Below are positions 1-64,000 of a stretch of DNA of 64,000 bases, piece after piece (within the stretch, counting starts at the first letter, position 1; each line of letters starts with the position of its first letter). The notes beneath the pieces are model-generated. The model was not told the DNA's origin. It worked only from the letters and a program-made list of their open reading frames with translations, and searched no databases. The stretch comes from Sphingomonas caseinilytica (GTDB lineage: Bacteria; Pseudomonadota; Alphaproteobacteria; Sphingomonadales; Sphingomonadaceae), in the NCBI RefSeq assembly GCF_023516455.1, contig NZ_JAMGBA010000003.1:1-64000 (forward strand), in the 5' to 3' direction. A program made the translations under genes and the position numbers.

Positions 1-27
1 ATCAATTCGCGACAAGGAAATCGCAGC

Positions 28-53
28 GTCCACTTTCCACTCATTCCGGTCAC
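28..53 (+). repeat. Dispersed palindromic repeat, degenerate copy
   Basis: The core reads CTTTCCACTCATTCCGGTCA, a variant of the family whose best copy lies at 10018-10045. The left arm is eroded. Confidence 0.55.
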
Positions 54-90
54 TAGCGTCTGAGTACGATCGAGCGTCGCAACCTGGCCG

Positions 91-152
91 ATAGCGGACT
101 GTCCGCTTTCGGGTTGGCGACGTGCCATTCCTGCCATTCGTTCAGATTGGCT
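91..152 (+). repeat. Composite dispersed repeat (long form)
   Basis: It begins with the small palindrome AGCGGAC-T-GTCCGCT at 93-107, followed by CTGCCATTCGTTCAGATTGG. The same order of parts (GTCCGCTT, then a GCC-TTCGTTC core) is found at 4182-4281 and 11460-11572, so this is a second, longer form of the dispersed repeat. Confidence 0.55.
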
Positions 153-360
153 TCGAAAGGCTACATCCGCCCCTTTTCGAACGGTTGTGTTACTCGTTCT
201 GGAAAGGCAGAGCCTTGCGGCCGACTGCCAAAGTCTAGGCTCGGTTTGAAAAAACGCGGTTCGTGTGGCTAGCTGACGTTCAAGGAAACCAGTTGCCCAT
301 TTGATCGTTTGTCCGGACCGAATTGGAACCAAAGGATAACCGAAGGATAACCGAAGGATT

Positions 361-759
361 ATGTCCGCTCGCATACTTATCGTTGAGGATGAAATGCTGG
401 TCGCTCTCGAGCTTGAATGCATTCTGGGCGACCTCGGCCATCATCCGATCGGAATCGTTCCCGATCTGGAGTCCGCGAACGCGTTTTTCGAAGAATCAAT
501 CGACTTGGCTCTGGTCGACCTAAATCTTCGCGACGGACTTACGGGCCCTGAGATCGGCCAACGGCTGGGCGCACGGGGTGTAACCGTCGTGTTCATCACT
601 GCAAATCCACGGCTGCTAGGTCAGGGGTTAGCAGGAGCAATTGGCGTGATCGCGAAGCCGACAGATGAGGGAACGGTGAAGGCAGCCGTCGATTATGCCC
701 TTGGCGTGCGCGACGGCCGGCAAGTTACTCCTCCACGCGGCCTCAAGCTTTTTGGTTGA
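361..759 (+). CDS. Single-domain response regulator (receiver only)
   Basis: A 132-residue stand-alone receiver protein. The acidic pocket is in VEDE (about residues 8-11), the predicted phospho-acceptor is D53 in LVDLNL, and the switch Thr80 and conserved Lys99 (AKP) are present. There is no output domain, so it probably works as a phospho-shuttle or regulates a partner by binding. Its stop codon directly abuts the stop of the convergent HWE kinase, the usual partner type for such receivers in alphaproteobacteria. The start is preceded by repeated AAGGA sequences; the last lies only two bases from the ATG and the one before is about 13 bases away, so the ribosome binding site is unusual. The specific pathway is unknown. 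Confidence 0.85.
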   Translation: MSARILIVEDEMLVALELECILGDLGHHPIGIVPDLESANAFFEESIDLALVDLNLRDGLTGPEIGQRLGARGVTVVFITANPRLLGQGLAGAIGVIAKPTDEGTVKAAVDYALGVRDGRQVTPPRGLKLFG

Positions 760-1860
760 TCAGCGCGCAAGCCTGCTGAGCAACACGCGTACCTCAACGG
801 CGAGGCCCTCAGGCTTCCAGTTGCGTTCGAGGCTTCCACCAAGCTGCTGGACGATGCTGAGTTCGGTAAGCTTGGTGCCGAATCCGGTCCTGCTTGGTGG
901 ACCGTGGATTCTGGGTCCGCCTGCCTCCAGCCATGACAGCACCAGTTCGTCGCCATTAATAGCAGCGACCAGCTTCACCGTTCCGTTAGAAGTAGAAAGC
1001 GCACCATATTTTGATGCGTTTGTAGCAAGCTCATGAATCAAAAGGCCGATCGGCGTTGCTCCGCGATCGTCGATCGAAACATTGTCACCGGCAATCAAGA
1101 TTCGTCCATCAGCCAGTGCTGGGTAGGGCGACAGAATCTCGCGCAGGATACCTTGGAGAGTTTCAGGCAGATCGCGCGGTGCCGAATGCTCGCTATGTGG
1201 GCGCACAAATTCATGCGCCCTCCCCAACGCGGCAATCCTTTGCTGGAGCGACGCCGCAAATTGTTTTTGTCCCGAGTCGCTGCGAGCCGACATTCCAATA
1301 AGTCCACCGATGACGGCAAAAATATTCTTGATTCGGTGGCTCAGTTCACGACTTAGGATTTCATTCTGGGCCGCGTATTCCTTGGCATCATGGATATCGG
1401 TGCAGGTTCCTATCCATCTGACGATCTTTCCATCATCGTCGTGCATCGGAAGGGCCCGCCCCAGTGTCCACCGGTATTCACCGGTGTGATGACGGAGGCG
1501 ATATTCAATTTCATATGGCTTTCCGGTTTTCAGGCTTTCGCGCCAAATCGTCCAAGCACGTTCTTGGTCATCGGGATGGAACATTCCGTTCCATGCCTCG
1601 CCGTCGGTTGAGCCCGCGGGAGCACCGGTAAATTCGTACCAGCGGGAATTGTAATAGTCATGATAGCCATCCGGAAGGGTCGACCAGACCATATGCGGCA
1701 GCGCATCTGCAAGAGTGCGGAATGCTGCATCACTCTCTCGAAGTGCATTCTGTGCGCTGACGAGCTCGGCTTCTATTTTCTTGATGGGAATCCTAACCTC
1801 CGGGAACCAGTTATAGCGGGACTTCAACGCTGGAAGCCGCCTCGCCAGTTGCCTCCGCAA
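760..1860 (-). CDS. PAS-domain HWE-family sensor histidine kinase
   Basis: A cytoplasmic sensor kinase of 366 residues from the TTG at 1860. One PAS domain (about 45-160) precedes an HWE-type dimerisation/phosphotransfer segment with LSHRIKN (His175), then an HWE ATPase with HELATNASKYGALS and a WLE motif. HWE kinases typically phosphorylate single receivers, and the receiver gene at 361-759 ends one base away. The start is doubtful: TTG 1860 lies inside the upstream hybrid-kinase gene, while a perfect GGAGG (1797-1801) sits five bases before an in-frame ATT (codon 24, at 1791), which would give 343 residues and still keep the whole PAS domain. No membrane segment is seen. Ligand unknown. Confidence 0.85.
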   Translation of the reverse strand: MRRQLARRLPALKSRYNWFPEVRIPIKKIEAELVSAQNALRESDAAFRTLADALPHMVWSTLPDGYHDYYNSRWYEFTGAPAGSTDGEAWNGMFHPDDQERAWTIWRESLKTGKPYEIEYRLRHHTGEYRWTLGRALPMHDDDGKIVRWIGTCTDIHDAKEYAAQNEILSRELSHRIKNIFAVIGGLIGMSARSDSGQKQFAASLQQRIAALGRAHEFVRPHSEHSAPRDLPETLQGILREILSPYPALADGRILIAGDNVSIDDRGATPIGLLIHELATNASKYGALSTSNGTVKLVAAINGDELVLSWLEAGGPRIHGPPSRTGFGTKLTELSIVQQLGGSLERNWKPEGLAVEVRVLLSRLAR

Positions 1861-3910
1861 CTGCCGCTAGCAATTCGTCGATCCTGAAGGGCTTACGTAG
1901 TATTTTTCCATCCTTCCCGATCGCTCGCTCTATGGCGTCGGTGTTCGCATACCCGCTGGCGAGCACTACCGGCAGGTTGGGACAAAGTTCCCGGGCCTGT
2001 TTTGCTACTTCGGCTCCGTTCATTCCTGGCATAGCAAAATCTACAACAAGCACATCCGGTCTGGAGGAGAGGAGTTGGTTCAGTCCGCTGGGGCCATCTG
2101 CAGCGGTAACGACCTCGTATCCGAGCGAATTTAGTGCGCTAGAAACGATGCTCCGCAAGTCCTCGTCGTCATCGATCAGCAGAACTAGTCCGCCCTTGGA
2201 AGGTCCTTTATGGGCGGCAGTGTTTTCGTGCAGATGCCTCGTCGCAGCTTGGTCTGTAGCAGGGAAGAACACTCGCACGGTGGTGCCGCGTCCCAACTTG
2301 CTATCAATCCTGACAGTGCCACCCGACTGACGCGCACTTCCGTAAACTTGCGCAAGTCCGAGGCCAGTGCCCTTGCCAACAGGCTTGGTTGTAAAGAACG
2401 GGTCCAAGGCTTTCCTAAGCGTGTCCTCGTCCATACCTTGGCCAGTATCTCTGATGGTTAGTTCGATGTACTTGCCCGGCTCCAATTCCGGGTCTGCGGC
2501 AATGTGTTGAACAGCCGTACCGATAAAGAGCTGCCCCCCCTCGGGCATCGCATCCCGGGCATTTAGGGCAAGATTAAGCACCGTCATCTCCACCTGGGTG
2601 GCATCGGCAAGCACTGCTACCGGCTCCGGGTTGAGAGCCAGATCCAATTCGATGAGCGGCCCCAAGGTGCGCGCGAGAAGGTCTTCAATCTTCTCGATAA
2701 CGTCGCAGACGAACAACGGCGTCAGTTCAATCCGCTGAGTCCGCGAGAAGGCCAGCAATTGCGACGTAAGCTTAGCGCCACGTTTGGCTGCCTGGATCCC
2801 GGCTTCGGCAAACCGGCTTACGCGCTCTGGGTCGTCTCCCCGCCGACGGATCATATCGAATGCGGCGACAACAGCTCCGAGCACATTGTTGAAATCGTGG
2901 GCAAGCCCTGAGACGAGCTGCCCCACGGCCTCCATCTTCTGGCTTTGCCGTAGCGCTTCTTCAGCGTCTCTTAGGCGTTCCAGGTCGCGGATCCGGTCGG
3001 TTACGTCATAGACGAATTGGTAGGCAGCGATCACACGACCATCTTCGTCTCGAAGAGAGTTATACTTCATCTCATAGTGGCGGCGATCAAGTGCGGGATC
3101 ACCGAACGCAGCGATCTCGGTGAATTCCTCTCCAGCGAGGGCTCGTGACCATACGCTCTCCACGGCCGAACGATGCTCAGGCTTGTCCGCAAGGAGTGCC
3201 AGCATATTGTCGCCGACTTTCGGCCGAATGCCGAAGATGCGTTCGAACTCGTCTGCGGATGCCTTGTTGATCGCCAGGAAATTGAACTCAGGGTCGGCCA
3301 TCTGAACGAAGGCGTCAGTGCTTTCGACAATGTCGGCATAGACCTGCTTGTCGGCCAGAGCCTGTGCTACGCGTTGTTCGAGCGTTAGATTCTCGTCGGC
3401 CACGCGTCGTTGTGCAATCACCTTCTCGGTCGTTTCCGCAACTGCGCAGAACATGCCGGCAATCTGGCCATCGTCGCCACGAACAGGAGAGTAGGAAAAG
3501 GTGAACCAGGTTTGCTCGTCAAAGCCTTTGCGGTTCATGACGAGCGGCAGGTCCTCCAGCCATGTTGCCTCACCTTGCAACGCGCGATGGGCCAACGGAC
3601 CTACGTCGGACCAAATTTCCTTCCATATGACTTCGAAGCGGCTCCCCATTGCTTGCGGGTGCTTCGCTCCCAGGATCACGGCGTAGGCATCATTGTAGAG
3701 GAAGCCCAGTTCTGGCCCCCACGCCACAAACATCGGGAACTTCGATCCGAGCATCAGCGCTACGACCGATCGTAGCGACTGCGGCCAGTTGCATGGAGGG
3801 CCAAGCGGTGAGCGAGACCAGTCAAGCGAGCGCATCAAGGCGCCGGTTTCGCCACCATCCGACAGAAAGGCGGGGGTTTCGCTGGCCTTATCTGGGGTTT
3901 GATCGAGCAA
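1811..3910 (-). CDS. Hybrid sensor histidine kinase with two PAS-like domains and C-terminal receiver
   Basis: A 699-residue soluble hybrid kinase. The N-terminal sensor (about 25-165) has the [12 protein letters not shown] signature of a PAS/GAF-like domain common in alphaproteobacterial hybrid kinases, followed by a coiled linker and a second PAS (about 190-310). The HisKA segment carries LAHDFNN with His338. The ATPase has [17 protein letters not shown] and [13 protein letters not shown]. The receiver (about 575-690) has IDDDED, acceptor D624 and KPF. Translation appears to start at TTG 3910. Its 3' end overlaps the ORF of the HWE kinase, so the two are probably co-transcribed and form a phosphorelay with the receiver at 361. 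The signal sensed is unknown. Confidence 0.87.
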
Positions 3911-4377
3911 CCTACGCTTCTACCTAGTCGTCTTTGTCCAATGGGCGAAGTTTTCGCACCAAAACTTTAACGACGCCCCCACGGCGTGCAAGCTGATTAC
4001 CACGACAAAAGCAGTAGCTTCGGACAGGGCGGAATACCGGCGGCTGGCGTACGAGTATGTGCACTTAAGACATGTCGAATGACGACACCAACTTCCCATT
4101 TCGCGCCAGTCTAGATTGCGCTCTCCGCCAAAACCGAAGCTCCGACAGTAGCACAAAAATCTGGCTTGCGGCTCGTTTTGGCCGAAAGCGGACCGTCCGC
4201 TTTCGGGTCCGCCAGGCGCTAATCCGGCCGTTCGTTCATAATGAGAGCGGACGACTGAATCCGACCCACGGCGGTCATTAAGTACTATTTCATCGCCGGG
4301 ACCGGAATTTCCCCGGTGTACGGCGATGCCTAAGTTGCGCTTGATGCCTGTCCGTTCGCCGGCCGCAACTCCGGCGG
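3911..4377. other. Intergenic region, divergent promoters plus repeat
   Basis: This lies between the hybrid kinase and the surface-antigen gene, which diverge. A composite repeat occupies 4182-4281. Open frames across the stretch have no family resemblance and are interrupted by the repeat, so I call no gene here. Confidence 0.5.
4182..4281 (+). repeat. Composite dispersed repeat with 25-nt perfect palindrome
   Basis: The left part is CCGAAAGCGGAC-C-GTCCGCTTTCGG at 4182-4206, two 12-base arms around one base. It continues through GGCCGTTCGTTCATAATG and ends with GCGGTCATTA, the same end as the short repeats. It is the clearest copy of the long form. Confidence 0.65.
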
Positions 4378-5682
4378 ATGCGATCAAGGATGCGCCAGGT
4401 GTCGCAATTGTCGGTGCAGCTAAGATTGGCCCATGTACTCGTCGCGTGTGCATTCTTGTGTGCCGGCGTACCTGCACTCGGGCAATCGATAACGCCGCTG
4501 CCGTTGCCGCCGGACCAGCCGGTATCGCGGCAAGGCGTGACCGATGAGGAGACGCAAGCCGCTGCTGGCAACGATGTACCAGACACGGATGTCACTCCAG
4601 ATGCGGGAGAGCCACCGAAGAAGAAAAGCTTCATCAAGCGCTATTTCGTCGACGAAGAGGACGGCAAGGTCGACTTTTCCAACTTCCTGGCGAAGGGGGG
4701 TTTCATCCCCCTGCCAATCATCATCACCGAACCGGTGGTCGACGGAGGATTTGGCCTGGCCGCGGTGTTCCTGACGGTTCCGAAGGACAATCCCAATCGC
4801 GTCAGGCGGCGCATCGGCGCCGCGTTCAAGACAGGGAATGGTTCAACCGGCGGGGGCTATTTCGAGGCGGGCTATGCCTTTGATGGGCGGCTGAACTATC
4901 GCGTCGGGATTGGGCGCGGAAACTTCAGGCTGGAAGCCTTCCCAGCGTTCGCTCCGAACGGCATCAAATATACCAACCGCTATAAATATGGCATCCTTGG
5001 ATCGGCGCTGTGGAGCATCGGCGATCAAGGCTGGTCCGCCGGTCCGGTGTTCGACTTCCGCAAGCTGAGCTCCGGCCTCGAAATTGCCGGCGTGCCGGAA
5101 GGCATCGCTAGGGACTTCAACAACACGCTGACGACGGGCGCATTGGGGTTCGGGGTTCATTTCGACGGCCGTAACAATTCGCTCACGCCCACCAACGGCA
5201 TCAACACCTTTGTCGAAGGTAAATTCAATCGCGGCGCGTTCGGCAGCGACCGAGACTATGAGGAATATGACGCCCATTTCTATGGCTTCTCACGCTTTGG
5301 GTCATCTCTGCACGGGAGCCTGAAGCTGGAATTTGACGGGATCCGCGGCGACTATCCGTCCTACTTCGCGCCGGCGATCACGCTGCGCGGGGTCCAGGCT
5401 ATCCGTTACCAGGGGCAAAATGTTGTGAGCACGGAGGCCGAACTGGCCTGGCAGCTGAGCAATCGCTGGACGTTGCTCGCTTTCGGAGGCGTCGGCGCGA
5501 CGGATGCGGGAAGCCGACGAATTTTCAAGGATTCAGGCCTGATCGCGGCCGGTGGGGCTGGCTTCCGCTATCGACTGGCGCGAAAGCTTGGCCTGGATGT
5601 GGGTATTGATATTGCTTACGGTCCGGGCGGCAGGGTTTTCTACATACAGTTTGGCCATGCCTGGGCGCTGCGCATGGATTGA
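4378..5682 (+). CDS. BamA/TamA-like outer-membrane surface antigen (D15 family)
   Basis: A 434-residue predicted outer-membrane beta-barrel. It has an N-terminal signal sequence ending near VPALGQS (about residue 36), then a proline-rich linker and many alternating amphipathic strands rich in Gly/Tyr/Phe. The C-terminus, FGHAWALRMD, does not end in the usual Phe. The overall pattern resembles the barrel half of D15/Omp85 proteins without clear POTRA repeats, the pattern annotated as BamA/TamA-family outer membrane protein. The substrate is unknown; it may be a small autonomous barrel and not the essential BamA. Two ATGs (4378, 4390) are possible and both keep the signal peptide. Confidence 0.75.
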   Translation: MRSRMRQVSQLSVQLRLAHVLVACAFLCAGVPALGQSITPLPLPPDQPVSRQGVTDEETQAAAGNDVPDTDVTPDAGEPPKKKSFIKRYFVDEEDGKVDFSNFLAKGGFIPLPIIITEPVVDGGFGLAAVFLTVPKDNPNRVRRRIGAAFKTGNGSTGGGYFEAGYAFDGRLNYRVGIGRGNFRLEAFPAFAPNGIKYTNRYKYGILGSALWSIGDQGWSAGPVFDFRKLSSGLEIAGVPEGIARDFNNTLTTGALGFGVHFDGRNNSLTPTNGINTFVEGKFNRGAFGSDRDYEEYDAHFYGFSRFGSSLHGSLKLEFDGIRGDYPSYFAPAITLRGVQAIRYQGQNVVSTEAELAWQLSNRWTLLAFGGVGATDAGSRRIFKDSGLIAAGGAGFRYRLARKLGLDVGIDIAYGPGGRVFYIQFGHAWALRMD

Positions 5683-5697
5683 TTGACGGGCATCCTA

Positions 5698-5725
5698 ATG
5701 ATCGCTTTCGACCCATTGCGGTCAT
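5698..5725 (+). repeat. Dispersed palindromic repeat overlapping a stop codon
   Basis: ATGATCGC (5698-5705), spacer TTTCGACCCATT and GCGGTCAT (5718-5725). Its right arm contains the stop codon of the minus-strand kinase (5722-5724), and it lies 15 bases after the surface-antigen stop at 5682, so it sits exactly between two convergent genes. Confidence 0.75.
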
Positions 5726-7068
5726 TCCTCTGCTGCGGCCTCACCACAAAGGGAATCTATAGTCTGCACCCAATTTTTGATGGGAAGCGCGATGCGGAAG
5801 CGCGCACCCGGGCCGGTGTCGCGTTCCTCCACGCAGATAGTGCCGTGATGGCCTTCGACGATCGACTTGCAAATCGAAAGACCAAGGCCGAGCCCTGTCT
5901 CCTCGGTCGTGAACAAGGGCTCGAAGATCATTCCCGCGATGGCCGGCTCGATTCCTGGCCCATTGTCCTCGACGACAAGTGTCCAGCCTTCGGCCCCCGC
6001 CGTCGTGCTCACGCGCACGCGCCGCGGTCGATCGCTGACCCGTTGTAGCGCGCGCCCGGCGTTCTGGACGAGGTTCATGATCAATTGCTCGATCTGCAAC
6101 CGGTCGCCCTGAAGGCATGTCCCCTTCTTATCCAGATGCAACTCGCAATGGACGCCCATCGAGCTCAGATCGCGCCGTGCGAGCACCACCACCTTGCTGA
6201 CGATCTCGTTGAGCTCCAGCGATTTCATTGCCGCCGGCACGCGTCGTGCCTGCGCTCTGAGGCTCGCGACCAGCTCGAACGCATCGTCGACCGCGACGCG
6301 TAGTTGTTGGATCGAGGTGATCGCCTCATCCAGTTGCGACGGATCGCGCTCAAGCCAGCTCAGGGCGGCGGCGGCGTGCAATCGGATGGACGCCAAAGGC
6401 TGACCGATCTCGTGGACGATTGATCCGGCGAGCTGGCCGATGACCGACAATTTGGCAGCCGTAGCCAACTCCGCGCGGGCAGCGCTTGCCGCATTGCGTG
6501 CCTCTTCCCGCTCCTGGGTCAGGCGCTGCGTGAGCGACAGACTTTCGCACAGCATCGCCAGGTCCTGCTCGATCAGATCCCTGAACTGGATGAGAAGACG
6601 TTCGAATATCTGGCCGAAATGGTTGGGTTTGGTGTCGAGCGCGCAAAGCGTGCCGAACGGGCGTCCATCGGGCCAGTGAATGGGAAAGCCGAGATACGCG
6701 ATCATCCCGAACTTGACGTCGGGATTGTCCTTCCAAAGCTCGTCGGCAAGGGCGTCCGCGACGAGCAATCGGTCTCCGGTGCACACGACCGTTTCGCAGT
6801 AAAGCCCTGACTCGGCCAAGTGCTCGGAATCGCCGACATGATAGGGATGGCTGCCCCCGCTGCTTGCCACTGCAACTTCGATTTTTTCGTCGCGCACGTG
6901 CATGATCAGGCCGGCAGGAACCCCGAGCAACACCGCAATCGTATCGACGACGCACTGCCATTTGGCAGCTACCTCTTCGGGCAGGCACTCCGGGAAACCC
7001 TCGAAAAAGCGCACCGCTCCTGCACCGGACGGGCCGTAATCTGGACGTGCAAATGTCTCGTCTGTCAT
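5722..7068 (-). CDS. GAF-domain sensor histidine kinase
   Basis: A 448-residue soluble kinase from the ATG at 7068, preceded by GGGGGACGGAAA; longer in-frame starts up to 7203 have no good ribosome site. A GAF domain (about 20-180) carries GLYCETVV and FGTLCALDT, typical of GAF sensors for oxygen, light or small molecules. The dimerisation region contains SIVHEIGQPLASIRLHA with the phospho-accepting His, and the ATPase has NLVQNAGRAL, DNGPGIEP and GLGLGLSICKSIVEGHHG. The HEIGQPL motif is the form seen in kinases paired with LuxR- or NtrC-type regulators, but no such regulator is adjacent. The stop codon lies in a dispersed repeat. Confidence 0.85.
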   Translation of the reverse strand: MTDETFARPDYGPSGAGAVRFFEGFPECLPEEVAAKWQCVVDTIAVLLGVPAGLIMHVRDEKIEVAVASSGGSHPYHVGDSEHLAESGLYCETVVCTGDRLLVADALADELWKDNPDVKFGMIAYLGFPIHWPDGRPFGTLCALDTKPNHFGQIFERLLIQFRDLIEQDLAMLCESLSLTQRLTQEREEARNAASAARAELATAAKLSVIGQLAGSIVHEIGQPLASIRLHAAAALSWLERDPSQLDEAITSIQQLRVAVDDAFELVASLRAQARRVPAAMKSLELNEIVSKVVVLARRDLSSMGVHCELHLDKKGTCLQGDRLQIEQLIMNLVQNAGRALQRVSDRPRRVRVSTTAGAEGWTLVVEDNGPGIEPAIAGMIFEPLFTTEETGLGLGLSICKSIVEGHHGTICVEERDTGPGARFRIALPIKNWVQTIDSLCGEAAAEE

Positions 7069-7247
7069 TTTCCGTCCCCCGCGCGAATTGTCCGGCGCAC
7101 CCCCATGGCGACTCAATGATCCTCGACGCCAAGCGTACGATTTGATCGACTGCCCAGCTTCATCTTCAGTGACACAATATTGGGGATGACGCCAAGCGCC
7201 CAAAGCCAGGCATCGAATTTCCGCCTAGTTCGGGATATTCATGCAAG

Positions 7248-7299
7248 GTCCGATTTCCACCCATTGCGGTCATGACCGCTTCCGACCCATTGCGGTCAT
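7248..7299 (+). repeat. Two overlapping dispersed palindromic repeats
   Basis: The first copy (7248-7273) and second copy (7272-7299) share their boundary AT. The second is ATGACCGC, spacer TTCCGACCCATT, GCGGTCAT. They lie in the intergenic space upstream of the 7386 gene. Confidence 0.75.
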
Positions 7300-7385
7300 T
7301 GGCGTTGAGTGGAACAATCACAGTGTAGATGTGACGCGTACGACTGGTCGTAATCCGTTTCTCCGCGAAGATAGGGGGAATAGCC

Positions 7386-8600
7386 ATGTTTCGTGGTTTG
7401 CAACTGTTTGTCCTGGCGTTGCTGACATGGGGTGCGGCTGCACAGTCCCAGTCTATCAAAGCAGCTGACCGATATCTGTTCGTTTGGGTGGGGGACCCCG
7501 CAAAAACCGGCAACGACTTCCTGGTAGTCGTGGACGCCGATCCGGCTTCTCCGACCTACGGCAAGTTAGTGACCGGTATCGGCACTGATCAGAAAAGCTC
7601 GAAAGCCCATCATTCCGAATATGAAATGCCGGCCAGCGGAATGCTGTTTGCTAATGATCATGACGCCAATCGCACCTTGATCATGGATCTGCGCAATCCG
7701 CGTCAGCCTCGCCAGGCCGGCGCCTTCACGAGCCTTGGCGGATACAGCATGCCACATAGCTTCGTTCGCCTGCCCAACGGCAACGTGTTGGCGACCTTCC
7801 AATATCCCGATCACGGCGGCCACATGGCTATGGGCGGGAAGACCGGCGGGCTGGTGGAGATCGATGATTCCGGCAAGATGGTGCGGTCGGCGAGCAATGC
7901 CGACCCGGCGTTCGCGGATGAGGGGCTGCTGCCTTACGGCCTCGCGGTCCTGCCGAAGATCGACCGGGTGATCGTCACCAATTCGCCGATGCGCGACGAT
8001 TTCCTGCTGACCAGCAACACCTATCAATTGTTCCGCCTGTCGGACCTCAAACTGCTGGGGACGCACAGGCTGGATCCAGGGCCCCGGCTCAATGGGCATA
8101 TCTCTCCCGAGGAGCCGCGGATCGGAGCCGACGGGGTGGCCTATGTCCACACCCTGTCATGCGGAGTGCAGCGGGTGACTGGCATGGAAGGCCCGGCGCC
8201 CAAGGCGAAGCTGGTTTACCAATACCCGGGAAGCTGGTGCGGCGTGCCGACCATCGTCGGGCAATATATGGTGCAGAGCGTCCCCGACATCCACGGCTTC
8301 ATCGTCCTCGATATTACCGACGGAGACCGACCGGTGGAGGTCTCGCGACTGGTCATGGGCTCAGATTTTGCCCCGCACTGGACAGCCTGGGACCCGAAGT
8401 CGCGGCGCCTGGCCGTTACGCCCGAAAAGCCGGGCCAGCGGATGTATTTGCTCAAGCTCGATGAGAAGAGCGGCGCGCTGACGATAGACGAAGCCTTTCG
8501 CGGGCCGGATGGCCAGGCCGGATTCAGTTTTGCCAAGCAGTCATGGCCGCACGGCTGGACTGGCGAAGGCGCGCCGCATGGAGCGGTGTTCTCGCGCTGA
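7386..8600 (+). CDS. Secreted SBP56-like (selenium-binding protein-like) beta-propeller
   Basis: A 404-residue protein with a Sec signal (residues 1 to about 20, ending AAAQSQS) and a good GGGGGAATAGCC ribosome site. The pattern VVVDADPASPTYGKLV, then a HHSEYE segment, ANRTLIMDLRNP, LPNGNVLATFQYPDHGGH and GGLVEID follows the order of blocks in selenium-binding protein 56 / methanethiol oxidase. The CSSC cysteine motif that normally follows HHS is absent here (EMPASGMLF instead), and the usual C-terminal GDV block is weak. The family fold is a metal-binding seven-bladed propeller; whether this member oxidises thiols is unknown. No operon partner is evident. Confidence 0.6.
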   Translation: MFRGLQLFVLALLTWGAAAQSQSIKAADRYLFVWVGDPAKTGNDFLVVVDADPASPTYGKLVTGIGTDQKSSKAHHSEYEMPASGMLFANDHDANRTLIMDLRNPRQPRQAGAFTSLGGYSMPHSFVRLPNGNVLATFQYPDHGGHMAMGGKTGGLVEIDDSGKMVRSASNADPAFADEGLLPYGLAVLPKIDRVIVTNSPMRDDFLLTSNTYQLFRLSDLKLLGTHRLDPGPRLNGHISPEEPRIGADGVAYVHTLSCGVQRVTGMEGPAPKAKLVYQYPGSWCGVPTIVGQYMVQSVPDIHGFIVLDITDGDRPVEVSRLVMGSDFAPHWTAWDPKSRRLAVTPEKPGQRMYLLKLDEKSGALTIDEAFRGPDGQAGFSFAKQSWPHGWTGEGAPHGAVFSR

Positions 8601-8650
8601 TCACGCCGCCTGCGCCCTTCGAACGGAGCATTAAGAACGGCTCGGCCACA

Positions 8651-8699
8651 ATGTTTCCACCCATACCGGTCATGGCCGAAACCAACCCATTGCGGTCAT
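8651..8699 (+). repeat. Two adjacent dispersed palindromic repeats
   Basis: A degenerate copy (ATGTTTCCACCCATACCGGT...CAT) is followed immediately by a second copy ending CCCATTGCGGTCATT. They lie between the stop at 8600 and the start at 8753. Confidence 0.65.
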
Positions 8700-8752
8700 T
8701 AGCCCGCAGCGCCAAAAGGGCCGCGCCGGGTCGGAATAACAAGGTCACAGTA

Positions 8753-9175
8753 ATGAACGATGCCCGTCTTGTATGCTTGCTCTCAATACTGGCAATTAGC
8801 TCTGAGCCAGCCCTGGCGCAGTTTCAATCTTCATCGGCACCTCCGATTGTAGCTGCTCCTGCGCCAGTGTTCCCAATCTACTTCGATGCCGGACGGGCGG
8901 ATATGCCCGTGCAGCAGCTCCCGATGCTCCGTGAAGCCGTGGGCGGGGCCAAACGTCAGTCTGGGGCCGCGCTTGTCCTTTGTTACCGTTTCGGCGCGGA
9001 TAGAGCAGACGTCCGGCTAATGAACGAACGAATGAAGAGTGTGGCGAGTGCGCTGAAACAGCAGGGTGCCGCCGTTGTATTCAAGGGAAGCCATGCCCTG
9101 TGTCAGACGATGTCCAGTAGGTCGGGTCGACCGCAGGCGAGTGTCCAGATACACCCCATTTCGCCAATAGGTTGA
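8753..9175 (+). CDS. Small secreted OmpA-like protein
   Basis: A 140-residue protein with a signal peptide ending at about ALAQF (residue 23), then a proline/alanine linker and a compact domain. VFPIYFDAGRADMP resembles the first strand of an OmpA-type peptidoglycan-binding domain, and the spacing RADVRLMNERMKSVASAL resembles the R-x5-R helix region of that fold. Two cysteines (in LVLCYRF and HALCQTM) could form a disulfide. It is shorter and more divergent than a standard OmpA_C domain, so peptidoglycan binding is only a guess. The longer in-frame opening that starts at 8543 runs through the repeats and the end of the previous gene and is not used here. Confidence 0.6.
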   Translation: MNDARLVCLLSILAISSEPALAQFQSSSAPPIVAAPAPVFPIYFDAGRADMPVQQLPMLREAVGGAKRQSGAALVLCYRFGADRADVRLMNERMKSVASALKQQGAAVVFKGSHALCQTMSSRSGRPQASVQIHPISPIG

Positions 9176-9185
9176 GCCTTCACGA

Positions 9186-9213
9186 GCGGCCGCTTTCGAC
9201 CCATTGCGGACAC
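9186..9213 (+). repeat. Dispersed palindromic repeat
   Basis: GCGGCCGC, spacer TTTCGACCCATT, GCGGACAC. It starts 11 bases after the stop codon of the OmpA-like gene. Confidence 0.65.
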
Positions 9214-9249
9214 TGGCTAACCCCGTAATTATATTCCGGGGGTAGAACG

Positions 9250-10008
9250 ATGATCTTCAAGCGCGCTGTTGCGAAGCTTCGAGCCCAAGATTGGACCGCA
9301 ATCGCTATTGAACTGGTGATCGTCACAGTCGGCGTGCTTATAGCACTCGCCGCGCAGCAATGGGCCGAAGACCGCAGTTGGAACGACAAGGTCGAAGCGA
9401 CCAGGACGGCACTTCGCTTTGAGCTGGCCGAGCATTACGACTATGCAGTCGAGTATCGCGTGATCTACCCCTGCCTGCAGGCGCAAATTTACCGACTGCG
9501 GGACCGTGTCCTCGCCAGCGGTTCGACGCTGGACCCGGCACCGCTATATTCTGAAGAAGATGGCTCCCATTACGTGTTCCGGATGCCGGGAAAGAACTAC
9601 CCGACAGACGCATGGGAGGCGGCTGTCAGCGACGGCACAATCCGAAGCTTCGACCCGGCATTGCGGCGTCAACTCGCCGGCCACTACACGCAGCTGCCGG
9701 AGATGGCAGCGATGCTAGCCGAAGTCGAGGCAAACGAGCCCGCATTTGTCGCACTGGCTCACCGACTGCCGCTCGATCCCGCAGTCCGATACTCGATCAT
9801 CAAGGACATCGAACGAGTTCGCGGCCGCTTCGAATATCTGGATATGGTTCACGGCCAACTGATCGAGAATATCGAAAAGGCTGGAATGCTTCCAACGCCA
9901 GAAAATGCAGAGAGGGTAACTAAGCGCTACGGGACTTACAGGTTTTGCAAGGCGCATGGCCTGCCAATGCGGTCCTTTAAAGACGCAATGCAGGCAGTGC
10001 CGAACTAA
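9250..10008 (+). CDS. DUF6090-like single-TM membrane protein (paralogue 1)
   Basis: A 252-residue protein of unknown function. A short basic N-terminus is followed by one transmembrane helix (about 16-37, ELVIVTVGVLIALAAQQWAE), then an alpha-helical domain predicted to be extracytoplasmic. It shares with five genes at 44.8-48.9 kb the helix ending in an A/Q-rich-W motif, a middle signature (AWEAAVSDGTIRSFDPALRR) and two separated cysteines (YPCLQ, RFCKAH). The TM motif resembles the DUF6090 family, in which ILIALQINNW-type helices are typical. It is flanked on both sides by dispersed repeats. Ribosome site GGGGGTAGAACG precedes the ATG. Confidence 0.7.
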   Translation: MIFKRAVAKLRAQDWTAIAIELVIVTVGVLIALAAQQWAEDRSWNDKVEATRTALRFELAEHYDYAVEYRVIYPCLQAQIYRLRDRVLASGSTLDPAPLYSEEDGSHYVFRMPGKNYPTDAWEAAVSDGTIRSFDPALRRQLAGHYTQLPEMAAMLAEVEANEPAFVALAHRLPLDPAVRYSIIKDIERVRGRFEYLDMVHGQLIENIEKAGMLPTPENAERVTKRYGTYRFCKAHGLPMRSFKDAMQAVPN

Positions 10009-10017
10009 TCTGCTCTA

Positions 10018-10045
10018 ATGACCGCTTTCCACCCATTGCGGTCAT
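10018..10045 (+). repeat. Dispersed palindromic repeat, archetype copy
   Basis: Perfect 8-base arms ATGACCGC / GCGGTCAT around the 12-base spacer TTTCCACCCATT. It begins 10 bases after the preceding stop codon, a position shared by several copies. Confidence 0.8.
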
Positions 10046-10074
10046 CAGATCGCTCCGATGGTGGCCATCTGTTG

Positions 10075-11364
10075 CTATCCAGCAAGCGCCGGCCGAGAGC
10101 CCGATGCCGATGCACCTTTGCGGAAGGGCGGCCGGCTACCATAGGTCAAATAGCGCCACAGCCATTCGACCGGACCGAAGTGGAAATGCCTGAGCCAGAT
10201 CGGGCTGACGACAATCTGCACCGCCCAGACAATAAGTACGATGAAATAAAGCTCGTACCGTTCGAATTTTCCCCAATAGCCAAGCAGCACGAAGATGGTC
10301 AGCGCGACGGCCGAATGCGTCAGGTAATTCGTCAGCGCCATCCGCCCGACGGCGGCCATGGACGTCCTGAACAAGGTAAAAATGCCGGACTTGAGGAACA
10401 GCCCAAGCAGGCCAAGATGCCCGGTAGTTTGTGCCAGCCGCGCGAAATCATAGGTGATTTCGGCCTGGTGCCTGGCAAGGCCCGAGAAACCGTGGCTCAT
10501 TAGCCAATTGGCCTCGTAGATGTTGAGCGGCATGCCGATCGCATAACCGCCCACCATCATCGCTAAATAGGTTCTTGTCCTTGCCTCAAGAGTCAGAACG
10601 CCCAGCTTGAACAAGGCCATGCCGATCATCATCATCCCAAAAATGTCGAAGAAATATCGGTATGCGCCCCAGGACTCGGCCTTCGCGATCCAGGGTGCCC
10701 GGGCTTGCAATGCGCTGAAGTAACCAGCCTGATTTTTCTGTTTCGCTTTGGCGACCATGGCCGGCGAAGGACCGCCGCGCGATTCATCTTTCCACTCTTC
10801 GATTGATTTCCTCTGATCGTCCGTCCGCTTGGCGGCCGGCACGCTTTGGGCGGCGAGAGCGCGTTTGTAGAGATCGAGCGAATTGTAGGTATCAAGTCCG
10901 CTCCAGGCTGCGCCGAGGACGAAGGACGCTACGCCAAGAGCAAGCAATTTCTTTCCGGGCAAGTTGCGGAAGGCAAACAGGAACAGGGCCGTCAGCCCAT
11001 AGAAATAGAGAATGTCTCCGCCCCACAGCAGAATCCACGCATTGAACAGGCCAAAGGCGATGAGCCACAGATTGCGCCGGAAATAGGCATCGGTGGAATC
11101 GGGCCGGCTAGTGAAAAGGATGACGCCCGCTCCGAACAGGATCGAAAACAAGGCCCGCTGCGTACCTTCGAAGGTCACGTTGACGACGAACCATGTCCAA
11201 AGGTTGATCCCCGTGTCGCCTCCCATGATTCTTGGGTTGTCGTAGGCAGGGCCCATGCCCATGCCGACTATGTTCATGATGAGGATCCCGAAAAGTGCAC
11301 AGCCTCGAATGAAGTCGAGGGACTCAAGGCGCGCGCTAGTTGGCGCGGCAGCAGCTTTGACCAT
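10075..11364 (-). CDS. DUF418-domain multi-pass membrane protein
   Basis: A 429-residue inner-membrane protein with about nine to ten hydrophobic segments. The opening SLDFIRGCALFGILIMNIVG and the C-terminal region (MALTNYLTHSAVALTIFVLL, then GPVEWLWRYLTYG) are the hallmarks of the YeiB/DUF418 family. The function of the family is not settled; it is sometimes linked to transport or acyl transfer. A soluble insert rich in charged residues (about 180-225) separates two groups of helices. There are no close operon partners: a dispersed repeat follows the preceding gene and a composite repeat lies upstream of its start. Confidence 0.88.
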   Translation of the reverse strand: MVKAAAAPTSARLESLDFIRGCALFGILIMNIVGMGMGPAYDNPRIMGGDTGINLWTWFVVNVTFEGTQRALFSILFGAGVILFTSRPDSTDAYFRRNLWLIAFGLFNAWILLWGGDILYFYGLTALFLFAFRNLPGKKLLALGVASFVLGAAWSGLDTYNSLDLYKRALAAQSVPAAKRTDDQRKSIEEWKDESRGGPSPAMVAKAKQKNQAGYFSALQARAPWIAKAESWGAYRYFFDIFGMMMIGMALFKLGVLTLEARTRTYLAMMVGGYAIGMPLNIYEANWLMSHGFSGLARHQAEITYDFARLAQTTGHLGLLGLFLKSGIFTLFRTSMAAVGRMALTNYLTHSAVALTIFVLLGYWGKFERYELYFIVLIVWAVQIVVSPIWLRHFHFGPVEWLWRYLTYGSRPPFRKGASASGSRPALAG

Positions 11365-11459
11365 GGATCGACCCCCTTATGGGATCCGATATCCGCTCAT
11401 TTGGGACGGTTGAAAATTTATCTTTAGATAGCTGCCGTGTACTGCAGGCCAGCCGTTAA

Positions 11460-11572
11460 TGGCCGTTATCGGACAGGCCGCTTGCGGGCCGCCAGGACCT
11501 TAATTCTGCCGTTCGTTCAGACCGGCGACGAATGACTGCATCCGGCCCAAAGCGGCCGACAGCAACTGCTTT
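11460..11572 (+). repeat. Composite dispersed repeat at the left edge of the inositol locus
   Basis: It contains GGACAGGCCGCTTGCGGGCC, then a TTCTGCCGTTCGTTCAGACC block and AAAGCGGCC, in the same order as the copy at 4182-4281. It lies directly before the phytase gene end and marks the left side of the region that carries no further copies. Confidence 0.55.
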
Positions 11573-11587
11573 CCACGGCCACGAGGT

Positions 11588-13621
11588 TTATCGCCTCGAA
11601 TCCAGTTTGAGAGATTTCGCGATTGTCGACCACGGAACGAATTTGAAGTTTTGATTCTCGACCGGAAGCATGTTGCGCCCGTCCTGTGCGATCATGGCGC
11701 CTTGCTCGAAGCCGGGGCCCAAGTTTGCACTCGACACATCGAGGCCGTCCGTTTCGGAAATGCCGTCGATGCCCTTTGCCGGGTCAGCGACGACAGAGAA
11801 TGAGCCGACATAAGCGTTATCTCCCTCGCGGCGATAAACCGCGTAGCTGTTGTTGCCTTGACTCGAGACGATCAGATAGCCACGCCCGCTGCCAAGATCG
11901 TAGAGGCCGACGCCTTCCATATCGTCCTTGAGCTTCGGATTGTCGGTGACCTTGTCGACGGAGACAGGGACGGCGGTCTTCACGGGATCGGCCGTCACTC
12001 GCCAAAGTCCGATGTCCTCTTCGGCAACATAGAGTGTGCTGTTTGCGTCATCGACGACGCACCCTTCGGTCTGGCTGCTGAACTTGATGTCGCGCACTTG
12101 CTTCGCTTGGACCTTTCCGGATCGCGTGGGAACCAGTTCCCATTGGCGGACCAGGCCGTCCGGATCGCTGATGAACACATAGGTCCGCCCACGCTTGCTG
12201 CGATACATGCACTGGCCGTAGGGATCTGACAGGCCGGTCGGTTGGATGCCGTCCGCGATGCTGGAAAGCGATCCGGTCGCAGTATCGAGCGAATAGATGG
12301 CGATTGCCTTGTTGGTTCGGTCGCTGGCCGTCACCAGGACGATATCGCGCCCGGCAAGCCGGTAGCCGGTTCTGAGATCGACATTGTTCATCTTGCCGTC
12401 GGCGGCGAAGAAGCGAGACTTGCCCTGCATGTCGTAAACATGAAGTCCACCCTGCTTGTCGGTGCCGATCACCCAGCTTGCGGCGGGATTCTCAGGATTG
12501 GCCCAGATCGCTGGATCGTCGGCCGCGTCGGCAGCGCTGGTTACTGGGTCGGACTCGATTGTGGGATGCACGATTGGAAATGTTGGTGCGACTGAAACGG
12601 TCAGCGGTTGCGGCGAACCGGCGCCGACGCCAATCGCTTGAGCGATCTTGGTGAACGGAATGACTTTGTAGTTCGACCCGTCTTCATCACCGACGACCAG
12701 AGCGCCCTGGCTGGATCCAACTGCCGAGCTTGTTGCGAACAGGCCGCCAGGTTCGCCGACCGCCTCTCCCGCCGACGAAATCGTCAATGCGCCGACATAG
12801 GCATCGTCCTTGGCATGATCGTAAACATAAAGCTGACCCGCCGATGCGTTGGAAGCGATCAGCCACCTGGCTCCTTCGCCGCCGTCGTAAAGTGCGAGTC
12901 CGCCGACTTCTTCGGTAATTTTGCCGAGCCGAACCGCGTCGACCAGTGTCGGTAGAATTTCGGTTTCAGGCTCCGCATTGAAGCGCCAGATCCCGACCGC
13001 TTGTTCCGCGACGTAAAGCTGGCCGGTCGTATCGTCGGCGACGCAATGCTCGACGGTGGAAGCCACATGGAGCCGCCGCATCAGCTTGGCATCCACGCGG
13101 CCGGCCGAGGGTTCGAACAGCAGATATTGGTCGATCTCACCCCCGTCGCCCAGCGCGAACGCGTAGAGGGAGCCGTCCTGGCTGCTAAGATAGAGGCATG
13201 CACCTTCAACTGCGATGCCAAGCGGAACCGGCCGCGCGCTAATTTCCGTGAGAGCGCCGCCCTGGGATCGATAAAAGCGAAGGCTGTTACTAGCGGCATC
13301 CGCGGCGAGCAGGACTGGAGAAGAACCAAGCCCCGGCAGCGCGCCATAACGCACATCGACACTAACCGCTTCGCCAGCGGGAGCAGAGCCAGTGCGCTTG
13401 CCCGAGCTGTCATAAATTTCGAGTCCAGCAAGCTCGGCCGTGCCGACAATCGATGCATTCTGGCCATCAGAAACGACCACCGCACGGTTCGAGCCGCCCT
13501 GCTGGGTCGCGACGGTGCTCGATGCGTCGACGGATGGAACGGCGGGTGCGTTTTGCGCCGCGACTCCAGTTCCCAAAAAGGCGATTCCGGCGATCCCGGC
13601 AAGTCCCACCCCAACCCGCAT
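11588..13621 (-). CDS. Secreted two-propeller beta-propeller phytase
   Basis: A 677-residue exported phytase (myo-inositol hexakisphosphate phosphohydrolase). It has a signal sequence (1 to about 25, ending GVAAQNAP). The C-terminal half (about 345-670) matches beta-propeller phytase: DDPAIWANPENPAASWVIGT, KQGGLHVYDMQGK, NNVDLRTGY, DGLVRQWELV, EGCVVDD, LYVAEEDIGLWR, DDMEGVGLYD and ISETDGLDVSS. These Asp/Glu/Lys/Arg-rich blocks supply the Ca2+ and phosphate sites in this family. The N-terminal half is a second, degenerate propeller with parallel blocks (EHCVADD, LYVAEQAVGIWR, EVGGLALYDGG), as in dual-domain phytases. It diverges from the TonB receptor at 13775. Ribosome site GGAGACGGCCAAA. Confidence 0.9.
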   Translation of the reverse strand: MRVGVGLAGIAGIAFLGTGVAAQNAPAVPSVDASSTVATQQGGSNRAVVVSDGQNASIVGTAELAGLEIYDSSGKRTGSAPAGEAVSVDVRYGALPGLGSSPVLLAADAASNSLRFYRSQGGALTEISARPVPLGIAVEGACLYLSSQDGSLYAFALGDGGEIDQYLLFEPSAGRVDAKLMRRLHVASTVEHCVADDTTGQLYVAEQAVGIWRFNAEPETEILPTLVDAVRLGKITEEVGGLALYDGGEGARWLIASNASAGQLYVYDHAKDDAYVGALTISSAGEAVGEPGGLFATSSAVGSSQGALVVGDEDGSNYKVIPFTKIAQAIGVGAGSPQPLTVSVAPTFPIVHPTIESDPVTSAADAADDPAIWANPENPAASWVIGTDKQGGLHVYDMQGKSRFFAADGKMNNVDLRTGYRLAGRDIVLVTASDRTNKAIAIYSLDTATGSLSSIADGIQPTGLSDPYGQCMYRSKRGRTYVFISDPDGLVRQWELVPTRSGKVQAKQVRDIKFSSQTEGCVVDDANSTLYVAEEDIGLWRVTADPVKTAVPVSVDKVTDNPKLKDDMEGVGLYDLGSGRGYLIVSSQGNNSYAVYRREGDNAYVGSFSVVADPAKGIDGISETDGLDVSSANLGPGFEQGAMIAQDGRNMLPVENQNFKFVPWSTIAKSLKLDSRR

Positions 13622-13774
13622 TTTGGCCGTCTCCGGTCTGTCACAGATGCCAGATAGCTAATCGCGACGACTTCGCCGTGCAAGGACAATTCCAAAATAG
13701 TTGCATTCTGGAATTTTCTGTTCAATCATGAATTTTGTCGTCACCAGAAGAAGTGAGGACAAGGGGGAGAGACT

Positions 13775-16279
13775 ATGATGCGCAAGCTGCAAACTCTGCA
13801 GGTGCTTCTCTTTTCGACTGCCTTTCTCGCTGCCCAAACAGCGATGGCTCAACAAGCGCCGGAGCAGTCGAGTACGCCCGATCAGGAACCCGCCGCCGAA
13901 ACGGCCGCGGAAGGCGATGCGAAGGTCGAAGGACAGCCAGCGGTTCCAACCAGCGAAGGCCTGGAGACAACCGATGACCGATCGCTGAGCGACATCGTCG
14001 TGGTAGGCTCGCGAATCTACCGCAATCGTACCGACACCATCGCTCCGGAGCTGACGTTCGGTCAGGAGTTCTTCCAGAAATTCGAGCCGACGTCGGTCGG
14101 CGACTCGCTGAAGCGCGTGCCCGGCGTCGCCTTCGGCAGCGACATTGGCGAATATGACGCGCCGGCTCTTCGCGGCCTCGGCGCCGGCTTCACCCAGATC
14201 CTGGTAAATGGCCGGCCGATCCCGGGCGGCGGTAACGACCGTTCGGTTTTCGTGGACCGCATTCCCGCTGAAATTATCGACCGCATTGAAATCATTCGAT
14301 CGCCAACCGCGGACCTCGACAGCCAGGGCATCGGCGGCACCATCAACATTATCCTGAAGGACGGCGCGAGCCTGCCGCCGGGTATCATTACCCGCGCGGC
14401 CCTTCTCTATTACCCTGACGACAATACCATCAAGGGATCTGGAGCGGTCTCGTGGTCGGGGCGGAATGCGGCCGAAACCGTGGCATGGTCGCTGACTGTC
14501 GATGCACAGCAGCGCTACAATCCGAAACTCACGCGCGAAGAGGTGTTCGACGACAACTCGCCAGGATTCGAAGACAGTGAGAATGGACTGGACCTATTCA
14601 AGCCATTCGATCGGGACGGCTCGGTCGCGGTTGAACGCACCGAAGAACTCGACACCCGCAGAAGCTTCGACCTTTCGCTGAATGGCGACATCACTTTCGT
14701 GCTCGGCGAGCAAAGCAAGCTGCGCTTCGATGGCTTCCTGATCCGAACGCGTCGTACCGATACCGAACAGACGCTGGGACTGGAGCGCCCGGAGAATGAT
14801 GATGAGGATCCGGTCTTCGATGAGGGCTGGGAAATCGATGCGACCGAGGTTGCGAAGGAGCCGTGGCGGCAGCTGAACTTCGGGCTTTCGGGACTGTATG
14901 AAACCAAGTGGGGCAACGGCATGAGCGCCGAAGCCCAGCTTCGCTACTCGCAGTTCGACGAGGAAAGCTCCAATAATACATATGAGATCGATGACGACCC
15001 GTTCGACCTGGACACGTTGGACGCTGAAGACCTTGAATTGACGGATGACGCCGAACTCTTCGAGATCGATGCGCTTGACGTGAACGACAAGGAATTCTCG
15101 GGTGACGCCGCGATCAAGAAGGATTGGGGCAATTGGAGCCTGAAGGGCGGCATCGCCGGCAAGATCAAGCGGCGCACATTCGGCCAAACGATCGGCGAGG
15201 ACCTCAACGACGACGAAGACGCGTCGATCGTCGAGAGCCGGTTCAAATATAACGAAAGCCGACTCGATGGCTTCGCGCTGGCGGAATTCAAGTTCGGCGG
15301 CGGAGCAAAGCTTCAGACGGGTGTTCGCGCCGAATATACCAAATCAAAACAGAAGATCCGGCAGGATCTGACGGAAGCCGACGAGGAAAAGGCTTCGGCG
15401 AACGAGTTCCACCTCAATCCGTCGATCCACTTCCAGATTCCGTTCGGTAACGGGCCGCAGTTCAGGGCCAGCCTGGCCAAGACTGTCCGCCGGCCGAATG
15501 TGGATCAGGTGGTCCCGTTCCGCCTGACTGATGATCCCGAGGACAATGACGTTACGATCGGCAACCCGGACCTGAAATTCGAAACCTCCTGGGGCGTCGA
15601 CATCGGGCTTGAACAGCGACTGCCGCGAGGCGTCGTCGGCCTGAACTTCTTCTACCGTAAGGTTCGCGACCTGATCTCGTTGGTGAATACGGGCGTACCT
15701 GTCTTCCCAGACGAAGATCCTGACAGCGACGAAGGCCGCGCCCGCATCTACAGCTTCGACAATGTCGGCAATGGCAAAGTCTATGGCCTTGAATTCGACT
15801 TGTCGGCACCGCTTGATTTTATCGGGATGCCTAACACGGGCCTGTTCGCCAACTACACCCGGATCTGGTCCGAGCGAACCGAACCCAACACCGGACAGGA
15901 AGTGCGGTTCGATGGGCAGCCCAAATATGTCTATAACTTCGGCCTGACCCAGGAAATTCCGAGCTGGGGGATGTCCGCAGGATTCAGTTTCCGCAAGCAG
16001 GGGCAGGCGACCAGCACCTTCTTCGGCGAAGAGGAATTCCAGAAGTATGAGGGTAACCTCGAAGCCTATGTCGAGAAGCGCTTTGGCAGCAATTTCGTGA
16101 TGCGCCTCAGCGCCAACAACCTGCTCGATGCGCGAAGCCTGCAGTGGGAGAAGAACTACGACGGCGATACGGGCCTCGAGATCATCGAGAACCAGCAGAA
16201 CGGCGACGTCGACAATTTCGAGGTCGAGCATGAGGAGACTTCGCCTCAGGTCATGCTGACCGCTCGACTAGTCTTCTGA
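13775..16279 (+). CDS. TonB-dependent receptor, probably for phytate breakdown products
   Basis: An 834-residue outer-membrane receptor. Signal peptide (1 to about 26, ending AMAQQAP), an acidic spacer, a TonB-box-like DIVVVGSRI (about 73-81), a plug domain with DSLKRVPGV, ALRGLG and GGTINIILKDGAS, and a long barrel ending in MLTARLVF. Between about residues 404 and 440 a predicted loop is extremely rich in Asp/Glu, which could bind Ca2+ or Ca-phytate; this is inference. It is divergent from the phytase and followed by an MFS carrier and a phosphatase on the same strand. The ATGATG start at 13775 follows AAGGGGGAGA. Confidence 0.88.
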   Translation: MMRKLQTLQVLLFSTAFLAAQTAMAQQAPEQSSTPDQEPAAETAAEGDAKVEGQPAVPTSEGLETTDDRSLSDIVVVGSRIYRNRTDTIAPELTFGQEFFQKFEPTSVGDSLKRVPGVAFGSDIGEYDAPALRGLGAGFTQILVNGRPIPGGGNDRSVFVDRIPAEIIDRIEIIRSPTADLDSQGIGGTINIILKDGASLPPGIITRAALLYYPDDNTIKGSGAVSWSGRNAAETVAWSLTVDAQQRYNPKLTREEVFDDNSPGFEDSENGLDLFKPFDRDGSVAVERTEELDTRRSFDLSLNGDITFVLGEQSKLRFDGFLIRTRRTDTEQTLGLERPENDDEDPVFDEGWEIDATEVAKEPWRQLNFGLSGLYETKWGNGMSAEAQLRYSQFDEESSNNTYEIDDDPFDLDTLDAEDLELTDDAELFEIDALDVNDKEFSGDAAIKKDWGNWSLKGGIAGKIKRRTFGQTIGEDLNDDEDASIVESRFKYNESRLDGFALAEFKFGGGAKLQTGVRAEYTKSKQKIRQDLTEADEEKASANEFHLNPSIHFQIPFGNGPQFRASLAKTVRRPNVDQVVPFRLTDDPEDNDVTIGNPDLKFETSWGVDIGLEQRLPRGVVGLNFFYRKVRDLISLVNTGVPVFPDEDPDSDEGRARIYSFDNVGNGKVYGLEFDLSAPLDFIGMPNTGLFANYTRIWSERTEPNTGQEVRFDGQPKYVYNFGLTQEIPSWGMSAGFSFRKQGQATSTFFGEEEFQKYEGNLEAYVEKRFGSNFVMRLSANNLLDARSLQWEKNYDGDTGLEIIENQQNGDVDNFEVEHEETSPQVMLTARLVF

Positions 16280-16318
16280 TCGGGTAAGCAGGCCAACATC
16301 ATGCGAAGTAGCGTTATG

Positions 16319-16351
16319 AGCGGAGAAGTGAAATGAACGTACTTCTCCGCT
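16319..16351 (+). promoter_or_regulatory. Hairpin enclosing the start codon of the MFS carrier
   Basis: Perfect 11-base inverted repeat AGCGGAGAAGT (16319-16329) and ACTTCTCCGCT (16341-16351). The Shine-Dalgarno GGAG is in the left arm and the ATG (16333-16335) is in the 11-base loop. In the mRNA this would hide the ribosome site, so it is a candidate translational control element. Confidence 0.55.
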
Positions 16352-17676
16352 CGTTCGCGACTGGCGCCGAGGCTCCCCGTATCGAGCAGCAATCGGAAAT
16401 CGATCGACTTTTCCGGCGCAACCGGATCCGCGTGATGCTGGCTATCACGATCGGCTACGGTCTCATCTACATGTGCCGGCTTGCGATCGGCGTGGTGAAG
16501 AAGCCCTTGATCGATCAGGGCATCTTTACGCCGACCGAGCTTGGGACGATCGGCTCCGCGCTCTTCTACACATATGCGCTGGGGAAGCTCACCAACGGCT
16601 TCCTTGCCGATCACGCCAATGCGCGACGCTTCCTGACGGCAGCGTTTCTGCTCACTGCGATTTGCAATCTCTTCATGGGGTTCACGACTACGGTCCTGGC
16701 CGCGACAATCATTTGGGGGCTTAACGGCTGGTTCCAAAGCTTCGGCGCTCCTGGAGGTGTCGTGGCGATGACCGCCTGGTTTTCGAACAAGGAGCGGGGC
16801 CGGGCCTATGGCGTTTGGAGCACGGCGCATTCCATCGGCGAAGGCCTCACCTTCCTGGTGGTTGGCGGACTGGTTTCTTATCTCGGCTGGCAATGGGGCT
16901 ATTGGGGCCCGGGCCTGATCGGCATCGTCACGGCCATTGGCGTGTTTGCGTTGATGCAGGACCGTCCGCAAACGCTTGGCCTTCCATCGGTCAACGAATG
17001 GAAGAAGGACCAGTATACGGAAACGAGCGAAAGCAGCGCCAGGAGCACGCTCGCTCTCCAATTCTCGATCCTGAAGATACCGGCGATCTGGGTGCTCGCC
17101 CTCGCCAGCGCCACAACCTACATCACCCGCTACGGCATCAACAGCTGGGGCATCCTCTATCTGCAGGAGGCCCGCGGCTATTCGCTTCCCATGGCCGGAA
17201 CGCTTCTGATGATCAGCACCCTGGCGGGCATTGCCGGCGCGGTGGCGTTCGGTTTCACATCCGACAAACTGTTCAACGCGCGGCGTCCACCCGCCAACCT
17301 GCTGTTCGCAATCCTTGAGCTGCTAGGGCTTGCGATCATCTTCTTCGGCCCGACGAATACGCCGATGCTGATTGTCGGCATGCTGCTGTTTGGCATGGGC
17401 CTCACCGGTCTGGTAACCTCGCTCGGCGGGCTCTTCGGCGTCGATATCGCTCCCAAACGCGCGGCGGGCGCGGCGATGGGGGTAGTCGGCATCTTCAGCT
17501 ACATCGGGGCTGCGATACAGGAGCAAGTTTCCGGCATCCTGATCGACCAGAATATGGCGATCGCAGGCGACGATCGCATCTATGACTTCGGGCCGGTCAT
17601 CTGGTTCTGGATCGGCTCATCCGTCGTCTCGATGCTGCTTGCAGCAAGCCTCTGGCGGACCCGGCTCCGCGACTAA
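16333..17676 (+). CDS. MFS organophosphate-type antiporter (GlpT/UhpT-like)
   Basis: A 447-residue inner-membrane carrier with 12 predicted helices. YMCRLAIGVVKKPLIDQG and LGTIGSALFYTYALGKLTNGFLADHANARRF follow the pattern of the organophosphate:Pi antiporter family (GlpT, UhpT, PgtP), and WFSNKERGRAYGVWSTAHSIGEG is the matching middle signature. In this context the likely cargo is an inositol phosphate or another product of phytate hydrolysis exchanged for phosphate; this is inference. It lies 53 bases after the TonB receptor and 24 bases before the phosphatase, so the three are probably one operon. Its start codon lies within an 11-bp perfect hairpin. Confidence 0.85.
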   Translation: MNVLLRSFATGAEAPRIEQQSEIDRLFRRNRIRVMLAITIGYGLIYMCRLAIGVVKKPLIDQGIFTPTELGTIGSALFYTYALGKLTNGFLADHANARRFLTAAFLLTAICNLFMGFTTTVLAATIIWGLNGWFQSFGAPGGVVAMTAWFSNKERGRAYGVWSTAHSIGEGLTFLVVGGLVSYLGWQWGYWGPGLIGIVTAIGVFALMQDRPQTLGLPSVNEWKKDQYTETSESSARSTLALQFSILKIPAIWVLALASATTYITRYGINSWGILYLQEARGYSLPMAGTLLMISTLAGIAGAVAFGFTSDKLFNARRPPANLLFAILELLGLAIIFFGPTNTPMLIVGMLLFGMGLTGLVTSLGGLFGVDIAPKRAAGAAMGVVGIFSYIGAAIQEQVSGILIDQNMAIAGDDRIYDFGPVIWFWIGSSVVSMLLAASLWRTRLRD

Positions 17677-17700
17677 AACATGATTGGAAGGGCTAATCTG

Positions 17701-18966
17701 ATGCGCGGCTATCTGTTGGGCGCGACCCTGTTCCTGGCCGGTTGCGCAAGCACGCCACCTGGCGCGGTTTCGCCACAAGGATCGCGGCCCTACGCGATGC
17801 TGCTGTTCGGAGATCACGGCTACGATCTAGATTACCTCGAAGCGGACGAGCGCAAGCCGCCCCTAACGCTTGAACAGGCGATCGCCGTCGAGCGCGAAGA
17901 ATGGGCCGAGGACAAGCGGCCGCCCGCCGAATTCGCGCCATCTGCGATGATCCAGCTGCCCGATACCGGGGGTTATGTCGCCGCGAGTGGAATGATGCCG
18001 GTCGCAAAGGCGATGCGCAGCTACTGCCAGACTGCGCAATGCGATTCCGCCGTCATGCTCGGCGACAATATCTATCCCAATGGCCCGACGAGCGGCGCGG
18101 ACGGCATCAGCGATGCCAAGCGCTTCAACGAGATCCTGCTAGAACCTTATAAAGATTTCGGGAGCATCGCACCCGACTTCCGGATCTACGCAACGCTCGG
18201 AAATCATGATTGGCGGACCTCGCGGGAGGCTGCGCTATCCGAAGTCCGCTATCTCGAAACGACCAAGCCCTTTTACATGGACGGGATCTTCTATCGGGTC
18301 AGTCCTCCGGGCCGACCCGACGTCGAGATCTTCGTGCTGGACACCGAAGTGCTGCTGGCCAACGAAAAGGTTTACGAAGCCGAGCTGGCGGATGACGGAA
18401 GCGAACTTCCGGGCACCACGCTCGAAGAGCCCGAGCCGTGGACAAAGCCGCAAAATGAGGGCGAGCGGAACATGGTCGCCTGGCTGGAACAGTCGCTTCG
18501 GCAATCGACCGCTCGGTGGAAAATCGTGATGGCACATCACCCCATCTGGTCCTCGGCAGGAAGCAAGTTCCAGCAGGCCCGTGTCCTTCGGCGCCTGATC
18601 CTGCCGACGATGTGCAAATATGCCGACATGTTTTTGGCGGGCCACGAACATACGCTTGAGCTTCATACCGACAGCTGCGCGGCCGCTGTGCCCGGCAGCA
18701 ACCTTCCGCCACTGCCGCAGATAGTGTCAGGCGCGGCGGCGAAGCAGCGGCCGGTCAACAGCGCATTCATGGCTCACCAGGCCCGCAACAATCCGGAGTT
18801 GAAGACCAGCTACGCCAAGGGCCTGATCTGGGGATATGTCCACCTGACGATGGACGGCGACCAGGCAACCGCGCGCGTCTTCACCACGCCGAACGATGGC
18901 AGCGGCGCCAACGTGCTAGAAGCCACCGAACATTACGCGCGCCGGACAGGTATCCTGCCTCACTAG
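17701..18966 (+). CDS. Lipoprotein metallophosphatase (calcineurin-like / purple acid phosphatase-like)
   Basis: A 421-residue predicted lipoprotein. The ATG at 17701 gives a short signal with lipobox LAGC (Cys about 15) and has GGAAGG eight bases upstream; an ATG at 17680 would add seven residues. Metallophosphoesterase motifs occur in order: LLFGDHG, VMLGDNIYP, TLGNHDWR, AHHPIWS and GHEHTLELH, covering the two-metal site. The distance between motifs is longer than in simple phosphodiesterases and fits the acid-phosphatase-like branch. Next to a phytase, it probably removes further phosphates from inositol phosphates in the periplasm. Its stop codon overlaps that of the convergent TonB receptor (CTAG at 18963-18966). 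Confidence 0.85.
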   Translation: MRGYLLGATLFLAGCASTPPGAVSPQGSRPYAMLLFGDHGYDLDYLEADERKPPLTLEQAIAVEREEWAEDKRPPAEFAPSAMIQLPDTGGYVAASGMMPVAKAMRSYCQTAQCDSAVMLGDNIYPNGPTSGADGISDAKRFNEILLEPYKDFGSIAPDFRIYATLGNHDWRTSREAALSEVRYLETTKPFYMDGIFYRVSPPGRPDVEIFVLDTEVLLANEKVYEAELADDGSELPGTTLEEPEPWTKPQNEGERNMVAWLEQSLRQSTARWKIVMAHHPIWSSAGSKFQQARVLRRLILPTMCKYADMFLAGHEHTLELHTDSCAAAVPGSNLPPLPQIVSGAAAKQRPVNSAFMAHQARNNPELKTSYAKGLIWGYVHLTMDGDQATARVFTTPNDGSGANVLEATEHYARRTGILPH

Positions 18967-20981
18967 CCCTCGTCCGCTCCAAACGCTCGGCGGATGCTTA
19001 GCGTAAATATCGGGTCGGTGTTGATCCGCCTGGTTTCGATCGATTCCAGGACGTCAAACGTTCTCAGCCCGTCATATTTGTCACGCTGATCAGTCAGCTC
19101 GTCCCATGCGACGTTCTCGACTTCAGCACGGATCCGCCAGTCGGACGTCGGCCGAAACTCGACATGCACCCCTAGCGCCGTGCCGGTCCGTTCGCGCCGA
19201 ACCTCGTCGAAGCGAAATTCGTGCTCCTTCTCGGACAGCGTCGCGTCCACTCCCCAGCTCCACCGCCCACCGGGAAGGTCGTGCGTGAAGCGAAGCTCGC
19301 CCTCAAACGGCTTGTCTTCCGAAATGGTGCGTTTCTCTCCGGTAATGGGATCGGTCACGCGGCTTTTCAGGAAGGTAAGATCAGCCCGAATTTCCATTCC
19401 GCTGAGGCCGATCTGATCCAGCGGCGCAGTAAGCTCGGCGCGCAAGCTTGTCCGCTTGCCTCGACCGATGTTGCCCACCGCATCGAACAGTTCGCCATCG
19501 CTTTCGACGACGACGCGGTCGATGACATCGTCGATCCGCTCGCGGCGGAATGTCAGGATGAAGGAGCCACCATCCCAGAAGCGTTGTTCGAACAACGTCG
19601 AGAAAGACCAGGTGGTAGGCGGCGTCAACGACGGCGCGCCCGCCACCACATCGTCCCGATCAAGCTCGACCGACGCAACGAAATCCTCAAAATCGAGCTG
19701 GGCGGCCTCCCTTTCCAACGTGGCCTGGATCCTCGTTCGACGGTTGTCCCATGACAGCCGAATCCGCGGTTTCCAGAACAGGAAGTCATCGTCTTGCGAT
19801 GCATCCCCGGTGGACCGAATCGCGGAATATTCCGCACGCAGACTGGTCTCCAACGCCAGGCTCTTACTGGCTTGCCACGTTGCGCCAATCGCCGCCTCGG
19901 CGCGACGTTCGCTAACATCGACGTCCGATCCGGTAATTGGGATCGGTACGCCATCGCTGCTCAGTTCTGCGTCGCCGGTCAGCCTGTTGAGAGCCCCCTC
20001 GATGCTGCCGAAGTACTGCAGGCTTCCGCCCTCGTGGCGATATTCGGCCCGGGCCAGCGTTTCGCTGCTGCGTGTGCTCTCGGAGAATAGCTCATCCTCC
20101 TCCTCGGCATCGGCATCGAGCCATTCCGTCCGTTGGGTCACGAGGGCTTCCAGTTCGCCCTGGCCCAATGAGCGTTGATATTGGACGCCGATTTCGGCGC
20201 TCCATATTCTTTCCCGCTCCGGCGCTTCGACCTCGATCCCGTCCTCGGTAGAGCGAATCTTCTCGCGCGTTACGGCGCGAGCCCCGCTGAGATTGGTAAC
20301 CAACTCCCCGTCGCCCAGCGTCAGGTCGTGCTCGACGCTCGCCGATAGCGTCCGCACATATTCTCTCTCGTCGCGGCCGATGACTCGCTCGACGGCCCCG
20401 TCTGGATCAGTTTCGACGATCTCGCCGGAACCAGAGTCTTCATCAATTTCCGTGGCAAGCTCGATCGCGGCGTCCAGGCGGCTACGGGTTCCGTCGCGCG
20501 AATATTCGACCCGCCCGTCTGGCTGGATACCGATTTCGTCGGCAGCGCTAATCCCGCCGAGGACAGAGCCTGAACTCGCCACCTGTTGACGCCGCACCAC
20601 GTTGGCAACCAGATCAAACCCGCCGGTCGCAGCACCCTTCTTCCCGCCGCGGATCAGTTCGATCCGAAGTACCGAAGCTGCGGGAATGCGTTTCAGCATT
20701 TGCTCCAGGCTGTCCTGCTTTCCTGACGGCGTCCGGCCGTCGAAAAGGACGTTGCCGCGCGATCCGGTGTAGCCGCGAACTTCCTCGTCCACTTCGATCA
20801 GTTCGAACCCCGGCAGCTTTCGAACCATGTCGTAGGCATCGGCGGGCTTTGACGATGCAAAGAAGTCGGGCGTGAACACCTGCGTCCCAGCGGTCTCCGG
20901 AGCTTGCGCATGGAGTGCGCCACAAATCGCGACAGACAAAAGGAACAGGTATGCTTTGGGCGTAGCGCCGAGCTTAGCCAT
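18963..20981 (-). CDS. TonB-dependent receptor, last gene of the iol operon
   Basis: A 672-residue outer-membrane receptor. Signal peptide (1 to about 26, ending LHAQAPE), a plug with AYDMVRKLPGFELIEVDEE, GNVLFDGRTPSGK and ASVLRIELIRGG, then a barrel rich in acidic residues. No clear TonB box is visible, and the C-terminus (LSIRRAFGADEG) lacks the terminal aromatic residue. The ATG overlaps the stop of the inositol monophosphatase gene by eight bases (ATGGCTAA), so it is translated as part of the iol operon. It probably brings inositol or inositol phosphates across the outer membrane. It is not closely similar to the receptor at 13775. Confidence 0.82.
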   Translation of the reverse strand: MAKLGATPKAYLFLLSVAICGALHAQAPETAGTQVFTPDFFASSKPADAYDMVRKLPGFELIEVDEEVRGYTGSRGNVLFDGRTPSGKQDSLEQMLKRIPAASVLRIELIRGGKKGAATGGFDLVANVVRRQQVASSGSVLGGISAADEIGIQPDGRVEYSRDGTRSRLDAAIELATEIDEDSGSGEIVETDPDGAVERVIGRDEREYVRTLSASVEHDLTLGDGELVTNLSGARAVTREKIRSTEDGIEVEAPERERIWSAEIGVQYQRSLGQGELEALVTQRTEWLDADAEEEDELFSESTRSSETLARAEYRHEGGSLQYFGSIEGALNRLTGDAELSSDGVPIPITGSDVDVSERRAEAAIGATWQASKSLALETSLRAEYSAIRSTGDASQDDDFLFWKPRIRLSWDNRRTRIQATLEREAAQLDFEDFVASVELDRDDVVAGAPSLTPPTTWSFSTLFEQRFWDGGSFILTFRRERIDDVIDRVVVESDGELFDAVGNIGRGKRTSLRAELTAPLDQIGLSGMEIRADLTFLKSRVTDPITGEKRTISEDKPFEGELRFTHDLPGGRWSWGVDATLSEKEHEFRFDEVRRERTGTALGVHVEFRPTSDWRIRAEVENVAWDELTDQRDKYDGLRTFDVLESIETRRINTDPIFTLSIRRAFGADEG

Positions 20982-21774
20982 CTACCGGAGCGATCGCGTC
21001 GACCAACTCGGAATGAAGCTGCGGGACCGAAGCAAGTACGGTCCCATTGTCGAGAACCAGGGGTTGTCCGAGCGTATCAGTTACGATGCCGCCTGCCTCT
21101 TCGACGATGACTACGCCGGCTGCGATATCCCACGCGTTTATGCTTTGCTCCCAATAAGCATCGAACCGACCGCAGGCGACGTACGCCATATCGACCGCTG
21201 CCGCCCCAAGCCTGCGAATGCCGGAAACGATCGGCGTCAATCGCGCCATTTCTGCGGCAAATTGTTCGTGTCGCGGTTTACTCGCGAAGGGAATTCCGAC
21301 GCCCAGGACCGCTTCGATCATTTGCTGTCGAGAGGAAATGTGGATTGGCTGGTCGTTGAGATAGGCTCCTTGGCCCCGCTCGGCCCAGAAGGTCTCATCC
21401 AGAAGCGGGATATGGGTCACCCCGGCGACTGCCCGGCCATTGGTGGCGAGTGCGATGTTCACCGCGAACAATGGCAGGCCGATGAGAAAATTCGTCGTGC
21501 CGTCGAGAGGATCGACAATCCAGACATTGTCGGGATCGTCACCCGCAACCAGCCCACCCTCTTCGCCGAGGAAACCGTATTCCGGACGGAATGAAGACAA
21601 CCTTTCGCGAACGGTTTGCTCGGCGCGCAAATCCGCCTCGCTGAACATGTCGTCCAGGCCTTGCTTATGCTGAACCTGCAGCTGGGCAATGTTGGCGAAG
21701 TCGCGCTTCAGCCCTTCGCCGGCTGCGAAGGCCGCATCCAGCATCGCTGCAATGAGGGGTGAACGGTCAGCCAT
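20974..21774 (-). CDS. Inositol monophosphatase family protein
   Basis: A 266-residue soluble enzyme that would hydrolyse inositol monophosphate to inositol and phosphate. The metal-site motifs are all present: GEEGG (about 71-75), IVDPLDGTTNFLIGLPLF (about 92-109) and AWDIAAGVVIVEEAGG (about 210-225). The true start is ATG 21774, one base after the iolB stop; a longer opening to 21867 overlaps iolB. The position inside an iol operon favours a real role in clearing the last phosphate of phytate breakdown products over the housekeeping SuhB role, though related enzymes also act on other sugar phosphates. The stop overlaps the start of the TonB receptor. Confidence 0.9.
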   Translation of the reverse strand: MADRSPLIAAMLDAAFAAGEGLKRDFANIAQLQVQHKQGLDDMFSEADLRAEQTVRERLSSFRPEYGFLGEEGGLVAGDDPDNVWIVDPLDGTTNFLIGLPLFAVNIALATNGRAVAGVTHIPLLDETFWAERGQGAYLNDQPIHISSRQQMIEAVLGVGIPFASKPRHEQFAAEMARLTPIVSGIRRLGAAAVDMAYVACGRFDAYWEQSINAWDIAAGVVIVEEAGGIVTDTLGQPLVLDNGTVLASVPQLHSELVDAIAPVDG

Positions 21775-21775
21775 G

Positions 21776-22576
21776 CTACTTGCGCACGATCCAGTCGTGC
21801 GTCGGATCGTTACGGAAGATCCAATGGCGATCGGGCCCCGCCATGACGTTGAGATAGTAAAGGTCATAACCGTGCGGCGCGCCGGCGGGATGATAGCCGC
21901 GCGGGACCATCACCACGTCGCCGTCCTCAACGGAAATCGTCTCGTCGATTGAGCGATCGTCGGTATAGACGCGCTGGACTGCAAAGCCCTGCGGCGGATT
22001 GAGGCGGTGATAGTAGGTCTCCTCAAGCGCGGTTTCCTCGCCTTCGGTTGCGGTATCATGCTTGTGCGGCGGATAACTCGACCAATGCCCGCCGGGAGTA
22101 ATTACCTCGACGACCAGCAGGCTTTCCGCAGGCTCAGTCTCAGGCAGGACATTTCGGACGAAACGCTGGTTGGTTCCCTGGCCCCTGACTTCACGGCTCA
22201 TCCGCGCCGGATCGATCAGTCGCGGCTCGCCTCGGCCTTGCCCGGGGGCCGAGCCGATCGCGAGTTCGACGGGCGTTTCTGCGGTAACCTCAAACGGGAC
22301 GCCCGCCGGGACATAGACCGCGGCCGGCGGGATATCGTCGAACACGCTTTCGCGCGTTCCTGCCCGTTCGAGCACCAGTTCACCGGCGCGGACAGACGCC
22401 GTTCCGGCAAGGATGACGAGGCATGCTTCGCGGTCCGGCGCGCCTCCATCGTGCCGCTGGCCCGGTTCCAGTTTCACGACCTGGAACCCGACGTGCGACC
22501 AGCCCGCGGACTCCGGGGTTACCTCGAGAACAGAGCCATCGGCCGCGGGTGCATGTGGTCTGACACGGAGCGTCAT
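21776..22576 (-). CDS. iolB: 5-deoxy-glucuronate isomerase IolB
   Basis: A 266-residue cupin-type isomerase that converts 5-deoxy-D-glucuronate to 5-dehydro-2-deoxy-D-gluconate. Typical blocks are AGWSHVGFQVVKLEPGQ, VYVPAGVPFEV, SWSSYPPHKHD-like GHWSSYPPHKHDT (metal-binding histidines), EETYYHRLNPPQGFAVQRVY, VMVPRGYHPAGAPHGYDLYYLNVMAGP. The length is normal for the family. The gene overlaps the iolE stop by four bases and is one base from the next gene, so it is translationally coupled in both directions. Confidence 0.95.
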   Translation of the reverse strand: MTLRVRPHAPAADGSVLEVTPESAGWSHVGFQVVKLEPGQRHDGGAPDREACLVILAGTASVRAGELVLERAGTRESVFDDIPPAAVYVPAGVPFEVTAETPVELAIGSAPGQGRGEPRLIDPARMSREVRGQGTNQRFVRNVLPETEPAESLLVVEVITPGGHWSSYPPHKHDTATEGEETALEETYYHRLNPPQGFAVQRVYTDDRSIDETISVEDGDVVMVPRGYHPAGAPHGYDLYYLNVMAGPDRHWIFRNDPTHDWIVRK

Positions 22577-23472
22577 TGGACCGCCTCCAATCTTGCGAAC
22601 CGGGCGTGCGTGCGGAGCGTACCCAGTCCGATCTTTGCATAGGCCCGCGGATCAGCAATCGCTGGATCCTGCTCTGCCTCTACGATCACCCAACCTGCAT
22701 AGCTCATCTTTGCAAGGGCATCGAACAGGGGCTGGAAATCGAGGTTGCCGTCACCCGGGACAGTGAACATCCCTTGAAGCACTCCATCAAGAAAACTGTT
22801 CCCGCCGCTCAAAACGGATTCGAATATGCTTCGGCGAACGTCCTTGCAGTGGACATGTGCAATGCGTTGTGGGAACCGCTTCATAATCGAGACTGCATTG
22901 ATCCCGCCGAGGGCGGCGTGGCCCGTATCTAGCGTAAGGCCTACCGTTTGACCCGTAACCTGCAGGAAGCGGTCCAACTCCGCGCCGCTTTCAATCACAG
23001 TCCCCAGATGATGGTGATATGCAAGACGTAGGCCCTGCCCTTCGACGAAATCAGCGACCCTGGTCATCCGTTCGCCAAAGACCTTCCATTGGTCGTCACT
23101 CAGGTCAGGCGATTGGTTGAGCGAGCGGTTCCGGTCACCGTGGATGGCGTTGCTGGTCTCCGCGATGATGAACACATTGCAGTCTTGCGACTGGAGCAGG
23201 TCGAGGTGACGCCGCAGCGCTTCGATTTCGGCATCCGCATCTCGCACCAATAGGTTCGAGCTGTACCAGCCGCCGACCAGCGCGAGCCCATATTTGTTCA
23301 GAAGTGCCCGAAGTTCCTGAGGCTCGCGCGGAAACTTGCCGCCCAGCTCCACGCCGGCGAACCCAACTTCCTGGATGTCCCGAAGCACATTTTCCAACGG
23401 CGTGTCTCCGCCGAGCTCGGGCATATCATCGTTGATCCATGCAATCGGGCTGACGCCAAAGCGGATGGTCAC
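22573..23472 (-). CDS. iolE: Inosose dehydratase IolE
   Basis: A 299-residue TIM-barrel enzyme of the xylose-isomerase-like superfamily that dehydrates 2-keto-myo-inositol. FGVSPIAWINDDMPELGGD at the N-terminus is the usual IolE opening. LAYHHHLGTVIES, TLDTGHAALGG and AHVHCKDVR carry the metal ligands, and the C-terminus has GWVIVEAEQDP. It overlaps iolD by four bases upstream and iolB by four bases downstream. Confidence 0.95.
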   Translation of the reverse strand: MTIRFGVSPIAWINDDMPELGGDTPLENVLRDIQEVGFAGVELGGKFPREPQELRALLNKYGLALVGGWYSSNLLVRDADAEIEALRRHLDLLQSQDCNVFIIAETSNAIHGDRNRSLNQSPDLSDDQWKVFGERMTRVADFVEGQGLRLAYHHHLGTVIESGAELDRFLQVTGQTVGLTLDTGHAALGGINAVSIMKRFPQRIAHVHCKDVRRSIFESVLSGGNSFLDGVLQGMFTVPGDGNLDFQPLFDALAKMSYAGWVIVEAEQDPAIADPRAYAKIGLGTLRTHARFARLEAVQ

Positions 23473-25289
23473 CGCCGTACCTTTCCAATCTGCTCATCAT
23501 AGGATTTGCGCGCTTCCGCCACGCTCGCGCGCTTCGACACCTCGGCCACCGCAACGTCCCACCAGGCGCCGCCGGCTTCAGTGCTCCGTTCGGGATCGGT
23601 TTCGATCACGACCACATAGGTCTGGTCGGCCGCAAGGGCGCGCCCCAAAGCCGCTTCGAGTTCGGCAAGAGAAGCAGCCTTCTCCGCAATCGCGCCCAAT
23701 GCCTTGGCGTGCGCGACAAAATCGATCCGCGACGTTGCAGGCAAGAGATTATTGAAGCGCTCGCCGGTGGTAGTCTGTTGCAAGCGATTGATGCACCCGA
23801 AACCCAGATTGTCGAGTACGACGATGATGAGCTTCGCGCCCATCATGACCGATGTCGCGATCTCGGAATTGAGCATGAGGTAGCTTCCGTCGCCCAGCAT
23901 GACGACGACTTCGCGGTCCGGTGCGGCGAGCTTTACGCCAAGTCCACCGGCAATTTCGTAGCCCATGCAGGAATAACCATATTCCAGATGATAGCCGTCG
24001 CTGGCCTTTGAGCGCCAAAGCTTATGCAATTCGCCCGGAAGGCCGCCGGCGGCACCGACGACGATGGCGGTATCGGGGACTGTTCGCCAAACGGAGCCAA
24101 TGACCTGGGCATCGGACGGAAGCTTCTCGTTCCCGGCCGCGGTTGCTACATCCCAAGCCGCATTCCAGTCCTCGACCGCGGAAGCATGGCGATTGCGGAC
24201 CTGCGACCGCCACTCTCCAAGCTCCTCCGACAGTGCGTCGAGCGCCAGCTTGGCGTCCGCTACCAGTGCGAATGCACCCCGCTTGTGAGCATCGTGAGGC
24301 GATACGTTGATCTGGACCAAGGTCGCCCGAGGATTCTCGAAAAGAGTCCAGGAGCCGGTCGTGAAGTCCTGCAGCCTTGTCCCGATCCCGATGACAAGTT
24401 CTGCTTCGGCAGCGGCAGCGTTTGCGGCGCTGGAACCCGTGACGCCGATGCTTCCGAGCGACTGCGGATGATCCCACGGCAAGCTGCCCTTGCCGGCTTG
24501 GGTCTCGGCAACCGGTATCCCGAATGCGGAAGCGAAGCTCGCCAGCTCGTCGGATGCGATGGAATAGTGGACGCCGCCACCGGCGATCAGCAGCGGTGCC
24601 GCCGACTGCCTGATCGCGTCCGCCAGCCGCCTGATATCCTGACGCTCCGGAGCTGCCCGGCGAATGCGCCAGACGCGTCGTTGGAAGAAGCTGTCGGGAT
24701 AATCGAACGCTTCCGCCTGCACGTCCTGGCAAAAGGCGAGGGTCGCCGGTCCGCAGCTTACCGGATCGAGCATGATTGCAAGCGCACGCGGAAGAGCATC
24801 GAGCAGCTGCTCCGGCCTGACAATCCTGTCGAAATAGCGAGAAACGGGACGGAAGCTGTCGTTCGCCGACACCGTGCCGTCGCCGAAATCCTCGACTTGC
24901 TGAAGCACCGGATCAGGCCTTCGGCTGGCGTAGACGTCGCCCGGCAAGAATAGCACGGGTAGCCGGTTTACATGGGCGAGCGCGGCGGCCGTGACCATGT
25001 TGGTCGCACCGGGTCCGATCGACGACGTGCAGATCATCGCCCGTCGCCGCCGCATCTGCTTGGCGTAAGCAATCGCGGCGTGTGCCATCGCCTGCTCATT
25101 ATGCGCGCGGTAGGTCGGCAGCAGGTCCTGGACGTCGGTCAGAGCCTCGCCCAGGCCGGCAACATTTCCATGCCCGAAAATTGCCCAGACCCCGGCAAAA
25201 TAGGGGGCTTCCGCTCCATCCAATTCGACATATTGGTTCGCCAGATAGCGGACGCATGCCTGAGCTGCCGTGAGCCGGATCGTGCTCAT
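23469..25289 (-). CDS. iolD: THcHDO hydrolase IolD (ThDP-dependent)
   Basis: A 606-residue thiamin-diphosphate enzyme that opens the ring of 3D-(3,5/4)-trihydroxycyclohexane-1,2-dione to 5-deoxy-glucuronate. It shows the N-terminal ThDP pyrimidine domain (PYFAGVWAIFGHGNVAGLGEAL, AIAYAKQMRRRRAMICTSSIGPGATNM), the central domain, and the C-terminal cofactor motif VVVMLGDGSYLMLNSEIAT with GFGCINRLQ. The correct start is ATG 25289, which overlaps the iolC stop (ATGA); the longer frame to 25535 lies inside iolC. The length is normal. Confidence 0.95.
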   Translation of the reverse strand: MSTIRLTAAQACVRYLANQYVELDGAEAPYFAGVWAIFGHGNVAGLGEALTDVQDLLPTYRAHNEQAMAHAAIAYAKQMRRRRAMICTSSIGPGATNMVTAAALAHVNRLPVLFLPGDVYASRRPDPVLQQVEDFGDGTVSANDSFRPVSRYFDRIVRPEQLLDALPRALAIMLDPVSCGPATLAFCQDVQAEAFDYPDSFFQRRVWRIRRAAPERQDIRRLADAIRQSAAPLLIAGGGVHYSIASDELASFASAFGIPVAETQAGKGSLPWDHPQSLGSIGVTGSSAANAAAAEAELVIGIGTRLQDFTTGSWTLFENPRATLVQINVSPHDAHKRGAFALVADAKLALDALSEELGEWRSQVRNRHASAVEDWNAAWDVATAAGNEKLPSDAQVIGSVWRTVPDTAIVVGAAGGLPGELHKLWRSKASDGYHLEYGYSCMGYEIAGGLGVKLAAPDREVVVMLGDGSYLMLNSEIATSVMMGAKLIIVVLDNLGFGCINRLQQTTTGERFNNLLPATSRIDFVAHAKALGAIAEKAASLAELEAALGRALAADQTYVVVIETDPERSTEAGGAWWDVAVAEVSKRASVAEARKSYDEQIGKVRR

Positions 25290-27202
25290 TGCCCAGCCCC
25301 GCTTTCGGCCCGCGCCGAACGCCACCCCTCTACAAGTGCCGAAAGCCTCGATGCCATCGTGCTTATCGCTTCTTCGTCGTCGATCCGGTCGGATAGCCAG
25401 TCCGTCGCGACGTCGTGGAATATGGAGCGTCCGACTGCAAACCCTTTGATCAACGGAAACCGGGCGGCAGCATTGAACGATGCAATGAGATCCGGGATCG
25501 GTGCCGAGAGCCCGAGCATCAAAATTCCTCGGCACAGAGGATCTCGATCCTCAATTACGCGAACAATATTGGCCCATGCCGACTGATCGCTGGACGGTTC
25601 CAGCTTCCACCAGTCCGGGCGAATGCCGATGTCGTAAAGCCGGTCGAGTGCGCGCGCGGTTGTCTCTTCATCTACCGTCAGATGCGATGGCGGGATGATT
25701 TCCAGCAGCAGTTCGTGCCCGGTTCGCCGGCAGGCGGAATAGAGGCGGAGCAACTGTCGTTCCTGTCGTTCCTTCAGTTCCGGCGGATCGTCCGGATGAT
25801 AGCTCGCCAGGCATTTGACGACATGCGTCAGCGGCCAGCTATTGAGCTCCATGCCTACGTCGTCATCGCCTTCAAATTCCAACGGGCGCGACCGTGGCGT
25901 TTCGATTGGCCGTCCGATCCAATAATTACGATCGGCCAACTCCGCTAGGACGCTAAATCCGAACCGATCGTCGATCAGCATTCCGAACCTCGGGTCCCCC
26001 CCGGCGACACGGTCCAATGCACTCAGCGCCAGCTGCTTGAACTGGCTGACGCGCTCGTCCGAGCAGCCCAAGTCGCGGATCAGCTCTTCGAACTGGCTGC
26101 GATGGTCGATCGCCAGCACTGACAATTCGCCATAATGATTCAGCCGCGTCGTTGCCCAATGCAGGTGCTCCAGGTCGCGATCTTCACGAACCCGGAATGG
26201 AATGTCGGTCCGGCCAAGAAAGCTGTCGAGCTCCGCTTTCGTCGGCATTGCCGGAGCGCAGCCGTGGCGGGAAACGACGATCGCGCCGCAGGCATTGGCG
26301 AGCCGGCAGCATTCCTCGACGGGTGCGTTGCGAAGCCACCCGGACAGGAAGCCCGCCATGAACGCGTCGCCGGCGCCGAGTACATTGAATACCTCGACGG
26401 GGAGGCCCTGGACCAACAATCCATCTTCGACTTCCGACGGAATTTCTCCCAGGAAGGCGACGCAGCCTTCGGCCCCCAGCTTGCAAACCAGTAGCGCATC
26501 CGTAGTGCGCCTAACGGCCCGAATTGCACTGATCGTATCGTCGTTCCCGCCAAGGATGCGCATTTCCTCTTCGGTGCCGACGACAAGATCGCAATAGGGC
26601 AGGATAGACTGCAGCCGCTCCGAAACCGCGTTCGAAGCGACATAGCGGTTCTCACCAAGGTCTTTCCCGGTGAGCCCCCACAGTACGGGTCGATAGTCGA
26701 CGTCGAATACCACTTTCCCGCCGCTGCTCTTGGCGAATTCGATTGCTTTCAACGATGCTTCGAACACCGAAACGGTCGACAGGTGCGTCCCGTTGACGAG
26801 AACGGCTCCGGCGCACGTTACAAGCCGTTCGTCGATGTCACCGATATCGATCGCCATGTCCGCGCAGTTTTCCCGGTAGAAGATCAGCGGGAACTGCTCC
26901 CGGTCTCGAATGCCCAGGATGACGAGCGCGGTCAGCCTTTCGGGGTCAGCGCCAACGGCACTGACGTCGACGCCTTCGCGTACAAGCTGCTCGGTAATGA
27001 AGCGCCCCATGTGGTCGGCACCGACACGGGTGATGAGCGCGCTCTTCAGTCCAAGCCTGGCCACGCCGATTGCCGTGTTGGTCGGGCTTCCGCCAACATA
27101 TTTGGCGAACGAGCCCATGTCCTCAAGCCGTCCTCCGGCTTGCTGCCCGTAAAGGTCGACGCTCGATCGGCCAATGGCAACCAGGTCCAGCGATTTGGTC
27201 AA
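25286..27202 (-). CDS. iolC: Fused 5-dehydro-2-deoxygluconokinase and DUF2090 aldolase-like protein IolC
   Basis: A 638-residue two-domain protein. Residues 1 to about 325 are a PfkB sugar kinase (AIGRSSVDLYGQQ, FAKYVGGSPTNTAIGVARLG, and the catalytic VFNVLGAGDAFMAGFLSGWL) that phosphorylates 5-dehydro-2-deoxygluconate. Residues about 330-630 are the DUF2090 domain (LAIDHRSQFEELI, RFGMLIDDRFG, ELLLEIIPPSH, WWKLEP, GFAVGRSIFHDVATDW), thought to cleave the phosphorylated product to DHAP and malonate semialdehyde in place of a separate IolJ. It starts at TTG 27202. It is the first gene of the iolC-D-E-B operon, with a palindromic operator (27241-27256) 40 bases upstream. Confidence 0.93.
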   Translation of the reverse strand: MTKSLDLVAIGRSSVDLYGQQAGGRLEDMGSFAKYVGGSPTNTAIGVARLGLKSALITRVGADHMGRFITEQLVREGVDVSAVGADPERLTALVILGIRDREQFPLIFYRENCADMAIDIGDIDERLVTCAGAVLVNGTHLSTVSVFEASLKAIEFAKSSGGKVVFDVDYRPVLWGLTGKDLGENRYVASNAVSERLQSILPYCDLVVGTEEEMRILGGNDDTISAIRAVRRTTDALLVCKLGAEGCVAFLGEIPSEVEDGLLVQGLPVEVFNVLGAGDAFMAGFLSGWLRNAPVEECCRLANACGAIVVSRHGCAPAMPTKAELDSFLGRTDIPFRVREDRDLEHLHWATTRLNHYGELSVLAIDHRSQFEELIRDLGCSDERVSQFKQLALSALDRVAGGDPRFGMLIDDRFGFSVLAELADRNYWIGRPIETPRSRPLEFEGDDDVGMELNSWPLTHVVKCLASYHPDDPPELKERQERQLLRLYSACRRTGHELLLEIIPPSHLTVDEETTARALDRLYDIGIRPDWWKLEPSSDQSAWANIVRVIEDRDPLCRGILMLGLSAPIPDLIASFNAAARFPLIKGFAVGRSIFHDVATDWLSDRIDDEEAISTMASRLSALVEGWRSARAESGAGQ

Positions 27203-27240
27203 AGTCGTCAGACGCCCCTATCTGCTCCTTTGAAACAACT

Positions 27241-27256
27241 ATTCCAACATTGGAAT
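27241..27256. promoter_or_regulatory. Predicted iol regulator operator upstream of iolC
   Basis: Perfect inverted repeat ATTCCAA-CA-TTGGAAT in the 70-base gap between the regulator gene and iolC. A variant of the same pattern occurs upstream of iolG at 28200-28215. It is likely to be the binding site of the RpiR-type regulator. Confidence 0.6.
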
Positions 27257-27272
27257 TTCCGCAATGAGCATT

Positions 27273-28136
27273 TCACTTTTTGCGGGCAACCTTTCGGCTG
27301 CCCTCGGCTTCGAACGCAAATCCGATCACAACCGCCTGCGCCAGGCACATCGAGGCAGCAAGCGACCGAAAGCTGCGGACTTCTGAATCATGCACTTGGA
27401 GGGCGATGTCGGCCGCCTTGGCGATCGGGCTAACGCGGCTATCGCTAATCGAAAGGATCTTCGCGCCATTGCGCGTCGCAATCTCGGTCAGCTCGACCGT
27501 CTCCGGCGCATAAGGATGGAAGCTGACGGCGATTAGAAGGTCCCTGTCATCGATCGTGTTGGCCTGTGGCCGGGCTAGGCCTCCGACGCCGTCGATGAAT
27601 TGGACATGCTTGCCGAGCTGCTGAAGCGAGTAGGCCAGATAGGCGGAAATCGGAAAGGCGCGCCGGAACCCCGCGACATGGACCACGGCCGCGTTTGCGA
27701 TGAGGTCGACCGCACCGCGCATTTCCTTCTCGCTGACCGTCTCGCTGAGGTTCTGGAGTGCGAGAATATTTCCTTCGACGAATTCGGTCAGGAGGCCTTC
27801 GCCCGCCGCGGTCCGGCTGACCGACTCGCTGAAACGGCGGACGCGCTCCCCATAACCAATGGCGTTGTTGGCCGAGAGCAGGCCGTCGCGGAACAGCCGT
27901 TGCATCTGGCTGGCGCCGGAAAAACCGAACGCCTGGGCGAAACGGACGATTGCAGAAGGTTGCACGCCGCAGCGCTCCGCGATCACCGCAAGCGTTTCGA
28001 GCGCGAGCTCATTTGGCTCGTCCAGGACATAGCGCGCGACTTGCTTCAGGCGCTTGCTAAGCCCGTCATAGTCTTTCAGCAGCAGAGTTCGGAACTCTTC
28101 CGCGGTTGCAGGCGGCTTGCGGATCTTGTTTCCCAT
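27273..28136 (-). CDS. RpiR/MurR-family transcriptional regulator of the iol genes (IolR-like)
   Basis: A 287-residue regulator. The N-terminal helix-turn-helix of the RpiR family is at about 20-90 (LSKRLKQVARYVLDEPNELA, SAIVRFAQAFGFSG), and the SIS sugar-phosphate-binding domain at about 125-270 (VVHVAGFRRAFPISAYLAYSL, LLIAVSFHPYAPET, ILSISDSRVSPIAKAADIAL). In related alphaproteobacteria the iol genes are repressed by an RpiR-type IolR released by an inositol pathway intermediate. Its position between the iolC and iolG promoters, both of which carry similar palindromes, supports the same role here. Ribosome site GAGGGAAA precedes ATG 28136. Confidence 0.88.
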   Translation of the reverse strand: MGNKIRKPPATAEEFRTLLLKDYDGLSKRLKQVARYVLDEPNELALETLAVIAERCGVQPSAIVRFAQAFGFSGASQMQRLFRDGLLSANNAIGYGERVRRFSESVSRTAAGEGLLTEFVEGNILALQNLSETVSEKEMRGAVDLIANAAVVHVAGFRRAFPISAYLAYSLQQLGKHVQFIDGVGGLARPQANTIDDRDLLIAVSFHPYAPETVELTEIATRNGAKILSISDSRVSPIAKAADIALQVHDSEVRSFRSLAASMCLAQAVVIGFAFEAEGSRKVARKK

Positions 28137-28155
28137 TTTCCCTCGCTAGCGTTCT

Positions 28156-28169
28156 GGAATATTCATTCT
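28156..28169. promoter_or_regulatory. GGAA-N6-TTCT operator-like site
   Basis: GGAATATTCATTCT, one mismatch from a GGAA-N6-TTCC palindrome, 20 bases upstream of the rpiR start. It is placed for autoregulation. Confidence 0.45.
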
Positions 28170-28199
28170 CACCGTGGAAATCAAAAGCCATTTACGGCA

Positions 28200-28234
28200 A
28201 TTCCAAAATTGGTATTTGTGGGAACAATCATTCC
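28200..28234. promoter_or_regulatory. Pair of operator-like sites upstream of iolG
   Basis: ATTCCAA-AA-TTGGTAT (28200-28215) matches the iolC operator with one changed base, and GGAACAATCATTCC (28221-28234) is an exact GGAA-N6-TTCC site of the form reported for IolR in rhizobia. They lie just before iolG (start 28253). Confidence 0.55.
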
Positions 28235-28252
28235 AACTCAGGCGACGGGCTA

Positions 28253-29254
28253 ATGAAGGTACATAATGTGGCACTGGTCGGCGCCGGGCGCATGGGCGGA
28301 CTCCATGCGCGTAATCTCGCCGCCAGTCCGCGCTTTCGGTTAGCGGCGATTGCCGACCACAGCGGGGAATTGGCCGGCAGCCTCGCCGACGAGCTGGGTT
28401 CGACAGCCGCAACCTATGAAGAGATTCTCGGCGACGATAGCATTGTGGCAGTGGTGGTCGCGAGTTCGACCAGCTCGCACCTCGAAAATGTTCTTCTCGC
28501 TGTGGGCGCTGGGAAATCCGTATTCTGCGAGAAACCGCTTTCGCTTGACGCCGATGCGTTGGCTGAGGCGCTGCCCCAGATTGAGCAATCTTCGAGACCA
28601 GTCTTCATCGCTTTCAATCGCCGCTTCGATCCGCATCTCACGGCCCTGAAGGCGCAATTTTCGGCCGGCTCGATCGGAAATCTCGAGACGCTTCACATCA
28701 TCAACCACGACCCGGCGTCGCCACGGCTAGATTTCATTCCGCGAAGCGGTGGGTTGTTCAAGGATTTCACCATCCACGACTTCGACACGGCCCGGTGGCT
28801 CGTCGGGGAAGAATTCGTGGAACTCTACGCGGCGGGCGCCTGTCTAATCGATCCCAAGATCGGAGAGCTTGGCGACATCGATACCGCGAAGCTGATTCTA
28901 AGGAGCGCAAGCGGGGTGCTCTGCCTGATCAGCAACAGCCGGCGGACCGGCTATGGCTACGACCAGAGAGTCGAGCTGTTCGGGTCGAAAGGCGCCCTGC
29001 GCGTCGGCAATGTCGCCGGTTCCACGGTTTCGACATTTGATGAAGGCGGGGGGCATGGAGCGGCGTTCCCCTATTCCTTCGCCGAACGCTACGCCGAGGC
29101 GTATCGCGCCGAGCTCGATCATTTCGCTGATGTCCTGGACGGTGGCGCCGCGCCGTCGACAGGGCCGCGCGACACGCTTCGCGCACTGCACCTTGCGGAC
29201 GCCGCGGAACGATCGTTCAGGGCCGGGGCTCCTGTCATGCTCCAGGGGGATTGA
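28253..29254 (+). CDS. iolG: Inositol 2-dehydrogenase IolG (Gfo/Idh/MocA family)
   Basis: A 333-residue NAD-dependent dehydrogenase for the first step, myo-inositol to 2-keto-myo-inositol. The Rossmann motif VALVGAGRMGGLHARN opens the protein; FCEKPLSLD carries the catalytic Lys, FIAFNRRFDP follows, and GGLFKDFTIHDFDTARWLVG carries the Asp/His pair used by IolG enzymes. ATG 28253 is used; the frame opens further upstream but runs through the operator region. It is followed after three bases by a paralogue, so the pair is an operon. Confidence 0.9.
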   Translation: MKVHNVALVGAGRMGGLHARNLAASPRFRLAAIADHSGELAGSLADELGSTAATYEEILGDDSIVAVVVASSTSSHLENVLLAVGAGKSVFCEKPLSLDADALAEALPQIEQSSRPVFIAFNRRFDPHLTALKAQFSAGSIGNLETLHIINHDPASPRLDFIPRSGGLFKDFTIHDFDTARWLVGEEFVELYAAGACLIDPKIGELGDIDTAKLILRSASGVLCLISNSRRTGYGYDQRVELFGSKGALRVGNVAGSTVSTFDEGGGHGAAFPYSFAERYAEAYRAELDHFADVLDGGAAPSTGPRDTLRALHLADAAERSFRAGAPVMLQGD

Positions 29255-29257
29255 GCA

Positions 29258-30247
29258 GTGCATAATATCGCCGTCATCGGTGCCGGCCGCATCGGACGCA
29301 TCCATGCTTCCAACGCCAAGACCGATCCGCGGATCGATCTCAAATATGTCGTGGATCCGATCGCCAGCTCGGCCGACGATCTGGCATCTTCGACGGGCGC
29401 TAAGGTTGCAGGCCTCGGAGAGGTGCTCGCAGACCCGGATGTGAGCGGCGTGGTCGTCGCCAGTTCGACGGACACCCACCTCGAATTCAGCGTGGCCGCC
29501 ACAGCCGCGGGCAAGGCGGTATTTTGCGAAAAGCCGATCGATCTCGACCTGTCCAAGGCACGCGCCGCTGCCACCGCACTCGGCAGCGACGACGCCAGGC
29601 TGTTCCTGGGCTTCAATCGCCGCTTCGATCATAATTTCCGGCAGCTGCGCGATCGCATCCACTCCGGCGAAATGGGCGCATTGGAAACGTTGCACATCAT
29701 CAGTCACGACCCGTCGCCGCCACCGATCGACTACGTCCGCGTGTCGGGAGGGATGTTCAAGGACATGACCATCCATGACTTCGACATGGCCAGATGGCTG
29801 CTGGGCGAAGATCCCGTAGAGGTCTATGCGGCAGCGACATCCGTCGTGGACCCGGCGATCGGCGAGGCCGGCGATGTGGATACGGCGAAAATTCTGCTTC
29901 GAACGCAAAGCGGCAAGATCTGCGTCATCAGCAACAGTCGCAGAAGCGGTTATGGCTATGATCAACGGATCGAGGCTTTCTGCGCCAAGGGGCTGCTGCG
30001 CGCCGGCAATGTGCTGTCTTCCACCGTCGAGGTCTGGGGCGAGTTCGGCTCGCAGACCGACGCGCTGCAGAACTTCTTCCTCGACCGGTATGCCGGCGCC
30101 TACCGGTCGGAGATGTCCCATTTCGCGGACATATTGGACGGCGCGACACCGGCGGTCGGATACCAGGACGGCATTTCCGCCCTCGCTATCGCCGAAGCGG
30201 CCATGGAAAGCCATTTGGGATCGAAGGCCGTCGCCATCCGCTATTAA
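29258..30247 (+). CDS. Second inositol dehydrogenase-like protein (Gfo/Idh/MocA)
   Basis: A 329-residue paralogue of the preceding iolG: IAVIGAGRIGRIHASN, FCEKPIDLD, LFLGFNRRFDHNF and GGMFKDMTIHDFDMARWLLG match the same blocks in the same order. It starts with GTG three bases after the iolG stop. Two tandem enzymes suggest different inositol isomers (for example myo- and scyllo- or D-chiro-inositol), which matters because some soil phytate is of the scyllo form; the assignment of isomers is inference. It ends 21 bases from the convergent ABC transporter gene. Confidence 0.88.
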   Translation: MHNIAVIGAGRIGRIHASNAKTDPRIDLKYVVDPIASSADDLASSTGAKVAGLGEVLADPDVSGVVVASSTDTHLEFSVAATAAGKAVFCEKPIDLDLSKARAAATALGSDDARLFLGFNRRFDHNFRQLRDRIHSGEMGALETLHIISHDPSPPPIDYVRVSGGMFKDMTIHDFDMARWLLGEDPVEVYAAATSVVDPAIGEAGDVDTAKILLRTQSGKICVISNSRRSGYGYDQRIEAFCAKGLLRAGNVLSSTVEVWGEFGSQTDALQNFFLDRYAGAYRSEMSHFADILDGATPAVGYQDGISALAIAEAAMESHLGSKAVAIRY

Positions 30248-30268
30248 TCGGCGAGCCGTGCGGGCGAG

Positions 30269-31018
30269 CTAGGCCGAAACCGATCCGCTCATCAGCGCCT
30301 GCAATTCATCGGCCGTCACTTCACTCTTCGCCCGGCTGTCCAATGTTCGCCCCCGGTTGAGGACCGTGAATCGGTCTCCGACCTGAAGCGCGTGGCGTAC
30401 ATTGTGAGTGATGAAGACGACGCCCAGCCCCCGCGATCGAACCTCGTCTATGCATTTGAGGACCATCGCGGTCTGGGTGACACCTAGAGCTGACGTGGGC
30501 TCGTCGAGTATTAGGACCCGGGCGCCGAAATAGACCGCCCTGGCGATCGCAACGCATTGCCGTTCCCCGCCTGAAAGCGTGCCCACGGGCCGGCCGGGAT
30601 CCCGAAGCGTGATCCCCATCCGTTTCATTTCATCGCGCGTGACATCCGCCGCCCGGTCGCCATCGAGCATTCGTATTGGGCCAAGGCGTTTGATCGGTTC
30701 ACGACCGAGGAAGAAATTGCGGGCGACCGACATCAGCGGAATCATCGCGAGGTCCTGGAACACGGTAGCAATACCGCGGTCGAGCGCGTCACGGGGATCC
30801 CGGAATAAGGCTGGCTCGCCGTCGACAAACAGCCCGCCTTCGGACGGCTGGTGCACCCCGGACAATATCTTGATCAAGGTTGACTTGCCGGCGCCATTGT
30901 CGCCGAGCAGGCAGTGAACCTCGCCCGGTCCGACATCGAACGACACCCCGGAAAGCGCAATGACGGAGCCAAAGCGCTTGGCGACGTCGCGGGCGGAAAT
31001 AAGCGGCCCGGAGCTCAC
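30269..31018 (-). CDS. Sugar ABC transporter ATPase (CUT2, single-domain type)
   Basis: A 249-residue ATPase with one nucleotide-binding domain: Walker [10 protein letters not shown], signature LSGGERQ, Walker [13 protein letters not shown], and switch His in FITHN. Most CUT2 systems (RbsA, IatA) have two fused domains; a single-domain form occurs in FrcA-like systems. The start is GTG 31018, overlapping the permease stop (GTGA). It belongs to a three-gene importer whose neighbours point to inositol as the substrate. Confidence 0.9.
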
Positions 31019-32046
31019 GATCTTTCTCCGGCCACGCGCTTGCGGACGTAATTGTTGAACAGCACCGCCATCAGCAGCATCGCACCGAGGAAGACCTGGT
31101 ACCAATCCTGGTCGATGCGGGTGTAGGTGAGGCCGATTACGACCATTCCGAATATGATCGCGCCAAAGAAAGCGCCCACGACCGATCCGAATCCCCCGGT
31201 AAGCAGGCAGCCGCCGATCACTGCGGCGATGATCGCTTCAAACTCCTTCTGAAAGCCGCGCCGCGCATCCGTCGAGCCGGAATCCAATACCGTAAGTATG
31301 GCTACAAGCGCCGCGCAGCAGGCCGTGACGATGAACAAAATGGCCTTGACGTCTGCAACCGGCACACCGGAGTTGCGCGCGGCTTCAGCGTCGCCGCCCG
31401 ATGCCAATATCCAGTTCCCAAACCGAGTTCGGGCAAGGACGAAGGCGCCGATCGCCGCCACCGCCGCGAACCACAATAGCTCGATGGGAATTCCGGATAC
31501 GTCGCCCGTAAACAGCGGAAGAAGCGAGCTGCCGGTCACGGACTCGCGAATGCCCCGCAACTGGGTCGAACCGCCGGTTGCCCATTTGAGGCCGACCAAA
31601 CTTAAGCCCCGCAACATGAACAGCAGCGCGAGCGTGACGATGAAGGACGGCAGGCCCGTCTTCAACACGATCTGGGCATTGAGGGCACCGATGGAGATGG
31701 CGAAGGCAAAGGTGAGCAGGATGGCGACTGCAAGTGGCGCCTGCCATACGACCAGGATGGCTCCGAAGACGAAGCCGGCGAATGCCACCATCGACCCGAT
31801 CGAAAGATCGAACTCACCGGAGATCATCAGAAGTGCGGCGCCAACCGCAAGGATGCCCAGCTGAGCGGCCGGGCTCATCACGTTCATCAGGCCCGCCGCC
31901 GTGAACATCGCTGGATCGGCGGTGAAAAGGAAGAAGAGGGTGACGACGAGAAGTCCGCCGACTGCTCCCAGCTCTGGTCGTTTGACCAGCTCAAGAAAGC
32001 GTTGTGCTGGCGGTGGCTGAGCCTCGGGCTCTTCTGCGCCGCCCAT
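31015..32046 (-). CDS. Sugar ABC transporter permease (CUT2)
   Basis: A 343-residue inner-membrane permease with eight to ten helices. [22 protein letters not shown] is the typical block of ribose/inositol-type permeases, and [28 protein letters not shown] is the cytoplasmic-loop signature that contacts the ATPase. ATG 32046 overlaps the stop of the binding-protein gene (TGATG). It is translationally coupled on both sides. Confidence 0.92.
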
Positions 32047-33026
32047 CAACGGATCGCCTGCTTGGAAAGCTCCAGCACCTTGGGTGCATCCGCGCGAGTG
32101 ACGAAGCGCGGGCCGCTTTCGATCAGCCGGTTGGCCGGCATCAGGCCGTAGCGGACGTTGTTGGTAAGCAGCACGGTGCTCAGATAGCCCTGGAGAAAGG
32201 CTTGCGGGTCAACTGCGAACGTGGCCTCTCCGCGACCGAGCGCTTCAAGAAAGCCGGGCGAAAGGTCGAACGACGCGATCTTGACGGGTCGTTGCGCCTC
32301 CCGCACCGCCTCGACTGCAGGATCCCCGGCCAGCGGAGCGCTAAGCGTGACAAGCGCATCGATCGCTCGATCCCCTGCCAGTACCGCAGCGATTTTCGAT
32401 CTGATTTCCTGATACTCGTTGGATGTCGGGAGGACAGAGACAGGGCCGGCAAAACCGTCCTTCACTCCCCTGCAGCGAGCATCAAGAGCAGTGTTGCCGA
32501 CTTCATGATTGACGCAGGCGACTTTCCTGGCCCCCACCTGCTTCAACCGCTCGCCAACGCGCTTCCCGGTCTCATATTCGTCCTGGCCGATATGGATCAA
32601 GGACCCAAGTCCAGCTGCTACGTCGGATCCGGAATTGATCGATACGACTGGAATCCCTGATTGCACTGCCGCACGGATGGAAGGTCCAAGCGCCTCGGCG
32701 TCCGGGATGGTGACAATAATACCCGCCGGATGCTGATTTGTGGCCGACTGGATGAGTTCGGCCATGCGAATCATGTCGAATGTCTCCGGAGCCCGATATT
32801 CGAGCCCGACCCCCATTTGCCGGGCCGCTTCTTCGGCTCCGTTCCGGACGATATTCCAATAGGGATCCGCAGCTTGCCCATGAGAGATCATCACGATCCG
32901 TTCGTTACCCGAACCGTCGTCATGACTTGCCGTCGGCGACGCACTTTTGAATGCAGTAATGCCGAGCATCACGCCAAGTATTAATGCGACGCACGCTGCC
33001 CAGAGGAGTTTGAGCTCTGGTGACAT
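32046..33026 (-). CDS. Sugar/inositol-binding protein of the ABC importer
   Basis: A 326-residue periplasmic-binding-protein-like (Peripla_BP_4) protein: MISHGQAADPYWNIVRNGAE, GIIVTIPDAEALGPSIRAAV, GIPVVSINSGSD, SFDLSPGFLEAL and AVDPQAFLQGYLS. The N-terminal hydrophobic segment (about 7-27) looks more like an uncleaved anchor than a normal signal peptide. ATG 33026 has an AGGAGGACGAGA ribosome site; an in-frame opening to 33161 extends into repeat DNA. It is the first gene of the importer operon. Inositol as ligand is inferred from the iol genes around it. Confidence 0.88.
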   Translation of the reverse strand: MSPELKLLWAACVALILGVMLGITAFKSASPTASHDDGSGNERIVMISHGQAADPYWNIVRNGAEEAARQMGVGLEYRAPETFDMIRMAELIQSATNQHPAGIIVTIPDAEALGPSIRAAVQSGIPVVSINSGSDVAAGLGSLIHIGQDEYETGKRVGERLKQVGARKVACVNHEVGNTALDARCRGVKDGFAGPVSVLPTSNEYQEIRSKIAAVLAGDRAIDALVTLSAPLAGDPAVEAVREAQRPVKIASFDLSPGFLEALGRGEATFAVDPQAFLQGYLSTVLLTNNVRYGLMPANRLIESGPRFVTRADAPKVLELSKQAIR

Positions 33027-33085
33027 TCTCGTCCTCCTTGGCCGCCATGCGCCCGCGCCCAACCGTGCCGACTTCAGGCTGCCTC

Positions 33086-33259
33086 CGCAATAGGTGTCGA
33101 AAGGCGCGAACTCGCAGCTAATGACAGTAATGGGTCGAAACCTGCCATTGGCCTGCAACATGAACCAACGGCAGCATTAGGGAATCCGCGCAAACCAGCT
33201 GGACGCCCAATTTGGGCGCAAAGCTGCCATAAACGGACAGTCTGCAAACGGCCAAATGA
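33086..33259. repeat. Degenerate dispersed repeats at the right edge of the inositol locus
   Basis: This 270-base gap holds ATGACAGTAATGGGTCGAAA...CTGCCATT at 33121-33149 and a second composite part with CAATTTGGGCGCAAAGCTGCCAT near 33208-33230. It is the counterpart of the composite repeat at 11460-11572, so the phytate/inositol genes lie between two repeat blocks. Confidence 0.5.
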
Positions 33260-33296
33260 GGCCGGCGCCCGTACGAGATGAGCGCCGGCCGGGTAG

Positions 33297-33926
33297 TCAC
33301 ACTTCGGTGGCCTCAGCCAAGCTGAGCGCGTCTTCAACCTCCACTCCCAGATACCGGACAGTGGTCTCGATCTTCGAGTGCCCAAGCAGAATCTGCACTG
33401 CTCGCAGATTGCCGGTTTGCTTGTAGATCAGAGCAGCCTTGGTCCGTCGAAGCGAGTGGGTTCCGTAGTCTTCCTTCCGAAGCCCAATGCCACTGACCCA
33501 CTCTTCAACCAGCCTCGAGTATTGGCGCGTACTCAGATGATCGAGGCGATCGACGCGGCTCGGGAAGACGTAGTTTTCCAGCGAGCCGCCACGCCGTTCC
33601 AGCCATGCGAGTAAGCTTGCACGGACGGGTTCGAGCAGCTCGAACTGAACCGGCCGTTTCGTCTTCTGCTGGATGACCATAGCGCGATTTCGAACGCGAC
33701 CGCCCGATACGAGATCACCGATGCGGACCTTCACCAGATCGCAGCCGCGAAGTTTGCTATCGATCGCTAGGTCGAAGAGCGCCCGGTCTCGCAGTCGATG
33801 CTCCCGATCGAGCATGAAGCGGATCTCCCAGATCTCCTTGGGTTTGAGCGGCCGCTTGGCTCCAAGCTTCTTTCCCGCGTTCCACGCTGGTCCTTGCTCA
33901 ACTGGGTCGTATGACGAGTGTCCCAT
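33297..33926 (-). CDS. Short tyrosine recombinase (integrase)
   Basis: A 209-residue tyrosine recombinase with only a minimal N-terminal segment before the catalytic domain. Catalytic residues are visible: Arg in DSKLRGCDLV, the HSLRR box, LLGHS and the nucleophile Tyr in TTVRYLG. The usual core-binding SAM-like domain is missing or very short, so it may depend on a partner or be a domesticated enzyme. The start is ATG 33926 (MGHSSYDP); the frame opens further to 34010. It directly follows the inositol importer operon and is flanked by repeats. No attachment sites were identified for it. Confidence 0.85.
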   Translation of the reverse strand: MGHSSYDPVEQGPAWNAGKKLGAKRPLKPKEIWEIRFMLDREHRLRDRALFDLAIDSKLRGCDLVKVRIGDLVSGGRVRNRAMVIQQKTKRPVQFELLEPVRASLLAWLERRGGSLENYVFPSRVDRLDHLSTRQYSRLVEEWVSGIGLRKEDYGTHSLRRTKAALIYKQTGNLRAVQILLGHSKIETTVRYLGVEVEDALSLAEATEV

Positions 33927-33983
33927 CGTCGTTCTCCGTTGGCCGGAATTGGCCTGCGGAAAAACGAGCTGCACGACCACATC

Positions 33984-34013
33984 TGGCCGCTTTCGACTCA
34001 AAGCGGACATTAG
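33984..34013 (+). repeat. Dispersed palindromic repeat
   Basis: TGGCCGCTTTCGACTCAAAGCGGACATTAG, upstream of the recombinase start and 21 bases from the peptidase stop. Confidence 0.6.
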
Positions 34014-34034
34014 GAGGCTGGGTCAGGGAACTGG

Positions 34035-36050
34035 CTACCTGATATTGTCTGCCAGCCCCTCGAGGAGGCCGACCTTTTCCAGGGTCGCGAGAAATTCCGC
34101 GACTTCCTCAACCGGAACCGAAGCGATGGTTGCGGACAGGAAGTCCCGGATATCCTGGACATTGCGGGTCCCGTCGACCAGGTTTAACGCCTCGTAGGCG
34201 AAGCTTGCCGTGTCGCCCGGACCTTCCCGGTCGAGCAGGGCAGGCCGCGGCAGGCCCTTCCCTTGTAGCTGGTCGTCCAGCCATGAGTAGCCGAAGCCAG
34301 TCATCGGGCCCTTCGGACTGGCTTTTCGCCGGTAGATCAAAGCCCCCGACCCTTGCGCAGCCGCCGCCGGAGCGATGGCCGCTCCGGCCATCCCGGTGCC
34401 ATTTGCCGGTTGAAGTCCAAATCGCGATAGCGACTGCGCTTCGGAGACGTCAGCATTTTGAGAGTAACGCTCGACCAGGGCGGCGTCCGCAGGCGCCATG
34501 GCAGCTGTCTTGCGCAGTTCGGCGGCGTGGCGATCCAGCCGTTCCGCATGCATCATCCGATCAAGCAAGGGGACGTCGTTCTGGCCGAGGTTAGCAAGAT
34601 ACCATCCGGCACTAGCGCCGATGAAGATCGCTCGTTTGAGTTTGGTCGGGTCGAGATTCTCGGGAACGTCTCGCTGGGTGTGGATGAAGCGATCCGGCCA
34701 GTCGGCCAAGTAGATGACCGGGATGCGCCAACTGCTCTCGGCCCAGACGGTATGATCGCTGCCTTCGGTAAAGCCGCCGACTTTCGCCTGCAGTGGCCGC
34801 TTGCTTCCCTCGGAATCGAGCAGGGGCCAGTCGGCAGCGCCGGTATCCGCGTAGGCCAGCGACTGGCCGTTGACCCACCTGGCGATCGCAAAGGCTACGT
34901 CGTCCACAAAGCTCGGGAGGCTGGGAGGCGAGCCTTCGACACGGAGGATCGACTTTGTCTTTTCCGTATCGCCCCCGATCATGTCGAGGTGGATCGTGGC
35001 GAGCGTACGGCTGGCAAACTCAGGCCGCGCATTGAGCAACGAGATCGTGCATTCCACCTCGCATGGCCAGATGAAGCGGATCGTCCGTTCCGGCTTGGGT
35101 AACTTCCCTTCTGCAATCAGGCGGTTCAGGACCCGGGCGATTTCCAGTTCACCGGCACAGCCGCTGGCATTGTCGTTGGCGCCCGGCGATGGATGATCGA
35201 GGTGGCAGGAAAAGACGATCTCGTGCGCGCGGTCCTTGCCGGGAATGACAGCGGTGGGAATGAGATAGGATCCCGGCGACCTCCCAGCCTCGACGCGGGC
35301 ACGCAGCCGTACCTGCTGTCCGTGGCGGAGGCGTTCCTGCCATTCATGCGCACGGGCCGGCGACACCATGAATGCGAAAGCCGGGTTCTCCCAAGTGTCG
35401 AGGTGTCCCCAGCGGATGAGGCTCTTATCTTCACCCCACCAGCCCTGTTTCTGGTTCTGGGCCCACGAGACGATTCCGGCAGCGCCATATCTATTTACCG
35501 CCAATCCGGCCACCGCTTCAGGCTGGGCCGAGACCAGGACCAGCTTTCCGCGAACGCTCTTGCCCGCATAATCCGCCTCGGTCGTACCCGTGCCGACGTC
35601 GACCAGGTCGCCACTGGCACTTCCGCTGATGCTGTCCTGGGCCAGGGTGATCGGCTGATCATTCCACGAGGCAATCCGCTCCGCGTCGGCCCAGGCGTCG
35701 CCGTTGCGACGTTGTTCCCAAAGCTCGGCAAAGCTGGCGTTCCATGCAGGCCGCGCGCGCTGCGTTCCGTAGAAGGTCTTACCGTCGGCTGGCAGGGCGA
35801 TGATTTCGACCTCTTCCAGACCGTAGCCGCGAAGCCGGTCGCGGATTAGCTCGGCGGCTTGGCGATAGCCTTCGGACCCGCGCATTCGGTGACGGAGTGA
35901 CAGGGACTGAACGGTCCGCTTGGCAGCCGTCCCCGAAGCTTCGGATGAGATCATCGATGCGGAAGCGGCGTCGATTAGCGGAGGCCGTTGCCGAGCAGTT
36001 GCAGGTGCCGCCATCAACGATCCAGCAAGCAGAAGCAGTTGGCGCAGCAT
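34035..36050 (-). CDS. Exported M28-family metallopeptidase
   Basis: A 671-residue secreted zinc peptidase. A signal peptide (MLRQLLLLAGSLMAAPATA) starts at ATG 36050, preceded by GGGGGATAGGTCG. The catalytic domain contains SCHLDHPSPGANDNASGCAG, WPCEVECT, HLDMIGGD and a late SDHTVW, matching the zinc-ligand order of M28 aminopeptidases. A PA-like insert (VRGKLVLVSAQPE, YGAAGIVSW) comes before it. The C-terminal about 60 residues (YEALNLVDGTRNVQDIRDFL) form a small helical domain seen at the end of some of these enzymes. It would release N-terminal amino acids in the periplasm or outside the cell. No co-transcribed partner. Confidence 0.83.
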   Translation of the reverse strand: MLRQLLLLAGSLMAAPATARQRPPLIDAASASMISSEASGTAAKRTVQSLSLRHRMRGSEGYRQAAELIRDRLRGYGLEEVEIIALPADGKTFYGTQRARPAWNASFAELWEQRRNGDAWADAERIASWNDQPITLAQDSISGSASGDLVDVGTGTTEADYAGKSVRGKLVLVSAQPEAVAGLAVNRYGAAGIVSWAQNQKQGWWGEDKSLIRWGHLDTWENPAFAFMVSPARAHEWQERLRHGQQVRLRARVEAGRSPGSYLIPTAVIPGKDRAHEIVFSCHLDHPSPGANDNASGCAGELEIARVLNRLIAEGKLPKPERTIRFIWPCEVECTISLLNARPEFASRTLATIHLDMIGGDTEKTKSILRVEGSPPSLPSFVDDVAFAIARWVNGQSLAYADTGAADWPLLDSEGSKRPLQAKVGGFTEGSDHTVWAESSWRIPVIYLADWPDRFIHTQRDVPENLDPTKLKRAIFIGASAGWYLANLGQNDVPLLDRMMHAERLDRHAAELRKTAAMAPADAALVERYSQNADVSEAQSLSRFGLQPANGTGMAGAAIAPAAAAQGSGALIYRRKASPKGPMTGFGYSWLDDQLQGKGLPRPALLDREGPGDTASFAYEALNLVDGTRNVQDIRDFLSATIASVPVEEVAEFLATLEKVGLLEGLADNIR

Positions 36051-36107
36051 CGACCTATCCCCCCAGTTCGCCACAACGTTAGGCTGAGCCCGGAGCGATG
36101 GCCAGCA

Positions 36108-36138
36108 ATGTCCGCTTTCGACCCATTCCTGCCATTAG
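36108..36138 (+). repeat. Dispersed palindromic repeat
   Basis: ATGTCCGCTTTCGACCCATTCCTGCCATTAG, in the gap between the TetR gene and the peptidase start. A small extra palindrome, GACCCAATGGGTTGGGTC, lies at about 36176-36193. Confidence 0.65.
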
Positions 36139-36209
36139 CGTTGCCAGATTGGGGCGGCAGACTGCCGCTAGCGTGGACCCAATGGGTTGGGTCGATTGAG
36201 TGATGCCCT

Positions 36210-36806
36210 TCAGCCTTGACCCGACACTGGGACGCGGTCGCCACCGATGAGAAGGTCGATCAACTTCTTGACGGATTCGATCAGTTCACTGTCAGTTCGA
36301 TCAACGATCGCCGTATTCGCCATCATGCCGACAGCAAAAATCCTCAGGATCTCTGCCGCCTGGGTGGCATCTTTTGGTGATGGCCCTTCGGACGCTGAAG
36401 CAAGTCGCCGGAGGGCCATGGCAATCGACTGATCGAGGTCCCGCAGATTCGTTTGGAAGGTCGACCGGAGCTCAGGATGGGACAGGCTGTAGGTCCAGGC
36501 TTCCAATTCAAACCTGGAAGCTGAAACGTCTCCGTCGTGTTGAAAAGGCATAAGTCGACCAATCAGCTCATCGACCGTTTCAACCTGCGGAGAACTGCGG
36601 ATTAGCTCGCCCTGCTCTCGTGCAATGGCGAGAATCAGATCGTCCTTGGACTCGAAATAGCCGTAGAAGTTGCCCTTGCTCACACCGGCTTCGGCGCAAA
36701 TTTGATCCACCGACACATTGATCCCATCGCGATTGAAAGCGCAGTGAGCTGCTTTCAATATCTGCATGCGGCGCTTGGCAGCCGTCTCCGGGCGAATTTT
36801 GGGCAT
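36210..36806 (-). CDS. TetR-family transcriptional regulator
   Basis: A 198-residue repressor-type regulator. The N-terminal helix-turn-helix (about 10-55) has AKRRMQILKAAHCAFNRDGI and ICAEAGVSKGNFYGYFESKD, the standard TetR signature. The C-terminal ligand-binding domain is helical with no recognisable ligand. It is divergent from the TonB receptor/hydrolase operon, and a 27-base palindrome (36853-36879) lies in the 96-base gap, so it most probably represses that operon and itself. Confidence 0.9.
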   Translation of the reverse strand: MPKIRPETAAKRRMQILKAAHCAFNRDGINVSVDQICAEAGVSKGNFYGYFESKDDLILAIAREQGELIRSSPQVETVDELIGRLMPFQHDGDVSASRFELEAWTYSLSHPELRSTFQTNLRDLDQSIAMALRRLASASEGPSPKDATQAAEILRIFAVGMMANTAIVDRTDSELIESVKKLIDLLIGGDRVPVSGQG

Positions 36807-36852
36807 CGCCCTATGCTTAGAGGGCCGAGCGTTCCTTGCAATCCGCCGATTG

Positions 36853-36879
36853 ACAAAATGACTAGTTAGTTCATTTTGT
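36853..36879. promoter_or_regulatory. TetR-type operator
   Basis: Perfect 9-base arms ACAAAATGA (36853-36861) and TCATTTTGT (36871-36879) around CTAGTTAGT. The centre also carries the TGACTAGTTAG-type sequence common in TetR operators. It is midway between the TetR gene and the TonB receptor gene. Confidence 0.7.
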
Positions 36880-36902
36880 GATTCTGACAGGGGAGGGATT
36901 GC

Positions 36903-39062
36903 ATGCAGAAGCCAACCGTTTCGTCCGTGGCAAGATTCATGGGGCGGTCGATCTTTTTGGGATCGATGGCAGCTTCGGCAGCATTTGCGCAGGATGCGCC
37001 AGCGACCGCCGAAGTTGAAAATGCCGATATCGTTGTGACCGCCACAAAGAGGGCGGAACCGGTTCGCGACATTTCCGCTTCGGTGACAGCTTTCGACGAG
37101 GCGTCGCTCGAGAACATCGGTGCTCGCAGCTTTGTAGATTATCTGACGCGGACGCCCGGCGTCGTCTTCAACCAGACGGTACCCGGCAACTCCACGGCCA
37201 TCATCCGCGGCGTGGCCACCACCACCGGAATTGCGCAGGCTCAGGGCACGACGGGCTATTTCATCAACGACGTTCCCATGACCGAACCGTTCTACTCGGG
37301 CGGAATACCGGACCTCGATACGTTCGATGTCGATAATGTCGCGGTTCTGCGTGGCCCACAGGGTACGTTGTTCGGATCTGCTTCCCTCGGCGGTGCAATC
37401 AACTACCAGGCCCGCCGGCCCGACCTCAACTCAGTCGACGTACACGTTCGCGGCACTCTTGAGACGGTGGCCCACGGCGACGAAGGCTACTCGGCCAATG
37501 CAATGGTCAATGTGCCGATTGTGAATGACGCGTTGGCAGTGCGGGGTGTGCTTAGCCATCGCAGCATTGCTGGATTTGTCGACAACATCGGAACCGATGA
37601 TGACAATTCAAATCGGACAACCATCAACGGTGGGCGAGTCCAGGTTACGATGAAGCCAGCGGATGGCACAGACCTGAATTATCTCTTCCTGCGTCAGGTC
37701 GAAAAGACGCGTGATGCCGGGGGCGTCGAGCCTGAACTGGGCACCTTCGAAAAGAGCACGCTAATCGCGGAGCCGTTCCGCTACGAAACCAACATTCACA
37801 ACCTGAGGCTCGACCAGGACCTTGGGTTTGCGACGCTCATCGCAACTGCAACCCATCGGAAGAAGGAATTCTCGGGAACGCAGGATTTCTCTACCTTTGC
37901 CGGCGGTGCCCTATTGGACTTTGCACCAATCGCGTTTCTTGAGCCCGGAAAGATCAAAGGCGACTCGTTTGAAGTGCGCCTCGCATCACCCGTGGGAGAG
38001 CGGTTCGAGTATATTGTCGGCCTGTTCCACGATCGAACCTCTGAAAAGATCAGCAATGTGCTCGATGCTCCAGCTGCGGCCGGCGTCTTCGGGTCTTCTG
38101 TGCTGCTGGAAGCGCTGGTCGACATTGATGCAAAAGAAAGCGCCGTGTTCGGCGAAGGCAGTTTCCGGGTCTCGGATGCGTTCAAGATCACGGCTGGCGG
38201 ACGATTGTTCCACACGGAGCTGGACTCCACCACCACCACTGGAGCTGGCCCATTCACCGGGCCGGTAACGACCGTTGAAGAGGGCGGTTCAAGCGAAACC
38301 GGATTTTCACCCAAGCTCGCGCTGACCTGGACGCCAAACGATGATGTGATGGTCTATGGCCTTGTATCGAAGGGCTTCCGCTTTGGTGGACCCAACATCG
38401 CCAACGACCCAGTCTTTGAAATTCCGAGCCAGTTCGATTCCGACTCTCTCTGGAATTATGAGCTTGGAACCCGCCTTACCCTGGCAGATGGCAAGCTCCT
38501 CCTGGACGGCACAATCTACTGGGTGAACTGGTCGGACATCCAGGTCACGCAAAGAAGCCCGAGCGGGTTCACCTACACGGCAAATGCCGGCAAGGCTCGG
38601 AATCGGGGTTTCGAAGCCGGGCTAACTTGGCGGCCGATCCGCGATCTCACAGTGCAAAGCTCTGTCACCTATCTAGATGGTGAACTGAGGCGCGATTTCG
38701 TCACCGGCGCCGTCGTCATCCCGGAGGGAACCACTCTTCCTGGAGCTTCCAAATGGCAGACCGCGACTTCCATTTCGTACAATGCCCGCCAAGCCAAATA
38801 CGCACCACTCTTGTCGCTGAGCCATCGCTACGTCTCAAAGGCGCCGGGCGAACTTACTCCATCGCCTCAGACGCAGGGCGGGTATAATCTGTTTGATGCG
38901 CGAGCTGGTGCGACACTTGGCCATTTCGAGGCCACCCTGTTCCTTGAAAATATCGGAGACGTTCGTGGCATCTCGCAAGCCACCTTGGGTCTCGTGCGTG
39001 GGCCGATCGACTATTACGTCCGGCCGCGCACCTTCGGTCTGACGCTGGATTATCGCCTCTAA
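36903..39062 (+). CDS. TonB-dependent receptor controlled by a TetR regulator
   Basis: A 719-residue outer-membrane receptor with a signal peptide (ending AAFAQDAP, about 31), the TonB box ADIVVTATKR (about 44-53), a plug (SFVDYLTRTPGVVFNQ, AIIRGVATTTG, VLRGPQGTLFGSASLGGAINY) and a barrel ending in FGLTLDYRL, the proper terminal-strand pattern. This class of sphingomonad receptor (FecA/FyuA-like) often takes up plant or xenobiotic compounds. It overlaps the hydrolase gene by one base (TAATG), so uptake and hydrolysis are coupled. The ATG follows GGGGAGGGATTGC. Confidence 0.9.
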   Translation: MQKPTVSSVARFMGRSIFLGSMAASAAFAQDAPATAEVENADIVVTATKRAEPVRDISASVTAFDEASLENIGARSFVDYLTRTPGVVFNQTVPGNSTAIIRGVATTTGIAQAQGTTGYFINDVPMTEPFYSGGIPDLDTFDVDNVAVLRGPQGTLFGSASLGGAINYQARRPDLNSVDVHVRGTLETVAHGDEGYSANAMVNVPIVNDALAVRGVLSHRSIAGFVDNIGTDDDNSNRTTINGGRVQVTMKPADGTDLNYLFLRQVEKTRDAGGVEPELGTFEKSTLIAEPFRYETNIHNLRLDQDLGFATLIATATHRKKEFSGTQDFSTFAGGALLDFAPIAFLEPGKIKGDSFEVRLASPVGERFEYIVGLFHDRTSEKISNVLDAPAAAGVFGSSVLLEALVDIDAKESAVFGEGSFRVSDAFKITAGGRLFHTELDSTTTTGAGPFTGPVTTVEEGGSSETGFSPKLALTWTPNDDVMVYGLVSKGFRFGGPNIANDPVFEIPSQFDSDSLWNYELGTRLTLADGKLLLDGTIYWVNWSDIQVTQRSPSGFTYTANAGKARNRGFEAGLTWRPIRDLTVQSSVTYLDGELRRDFVTGAVVIPEGTTLPGASKWQTATSISYNARQAKYAPLLSLSHRYVSKAPGELTPSPQTQGGYNLFDARAGATLGHFEATLFLENIGDVRGISQATLGLVRGPIDYYVRPRTFGLTLDYRL

Positions 39063-40081
39063 TGAGAAGCGCGGTAATAGCCGCATTCGCGGCACTGCTT
39101 TTTGCTGCGCCGGCTTCTGCAAAGGACACCGCCTGCACGTCCGCAGCGATCGGCGGCGACAGCTACTGCCAGCTGAAGTCCGTCCGGCTTCACTACATCG
39201 ACCATGGCGGTCAGGGTCCGGTCGTGATCTTGTTGGCGGGCTTGGGAAGCTCGGCCCATGTCTTCGATGAATTCGGACCGCTGCTGCGACAGGGGCACCG
39301 TGTTATCGCCGTCACGCGTCGTGGCTATGGCCAATCCAGCGATGCATCGAATGGTGACTATTCGAACGGGGCCTTAGTCGGCGACCTGCTCGAACTGATG
39401 GATCACCTGGGGATCCAGCGAGCCTCATTCGTTGGCCACAGCCTTGCCGGCGGCGAGCTAGCGACGCTTGGATCAAAGCACCCTGAGCGCGTCGATCGCT
39501 TGGTCTACATCGACGCCGCCTATGATCGTTCGGAAGTGCCATCGTTGATGGCTGCCCTGCCTCCGTCAGCATCGCCTTCGCCAACCGCACTCGCCACCGT
39601 CGCTTCATTTGCCGAATGGCGTCAGCAGGCGCTCGGAGTTCGCAGTAAGGCGGTCGTTGCTGATGTCGCTGCAACCATGCAGCAGGGACCCAAGAGCGTC
39701 GCTCCGAGGACGGATCAGAAAACAGCGGGTGCGGCTTTGGCCGGAGATATTGCCGCCAAGGCCAAGTGGGAGGAGATCGCCGCCCCTTCGCTTGCCTTCT
39801 ACACTTCCAAGGACGTGGCAGAGCAGGTTCCACCCGAAGCGAGCGCCGAACAGCGGCAGGCGTTCATCGATTACTCTGTAAAGGCACTGCGACCGTGGAT
39901 GCTTCGCCAGCAAGCCGAATTCCTGTCACGCCGGCAGTGCGGAGCGGCGTTGGAAGTGCCTCGGAGCACACATCACCTATTTCTCGAGCGCCCCGCATGG
40001 TTGGCAGCAAACATCCTGGCATTTCTTGCCAGCACCAAGCCATGCGAAAGCGTTTTCAAAACTGTTGATCCGGTGCGCTAG
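39062..40081 (+). CDS. Exported alpha/beta hydrolase
   Basis: A 339-residue hydrolase with a signal peptide (ending APASAKD, about 20). The nucleophile elbow is GHSLAGGE, the oxyanion segment VILLAGLGSSAHVFDEFG, the acid probably in the YTSKD region and the late His in RSTHHLFLERPAW. It would cleave an ester, lactone or amide in the periplasm. It is coupled to the upstream TonB receptor (TAATG overlap) and is probably induced with it through the TetR regulator. Two cysteine pairs are consistent with export. Substrate unknown. Confidence 0.85.
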   Translation: MRSAVIAAFAALLFAAPASAKDTACTSAAIGGDSYCQLKSVRLHYIDHGGQGPVVILLAGLGSSAHVFDEFGPLLRQGHRVIAVTRRGYGQSSDASNGDYSNGALVGDLLELMDHLGIQRASFVGHSLAGGELATLGSKHPERVDRLVYIDAAYDRSEVPSLMAALPPSASPSPTALATVASFAEWRQQALGVRSKAVVADVAATMQQGPKSVAPRTDQKTAGAALAGDIAAKAKWEEIAAPSLAFYTSKDVAEQVPPEASAEQRQAFIDYSVKALRPWMLRQQAEFLSRRQCGAALEVPRSTHHLFLERPAWLAANILAFLASTKPCESVFKTVDPVR

Positions 40082-40096
40082 CCGCCGCCTTTCTAG

Positions 40097-40124
40097 TGGC
40101 AGCTTTCCACCCACTGCGGTCATT
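40097..40124 (+). repeat. Dispersed palindromic repeat
   Basis: TGGCAGCTTTCCACCCACTGCGGTCATT, 15 bases after the hydrolase stop codon. Confidence 0.65.
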
Positions 40125-40231
40125 GGGGATTGCCGGGATGCAGGTGGCGTTTCAGCAAAAGCTCACATCTTGCTCATGACGTTGCCTTGCCGCTCATGCA
40201 CGATGTGTCCTCAACAACCGGAGACGCACGG

Positions 40232-40642
40232 ATGTGGGGCAAGTCGGCGCGAATCGCCTATCGCCTAGGTGTCGGAGCAGCGCTGGCGGCTTCCATCCTG
40301 CAGGTCTGGATGAACCTTGCGGTGGGCATCGTCGGCAGCAACGACAATCCGGTCAACCAGGGCTTCTTCGGCGTCGTCGCGACAGCGGCGGCGTGCGCCT
40401 TCGTCGCCCAACTCCGGCCCGACGGCATGGCGCGTGCCATGTTTGCGGTCGCCGGCGTGCAGCTGCTGTTGGCCATAGCCGTAGCCACCGCGCCCTCGAC
40501 CGCGTCGGATCCGATGGGTGCAACAGGTGTCCTGAAGCTAAGCGGCTTCTTCGTGCTGCTCTGGCTGATCGCCGCCGCCCTCTTCCACCGAAGCGCGCGG
40601 TCGGAGGCGGCAAGTGCGGACCTTTTGCGCGAACTGCCCTAA
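40232..40642 (+). CDS. Small four-helix inner-membrane protein
   Basis: A 136-residue hydrophobic protein with about four transmembrane helices (VGAALAASILQVWMNLAVGI, GVVATAAACAFVA, AMFAVAGVQLLLAIAVA, LSGFFVLLWLIAAALF). The second ATG at 40232 (after CCGGAGACGCACGG) is preferred; an in-frame ATG at 40196 would add 12 residues. Family not recognised. Its stop overlaps the start of a dispersed repeat. Confidence 0.6.
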   Translation: MWGKSARIAYRLGVGAALAASILQVWMNLAVGIVGSNDNPVNQGFFGVVATAAACAFVAQLRPDGMARAMFAVAGVQLLLAIAVATAPSTASDPMGATGVLKLSGFFVLLWLIAAALFHRSARSEAASADLLRELP

Positions 40643-40669
40643 TGGCTGCTTTCCACCCATTCCGGCCAT
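40642..40669 (+). repeat. Dispersed palindromic repeat overlapping a stop codon
   Basis: ATGGCTGC, spacer TTTCCACCCATT, CCGGCCAT. Its first base is the last base of the TAA stop of the preceding gene. Confidence 0.65.
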
Positions 40670-40817
40670 CGGACAGGAACAAGCGGACGCCAGCAAAATC
40701 CCGCTGTTGGACCGTTCGGGAGTAGTTCCGAAATTCTTTTTGGAGCGTTCAAAGGATTTGCCGGGCTGTCGCGTCTTAGGATCGGGCGGCAGCTATTCGC
40801 CTGCGGAGGAGTTTCCC

Positions 40818-41603
40818 ATGAACATTCGGAAGTATTGCGTAATATTTGCCGCAGCGGCCGCGATTGGCCACGCTTCGCTGGCCTTGGCCCAACAGGCTCC
40901 GACAGCCAGCATTTCGGAAATGGCGAGCACGCCGTTGGTTCGCGTGAACATCGGGGAATCGTTGAGAACTCCTCCAGACGAGGCGAGCATGACGGTTGGC
41001 ACGCAGGCCAAAGCGTCGACGGCAACCGAAGCGGTCGCGGCCAATAAGGTAAAGACTGAAAAGCTACTTGCGACCATTCGCGCTGCAGGCATTCGCGAGC
41101 GCGACATCCAGACTCAGGGCATTCAATTGCAACCGGACTATCGCTGGGACAACGAACCCGGTGGGCGTGGACGGCAGACTCTGATCGGTTACGTCGCGAG
41201 CAATTCGGTGCAGATCAAAACGCGCAACATCGACACGCTAACGTCCTTACTTGATGCGCTCACGACGGCCGGGGCCGATACTGTCTACGGACCAAATTTC
41301 GCAATTGCCGATCCCGGTCCGCTGCGTCGTGAGGCCCGTGTTCGTGCCATGGCGCGGGGCCAGGCAGAGGCGTTGGAATATGCACGCAACAACGATTACT
41401 CCAGCGTTCGGCTTCTGTCGGTCGAGGAAGGTGTTTCCTATCGAGGTATCGAAGTGATTGTCACCGGATCGCGGGTAAGCAACGCCTCGGCGCCTCCACC
41501 GCCGCCTCCACCGCCAGCACCTGAGCGCGATGGCGGCATTGTGGCTCCAGGTCAGTTGGAAACCGGCGTAACCCTAAACCTGCTCTACCGGATGGAACGC
41601 TAG
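40818..41603 (+). CDS. SIMPL/DUF541-domain periplasmic protein
   Basis: A 261-residue exported protein. The signal peptide ends at about ASLALAQQ (residue 25). The DUF541 (SIMPL) domain runs from about 40 to 215: VNIGESLRTPPDEASMTVGT, KVKTEKLLATIRAAGIRERD, IQTQGIQLQPDYRW, GYVASNSVQIKTRNID and ALEYARNNDY. A run of eight prolines (about 226-233) links to a short C-terminal segment. The family includes the oxidative-stress protein YggE; its function is not fully known. Good ribosome site GGAGGAGTTTCCC before ATG 40818. Confidence 0.87.
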   Translation: MNIRKYCVIFAAAAAIGHASLALAQQAPTASISEMASTPLVRVNIGESLRTPPDEASMTVGTQAKASTATEAVAANKVKTEKLLATIRAAGIRERDIQTQGIQLQPDYRWDNEPGGRGRQTLIGYVASNSVQIKTRNIDTLTSLLDALTTAGADTVYGPNFAIADPGPLRREARVRAMARGQAEALEYARNNDYSSVRLLSVEEGVSYRGIEVIVTGSRVSNASAPPPPPPPPAPERDGGIVAPGQLETGVTLNLLYRMER

Positions 41604-41637
41604 GGCCGCGTGGTTGGTGAATTGATCTTGCGCCGAC

Positions 41638-41667
41638 ATTGTCCGCTATGGGTGGAAAGCGGACATT
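41638..41667 (-). repeat. Dispersed palindromic repeat
   Basis: Arms TGTCCGC / GCGGACA around TATGGGTGGAAA, which reads as the reverse orientation of the copy at 10018. It lies 35 bases after the SIMPL stop. Confidence 0.75.
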
Positions 41668-41800
41668 GCACTTCGCATTGATTCAGAATCTTTCAACAAC
41701 TTGGCTTCCAGGATGCTCGAATGGAAAGTCCAGAGCCAAAAGAGGCCAATCAGGTCCGCTAGTTGCTGAGCGTCCAGTCTAAGTAGGAAACGGGCATCTC

Positions 41801-43558
41801 TTAGCTCCTGTCCGTCTCCATGTGCAGCCGATGTTTCGCTGCGGCGAGCATTTCCCGGAAGCGAGGAACATCGCGGATCGGATCGAAGTCTGGATCGGCG
41901 TCGAGGTGCCGCAGCTGCATCTTGCTGTCCACCCTGTCGAAATACGGGCCGAGAATTTCCAGGGCCGCCTCGCGATCTTCTATTGCGGTCACGAAGGCGC
42001 AGGCGAGGTTGTACCTCATCGCCTGATTGTCGGGATCTACGAGTAGAGCTCGTCGCGCCCAGTCGCGCGCGCGGTCACGCTCACCAAGATATGCCAGCGC
42101 GCTGCTCCCCCACGCCAGCTCCACGGCGTGCGACGGGTCATAAGCGATAGCACGCTCCGCGCGCCGAACGCACATGCTGGCTGCCTCTCGGAGCTTCTCG
42201 TCGTTTCCAAGCGCTTGGTAGCAGCTCATTAGCATGCCAGCGCTCGACGTATCGGTTTCCATCATCGATGCCGCCTTTTCGAAGAACGGAATCGCTTCGC
42301 TGTGACGGCCGTGCCGGTACAAGAATGCCGCCATTTCGCGATTGGCTTCCCAGGATTCAGGTGCAAGCTCGAGTGCTGAGCGGATGTGCCGCTCCGCTTC
42401 CCTGGATAGCCCTTCGTCCTCGAGATACCGGCCTTTGACGCAATGCGCCTCTGGTAAGTTGGGATTGAGCGCAAGCGCGCGCTCCGCCGCCGGCAAGGCG
42501 TCATCCTCGGTACCATGCCAAAATCTAAGGAGCGCCTGGGCCAATGCCATCAGCGCCCACGCCTGGGCGTAGTTCGGATCCAGCGTTGTTGCCTCACGGC
42601 ATAGCCGGACGATCAACCGGTGGCGCGCAGGGTCAGTGAACCCTCCGGTAACCCACTGCTGTCTCGCCATAAGATAAAGGCTGTAGGCGTCGACGTTTGC
42701 CGTCCCACGATCTTCGATCGCCTCTCTTTCCTGTGGAAGGAGCCGAAGCTGCAGCGCGTCGACAATCGCCTTGGACATTTCGTCCTGAATTTCGAAAACG
42801 TCGGTAAGGTCCCGGTCGAAGCGATCGGCCCACAGATGCTTGCCCGTCAACCCATCGATCAGCTGGGCATTAATTCGAATACGATTGCCCGCCTTGCGCA
42901 CGCTGCCTTCAAGGACGTGAGTGACCTTGAGCAACTTGGCCACCTCCTTTACATCCGGATTTTGACCCTTGAAGCCGAACGCCGTGTTGCGCGCGACGAC
43001 ATCGAGCGCGGAAATTTTCGACAAGTCCGTCGTGATGTCCTCGCTGATCCCGTCGCTGAAATATTCCTGCTCGGGATCGCCGCTCATGTTAGAGAAGGGC
43101 AGAACGCAAATCGACAATTTGGACTGCGCCATTCCCACAGCAGGCTGGGTGGAAAGTCCGGCATGCTCGGTTACGCAGATGCGTCCGATCGCATCCAATA
43201 CTCTGTCGAGCTCTGCCGGACGGCCATTACCGTTCCAGAAGCCCAAGTCGATCGAATGAAACTGACGAAAGCCGAGTGGCGGCTTGGCAGATCGGATCGC
43301 GACGGGAACCAGACGGTCGGAGTCACGACCCTCCGCCGCTTCGTCCTGGACCCAGGCTGACTCAACCGACGCTGCGGACCAGAGCACGACGACCGCTTCC
43401 GCATTCTTCAGGGCGCGGTCTATTTCCTTTGCAAAACGCGAGCCGCCATGAAGGCGGTCATCCCACCAGACGTCATGGCCGGCTTGGGCAATGAGATCCG
43501 CGAGCCGCCTTGCTGCATCCGCGTCATCTCGAGCATAGCTCAAAAAGATCCGTGACAC
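41801..43558 (-). CDS. TIR-domain protein with TolB-like/FlgO-like domain and TPR repeats
   Basis: A 585-residue soluble protein starting at GTG 43558 after CGGGAGGAACC. Residues 1 to about 125 are a TIR domain (IFLSYARDDADAARRLADLI, VWWDD, AEAVVVLWSAASVESAWVQDE, with the conserved Glu after the SAW motif). Residues about 150-265 are the TolB-N/CadC-like module found next to cyclase or TPR domains (VLPFSNMSGDPEQEYFSDGI, EVAKLLKVTHVLEGSVRKAG, LWADRFDRDLTDVFEIQDEM). Residues about 300-575 form TPR repeats. Such TIR-TPR proteins occur both as regulators and as possible immune sensors; no effector partner is adjacent. Convergent to the SIMPL gene. Confidence 0.83.
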   Translation of the reverse strand: MSRIFLSYARDDADAARRLADLIAQAGHDVWWDDRLHGGSRFAKEIDRALKNAEAVVVLWSAASVESAWVQDEAAEGRDSDRLVPVAIRSAKPPLGFRQFHSIDLGFWNGNGRPAELDRVLDAIGRICVTEHAGLSTQPAVGMAQSKLSICVLPFSNMSGDPEQEYFSDGISEDITTDLSKISALDVVARNTAFGFKGQNPDVKEVAKLLKVTHVLEGSVRKAGNRIRINAQLIDGLTGKHLWADRFDRDLTDVFEIQDEMSKAIVDALQLRLLPQEREAIEDRGTANVDAYSLYLMARQQWVTGGFTDPARHRLIVRLCREATTLDPNYAQAWALMALAQALLRFWHGTEDDALPAAERALALNPNLPEAHCVKGRYLEDEGLSREAERHIRSALELAPESWEANREMAAFLYRHGRHSEAIPFFEKAASMMETDTSSAGMLMSCYQALGNDEKLREAASMCVRRAERAIAYDPSHAVELAWGSSALAYLGERDRARDWARRALLVDPDNQAMRYNLACAFVTAIEDREAALEILGPYFDRVDSKMQLRHLDADPDFDPIRDVPRFREMLAAAKHRLHMETDRS

Positions 43559-43658
43559 GGTTCCTCCCGCTCGGCTGATGTAGTTTGCGCTGATCGACCG
43601 CGACGTTCAAGCGGGACGACAAGAATGAAACTGACTACCGGTGCTTGCGCCTAGCTGC

Positions 43659-44642
43659 CTAATTTGCGGGGGCGGCCGGACTGGATTGATAATCGGGCGA
43701 TCGGCCATTCATTGTAGTGAAGTTCTGCAAGGCCGATTTGGCACGCTCGCGGTCGATCACCAGCGCCGCTGTCTGTGTAATCAGGTTCACCAGCATGAGG
43801 TCGCGGGCGGTCGGTTCGCGCGGCTCGCGATGATACATGCCGAAAGTGCCTAAGACCTTGCGTCCGCACGTAAGGATGGGGATCGACCAGCAAGCGCGAA
43901 GACCGTACGCAAGCGGTAGGTGCTTGAAATCCGCCCAGAGCGGGTCTGTTTCGATGTCGGAAACGAATACGGCCGCACCGAGATATGCCGCGGTGCCGCA
44001 CGAACCCCTGCAGTCGCCGATCGCCGCACCGTCTAATATGGCGCTGTATTCGGGAGGCAGACTGGGTGCTGCGCCGACGCGCAGGTGCACTTCGTCTGGG
44101 TCCAGCAGCAGGATAGAGCCAAGAACGCCTGTGCACGAGGTCGATTCGACCATGCGAATGAGCTCAGAAAGTGTCGATTCGAGCGGAGCGTCGGCAATCG
44201 CCAATTCCAAGACTTTATTGTGCGCCATTCGAAGCGTGTCGTTCCGCGGATCCTCGGTAAAATTGCTTCCGTGGATGAAAATGCTTGGTGCCTGACCCTC
44301 TGACGAGGCCAATGGCTGGAAAACAAAGTCAACCAACACCCTTTCTGTCGATCCGTCCGCTCGCTCTACAGTGAACGACATGCCGTGGCCGACGAATGCC
44401 TGGCCCGAGCGCGCGACTCCGTCGAGAATCTTGTCGATGCCCTGCTGTTCATAGTCCGGAAGAGCATCGGCGAGGCTTTTGCCAACTTGGGCGCGTTTCC
44501 CGACAAGATCGATGAACGCATTATTGGCGGATACGATCTTGTGATCGATGCCTTCGAGCACAGCCATTAACGATGGCGATCGCTGGAACAGCAGTTCCAG
44601 CCCTTGCTGCCCGGCGCGACCTGCGGACATTTCGACCAACAT
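43659..44642 (-). CDS. PAS-GAF sensory protein without output domain
   Basis: A 327-residue protein. A PAS domain (about 15-135; LFQRSPSLMAVLEGIDHKIVSANNAF) is followed by a GAF domain (about 160-310; LGSILLLDPDEVHLRVGAAP, SCGTAAYLGAAVFVSDIETD, ACWSIPILTCGRKVLGTFGM) and a short tail. There is no kinase, cyclase or helix-turn-helix domain, so it is either a partner protein or a truncated kinase. The start is uncertain: ATG 44642 is used here; GTG 44678 and ATG 44630 are also possible and none has a strong ribosome site. The GAF has the SCG and SIPIL motifs typical of bacterial GAF sensors. Confidence 0.75.
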   Translation of the reverse strand: MLVEMSAGRAGQQGLELLFQRSPSLMAVLEGIDHKIVSANNAFIDLVGKRAQVGKSLADALPDYEQQGIDKILDGVARSGQAFVGHGMSFTVERADGSTERVLVDFVFQPLASSEGQAPSIFIHGSNFTEDPRNDTLRMAHNKVLELAIADAPLESTLSELIRMVESTSCTGVLGSILLLDPDEVHLRVGAAPSLPPEYSAILDGAAIGDCRGSCGTAAYLGAAVFVSDIETDPLWADFKHLPLAYGLRACWSIPILTCGRKVLGTFGMYHREPREPTARDLMLVNLITQTAALVIDRERAKSALQNFTTMNGRSPDYQSSPAAPAN

Positions 44643-44710
44643 AAAGTCGTTAATACAACAATGCCGCTCCCCCGTCACATCCGATTGGTTTTGCGCCGGA
44701 CACCCTAAAG

Positions 44711-44736
44711 ACTGCAGAGGGTGGAAAGCGGCTGCT
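44711..44736 (-). repeat. Dispersed palindromic repeat, degenerate
   Basis: ACTGCAGAGGGTGGAAAGCGGCTGCT keeps the GGGTGGAAAGCGG core in reverse orientation, upstream of the DUF6090-like gene at 44808. Confidence 0.5.
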
Positions 44737-44807
44737 CAGCAACATCAGACTGGAGACCGGTCTTTTCTAGTTCCTGCTCGCTGCTACAATCGAGCATGGG
44801 GGGACCG

Positions 44808-45581
44808 ATGCTGCGGAAGCTTAGCAAAGGACAGCGACGTAATATCGCCCATTGGGCCATGGAGTTCGTGGTGGTCGTGGCCGGCGTGCTTCTCGCGCTT
44901 TGGCTTCAACAAAAGGTCACAGACGCCAACAACCGAAGCGCTGCGCTAGTCTCGGAGGCGGCCATCCGGGACGAGCTAGATAACAATCTCATGATCTTGG
45001 TCATGCAGAATGTGGTGGCGGACTGCCGCCGCGAGCGCCTGGAAGTAATCGAAGGTATGCTTGAAGGTCACTCGCCCAGTCGCGTCATACCTGGCCCGTT
45101 GTTCATGACTGCACCCGCGGTGCCGAAGCATCCCACTGTTTACGGATTCTTCGCCCTTGACGTAAGCGACACCGCTTGGCGAGCTGCGATTGCGAACGGC
45201 TCTGTGAACTCAATGGAGCCGGAGCGGTACAGGTCTATCGCAGACATCTATTCAACTTTCGACCAGGTGCGGCAGGCGCTCGCAACCGATCGTGAAGCGG
45301 GCAATACGTTGCAGATCCTCTCCTACCAAGCGACGTTGACGCCGGAACTGCGCGGGCAGCTCACCAAGTCGTACTTCACTGCACGATCAAACCTTGGCCT
45401 TCTTACGGAGGGTATTTCCGCAACGGGCGTCGCCGAACAAATGCGCTCTTTGGGCTGGAACGACAGGGAACGTCTGGACGAGCTAATCGGCAAGGCGAAA
45501 GGAGACATGAAAGGCTTTGGCTTCACCCTCAAACCATGTGCAAAACCGTTCGTGAATCCATTTCTTCAGCAACAATCGTGA
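44808..45581 (+). CDS. DUF6090-like single-TM membrane protein (paralogue 2)
   Basis: A 257-residue protein of unknown function with one N-terminal transmembrane helix (about 18-38, EFVVVVAGVLLALWLQQKVTD), then a helical domain. The shared middle signature is TAWRAAIANGSVNSMEPERY, and the paired cysteines are in VADCRRER and LKPCAKP. ATG 44808 follows GGGGGGACCG; ATG 44796 would add four residues. It is the first of five family members in 4.2 kb. Confidence 0.72.
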   Translation: MLRKLSKGQRRNIAHWAMEFVVVVAGVLLALWLQQKVTDANNRSAALVSEAAIRDELDNNLMILVMQNVVADCRRERLEVIEGMLEGHSPSRVIPGPLFMTAPAVPKHPTVYGFFALDVSDTAWRAAIANGSVNSMEPERYRSIADIYSTFDQVRQALATDREAGNTLQILSYQATLTPELRGQLTKSYFTARSNLGLLTEGISATGVAEQMRSLGWNDRERLDELIGKAKGDMKGFGFTLKPCAKPFVNPFLQQQS

Positions 45582-45610
45582 CAGCGTAGTTTGCGACATT
45601 AATCGTAATA

Positions 45611-45720
45611 TCTGCTTTGGGTTGAAAGCTGCCATAAGGGGACGGTCCGCTTCCGGCCAGGTTGCGACGCTCGATCATTCTCGGATGCTATTGACCGGAA
45701 TGGGTAGGAAGCGGACGTCG
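45611..45720. repeat. Composite dispersed repeat
   Basis: Contains TTTGGGTTGAAAGCTGCCAT (about 45617-45636), GACGGTCCGCTTCCGGCC and GGAATGGGTAGGAAGCGGAC (about 45699-45718). It fills the convergent gap between two DUF6090-like genes. Confidence 0.55.
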
Positions 45721-45776
45721 GTTGGCCGGCTTCGAGCCTGATCGACACCTCGGTGCAGAGGAATAAAGCAGGAGTT

Positions 45777-46496
45777 TCAGGAGGCGCCTTCACGCCAAAT
45801 GATTCCCGTGCGCCAGATCTCGGCGCAATTTTCTATCGGTGTCGCGTCACCAACTATTGCGTCGGAAGTCCGTGGCTCGATCCCAAGTCGTCCGGCAGCC
45901 TGTTCGATGGCTTCGGCCTGAACCCGCAGGCGGCGCAATTGCGAGCGGACTTGTACCCCTACGTCACGGACGGTCGCCCGATCCGCCGGCGATGGTGTCC
46001 CGAGGTCCGGATCGAGCAGCGCAAACCGTTCCCAGTCTTGTCGCATTTCGCGATAGCTATCCACAATCGCATTGGATGCGGATGAAATGCCCGCATAAGT
46101 GTCCACAGTGCGCGCGCTGTATCGGCTGCGGAAGGAGCGATCGACGTCGGGCGACAGTTCTCCCACAGTATATCCAAGGAAGCGCGGAGGGTTGATCTCG
46201 TCGGGGCTCAGTTGCCCCTCGGAAGATGCCTTGCGGATTACCTGGCTGACCCGCTCTTCAAGACACGGGGTGGCGGCCAACCATACCCGCGCATTCTGGC
46301 GCGCTCGACCGATCTCAAAACGGATTCGCTCATTTTCCTCGCGGATTGCTCGATCCTCCGCCCGATCGCTGAGCCAACTGGCCAATGCCTGGGCGGTGAA
46401 CACGCCGGCCACCACGACGACAAATTCGAACAGGAACAGCCGCGTCGTAACCTTGCCACGCCCACTGCCCCACCAAAGACGCACCGCCTGGAACAT
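45777..46496 (-). CDS. DUF6090-like single-TM membrane protein (paralogue 3)
   Basis: A 239-residue family member on the minus strand. ATG 46496 follows GGAGGGGGCC. The single helix is at about 21-43 (FEFVVVVAGVFTAQALASWLS), after a basic N-terminus. The middle signature is more diverged (TVDTYAGISSASNAIVDSYR), and the cysteine pair is kept in ATPCLEERV and ENCAEIW. The downstream side is a composite repeat. Confidence 0.7.
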   Translation of the reverse strand: MFQAVRLWWGSGRGKVTTRLFLFEFVVVVAGVFTAQALASWLSDRAEDRAIREENERIRFEIGRARQNARVWLAATPCLEERVSQVIRKASSEGQLSPDEINPPRFLGYTVGELSPDVDRSFRSRYSARTVDTYAGISSASNAIVDSYREMRQDWERFALLDPDLGTPSPADRATVRDVGVQVRSQLRRLRVQAEAIEQAAGRLGIEPRTSDAIVGDATPIENCAEIWRTGIIWREGAS

Positions 46497-46623
46497 GGCC
46501 CCCTCCACCGCTTCGGTGCCGTGCACGATAGCGATTACTGGCTTGTGGGAAAGTATGGCTTGGCGCGCGAGGCGGGGGCTGGCAGGAGGCCCTCGCTTCG
46601 CCTAGCGTGATTTGGGGGGAAGC

Positions 46624-47397
46624 ATGATCCTCAAACGGCTACGGGCGGAAGCGGAGCGCCAGAACTGGTTCGGGGTGGCAGTGGACCTCGTCATCCTCAT
46701 CCTTGGCGTGTTCCTGGGCATTCAGGTCAACAATTGGAACCAGGCGCGGCTCGACCGCGCTGAAGGCCGTGAATATCGTGATCGGCTCTACTTCGACCTC
46801 GAATCCGACCAGCGCGATATTGCTTTCCGCATCCAGTACTACGGCCAGGTCCTGGCGCACGCGCGAGCTGCACTGGCCGCGCTCGACAGGCCGGTCAGCG
46901 ACGATCCCGGCGCGTTCATCATCCACGCCTATGAAGCCAGCAACCACATCCCCCAGGCGATCCGCCATTTCACCTATGACGAGGTCGTCGCGTCCGGGAA
47001 GGCGGAGTTCCTCGGCGACCGAATGCTTCGGGAGCGCATCGCCAACTATTATGTCGGCCAGGCGACCATGCAGCGCCTGTTCGACAATGTTCCGCCCTAT
47101 CGGGAAACGATCCGGTCCGTGCTTCCGTTCTCTGCCCAGGCGCAAGTGCTTAAAGACTGTCCGGAGGTTCTTCAGACGGACAAATTTGGGAGCGTCACGC
47201 CGAGACTTTCCGATCGCTGCACGTCGACCATGGACCCGCGATCCGCCGAACGCATCGCCACCGAGGTGCGGGCAATCCCGAACCTAAAGTGGGCTCTCAA
47301 TCGTGTTATTGCGGACCTCGACCAGAAGATCTGGAATGCGCGCCAACTATCGAGAGAAGCAGAGCGGCTAAAGGGTCAAATTCGCGAGGCAGGGTGA
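46624..47397 (+). CDS. DUF6090-like single-TM membrane protein (paralogue 4)
   Basis: A 257-residue member, the one closest to canonical DUF6090: VDLVILILGVFLGIQVNNWN (about 20-39), then RAEGREYRDRLYFDLESDQ. The middle signature is TYDEVVASGKAEFLGDRMLR, followed by IANYY. Cysteines occur at LKDCPEV and SDRCTST. ATG 46624 follows GGGGGGAAGC. It is divergent from paralogue 3. Confidence 0.75.
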   Translation: MILKRLRAEAERQNWFGVAVDLVILILGVFLGIQVNNWNQARLDRAEGREYRDRLYFDLESDQRDIAFRIQYYGQVLAHARAALAALDRPVSDDPGAFIIHAYEASNHIPQAIRHFTYDEVVASGKAEFLGDRMLRERIANYYVGQATMQRLFDNVPPYRETIRSVLPFSAQAQVLKDCPEVLQTDKFGSVTPRLSDRCTSTMDPRSAERIATEVRAIPNLKWALNRVIADLDQKIWNARQLSREAERLKGQIREAG

Positions 47398-47411
47398 GGT
47401 CAAAGCGCCCG

Positions 47412-47440
47412 ATGTCTGCGATTGATGGAAAGCGGTCGTT
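47412..47440 (-). repeat. Dispersed palindromic repeat, degenerate
   Basis: ATGTCTGCGATTGATGGAAAGCGGTCGTT, 14 bases after the stop of paralogue 4. Confidence 0.6.
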
Positions 47441-47473
47441 GGGCAGATTGCCGAAAGTGCGTATATTGGCACG

Positions 47474-48097
47474 GTGGCGGAACGAACTCCATCGCTTGGG
47501 CAGTTTTTCGAGCAGCACCGAGGTTTGCTCGGCGAGTTTGCGTTTGAACTAATCATTGTTTTCGTCGGCGTGACCGCTGCGTTCGCGCTCGAGAATTTCC
47601 GAGAAGCTCGGCAGGAGGCCTCATATTATCGAACGATGATTGGCGGGCTTCGGGCAAGCCTCGCTGACTCGGCTACGCATGGTGCTGAAATAAACAAGCG
47701 GATCACGATCCTCCTTCGCGATTTCGACGAGGCAAGAAAGCGTGGCGAGACACCGCCCCCCCCGGTCTATCGCGAGGGTGGCGGCGAGCGCCCACCGACC
47801 AGAGCCTGGGACGGCATTGTGGCGACGGGCGCGACACGTTCGCTCGATCCAGTGGTCTTTTTCCGGCTCGCGAGATTTTACAGCCGCGCGGACTCCTTCG
47901 GGGAACGTTACCTGCGTTACAACGCGTTCAGCGAGGAGCGGGTGCTCCCACATCTCGGCAATGCAGCTGCGTTTTATGACGGTGGCCAGTTGCGGCCGGA
48001 ATATGCGGCATATGTGGATCGGCTTCGCGATCTTCAGCGCGAGGGCCAGGCCATGGTTGCCGAGGCCGCAACCCTTCGTGACTCCCTGCCGCGCTAA
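47474..48097 (+). CDS. DUF6090-like single-TM membrane protein (paralogue 5)
   Basis: A 207-residue, shorter member from GTG 47474. Transmembrane helix at about 22-41 (FAFELIIVFVGVTAAFALEN), signature RAWDGIVATGATRSLDPVVF, then FYSRADSFGERYLRY. The cysteine pair is absent, unlike most relatives. The start codon has no strong ribosome site. A dispersed repeat begins on the last base of its stop codon. Confidence 0.7.
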   Translation: MAERTPSLGQFFEQHRGLLGEFAFELIIVFVGVTAAFALENFREARQEASYYRTMIGGLRASLADSATHGAEINKRITILLRDFDEARKRGETPPPPVYREGGGERPPTRAWDGIVATGATRSLDPVVFFRLARFYSRADSFGERYLRYNAFSEERVLPHLGNAAAFYDGGQLRPEYAAYVDRLRDLQREGQAMVAEAATLRDSLPR

Positions 48098-48124
48098 TGT
48101 CCGCAATGGGTGGAAAGCGGTCAT
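48097..48124 (-). repeat. Dispersed palindromic repeat overlapping a stop codon
   Basis: ATGTCCGC, spacer AATGGGTGGAAA, GCGGTCAT. The first A is the last base of the TAA of paralogue 5. Confidence 0.75.
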
Positions 48125-48141
48125 TAGGTGCCAATAGTGCT

Positions 48142-48915
48142 TCAGCTATTCGGCAACGCGCCTTCCGCAATGCGCCGCTCGGCATCCGTAAATGGGGCGC
48201 CTTCAGACGGCGTGCACTCCATGCCGAGTTCAGCAGCGAGAACCGCGCACATTCGAATGGCATCGTCCGCCAAGCGCAGCCGATATCGATCCCAAACAAC
48301 GTGATTACGGACACTCTCGACGACACGGCTTTGGAAGCCATGATCACCACACAAAGCTTGGCGATCGAACGTAACGATCGATGGTTCCCGGGCCGAAGGG
48401 TCGTAGGCCAATGACCGTCGAGGGTCATCAAGTTGCACTGGAAGAACCATCGCCGAACGGAAAAAGCTAGTTTGGTCTTGAACCCATTTGAGCCTCGAAT
48501 GGAACTTGGCCACCGCGTCTCGTACACTGGTCGAGCCGACATCCGCGAGACCACCGGCTCCAACAATCTCATCGTAAACCGAAGTTTGAACCGTGACCGA
48601 ACGATACATGTTCGATGTCTCAACGGCCGCCCATTTTTCTACCGCCGGGCAGGACTTCCCCTTGGTCAGCTCCGTGGCAAAATCCATCTCAAGCTGCATC
48701 ATAGCTGCGTTTGGTTGCCGGTTTCGCAGCTCGGTCACGTTGACCCGAGCCTCTTCAAACAGTCTCTTTAGCGTGTTTCGCTGCTCGTTCCTGAAATGCA
48801 CCCATTCCACAGCCTGCTGCGCACCGAGAGCGATTAAAACACCGAGGACGATGACGCCGACTTCGCCGGCAAACTCGCGCCAGCCACGCAAAGGTTGCGG
48901 AAAGTGGACCTTCAT
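48142..48915 (-). CDS. DUF6090-like single-TM membrane protein (paralogue 6)
   Basis: A 257-residue member on the minus strand from ATG 48915 (GGGGGACGCATC upstream). Transmembrane helix at about 17-37 (AGEVGVIVLGVLIALGAQQA), signature SVYDEIVGAGGLADVGSTSV, cysteines in GKSCPAVEKW and ALCGDHGF plus two further ones near the C-terminus. It is flanked by dispersed repeats on both sides. Confidence 0.7.
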   Translation of the reverse strand: MKVHFPQPLRGWREFAGEVGVIVLGVLIALGAQQAVEWVHFRNEQRNTLKRLFEEARVNVTELRNRQPNAAMMQLEMDFATELTKGKSCPAVEKWAAVETSNMYRSVTVQTSVYDEIVGAGGLADVGSTSVRDAVAKFHSRLKWVQDQTSFFRSAMVLPVQLDDPRRSLAYDPSAREPSIVTFDRQALCGDHGFQSRVVESVRNHVVWDRYRLRLADDAIRMCAVLAAELGMECTPSEGAPFTDAERRIAEGALPNS

Positions 48916-48953
48916 GATGCGTCCCCCATTCCGGGAAGCTATCACACGCTCTT

Positions 48954-48981
48954 ATGTCCGCAATGGGCGCAAAGCGGACAT
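48954..48981 (-). repeat. Dispersed palindromic repeat
   Basis: Perfect arms ATGTCCGC / GCGGACAT around AATGGGCGCAAA. It is the last copy before the tRNA-Val island. Confidence 0.75.
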
Positions 48982-49084
48982 CTATGCCTGGCAATTCCAA
49001 ATCAGCAATTCAGTTCAGTTGAACCAACCGAACCCTGCAGATCAAAGCCAGCCGCAAGAGATAAGATGCTGATTTATTGAGAAG

Positions 49085-49136
49085 AAAATGGTGGGCGTGG
49101 CAAGGATTGAACTTGCGACCCCTGCGATGTCAACAC
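49085..49136 (-). repeat. Attachment-site copy: 52-bp repeat of the tRNA-Val 3' part
   Basis: Identical over 52 bases to 56591-56642, covering four A residues, the CCA end and the T-arm, variable region and half of the anticodon arm of tRNA-Val(GAC). It lacks the 5' half of the tRNA, so it is a remnant left by site-specific integration and marks the far end of the island. Confidence 0.88.
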
Positions 49137-49224
49137 GCGTGATAGGTGCAAAAACGGCCGCTTTTCGGACTATTTGACATTTTAAAACGCCAAAAGTGCA
49201 GCAAATTCGCCCGATTCGAGCTTC

Positions 49225-49246
49225 AATTGCACGGGAATTGCACGGG
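49225..49246. repeat. Tandem 11-base direct repeat near the island end
   Basis: AATTGCACGGG occurs twice without a gap. A related ATGCACGGGAACTGCGCCGG lies at 56513-56532 near the other end. Such short repeats next to att cores can be integrase arm-binding sites; this is inference. Confidence 0.4.
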
Positions 49247-49301
49247 AATCTACACACAGAGGCTTTATGTTGAGTCCGGCTCAACACCTCGCTGCCGATG
49301 A

Positions 49302-49562
49302 CTAACGCTTCGCCCCCTTCTGATAGGCTCCAGCGACTAATTCATCGAAGGTCCTCATGGGATCGCATCCGAGCGCGATGACATAGTCGACAAACTCGAA
49401 AATATTCAGCCGACGGCGGCCGGCCTCGATATCGGTGACTGCTGAATGGCTCCACCCTAATGCCCGCGCAACCTCAACTTGCGTGAGGCCAGCGGCTTCC
49501 CGACGCGATCGCAACTGTATGCCAAGTGGCACAAAGCGTGCGGACGGCTCTGTCCTAGCCAC
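49302..49562 (-). CDS. XRE-family transcriptional regulator of the island
   Basis: An 86-residue protein that is almost entirely one helix-turn-helix: IQLRSRREAAGLTQVEVARA and LGWSHSAVTDIEAGRRRLNI. Small XRE repressors of this size often control mobile or defence genes. It is divergent from the small ORF at 49637, and a perfect palindrome (49610-49626) lies between them as a probable operator. Confidence 0.85.
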   Translation of the reverse strand: MARTEPSARFVPLGIQLRSRREAAGLTQVEVARALGWSHSAVTDIEAGRRRLNIFEFVDYVIALGCDPMRTFDELVAGAYQKGAKR

Positions 49563-49609
49563 GACGGATCAACCCTGTCGCGTCGTTGCGAAAAGGACAG
49601 CTTGCAAAA

Positions 49610-49626
49610 TGTCGGAATTTCCGACA
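49610..49626. promoter_or_regulatory. Palindromic operator between the XRE gene and a small ORF
   Basis: TGTCGGAA-T-TTCCGACA, perfect 8-base arms, ending 10 bases before the ATG of the small ORF and overlapping its ribosome site region. It is placed to repress the downstream gene directly. Confidence 0.6.
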
Positions 49627-49636
49627 GAGGAGCTTC

Positions 49637-49810
49637 ATGACCAATAAAGCCAGCAAGTCGCCCCGCGCCACTGAATTCGTCCAACTACCTAAAACGACGC
49701 TCATTGGGCCTACGCTTCAGTTCACGCACCTTCCGCCAGAACTAGCACTGCTGGAAGCGCCGGCGAACGTGACCTTAGGTCCAATCGCACGGAAGAAGCC
49801 GTGCACATAA
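49637..49810 (+). CDS. Small hypothetical protein, 57 residues
   Basis: An ATG preceded by a very good GAGGAGCTTC site opens a 57-residue frame with a basic N-terminus (TNKASKSPRATEF) and a mid part rich in Pro/Leu. No family is recognised. The strong ribosome site and the palindrome just upstream support that it is translated. Its position behind an XRE operator would fit an antitoxin-like or anti-repressor role, but nothing in the sequence shows it. Confidence 0.45.
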   Translation: MTNKASKSPRATEFVQLPKTTLIGPTLQFTHLPPELALLEAPANVTLGPIARKKPCT

Positions 49811-49866
49811 GAAATGAACTCTTGGGATGCCGAAAACAACCTCTGGAGGCCCGTACGGTCTAGCGA

Positions 49867-50163
49867 ATGGGAAAACGGAACAACCTTAAGAGCGTGGAAA
49901 TTCAGGCGGATCGAGCGCACCGAATTTGTGCAGCTCTAGAGGCCTCAATTGCCAAATTTCAAAGGCTCCACGGCGACATGGAAAACTTGCTTCGTCGAGT
50001 TAACTCTTCGCTCGATGCATATGACGAAAGGATGCGTCGTCCGAACATCCCAACCCCCATTAGCGCAAGGCAGGTCACCCGTTCTCGTGCAGCGCCGGCA
50101 GATTCGACGGTCGCGTTGGCGCACGCACGAAGGGCGAGCGGCCGTGCTCAGTCAAAAAGCTAG
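49867..50163 (+). CDS. Small hypothetical protein, 98 residues
   Basis: A 98-residue basic protein with a probable coiled-coil helix (about 10-55: ADRAHRICAALEASIAKFQR, then LHGDMENLLRRVNSSLDAYD) and a disordered Arg/Ala-rich tail. Ribosome site weak. No family recognised. Convergent to the HNH gene. Confidence 0.4.
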   Translation: MGKRNNLKSVEIQADRAHRICAALEASIAKFQRLHGDMENLLRRVNSSLDAYDERMRRPNIPTPISARQVTRSRAAPADSTVALAHARRASGRAQSKS

Positions 50164-50196
50164 CTCCGTTTCGACACAGAAGACGCTCGGTGAAGG

Positions 50197-50823
50197 CTAA
50201 CTCTGGAGACGGCCCTTGAGATCATCGACGGAAATTCCTCCGGCGCGATGAAGCATCCGGTGACAATTGGAGCAAACGGCAGCGAGATCCTCTAGTTTGG
50301 TCTTAGCACCAGGCTGTAGCTGTGAGACTGGAATCTTGTGATGGGCTTCAATGAAATGGTGCCCGATTTCTCCGTAAGTAGTCGCAAAATCGAAAGCACA
50401 AATCGAACAAGCGTACGACGTAAGCTGTTGCTTGAAGCGGTCGATGAGAGACCTCGAACGTTCGCGCCGCAGATGCGTCCGGAGGGTGGCGGCCCCTTCT
50501 TCCGCCATGTAAGCTTCGGCTGAGTCCGCGATGCCGTCCTCATTGGCGGGATTGAGTGGGTCCATCGCTCTCAGTCCCCAGACGCCGCCACCGATCCCGT
50601 GGACGCTGTAAAAGAGGTCTCGCTTCCCCTTCCAGTTGTTAGAGTCCGACGAGCATTCTTGGATACGGGCTCTGACGCTTTGCAGCAGACTGTCGGGGTG
50701 AGGACCGGGAAACAGTCTTCTAACTTCTTCCGCTATTTCGGCAGGCCGTGCCTGCCCGCCTAAGCTGTGCAAGGCGGCAACCACCGTCTCAAAACGCGAT
50801 AACGTCACGGTATTATATTTCAT
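50197..50823 (-). CDS. HNH endonuclease
   Basis: A 208-residue protein from ATG 50823 (GGAGAAAAA site). The C-terminal half carries a canonical HNH nuclease: CSICAFDF, HHFIEAHHKIPVSQL and DLAAVCSNCHRMLHR with the zinc-binding CxxC pairs. The N-terminal about 100 residues look like a winged-helix-type module (VAALHSLGGQARPAEIAEEV). It resembles McrA-like modification-dependent nucleases. It is divergent from the DGQHR fusion gene across 68 bases, so both may respond to one promoter region. Confidence 0.85.
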   Translation of the reverse strand: MKYNTVTLSRFETVVAALHSLGGQARPAEIAEEVRRLFPGPHPDSLLQSVRARIQECSSDSNNWKGKRDLFYSVHGIGGGVWGLRAMDPLNPANEDGIADSAEAYMAEEGAATLRTHLRRERSRSLIDRFKQQLTSYACSICAFDFATTYGEIGHHFIEAHHKIPVSQLQPGAKTKLEDLAAVCSNCHRMLHRAGGISVDDLKGRLQS

Positions 50824-50891
50824 TTTTTCTCCGCCATGCAGTTTGACACAAATGCGGCCTTTTGCATTTATCGCTTTTCGGGGGAGCGAAA

Positions 50892-53189
50892 ATGCTTGGG
50901 GACCTTGTAAAAGACTTCGGAGAAAAACGTGCCGAGTACGCACGCCGAAGCAAGACTTATGATGAAGAAACCATAGAAATTCCGCTCCGCTCTACAAGAG
51001 AGGCGGACGGGTGGTCAGTGCAGCGGGAGAACAAAAACTCTCTACGCATGCGACGGCCAAAACGCTTCGACGAGGTGCTCGAAAACCGTTTCTGGAATAT
51101 CCTTTATCGTTTCGGATATTCGGAACTTAACAAGGGTCGGAATTTCCGGGTTGTTGTCGGTAAGGGTGAGGAAGCCACCGAGAAACAGGTCGACGTATTT
51201 GCGAAAGACGATGAAACGGTCGTCATTGCTGAGTGCAAGGCCTGCAAGCTGCCGACGAAAAGGTCCCTGCTTAAGGACTTGAACGAGTTCGCCGGCCTGA
51301 TGAAGCCAATGGCGGATGCGATCCGGAAACATTACGGTGAAGCATACAAACCAAAGATCATCTGGTGCTTCGTTACCGATAATATTCGCTGGTCGAAGGA
51401 AGACCTAAAGCGAGCCGCCGACCATAACATCAAGGTGATCCAGGGCTTGGAGCTGATCTACTTCGAAGAATTCTCGAAGAAGCTTGGGCCTGCCGCTCGA
51501 TACCAATTTCATGCCGAGTACCTTGAGGATCAAAAAGTGCCCGCCCTAGCCGGGCGCAAGGTGCCTGCGGTGAAGACCAAGCTTGGCGGCAAGACTGCCT
51601 ATTTGTTCTCTGCGCTTGCGAAAGACATCCTCAGGATCGCTTTCGTAAACCACCGTGACCTGCGCGATCCTTCCGGCGCTCCATCATACCAGCGAATTGT
51701 GAAGCCGACGCGGCTCAAGGAAATCGGGGCGTTTCTCGATGCAGGGAAGTTTTTTCCTAACACGATCCTCCTGAACTTTCATCGCAAGCCCCTATTCGAA
51801 CAAAAGGCTAAGGATGAGATCTCCTCGGTTGCCTTCGGCAATCTCATCCTTCCTGACCGGTACAAGAGTTGCTGGGTCATAGATGGCCAACACAGGCTGT
51901 ACGGGACGACGTACACCACAGAGGAATATGCAACGCCGTTGTTCTTCATTGGGTTTGACTCGGTAACCGCATCGGAAGAGGCGAACATCTTTGTTGAGAT
52001 CAATTCGAAGCAGGCAACCGTTCCGCCGACGCTGCTTTCGGCACTAGAGGGAGAGGTCAAATGGGACTCTGAGGTCCCGAAGGAGCGCCTAGCTGCAATT
52101 GCGTCTCGGGCAGTTGACCTGCTCAACACACGAGGTGGCGGCCCGCTAGAAGGCAAAGTAGTATCGCCCGGAATAACCGCAGGTACAGCTCAGCCGCTAA
52201 ACGTACGGAGCATTCAGGATCGGATAAATCAGTCCGGACTGATTGGAACGATCAATCCGCGCAGCGGAGATATCGTTCATGGCCCGTGCTGGGACGGCAC
52301 GTCCGAAGCTACCCTGCAACGTCTGGTAGCATTACTTGAACTGCATTTCGAAGAAGTGCGTCTGGCTAATCCGGAGCGATGGGAAGCTGGAAAGCCGGGA
52401 CTTCTTTGCACGAACTTTGGCGTCGGAAGTCACATTCGGCTCGTTAGCGAGCTAATCGGTTATGCCTCGAAAAAGCTGGGCTTCGAGCCGCAGGCGGCTG
52501 AGATCCATGATCTGTACAACGCCATTAAGCCTCATATCGAACCGGTGCTTACGTTCATTCAGACAGCGACCGATGCTGAGTTTGAAGACAAATTTAAGGT
52601 GATCTTCGGAAGCAGCGGCTTCCATCATTACTTCTTTGGCATAGTCGACTTGGTTATCGAGTCAGCGCCCGATTTCGCTCCCGAGGGGTATTGCGACTTT
52701 AAACGCCTAACTTCTGGCGAGGTGACGGATTTAGCCGATCGACAAGTTAAGTGGATTCAGAAGGTTGTCCCTGCATTCCTCCTTGATCGGCTGCGTTCGA
52801 TCTACGGAGAGGAATATTTCGACCAGGGAGTGCCAAAGGAAATCCAGAAGGCATGCCAAGCGAAAAGAATTGACGATGAAGCAGGGGAAAAGCTTCCGGT
52901 GGAAGCGTACCTCGACTGGATTCAGCTTCAGAAAATCGCGGTCCAAAAGGATGTCCGAGATGCCGTCAAAGATGCCCTTAGCATCCGACTGGATGACGAA
53001 TCCGGAGGCAAGCACTTCTACAGCGGATGGTTCGACACGGTGAACAGAATCCGCCGTATCGTCGCCCATCCGAGTGGTCGCTCGTATAAGGACGATGATC
53101 TAAAGGTCCTATCGTCGGTCGTGGAGCATCTCGTGAACACCCTTCCCACAAACTATGTCGAGGGTGAGTTCGAGCCTCCTCTTTCTTGA
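50892..53189 (+). CDS. DGQHR-domain protein fused to PD-(D/E)XK-like and HEPN-like domains
   Basis: A 765-residue protein from ATG 50892 (GGGGGAGCGAAA upstream). The N-terminus (about 85-135) contains EKQVDVFAKDDETVVIAECK, the D...ExK arrangement of a PD-(D/E)XK nuclease fold. The centre holds the DGQHR motif in WVIDGQHRLYGTTY, followed by FFIGFDSVTASEEANIFVEI and NSKQATVPP, the blocks of the DndB/DGQHR family. The C-terminus (about 700-765) has WFDTVNRIRRIVAHPSGRSY, a Swt1/HEPN-like R-x-x-x-H helix pair. DGQHR proteins are linked to DNA phosphorothioation and other defence systems. This three-part architecture suggests a nuclease with its own sensor. Function inferred. Confidence 0.75.
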   Translation: MLGDLVKDFGEKRAEYARRSKTYDEETIEIPLRSTREADGWSVQRENKNSLRMRRPKRFDEVLENRFWNILYRFGYSELNKGRNFRVVVGKGEEATEKQVDVFAKDDETVVIAECKACKLPTKRSLLKDLNEFAGLMKPMADAIRKHYGEAYKPKIIWCFVTDNIRWSKEDLKRAADHNIKVIQGLELIYFEEFSKKLGPAARYQFHAEYLEDQKVPALAGRKVPAVKTKLGGKTAYLFSALAKDILRIAFVNHRDLRDPSGAPSYQRIVKPTRLKEIGAFLDAGKFFPNTILLNFHRKPLFEQKAKDEISSVAFGNLILPDRYKSCWVIDGQHRLYGTTYTTEEYATPLFFIGFDSVTASEEANIFVEINSKQATVPPTLLSALEGEVKWDSEVPKERLAAIASRAVDLLNTRGGGPLEGKVVSPGITAGTAQPLNVRSIQDRINQSGLIGTINPRSGDIVHGPCWDGTSEATLQRLVALLELHFEEVRLANPERWEAGKPGLLCTNFGVGSHIRLVSELIGYASKKLGFEPQAAEIHDLYNAIKPHIEPVLTFIQTATDAEFEDKFKVIFGSSGFHHYFFGIVDLVIESAPDFAPEGYCDFKRLTSGEVTDLADRQVKWIQKVVPAFLLDRLRSIYGEEYFDQGVPKEIQKACQAKRIDDEAGEKLPVEAYLDWIQLQKIAVQKDVRDAVKDALSIRLDDESGGKHFYSGWFDTVNRIRRIVAHPSGRSYKDDDLKVLSSVVEHLVNTLPTNYVEGEFEPPLS

Positions 53190-53212
53190 TGACTGCGTAG
53201 TTGCGTGGGCGC

Positions 53213-54397
53213 CTATGCTCTGGCCAGATAAATGCACTCAGCGACGGCGGCGGTAGCCTGCCCCTTTGAAGCACCCATTGTGGAATGACTATGCTGGATT
53301 TCCGTGACCAACTCAGCCTTCGAATATGTGCCCTTGAGCACCTCCAATGGGCTCAAACCGACATCATGTAGCAGGCCATTTGAAGGATAGCTTAGCACGA
53401 GATCGGCACCCGTAGATGCGACCTCTTCGACGAGCGCTTTGAACGCATCGGCCACTTTGCTTCGAAGAGAAAAATCCGTCGTGAAACGGTCCGGACGATA
53501 AAGTCCCACGCCCGTCACCACCGGATAGTCATAAAGGACCAGTGTCTCCCAGATGTGATAAAATCGCGAGTACTGATCGTCGGTATAAGGCGGGTCACAA
53601 TAGACAACGCCGACATCGCCCGACTGACGAATGGTCCGAAGGAGAGAATCGCAATCAGATCGGCTCGCGAGATTGTCGCGCCGCCAGTCTGGCGTTCCGG
53701 AGGGCAGTAAAGAACCCAAGCTTGCTAGCCACTGGTCGAAGATAGAACGCCCAAACTGGTGGGTGACCCGCTTAAGGTTCTTGGCGCTCGGCCGCAGATA
53801 TTGCGCAAAATGGCCCGTGGTATTTGCTAGCCGTAGCGCTGCGTGGCCCAAAGCCAGCAATCCCCAATCGAATTGCGCGGGTGTTACTTCACCACGACCC
53901 CGCAGGGCATCGAGAGCGCATCTGATCGAATCAATTTCGGCACATTGCGTCAAAGAGAAATAGGTGTTGGCGTAAATACCGGTAAAACAGCCGTATGCGT
54001 CCTTCCGATTGATCTCCTGCGCCGAGATCTTTTGATAGAGGTGGTCGAACTCATCAAACGTGACAGCCGCCGGCAGTTTTACCGCTGCCTTCCACGCTAT
54101 GCGGTTTTGTTCGCGCAAACAGGCCATGTTCTGCCGGTAAACAGGGGTCGCAAGCTTACGCATCTTCGAAGCGGGCATGGGACCAATCGGATCCGTAAAC
54201 CTGCAGCGGCCGGCCAGATAGGCGAAATGCTGAACATCGTTGGTCCAGACCTGTCGCTTACCCGCGTGAGCCTCGGCGACTGCGCCCATCCCGGCGAAGG
54301 CATCAAGCAGTCGCCCTGGACGACAGTCAGCGATGACCTGCGCCACGCGATCGGCGAGGTCATGCTTTGTCCCCATGTAACTAATTCGACCGGTCAT
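53213..54397 (-). CDS. D12-class N6-adenine DNA methyltransferase
   Basis: A 394-residue DNA adenine methylase. RISYMGTKHDLADRVAQVI at the start and LLDAFAGMGAVAEAHAG (AdoMet-binding motif I) are typical of the D12 class; the catalytic motif IV is VVYCDPPYTDDQYSRFYHIW. A large target-recognition insert (about 90-250) lies between them. In the island it could protect DNA from the HNH or DGQHR nuclease, or be an orphan. Its end is 23 bases from the convergent DGQHR gene end. Ribosome site GGGGAAGCGG before ATG 54397. Confidence 0.88.
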   Translation of the reverse strand: MTGRISYMGTKHDLADRVAQVIADCRPGRLLDAFAGMGAVAEAHAGKRQVWTNDVQHFAYLAGRCRFTDPIGPMPASKMRKLATPVYRQNMACLREQNRIAWKAAVKLPAAVTFDEFDHLYQKISAQEINRKDAYGCFTGIYANTYFSLTQCAEIDSIRCALDALRGRGEVTPAQFDWGLLALGHAALRLANTTGHFAQYLRPSAKNLKRVTHQFGRSIFDQWLASLGSLLPSGTPDWRRDNLASRSDCDSLLRTIRQSGDVGVVYCDPPYTDDQYSRFYHIWETLVLYDYPVVTGVGLYRPDRFTTDFSLRSKVADAFKALVEEVASTGADLVLSYPSNGLLHDVGLSPLEVLKGTYSKAELVTEIQHSHSTMGASKGQATAAVAECIYLARA

Positions 54398-54495
54398 CCG
54401 CTTCCCCAGCTTAATTTAAGAATCCGACGCGAGCGGATGTTTAGCAAGAGCTTATTTTCACTTTCTGAGCCGACCGATACGGCCAGCGTCGCCCA

Positions 54496-55311
54496 TTAGG
54501 CAGCCCTCAAATAGCGCGGGAAGAGGCCCTTCCAGTGGTCCTCATTCACATGAAGGATCGGGATCGAGTTGTTCGGTGTCTTGTGGCTCAAAACGAGGAG
54601 CAGTCCGGAGTCACCGTATCCGCGCGGTCGTCGCGGATCAGCAATTGCCCCATATCGGGCTAAGGTGTCCTTTTCAGCCTGATCAAAGTTTGTGCAGGCT
54701 TCATCGAAGACATTTGCGTCTGGCCCGAGGCTATGACTGACGTGGCTGATCAACTGGGTGCGCTCTCGAATGGCGGTCTCAGCTGCGGTCGTCGCGGCCG
54801 TGAGGATCAAGTGGCAGACGGCCTCTGACGCCACTAGCTCACTAACGACCGGCCAAAGACGGCACACCTGACGGCCAGTTCCTGAGAAATCGTCGATGAA
54901 AACCACAGTGTCACTGGCCGTTAGCTTTTTGTACGGCAGATCTGACAGGTCACAGAACAAGCCATCGTACTTGGCGAGCGCCAAGTCGTTCGCAGATCGG
55001 AATGATCGGACCATTGCAGGTCCGCTCTCGCCGGCGCGTCCAAAGCCAACAAAAAACCAGCTTCCTTGCCGCACCGCTGGATCAGCAGACCAACCGGGAA
55101 TTGTCTCCAATGCTGCCCGATAGCCCCTTTGAATTTCTCGTTCGGAGATGATCAGCACATGATCCAAGGCCTTCGCCGCCGTGGGCCGATCAGCTTCTTC
55201 GAAAAGTTCCAGCCACGCCTTTATGGCCCCAACCGTCGGGGGTTCAATGTAAAACCGAAAACGTTCCGCCCACTCCTCTTCGCGCGTGCGGGCTTGCGCC
55301 GCGTCGTTCAT
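54496..55311 (-). CDS. Phosphoribosyltransferase-like conflict protein (PRTase-CE type)
   Basis: A 271-residue protein. VVFIDDFSGTGRQVCRLW (about 135-152) is a PRPP-binding-loop-like motif of type I phosphoribosyltransferases. Around it lie GSWFFVGFGRAGESGPAMVR and a C-terminal GDSGLLLVLSHKTPNNSIPI block. This pattern matches the PRTase-like family described computationally in prokaryotic conflict systems (PRTase-CE). The ATG overlaps the stop of the upstream ParB-like gene (ATGA), so the two are a translationally coupled pair. Catalytic activity and target are unknown. Confidence 0.65.
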   Translation of the reverse strand: MNDAAQARTREEEWAERFRFYIEPPTVGAIKAWLELFEEADRPTAAKALDHVLIISEREIQRGYRAALETIPGWSADPAVRQGSWFFVGFGRAGESGPAMVRSFRSANDLALAKYDGLFCDLSDLPYKKLTASDTVVFIDDFSGTGRQVCRLWPVVSELVASEAVCHLILTAATTAAETAIRERTQLISHVSHSLGPDANVFDEACTNFDQAEKDTLARYGAIADPRRPRGYGDSGLLLVLSHKTPNNSIPILHVNEDHWKGLFPRYLRAA

Positions 55312-56273
55312 TTGGGCCGTCGGTCAGCTTCGGCGAGCTTGGAGTTGATCAGCGCATGCAGCTCTTCAAGTTCCACCCATAGGTCCTCTTCGCCGAGGAA
55401 CGCTTCCGCTTCGACCTCCCTCAATTGATCCATCAGTTTGGCTAACGTGCGCACCAAAACTGATGCCCGGCGGTGAACCTTTGCGGTATCGATCTCCAGA
55501 TCTTCGATATCGATGCGGTCATCCAGAATGAAGCGATGTAGGCGATCGAGGATCTGGTCCTCGTGTCCTGCGGCTCGCGCGACGCTTATGTGTTGCTTGA
55601 TTTTCCTGAAGTCCGTGATCGATTTGAAACCGGACAGTTTCTCCTGATATTTCACCAAGAACCGATCGATTATCATGTCGCGGTCGTACCACTGCGCTCG
55701 TGAGACGAGCCGGTCGGTCAGGATGGGGTACAGCTCAATAAAGAAGTCGGCTTTGATGCGATCTTCCGGATCCGCGTAAAGCATCATCTCCTGATATTGC
55801 TTCGGGTACCACAGTAGTTTCTTGCATCGTGTAACGACGGCTACGTCGAGTCCGGTCAGATCGGCAAGTTGGGCATCCCGACGCTCGTCCAACTCATTCA
55901 TCAAGACGCCGAGCTTCAGAGCCGTTGGCATAAGCTCCCAGTCCTTCCGGAGCTTATGGATCTGAAACATCGTCACGATGTTTTGAGCCACCGTCGGCTC
56001 TTGAACTTGATTGATTGGGACGTCTGCCAACGCAAGCCGCTGCGCACAGATCCACCGCCGCTGGCCGTCCAATATTGTATACTTTTTGGAGCCAGTCGCT
56101 TGGAAAACAGTGATCGGCACCAGGATGCCGACGCGCCGGATCGATTCCTCCAACGTTCTCAGCGGAAGCTCGTCAAATAGCACGCGCGGATTGTGAGGAT
56201 TCGGGATCAACGAATCCGTCGGTACCGTACGAGGTCCAAGCGGTGTGGAGGGCGTGTTCGAAGCGGTTGCCAT
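55308..56273 (-). CDS. ParB-like nuclease-domain protein
   Basis: A 321-residue protein. A ParB/sulfiredoxin-type N-terminal domain is visible (about 15-105): TDSLIPNPHNPRVLFDELPL, LRTLEESIRRVGILVPITVF and KYTILDGQRRWICAQRLALA. A helix-turn-helix-like region (LADLTGLDVAVVTRCKKLLW) follows, then a long helical C-terminal part. It is the first gene of the pair with the PRTase-like protein. Chromosomal ParB normally sits with ParA, and no parA or parS cluster is seen, so a defence or plasmid-derived role is more likely. ATG 56273 is chosen; an in-frame opening extends to 56321. Confidence 0.82.
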   Translation of the reverse strand: MATASNTPSTPLGPRTVPTDSLIPNPHNPRVLFDELPLRTLEESIRRVGILVPITVFQATGSKKYTILDGQRRWICAQRLALADVPINQVQEPTVAQNIVTMFQIHKLRKDWELMPTALKLGVLMNELDERRDAQLADLTGLDVAVVTRCKKLLWYPKQYQEMMLYADPEDRIKADFFIELYPILTDRLVSRAQWYDRDMIIDRFLVKYQEKLSGFKSITDFRKIKQHISVARAAGHEDQILDRLHRFILDDRIDIEDLEIDTAKVHRRASVLVRTLAKLMDQLREVEAEAFLGEEDLWVELEELHALINSKLAEADRRPK

Positions 56274-56590
56274 TCTGTTGTTCTCGGGGCTGACCTCACA
56301 GGATCGCGAGCGCAGCCGCAACGACCTTAACGATATCGGTCATCCGCTCAACACTGTTGCCCGTCGAGCCGCCCAAACCGTAGAAGTTGGCCGTTAGCTG
56401 CGATGAGATCCTTGTGGTAACAGCACAAGGGCTCCTAGTTTTCTGTAAATAAAACGCAGAAAGCGTTCCCGTTCGATTAACTATTTGAAATTGTTATGTT
56501 TTTTGCAATTTCATGCACGGGAACTGCGCCGGAATTCACGGCCCCGAAATGGTCCCGCCGGCAGAAAAAAGCTATATATTTCAATGAGTT
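56274..56590. other. Intergenic, island end next to tRNA-Val
   Basis: AT-rich DNA with probable promoter elements for the ParB-like gene and the short repeat ATGCACGGGAA near 56513. No gene of supportable length. An integrase gene, which would be expected beside the tRNA, is not here. Confidence 0.5.
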
Positions 56591-56642
56591 AAAATGGTGG
56601 GCGTGGCAAGGATTGAACTTGCGACCCCTGCGATGTCAACAC
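56591..56642 (-). repeat. Attachment site within tRNA-Val (52-bp direct repeat)
   Basis: Identical to 49085-49136. It is the intact side, forming the 3' half of the tRNA-Val gene plus four flanking A residues. Confidence 0.88.
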
Positions 56643-56669
56643 AGTGCTCTACCACTGAGCTACACGCCC
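56595..56669 (-). tRNA. tRNA-Val (GAC)
   Basis: A 75-base tRNA with CCA encoded. The acceptor stem GGGCGTG pairs with CACGCCC. The D-arm is GCTC/GAGC, and the anticodon stem CTGTG/CGCAG closes the loop TTGACAT with anticodon GAC. The T-arm GCAAG/CTTGC closes TTCAATC. The 3' half is also the integration site of the island to its left. Confidence 0.96.
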
Positions 56670-56758
56670 ACTCGGGGTTTCCGCCGGGATGATCCGGCGT
56701 GCATCTGGAGGGGGCCTTTAAGGGCCGATTCCCAATCCCGCAAGGGGGTTAAAGCGGC

Positions 56759-57136
56759 TTAGAGCCGCCCGTGCTGATCTTCGGTCTGGAACAGGCGGTC
56801 GACCTCGGCCACCAGGTCCTTCAGGTGGAACGGCTTGGACAGCAATTTCGCTTCCGGCGCCGTCCGACCACCTTGCAGCGCTACCGCCGCAAAGCCGGTG
56901 ATGAACATGACGCGGATGGCCGGGTCGATCGCGCTGGCCTTCTGGGCAAGCTCGATCCCGTCCATTTCCGGCATGACGATGTCAGTCAGGAGCAGGTCGT
57001 ACTTGCCGGCCTCAAGCAGCGGCATGGCTTCGGTGCCGCAGCCGACCGCTTCGACTTCATAACCGACGCGTTGCAGCGCGCGCTGCAAATATTCGCGCAT
57101 CGACGTATCGTCTTCGGCGAGCAAAATCCTGATCAT
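56759..57136 (-). CDS. cpdR: Cell-cycle response regulator CpdR
   Basis: A 125-residue receiver-only protein, very like CpdR of Caulobacter and rhizobia: RILLAEDDTSMREYLQRAL, YDLLLTDIVMPEMDGIELAQ (acceptor D52), VMFITGFAAVAL and LLSKPFHLKDLVAEVDRLF. In its unphosphorylated form CpdR primes the ClpXP protease for degradation of cell-cycle proteins. ATG 57136 gives the usual N-terminus (MIRILLAEDD); an in-frame GTG at 57145 is an alternative. Divergent from the N-formylglutamate amidohydrolase gene, as in many related genomes. Confidence 0.92.
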   Translation of the reverse strand: MIRILLAEDDTSMREYLQRALQRVGYEVEAVGCGTEAMPLLEAGKYDLLLTDIVMPEMDGIELAQKASAIDPAIRVMFITGFAAVALQGGRTAPEAKLLSKPFHLKDLVAEVDRLFQTEDQHGRL

Positions 57137-57240
57137 CGTGGTCACTCTATGCGCCTATGCCTTAAGATTTTCCAGCCGTTGCCGCATCTTGAGGCAATTG
57201 CTGTCTTCATTTGGCACGATTAGGGTGCTTGCTGTTGCAT

Positions 57241-58077
57241 ATGCGCCCCTACCCTCCTGCTACCCTGCATCCCTCGCGTGGGTCACTACCGGTCCTTTTA
57301 TCGGTGCCCCATGCCGGGCGAGAATATGATGCGGTCATTCTCGCCAATGCCGCGCAAGGTCGACAATCGTTGGAAATGCTCGAGGACCCCTTCGTGGACC
57401 GACTGTGCTGGCGAGCAATTGGCGCTGGCATTGGGACCGTCGTCCAGAACGTTCCGCGCGCCGTCATCGATTGCAATCGGGAAGAGGAAGAAGTTGATCC
57501 GGCGGTTATCGAGAATGTCTCGCCGGCTCCGGTGGGCCCCCGCGCCCGTTACGGCCTCGGCCTCATTCCTTCCCGGACTCATCGGCACGGCACCTTGTGG
57601 CGTCGGAGGATCGATCGGGCCGAGCTTCAGCGGCGGATCGACGAAGTTCACCGTCCCTACCATCACCTGCTTGAAAAGGAGCTGGAAGCGCTAACCGGCC
57701 GGTTCGGGGAAGCGGTGCTGATCGATTGCCATTCCATGCCCTCGCGCGCGGGCCAGGCGGAAATGGTCATCGGCGACCGGCACGGGGCCAGCGCGGCCAC
57801 ATGGCTGTGCGAGGAAGCTGCGCGAATCGCGCGAAAGGCGGGATTCAGGACCGCCCTCAACGATCCATACGCCGGAGGAGCGATCGTTGCCCGGCACGGG
57901 CGACCGGCTGCTGGGGTTCACGCCATCCAGCTGGAGATCGACCGCGCGACTTACCTCGATCGTGACGGCCGAACGCCAGGAGTTGGGCTCGACCGGATCG
58001 CCGGATTTCTCGAGATGCTTGCCATTGGCCTGGGTGAGGCCCTGTTGTCGCGCGGAATCAAGGAAGCGGCTGAATAA
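57241..58077 (+). CDS. N-formylglutamate amidohydrolase family protein
   Basis: A 278-residue hydrolase: LLSVPHAGREYD, DPFVDRLCWRAI, VPRAVIDCNREEEEVDP, LWRRRIDRAELQRRIDEVH, AVLIDCHSMPS, DPYAGGAIVARHG and HAIQLEIDRATYL are the blocks of the family, which in the histidine pathway releases formate from N-formyl-L-glutamate. No hut genes are nearby, and next to cpdR this gene is usually a stand-alone member. The start at ATG 57241 is chosen over an upstream TTG. Confidence 0.9.
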   Translation: MRPYPPATLHPSRGSLPVLLSVPHAGREYDAVILANAAQGRQSLEMLEDPFVDRLCWRAIGAGIGTVVQNVPRAVIDCNREEEEVDPAVIENVSPAPVGPRARYGLGLIPSRTHRHGTLWRRRIDRAELQRRIDEVHRPYHHLLEKELEALTGRFGEAVLIDCHSMPSRAGQAEMVIGDRHGASAATWLCEEAARIARKAGFRTALNDPYAGGAIVARHGRPAAGVHAIQLEIDRATYLDRDGRTPGVGLDRIAGFLEMLAIGLGEALLSRGIKEAAE

Positions 58078-58081
58078 AAAG

Positions 58082-58217
58082 CGGCCGCCCGGAAGGCCGG
58101 ACGGCCGGAAGTCAGGGAGGAACGCACCTGAAGGTGCATGCCGCACTGCACTTCTGAAGGGGAGACAGAAGAAACGGCGCGGCGTTACCCCGATGTGGGG
58201 CGGCACCGCGCCGTTTC
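58082..58217 (+). terminator. Strong hairpins: terminator or structured small RNA
   Basis: Just after the amidohydrolase gene, GGCCGCCCGG/CCGGACGGCC (about 58083-58106) forms one stem. Further on GCACCTGAAGGTGC forms a small one. GAAACGGCGCGG (58171-58182) and CCGCGCCGTTTC (58206-58217) form a perfect 12-bp stem that encloses a second CCCC/GGGG stem. There is no long T-run, so a Rho-independent terminator is only one option; a structured RNA is the other. Confidence 0.5.
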
Positions 58218-58288
58218 AATATCGCATCAGTTAATCCACCGCACGATCGCCACGCGCCGCCTAGTGACGAGCGGCGCGGGATCGCGGG

Positions 58289-59077
58289 TTAGGCGTCGGC
58301 AGTCGCCGGCTGACGAAGGCTGGCGGGACCCGTACCCTGCCGCATCTGCCGACCGAAGATCTCGCGGATGACCGACAAAGAGAACATGTGCGCCATAATC
58401 AGTGGCAGGGCGCCATTCTGGTTCAGCTTGCGCAGCTCGTCGCCGCGCAGATTGCGGAACTTTTCCTCGTCGACCATCTGGAAGCCGCGGTAAATGAACG
58501 GCTGGTCGCTGCCCTCGGGCTGGATGGCGACTTCGCCCTCCATCAGCAGTTCCGACTGCTTCAGCTCGGCCATGAACGCCTGGGTGCGCTGGCCGGCCTG
58601 TTCGAACTGCTCGCAAAACTGCAGGATCGCCTTGGTTGCTTCTGACGGCTCGTCGCCGGTGAACAAAGCTTCGCCTTCGTCAAACTCGCCGACGGCGCCG
58701 GAAGTCGGATCGAAGCAAAGCGAAAGCTCGTCGGTATCCTCACGCAAGCGCGCCAGAAGGAACGGGAAGCGGCGAAGATAGGCCGGAACATAGATCGACG
58801 GGTCGATCGCAATGCCCTTCTCGTCGAAGAAGGCGTTGGTGCCTTCGTGCAAGCCCATGAGGACGATCGGAACCGGATTCTCGCCCGACGAAAATACGAT
58901 CGGGAAATGACGCTGGACCATGGAGAATTCGTCAACCGTCACCGGAATGGCGTGGGTCCCGGCAACGCGGTCGAGGCCGGTCTGGCGGCGGACCTTGAAA
59001 TTGCCGTGCTGGTTGCGGTTGAGCGGCTCAAGACCTTGGTAAAGAAGCGGCAACATGTTCGGCGCTTGGCTCGCCAT
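58289..59077 (-). CDS. SapC-family protein
   Basis: A 262-residue protein matching the SapC family (PF07277): HAIPVTVDEFSMVQRHFPIV at the front, PYLRRFPFLL-like PAYLRRFPFLLAR in the middle, and FIYRGFQMVDEEKFRNLRGD near the C-terminus with the LMAHMFSL-type ending IMAHMFSLSVIREIF. In Caulobacter relatives it is linked to the S-layer and export and in sphingomonads often to TonB/tryptophan halogenase clusters; its biochemical role is not clear. No signal peptide. Flanked by unlinked genes here. Confidence 0.9.
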   Translation of the reverse strand: MASQAPNMLPLLYQGLEPLNRNQHGNFKVRRQTGLDRVAGTHAIPVTVDEFSMVQRHFPIVFSSGENPVPIVLMGLHEGTNAFFDEKGIAIDPSIYVPAYLRRFPFLLARLREDTDELSLCFDPTSGAVGEFDEGEALFTGDEPSEATKAILQFCEQFEQAGQRTQAFMAELKQSELLMEGEVAIQPEGSDQPFIYRGFQMVDEEKFRNLRGDELRKLNQNGALPLIMAHMFSLSVIREIFGRQMRQGTGPASLRQPATADA

Positions 59078-59287
59078 GATTATACTCCAGAAATGAGGCG
59101 GGCTGGCGGGGCTGGGCCCATTTCGCCGGCCTGCTGAGATTAAGCCGGCTGGCTCTAGTGGCTGCCCTTTCCAAGTGCAAGGCGTTTAGAGGAAGCACTT
59201 TTCTCGGCTTTGCTGACGATTGCCCGGCAGTTCACATTGCATTCAACGCTTGCCGGTAGATCGGCTTACCGCAATGGTCCCTTCTGC

Positions 59288-59731
59288 ATGACGCTGTTCG
59301 CCCTTCTCGGATTGATCCCGGCATTGTTTGCCATGGCCGCGCAGGATTCCTCGCAACCGCAAGTCGTGCGCCGTGTCACGGTCCAGGATGAGGTGATCAT
59401 CAGCATCCCGGTTCGGCCAAGGCCAAAGCGCTCGCAGAACATTGAATGGAAAGAGGAGAAGGGTCCGAAATGCGTTCGTTCGGAACGCATTGCCGGCGCC
59501 ATGTGGTCCGGACCCTCATCGATCGATTTCCTGCTTCGGGACCGGACCCGGGTTCGGGCTATCATGAACGACGAATGCCCGGCGCTGGATTTCTACAAGG
59601 GCTTCTATCTTCAACCGGACGACGAACGCATTTGCGCAAAGCGGGAATCGATCCAGTCGAGGATCGGCGGAAGCTGCCGGATCGAACGCTTCCGGACCCT
59701 GGTTCCGCAGGTCAAACAGGTGCGGCGCTAG
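59288..59731 (+). CDS. Small secreted cysteine-containing hypothetical protein
   Basis: A 147-residue exported protein with a signal peptide (1 to about 18, ALLGLIPALFAMAAQ), then a soluble domain with four cysteines (GPKCVRSE, NDECPAL, ERICAKR, GGSCRIERF), suited to two disulfides. Homologues of unknown function occur in sphingomonads. ATG 59288 is used; the opening from 59210 would place the signal peptide inside. A terminator follows. Confidence 0.7.
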   Translation: MTLFALLGLIPALFAMAAQDSSQPQVVRRVTVQDEVIISIPVRPRPKRSQNIEWKEEKGPKCVRSERIAGAMWSGPSSIDFLLRDRTRVRAIMNDECPALDFYKGFYLQPDDERICAKRESIQSRIGGSCRIERFRTLVPQVKQVRR

Positions 59732-59764
59732 CGCCCAACTTGACATTCAACCCCTCGAACTTGT

Positions 59765-59813
59765 AGCGCGCCGCTGGCGCGACGCCGTTGAGCGGCGCGC
59801 TTTCCTTTATTTC
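59765..59813 (+). terminator. Rho-independent terminator
   Basis: Perfect 11-base arms AGCGCGCCGCT (59765-59775) and AGCGGCGCGCT (59791-59801), an internal GGCG/CGCC stem, then TTCCTTTATTT. It terminates the 59288 gene before the helicase gene. Confidence 0.8.
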
Positions 59814-59824
59814 CGGATTATTTG

Positions 59825-61144
59825 ATGTCTTTTGCCGATCTCGGCCTTTCCGATCAATTGCTGCGCGCTGTCACCGACAGCGGCTATGATATTCCCACGC
59901 CTATCCAGAAAGGCGCCATTCCTTCCGTGCTCATGGGGAAGGATCTGATCGGCATTGCCCAGACCGGAACCGGCAAGACCGCAAGCTTCGTCCTGCCAAT
60001 GATCGACATCCTTGCCGAAGGTCGAAGCAGGGCGCGCATGCCGCGTTCGCTGATCCTGGAGCCGACCCGGGAACTGGCCGCGCAGGTCTCCGAGAATTTC
60101 GAGAAATACGGCAAATATCACAAGCTTTCGATGGCGCTCCTGATCGGCGGCGTGCAGATGGGCGATCAGGTGAAGGCGCTGGAAAAGGGCGTGGACGTCC
60201 TGATCGCGACGCCGGGCCGGCTGATGGACCTCTTCAGCCGCGGCAAGATCATGCTCAATGACTGCAACCTGCTGGTGATCGACGAAGCGGACCGGATGCT
60301 CGACATGGGGTTCATCCCCGACATCGAGGAAATCTGCACAAAGCTTCCCAAGGCCCGGCAGACTCTGCTGTTTTCCGCGACGATGCCGCCGCCGATCAAG
60401 AAGCTGGCTGACAAGTTCCTGAGCGATCCCAAGCAGATCGAGGTCGCCCGCCCGGCCACCGCGAACGTCAACATCGACCAGCGGCTGATCGTGACACGGG
60501 GCGACAAGAAGCGCGACCTGCTTCGCACCATCCTGCGCGGAGAAGAATTCAAGACCGGCATCATCTTCTGCAACAAGAAGACTACGGTGCGCGAGCTTTA
60601 TACCAGCCTCAAGCGCTCAGGGTTCGCCGTCGGCCAGATTCAGGGCGACATGGACCAGAGTGGCCGCATCGCCGAATTCGACCGGTTCAAGAAGGACGAG
60701 ATCAACATTCTCGTCGCCTCCGACGTCGCGGCGCGCGGGCTCGATGTGAAGGGCGTCAGCCACGTCGTGAACTTCGACGTGCCGTGGCAGCCGGACGACT
60801 ACATTCACCGCATCGGACGCACCGGCCGCGCTGGTGCCAAGGGCATCGCCATTACGTTGGCGACGCGCGAAGACGCCGAGGCAGTCGCCGCGATCGAGAA
60901 ACTGACCGGAAACAAGCTCCCTCGCGCGGAAGGCGACAAGAGCGAAGCCGCTTCGACCGAAGAGCCGCGGCGTGAAGAAAGGCCGGCCAAGGGTCGGCGA
61001 CCCGCGAAAGCCAAGGCGGAATCAATGCCGGAGCCGGAACCGATTGTCGCTCGGGCCAAGGAGGCTCCGAAGAAGGCAACTCGCGACGACAAGGGCGACT
61101 GGAACGGCCCGGTGCCCGGCTTCCTGCAGTTCAGCGCATTATAG
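59825..61144 (+). CDS. DEAD-box RNA helicase (RhlE-type)
   Basis: A 439-residue ATP-dependent RNA helicase. All core motifs are present: the Q motif (about residues 24-30, PTPIQKG), Walker A AQTGTGKT, PTRELA, TPGRLMD, VIDEADRMLDMGF, SATMPPP, then the second domain with IIFCNKK, VASDVAARGLDV and HRIGRTGRAG. After about residue 370 comes a long charged Lys/Arg/Glu-rich tail, as in RhlE proteins. Role: ribosome maturation or RNA remodelling. Preceded by a terminator; ATG 59825 is used, with TTG 59822 as an alternative. Its last codons are partly duplicated downstream. Confidence 0.95.
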   Translation: MSFADLGLSDQLLRAVTDSGYDIPTPIQKGAIPSVLMGKDLIGIAQTGTGKTASFVLPMIDILAEGRSRARMPRSLILEPTRELAAQVSENFEKYGKYHKLSMALLIGGVQMGDQVKALEKGVDVLIATPGRLMDLFSRGKIMLNDCNLLVIDEADRMLDMGFIPDIEEICTKLPKARQTLLFSATMPPPIKKLADKFLSDPKQIEVARPATANVNIDQRLIVTRGDKKRDLLRTILRGEEFKTGIIFCNKKTTVRELYTSLKRSGFAVGQIQGDMDQSGRIAEFDRFKKDEINILVASDVAARGLDVKGVSHVVNFDVPWQPDDYIHRIGRTGRAGAKGIAITLATREDAEAVAAIEKLTGNKLPRAEGDKSEAASTEEPRREERPAKGRRPAKAKAESMPEPEPIVARAKEAPKKATRDDKGDWNGPVPGFLQFSAL

Positions 61145-61177
61145 CGTTAACTTCGGGAGCCTCCTGCAGTTCAGCGC
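61122..61177 (+). repeat. 16-base direct repeat at the helicase 3' end
   Basis: TCCTGCAGTTCAGCGC at 61122-61137 (the last codons of the helicase) recurs at 61162-61177, 40 bases further on, just before the tgt stop codon. It looks like a small local duplication of the gene end. Confidence 0.75.
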
Positions 61178-61180
61178 CGT

Positions 61181-62317
61181 CTAAGCCGCCTTCTTTCCCT
61201 GCCGATAGCGGTCGAGGAAGGCTGCGGCGTGCGATGCGAAGCGGCTCTCGCGGATGGCATCGCGCATGTCCTGCATCAGCCGCTGGTAGAAGCTCAAATT
61301 ATGCTCGGTCATCAGCATTGCACCGAGGATCTCGCCTGACCTGACGAGGTGATGGACATAGGCTCGGCAGTAGCTCGTGCAGGTCGGACAGGCGCATTCA
61401 GCATCCAATGGCCCCTGGTCCTCCGCAAATCGGGCATTGCGGATGTTGATCGGCCCGTCGGCGGTAAATGCCTGCCCCGTGCGGCCCGATCGGGTCGGGA
61501 GCACGCAGTCGAACATGTCGACGCCGCGCGCGACCGCGCCAACGATGTCGTCCGGCTTTCCGACGCCCATCAGATAACGGGGCCGATCGGCGGGCAACTG
61601 ACCCGGCGCAAAATCCAGCACTCCGAACATCGCCTCCTGGCCTTCGCCGACGGCGAGCCCGCCGATCGCATAGCCGTCAAAGCCAATGTCGATCAGATCA
61701 TCCGCCGACCTCTTGCGCAGCTTCTCGTCCAAGGCGCCTTGCTGGATCCCGAACTGCGCAGCCCGCTCCGCATGCTCCCCGCCGGACAGGAAGGCCTCGC
61801 GAGACCTCTTCGCCCAGCGCATCGACCGCTCCATCGCCTCCAGCTGAACCTTCTCCGAAGAAGTGGTCGGCACCAGCTCGTCGAACGCCATGACGATGTC
61901 ACTATCGAGCAGCCGCTGGATTTCCGTGGACCGTTCGGGCGTGATCAGATGCCGGGCGCCGTCGAGATGAGACTGAAACGCAACACCTTCTTCGGTCCGC
62001 TTGGTCAGTTCGGCCAGGCTCATCACCTGATAGCCGCCGCTGTCCGTCAGGATCGGGCGGTCCCACTTCATGAACTGATGCAGGCCCCCTAGCCGAGCGA
62101 CGCGCTCGGCGGATGGGCGCAACATCAGGTGGTAGGTGTTGCCCAGGATGATGTCGGCACCGGTGGCCCGGACGCTTTCCGGCTTCATTGCCTTGACCGT
62201 CGCCGCAGTCCCGACCGGCATGAACGCCGGCGTACGAATTTCGCCGCGCTGCATCGAGATAATGCCGGTGCGGGCGGCGCCGGCCGTTGCATGGATGGTG
62301 AACTGGAAGCGGGTCAT
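61181..62317 (-). CDS. tgt: Queuine tRNA-ribosyltransferase Tgt
   Basis: A 378-residue enzyme that exchanges guanine-34 for the queuosine precursor in tRNAs with GUN anticodons. Motifs: [42 protein letters not shown] (catalytic Asp), [33 protein letters not shown] and the zinc site [20 protein letters not shown]. Length and start are normal. Convergent to the helicase. Confidence 0.97.
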
Positions 62318-62376
62318 TGGCCGCGCTCCCTAGCGATTTCACCGGGCTCCGGCTACCGCACGAGATGCGACGGTCC

Positions 62377-63135
62377 TCAAACCAGCGATGCTAGCGGCTT
62401 GTCGCTGAAGCAATCCGCCCTCCGTACAGGCCAGTCGAGCTGGCCCGCCCCGCGGGGTGGCATCTGCTCGACTATCCGAAGCCAGCGAAAGCCATGCCGC
62501 CCTTCAATGAGTTGCGCTGTCACGCAGGGACCATGTTCCAGAGGTGGAACACGGCTCTCGCCCTCAAGATCGCCTCCATCCGCCCTTTGATGGCGAAACA
62601 CGGGCTTGTGCCTCCTGAACATCGTTCGTTTCGATCCGGCGACATAGGGGATAACCCGCTCAGCCTTGCCAACCGACGCGCCGGACATCGAATCCCGGGC
62701 GGCATATACATACCCCAATGAAATGGCCGCCGTCGCAACAAGCAGGAACGCGAGCATGAACGCCCGACCCGCAACGAATTGACGCGACCTCGCTACGAAT
62801 TGCCAGAAGCCGATTCCGGCGACCAGAATGCCCCAAAAGAGCAACACAGCGCTTGGATCCGAGGCAACTTCGCCGGGCGCCCCCACTTCGCTCGCAAACC
62901 ACGCCACGACCAGCATCAGCGGCGAGACGATCAGAAAGCCCGCATTCTTGACGACCCCGCGAAGCTCGTCCGGAACAACAAAGGAAATCGGCTGCTTCTT
63001 CCTTAGCTGCGCATAGTCTGCCGTTCGGCCGAATTCGCCAGCTCGATGAGTGAATGCGCCTCGCCGCATCGATTTATCGAAGGGATCCGTCCCGCGAGAC
63101 GAAGGTACGCGATCTGACACCAGGCCCCCAATCAT
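62377..63135 (-). CDS. Hypothetical membrane protein
   Basis: A 252-residue protein with three hydrophobic helices (about 66-84, 97-117 and 124-145: NAGFLIVSPLMLVVAWFAS, AVLLFWGILVAGIGFWQFVA, MLAFLLVATAAISLGYVYAA) between a charged N-terminus and a basic C-terminal tail. Family not recognised. ATG 63135 is used but has no strong ribosome site; ATG 63069 is an alternative. It follows tgt on the minus strand and is divergent from the TSUP carrier. Confidence 0.5.
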   Translation of the reverse strand: MIGGLVSDRVPSSRGTDPFDKSMRRGAFTHRAGEFGRTADYAQLRKKQPISFVVPDELRGVVKNAGFLIVSPLMLVVAWFASEVGAPGEVASDPSAVLLFWGILVAGIGFWQFVARSRQFVAGRAFMLAFLLVATAAISLGYVYAARDSMSGASVGKAERVIPYVAGSKRTMFRRHKPVFRHQRADGGDLEGESRVPPLEHGPCVTAQLIEGRHGFRWLRIVEQMPPRGAGQLDWPVRRADCFSDKPLASLV

Positions 63136-63202
63136 TCGGCCCGCCCATCAAACGCTATGTAGCGCTTCGTGACAAGTCGCGCGCGACCTGTATGGAACGA
63201 GC

Positions 63203-63958
63203 ATGATCGAACCCTGGGTCTATGCCGCGCTGACCGCTGTTGCGGTTCTCACCGGCTTCATCGACGCCATCGCCGGTGGCGGCGGCCTGATCATGATGCC
63301 GGCGCTGCTGTCGGCGGGTGTGCCGCCCATCAATGCGCTTGCCACCAACAAGCTTCAGTCGATGTTCGGAACCGCAACCGCCTATTCGAACTACTTTCGC
63401 AAGGGCCTCGTCGACTGGCGTGCCAATATCCTCACCGTCGTCCTCGTGTTCATCGGAGCCAGCGTCGGCGTGATTGTCGTCCAAAGCATCGATACCCGGT
63501 CCCTCTCCCTGATCATCCCGCTCTTGCTGGTCGGCGTTGCCGCCTATGTCCTTATCAGCCCGCGGATGAGCGACGAAGACGCGCACCAGCGGATCAGCGG
63601 CAAGGCTTATGCCCCGGTCGGTGCCGCGATAGGGGCCTATGACGGCTTCTTCGGTCCGGGCACCGGCAGCTTCTTTACCGCCTCGCTGGTCGGCCTTCGC
63701 GGACTTGGCCTGACCCGGGCGACGGCTCTGACAAAGTTGTTCAACCTCACCAGCAACATCGCTTCGGTCCTGTTCTTCGCCATCGGCGGCAAGATGTTCT
63801 GGCTGTTGGGTCTCTGCATGGCCGCTGGCGCAATGGTCGGCGGCTGGATCGGCAGCCATACGGCGATGCGTTTCGGTGCCAGGCTGATCAGGCCGCTGCT
63901 CGTTCTCCTGTCGCTGGGCCTCACGACGCGATTGCTATGGACCTATTTTTCGGCCTGA
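63203..63958 (+). CDS. TSUP-family transporter (TauE/SafE type)
   Basis: A 251-residue inner-membrane carrier with about eight helices. GFIDAIAGGGGLIMMPALLS with NALATNKLQSMFGTATAYSN at the front, and GFFGPGTGSFFTASLVGLRG opening the second half with the paired ATALTKLFNLTSN, are the two-fold repeat typical of the sulfite/sulfoacetate exporter family. Substrate unknown. Ends before the window edge. Confidence 0.92.
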   Translation: MIEPWVYAALTAVAVLTGFIDAIAGGGGLIMMPALLSAGVPPINALATNKLQSMFGTATAYSNYFRKGLVDWRANILTVVLVFIGASVGVIVVQSIDTRSLSLIIPLLLVGVAAYVLISPRMSDEDAHQRISGKAYAPVGAAIGAYDGFFGPGTGSFFTASLVGLRGLGLTRATALTKLFNLTSNIASVLFFAIGGKMFWLLGLCMAAGAMVGGWIGSHTAMRFGARLIRPLLVLLSLGLTTRLLWTYFSA

Positions 63959-64000
63959 CTCCCGCCGCATTCTGTTCATAGGTGCGTGGCTCATGGACAA

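Follow-up and report, generated by a model that had tools for sequence, protein, structure and literature searches.

Polysaccharide utilisation loci combine an exported hydrolase, TonB-dependent uptake, periplasmic trimming, an inner-membrane permease, catabolic enzymes, and a regulator in one unit. Phytate is a major organic phosphorus store of plants and soil; bacterial phytases are mostly treated as enzymes of phosphorus supply. The inositol module of Caulobacter crescentus, as far as the retrieved text describes it, comprises iolR, iolC, iolD, idhA, and the operon ibpA-iatA-iatP, which is essential for growth on inositol; the operator consensus of IolR is GGAANATNCGTTCCA (Boutte et al. 2008, PMC2597717). 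According to excerpts of the respective papers, a phytase gene adjoins a TonB receptor gene in Citromicrobium (PMC3400609) and in Flavobacterium (Fjoh_1367-1368), where the pair takes part in the low-phosphate response (PMC8115612). Recent gut work, in the sections consulted, regards the dephosphorylation of phytate and the use of inositol as distinct traits connected via cross-feeding, with some isolates having both (PMC12838507). Searches of an open-access library turned up no report of a locus such as the one described here.

The window analyzed in this article is a stretch of 64,000 nucleotides from Sphingomonas caseinilytica. A phytate-to-inositol locus is confirmed at 11.6–33.0 kb, and profile searches recover all genes that a first-pass annotation had named there. 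The genes are listed below.

11588..13621, minus strand: two-domain beta-propeller phytase, 677 aa, Sec-type signal peptide (PF02333)
13775..16279, plus strand: TonB-dependent receptor 1 (TBDR1), plug and barrel, signal peptide (PF07715, PF00593)
16333..17676, plus strand: MFS transporter of the organophosphate:phosphate antiporter type (UhpC/PgtP/GlpT models, GlpT structure)
17701..18966, plus strand: calcineurin-type metallophosphatase lipoprotein, lipobox LAGC (PF00149)
18963..20981, minus strand: TonB-type outer-membrane receptor 2 (PF00593 barrel, E 1.4e-07)
20974..21774, minus strand: inositol monophosphatase, 266 aa (PF00459, 222.5 bits; start assigned)
21776..22576, minus strand: iolB, 5-deoxy-glucuronate isomerase (TIGR04378, 342 bits, cut-off 205)
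22573..23472, minus strand: iolE, inosose dehydratase (TIGR04379, 386 bits, cut-off 290)
23469..25289, minus strand: iolD, trihydroxycyclohexanedione hydrolase (TIGR04377, 921 bits, cut-off 715; start assigned)
25286..27202, minus strand: iolC kinase fused to a DUF2090/aldolase domain (NF047869, 780 bits, cut-off 600; TIGR04382, 400 bits, cut-off 300; PF09863)
27273..28136, minus strand: RpiR-family regulator, IolR-like (PF01418, PF01380)
28253..29254, plus strand: iolG-type dehydrogenase 1 (TIGR04380, 365 bits, cut-off 355; start assigned)
29258..30247, plus strand: iolG-type dehydrogenase 2 (TIGR04380, 410 bits, cut-off 355)
30269..31018, minus strand: CUT2 ABC importer ATPase, single ATP-binding domain (PF00005; start assigned)
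31015..32049, minus strand: CUT2 ABC importer permease (PF02653)
32046..33026, minus strand: CUT2 substrate-binding protein (NF052284, PF13407; start assigned)

The phytase exceeds the PF02333 cut-off in two stretches with 431.7 bits in total (profile search); its signal peptide was called by eye. The C-terminal domain (residues 351-670) aligns over ~320 residues with the Bacillus phytase 1poo and contains the residues that we take to bind metal and phosphate in that enzyme. Hence, with PF02333 above cut-off and the presumed catalytic residues in one propeller, the protein is a beta-propeller phytase. The genes of TBDR1 and phytase are arranged divergently not only in the window but also in G274 and four loci of Brevundimonas; other clusters of the family hold a receptor of a different subfamily, which matches TBDR1 at ~25% over parts. 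Relatives of receptor 2 occur at 36-53% in G186, G083, G245, and G081, and at 38-40% in four Brevundimonas clusters. The metallophosphatase weakly matches purple acid phosphatases, and its relatives (45-47%) adjoin the phytase in L063, L064, L066, and L068. Among the genes of the cluster, profile searches detect no SusD.

Homologues of iolB, iolC, iolD, iolE, and iolG, all above curated cut-offs, form one iol cluster. The coupling of iolC-D-E-B-phosphatase-receptor agrees with the first-pass annotation: iolC/iolD, iolD/iolE, and iolE/iolB overlap by 4 bp each, iolB and the inositol monophosphatase gene are separated by 1 bp, and the latter overlaps with the gene of receptor 2 by 8 bp. The locus had also been called complete. 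The named genes are indeed all there, but the term overstates the case: iolA (malonate-semialdehyde dehydrogenase) is absent from the locus, and a homologue lies elsewhere in the genome (G000:C1:1035091-1036521, 661 bits, above cut-off); in several relatives, iolA lies inside the cluster. The CUT2 binding protein, permease, and ATPase adjoin the iol genes in the manner of an inositol importer of the IbpA/IatAP type, with inositol as putative substrate. The best model for the binding protein is NF052284 (rhizopine-type SBP), with 287 bits below the cut-off of 420. Relatives of the RpiR regulator are present in the other clusters.

We propose the following route. The exported two-domain phytase, at the surface or in the periplasm, would convert phytate to lower inositol phosphates, and outer-membrane passage of phytate or its products would be the task of the two TonB receptors. 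Further phosphates would be stripped by the lipoprotein metallophosphatase. The GlpT-like antiporter would then import a low inositol phosphate, probably a monophosphate, into the cytoplasm against outgoing phosphate, and the inositol monophosphatase—in whose 266-aa sequence no signal peptide is seen, and whose solved relatives are SuhB/IMPase—would release myo-inositol in the cytoplasm. Degradation would proceed by IolG, E, D, B, and C-aldolase, and the iolA/mmsA homologue outside the locus would process the malonate semialdehyde. The CUT2 importer would take up free inositol in parallel.

The carrier step depends on the MFS protein. Its best solved relative is GlpT (1pw4, E 7.5e-59), and two arginines, one lysine, and one histidine of the GlpT phosphate site are identical in the alignment; we assume these residues to act at the phosphate site, with the two arginines binding phosphate. 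By its similarity to GlpT and these two presumed phosphate-binding arginines, the protein belongs to the OPA family. In profile searches, it scores 245-264 bits with the UhpC/PgtP/GlpT models, all below cut-off, and it stays under the equivalog cut-offs of GlpT (245 of 632.55 bits), PgtP (162 of 750), and UhpT (157 of 497). The models that it matches (UhpC, PgtP, and GlpT) serve other organophosphates. Hence, it might import glycerol phosphate or sugar phosphate, with its place in the cluster being incidental; phytate would then be fully dephosphorylated outside, and only free inositol would enter via CUT2. The presence of the CUT2 importer fits this reading, and so does the requirement for ibpA-iatA-iatP in Caulobacter on inositol, as the available part of that study reports it (PMC2597717). 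In addition, directly beyond the phytase, three clusters of Brevundimonas weakly match (28-40%) the CUT2 ATPase and permease, so that a free-inositol importer may exist there, and the family genome G204 has an MFS relative at 61% away from any such cluster. G204 contains neither PF02333 nor an iolB above cut-off, and the neighborhood of the gene is unrelated (another MFS, CHAP-domain proteins, a GGDEF protein, and a lipoxygenase). However, ibpA and iatP of the window find no match at 1e-6 in the examined stretches of G186, G083, G245, and G081, whereas all four contain the MFS and the inositol monophosphatase. Furthermore, MFS and iolD are both present (10) or both absent (4) in all 14 genomes that carry the 15 named two-domain phytase loci. 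An MFS above 600 bits occurs in eight of 298 family genomes, seven of them cluster genomes (with at most five candidates scored per genome). We therefore regard a different substrate as unlikely and favor import of an inositol phosphate.

A further possibility is that two separate islands, one with phytase and receptors and one with the iol genes, are neighbors by chance. In its favor, iolB occurs without PF02333 in G075, G141, and G182, and four genomes have a two-domain phytase without iolD. However, alignment with a congener yields the locus as a single 21.6-kb block with sharp edges, and the two parts share operator-like sites (see below). Among the 298 family genomes, true iolB is found in 10 and a two-domain phytase in seven. 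All seven carry iolB—in six on the same contig at a distance of ~7-16 kb, and in G067 with phytase and iolB at contig ends—and none of the 130 genomes with single-domain phytases only has an iolB above cut-off. The overlap of iolB and two-domain phytase corresponds to a hypergeometric P of 3.1e-12 with relatedness ignored. G276 was considered as an eighth two-domain genome and rejected, its two PF02333 stretches being pieces of one broken domain; it is counted as single-domain. The linkage of phytase and MFS with iol genes, on which the first-pass annotation had staked its reading, is kept in several of the family's genera, in Brevundimonas, and in MAGs of Gammaproteobacteria, and chance adjacency is thus scarcely credible. 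The joining of phytate and inositol parts is real but not confined to S. caseinilytica: it occurs in seven of the 10 family genomes with iolB (counting that of the window), and the locus is not unique because much the same gene set recurs in Brevundimonas and the gammaproteobacterial MAGs. The gammaproteobacterial and Brevundimonas groups appear in both trees, that of the phytase (22 rows) and that of IolD (20 rows). Since the way in which the alphaproteobacterial groups branch at depth is mostly unsettled, we make no claim on joint descent or on the direction of any transfer.

Putative operators were located with a model seeded with the Caulobacter IolR consensus and trained on iol promoters of other genomes; the genome of the window lies outside this training set.

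13679..13694, minus strand: putative IolR-type operator, first of the phytase/TBDR1 pair (score 8.0)
13709..13724, plus strand: putative second operator of this pair (score 6.1, weak alone)
27231..27246, minus strand: putative IolR-type operator before iolC (score 17.5, best single site of the window)
28155..28235, no strand assigned: putative operators between iolG1 and rpiR (28155, 28190, and 28220; operator scores)

As in a Caulobacter-type IolR regulon, the RpiR regulator is accompanied by a palindromic operator-like motif in the iol promoters. Of the pairs 30 bp apart, 28190/28220 is the best of the window (19.0), and the single sites at 28155 and 28220 score 12.3 and 12.2. The site before iolC has a weaker neighbor 29 bp off (d29 pair score 24.0). 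The 13679/13709 pair, again with a distance of 30 bp, ranks second in the window (14.1). Single sites are non-specific: position 12953, within the phytase gene itself, scores 16.4, and position 44584 scores 16.0. Mismatch searches with the published IolR consensus (26 sites versus 16.8 expected in the window) or its core (40 versus 28.8) gave little contrast; hence, the trained matrix and the site spacing were needed. Visual inspection of the iol intergenic regions had suggested a palindrome, ATTCCAANATTGGAAT, which occurs at two places in the window; it was dropped because a near-exact core was found elsewhere only in the congener.

Pairs with 30-bp spacing and a score of at least 14 lie upstream of the phytase in 15 of 16 iol-linked two-domain loci, in none of five unlinked two-domain phytases, and in none of 20 single-domain controls—a spacing that was spotted on these same promoters before being counted, in related sequences that are not independent. 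The controls are 20 of the 130 single-domain genomes from the top of the score list, with G056, G156, and G139 skipped. In the background, five of 455,728 positions reach this score, three of which sit upstream of cluster genes. In the 16th locus, G245, the pair is found upstream of a histidine phosphatase gene that precedes the phytase. The pair of the window is, jointly with that of G274, the weakest of the fifteen. L065 was excluded from the count because its contig starts within the gene; L057 was classed as linked because its genome holds a partial iolD and the MFS, which are on other contigs, with only a TBDR1 relative beside the phytase. No good site precedes ibpA in the window or G274, nor the MFS in the window, G274, or G245; the MFS of G081 has one (14.9). 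Judged by the motif, the shared sites would add a regulatory tie between phytase and iol genes beyond what had been predicted. The five two-domain phytases without a pair, four of them in genomes without iolD, suggest that this enzyme also functions outside the iol setting. Within Brevundimonas bullata, strain S00223 (L054) contains the linked cluster including operator-like sites, and strain HAMBI_262 (L060), whose genome has no iolD, contains a closely similar phytase lacking such sites.

These promoters bear on the reading as a Pho-type scavenging locus, in which phytase and receptors supply phosphorus and the iol genes merely clear the leftover ring. Many genomes of the family (130/298) have only single-domain phytases and no iolB above cut-off, and a single-domain phytase adjoins a TonB receptor in the genome of S. 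caseinilytica itself as well as in G269 and G276. With a model that we take to describe the PhoB box, two of the 20 control promoters reach 13/14 or 14/14. Near the window's phytase, however, the best match is 10/14, within the range of the null (33 of 200 stretches score 10, three higher), and IolR-type pairs are found there instead; no PhoB box marks this promoter. Because their matches reach 12/14 and 11/14, G067 and G083 may be under dual Pho/IolR-type control. Phosphate depletion induces the phytase-linked TonB receptor of Flavobacterium, according to the portion of the report at hand (PMC8115612). Altogether, phosphate scavenging seems quite improbable as the main role of the locus.

The first-pass interpretation is supported, with the above corrections on uniqueness and completeness. 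The locus is probably a module for utilizing phytate and inositol phosphates as carbon source under an RpiR-type repressor IolR, which would bind the operator-like sites and be relieved by inositol, so that growth on phytate is predicted. If this proposal is right, phytate serves some bacteria mainly as a carbon source, with phosphate released as a by-product, which would change the timing and place of phytate mineralisation by them; among the genes of the locus are also concrete candidates for phytate receptors and an inositol-phosphate carrier. The wider proposal is evenly balanced: a class of phytate carbon-utilisation loci in Alpha- and Gammaproteobacteria, with a catabolic phytase controlled by IolR instead of a phosphate-starvation enzyme, and with the first dedicated bacterial inositol-phosphate importer, a GlpT-like protein.

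Compared with known systems, the window phytase resembles the Bacillus beta-propeller phytase (1poo, 1cvm, and 3amr) in its C-terminal domain and adds a partial N-terminal propeller domain. The MFS shares its sequence family with the GlpT, UhpT, UhpC, and PgtP antiporters and with human SLC37A4 and keeps the phosphate-site residues of GlpT; it differs in falling far under the cut-offs of the bacterial models and in its proposed substrate, an inositol phosphate. The Citromicrobium and Flavobacterium pairs show the same phytase/TonB receptor adjacency, whereas the consulted excerpts do not mention inositol catabolism with them. The Caulobacter module has the RpiR-type IolR, the iol genes, the ABC inositol importer, and the operator consensus in common with the locus; in contrast, the retrieved text mentions no phytase, TonB receptor, organophosphate antiporter, or phosphatase as part of it, with the word phytase occurring once, in a reference title, and TonB nowhere (PMC2597717). 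By analogy, the locus would work like a polysaccharide utilisation locus, but for a sugar-alcohol phosphate as substrate, without SusD, and with an organophosphate-type permease.

The linkage of phytase to iol genes, which the first-pass annotation had described for a single genome, is conserved in the family: all seven genomes with a two-domain phytase carry iolB. They lie among only 10 of 298 family genomes with iolB over the cut-off, the phytase domain PF02333 itself occurring in 137 (P = 3.1e-12 for the overlap of iolB and two-domain phytase in the 298 genomes, with relatedness ignored). No match to PF02333 was found in the remaining three iolB genomes (G075, G141, and G182), nor is iolB over the cut-off present in any of the 130 genomes with single-domain phytases only. 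In six of the seven, phytase and iolB are located ∼7 to 16 kb apart on the same contig; in G067, the two contigs differ, and iolB as well as the inositol monophosphatase gene is placed at a contig end. G276 was rejected as a two-domain genome, its two stretches being one broken single domain; herein, a single-domain phytase gene is split into two reading frames (L051, 14256-15196). The genome of the window also encodes a second, single-domain phytase that adjoins a TonB receptor at C2:230944 and is a useful contrast to the phytase of the cluster.

All genes named by the first-pass annotation were recovered at the locus by profile searches, and the parts do belong to known families. The two receptors and the major facilitator (MFS) carrier of the organophosphate:phosphate antiporter type are arranged as follows:
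13775-16279 (+), TonB receptor 1
16333-17676 (+), MFS carrier
18963-20981 (-), TonB receptor 2
The run iolC-D-E-B-phosphatase-receptor is coupled as proposed: given the set starts of iolD and the inositol monophosphatase gene, adjacent genes overlap by 4 bp or, at one junction, 8 bp, and a single gap of 1 bp is left. The term "complete" had to be given up: iolA is absent from the cluster, and the one homologue over the cut-off in this genome (TIGR01722, 661 bits) lies on another contig. The phytase contains two PF02333 stretches, the C-terminal of which aligns with the Bacillus phytase 1poo over ∼320 residues. Signal peptides were read by eye on the phytase and both receptors, and a lipobox (LAGC) on the metallophosphatase; no leader was seen on the inositol monophosphatase, and its relatives in the congener G274, G081, and G245 likewise begin at the domain itself (for those of G186, G083, and G067, the start is uncertain).

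Across clusters, the MFS and the inositol monophosphatase are constant and the phosphatase next to the MFS varies. This is the metallophosphatase in the window and G274, with relatives (45–47%) in four clusters from metagenome-assembled genomes (MAGs), and a PhoD-type phosphatase in or near the slot in G081, G245, G186, and four Brevundimonas clusters. A histidine-acid-type phosphatase, checked with Pfam in G083 and G245, adjoins the phytase in G083, G067, and G245; in G081 and G186, it occupies another place in the cluster. The MFS exceeds 600 bits in eight of the 298 family genomes: the seven cluster genomes and G204, which lacks PF02333 and any iolB over the cut-off and has the MFS in an unrelated neighborhood. 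There (L102-L104), the 61% relative lies beside a lipoxygenase gene, near CHAP-domain genes. The nearest solved relative is GlpT (1pw4), and the two arginines, lysine, and histidine that we take to be the GlpT phosphate site are identical in the alignment. The CUT2 binding protein and permease of the window have no match in the examined stretches of G186, G083, G245, and G081, and three Brevundimonas loci show weak CUT2-like matches (28–40%) just past the phytase. Because of this family pattern, inositol phosphate, not only free inositol, may cross the inner membrane. The linkage in seven of seven two-domain genomes (rather than seven of eight with G276) and the weak Brevundimonas CUT2 matches pull the reading as a phytate carbon-utilization locus in opposite directions and leave its likelihood as it was. 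In a Woeseiaceae MAG (L092:8064-12140), a second organophosphate-type MFS and TRAP transporter genes (DctM, DctP) adjoin the cluster receptor.

For Caulobacter, Boutte et al. (PMC2597717) describe the operator GGAANATNCGTTCCA and report a rise of iolC expression on mutating one copy. A matrix seeded with this operator was trained on 18 iolC and iolG promoters from nine non-window loci, with no MAG promoters; the window iolC promoter scores 17.5. Strong predicted sites also occur in phytase and receptor promoters of other clusters, many of them paired 30 bp apart. This spacing, first noticed on these same promoters and measured afterward, ranks first among spacings 16 to 60 in 14 of the 16 promoters of phytase or receptor genes and second in the other two; the preferred value at iolC promoters is 29 (9/11). 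Of the 16 promoters of iol-linked two-domain phytases, 15 have a pair scoring at least 14 in a uniform 500-bp upstream stretch; none of five unlinked ones does (best 12.6), nor does any of the 20 regions taken upstream of single-domain phytases (best 11.7), counts that include related and hence non-independent sequences. The exception, G245, has its pair (31.3) not at the phytase promoter but at 14665, in front of the probable start of the histidine phosphatase gene that precedes the phytase, and a further pair (26.8) just upstream of the inositol monophosphatase gene. Only 5 of 455,728 background positions reach 14, by position three upstream of cluster genes and two inside genes. The window contains only two such 30-bp pairs, at 28190 (iolG/rpiR) and 13679 (phytase/receptor), the latter being, jointly with that of G274, the weakest of the fifteen phytase pairs. 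This weakness counts against the operator link, as do single sites near the strength of the iolC site within the phytase gene and at 44584. So does the matrix result at ibpA in the window and G274 and at the MFS in the window, G274, and G245, where it gave no good site. PhoB boxes near the window phytase are at chance level only; near-perfect boxes occur in two of the single-domain controls, and the best matches in G067 and G083 are 12/14 and 11/14.

Beyond the family, named genomes scanned once with the window phytase yielded 15 two-domain loci, nine from Brevundimonas and six from MAGs labeled Woeseiaceae, Gammaproteobacteria, or only Proteobacteria. The iol genes adjoin the phytase in four Brevundimonas (L054, L058, L061, and L062) and five MAG loci (L063, L064, L065, L066, and L068); none were found in the examined stretches of L055, L056, L057, L059, L060, and L067, the first three being short contigs that limit this result. 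In the 14 genomes behind these loci, iolD and the MFS occur together in ten and are both missing from four, a partial, under-cut-off iolD in G680 being counted as present. The regulator occurs in six of nine of these genomes examined (48–64% identity); iolD is likewise missing from the other three. The four Brevundimonas clusters run kinase, response regulator, PepSY protein, receptor 2, PhoD phosphatase, inositol monophosphatase, MFS, iolA, iolB, E, D, C, rpiR, two iolG, receptor 1, and phytase. Next to receptor 2, clusters of relatives (L041-L042, L094-L097) encode a histidine kinase, a response regulator, and a PepSY protein, a trio absent from the window cluster. In two Brevundimonas bullata strains, the phytases are closely similar, that of L054 lying in a linked cluster with operators, whereas that of L060 has no operators and its genome no iolD; they form a ready-made comparison pair. 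Within the class of the window (Alphaproteobacteria by all signs), 56 of 385 genomes have iolD, and PF02333 occurs in one of the 55 non-window ones, G470, 3.4 kb from iolD. Given this and the recurrence elsewhere, the coupling is therefore rare but recurrent. G470 belongs to another family, and its iol genes are coupled to a different phytase, and genes for a receptor and a histidine phosphatase adjoin their opposite end (L089); this cluster is perhaps an independent assembly.

The stretch 11582-33152 aligns with G274 in one piece at 79% nucleotide identity. To its left, the sole alignment is an inverted DUF418 gene, and to its right there is none within the 40 kb compared. Both congeners have the DUF418 gene beside the cluster, in opposite orientations (window, 10075-11364; L047 of G274, 4052-5341). 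Directly outside the right edge lies a short tyrosine recombinase of 237 aa (33297-34010; PF00589 at 61-222). The recombinase and the sharp alignment edges hint at mobility of the block. The cluster has a G+C content of 0.606; the values on its two flanks are 0.582 and 0.588.

In the open-access literature, none of the listed titles and openings of abstracts joined a phytase to inositol catabolic genes. In the parts available, the iol-cluster survey PMC9430895, the review PMC12482443, and the gut-isolate study PMC12838507, where some isolates combine phytase activity with iol genes, do not mention the coupling. Earlier work already describes a phytase beside a TonB receptor (PMC3400609, PMC8115612) and an iol module that includes IolR and an ABC importer (PMC2597717). 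What appears new here is the assembly of the parts, its spread, and the operator link. Judged from sequence, the locus would be a variant of the iol catabolic cluster, with growth, induction, and transport roles predicted. In its way of working, it may be likened to a polysaccharide utilization locus, with phytate as the substrate.
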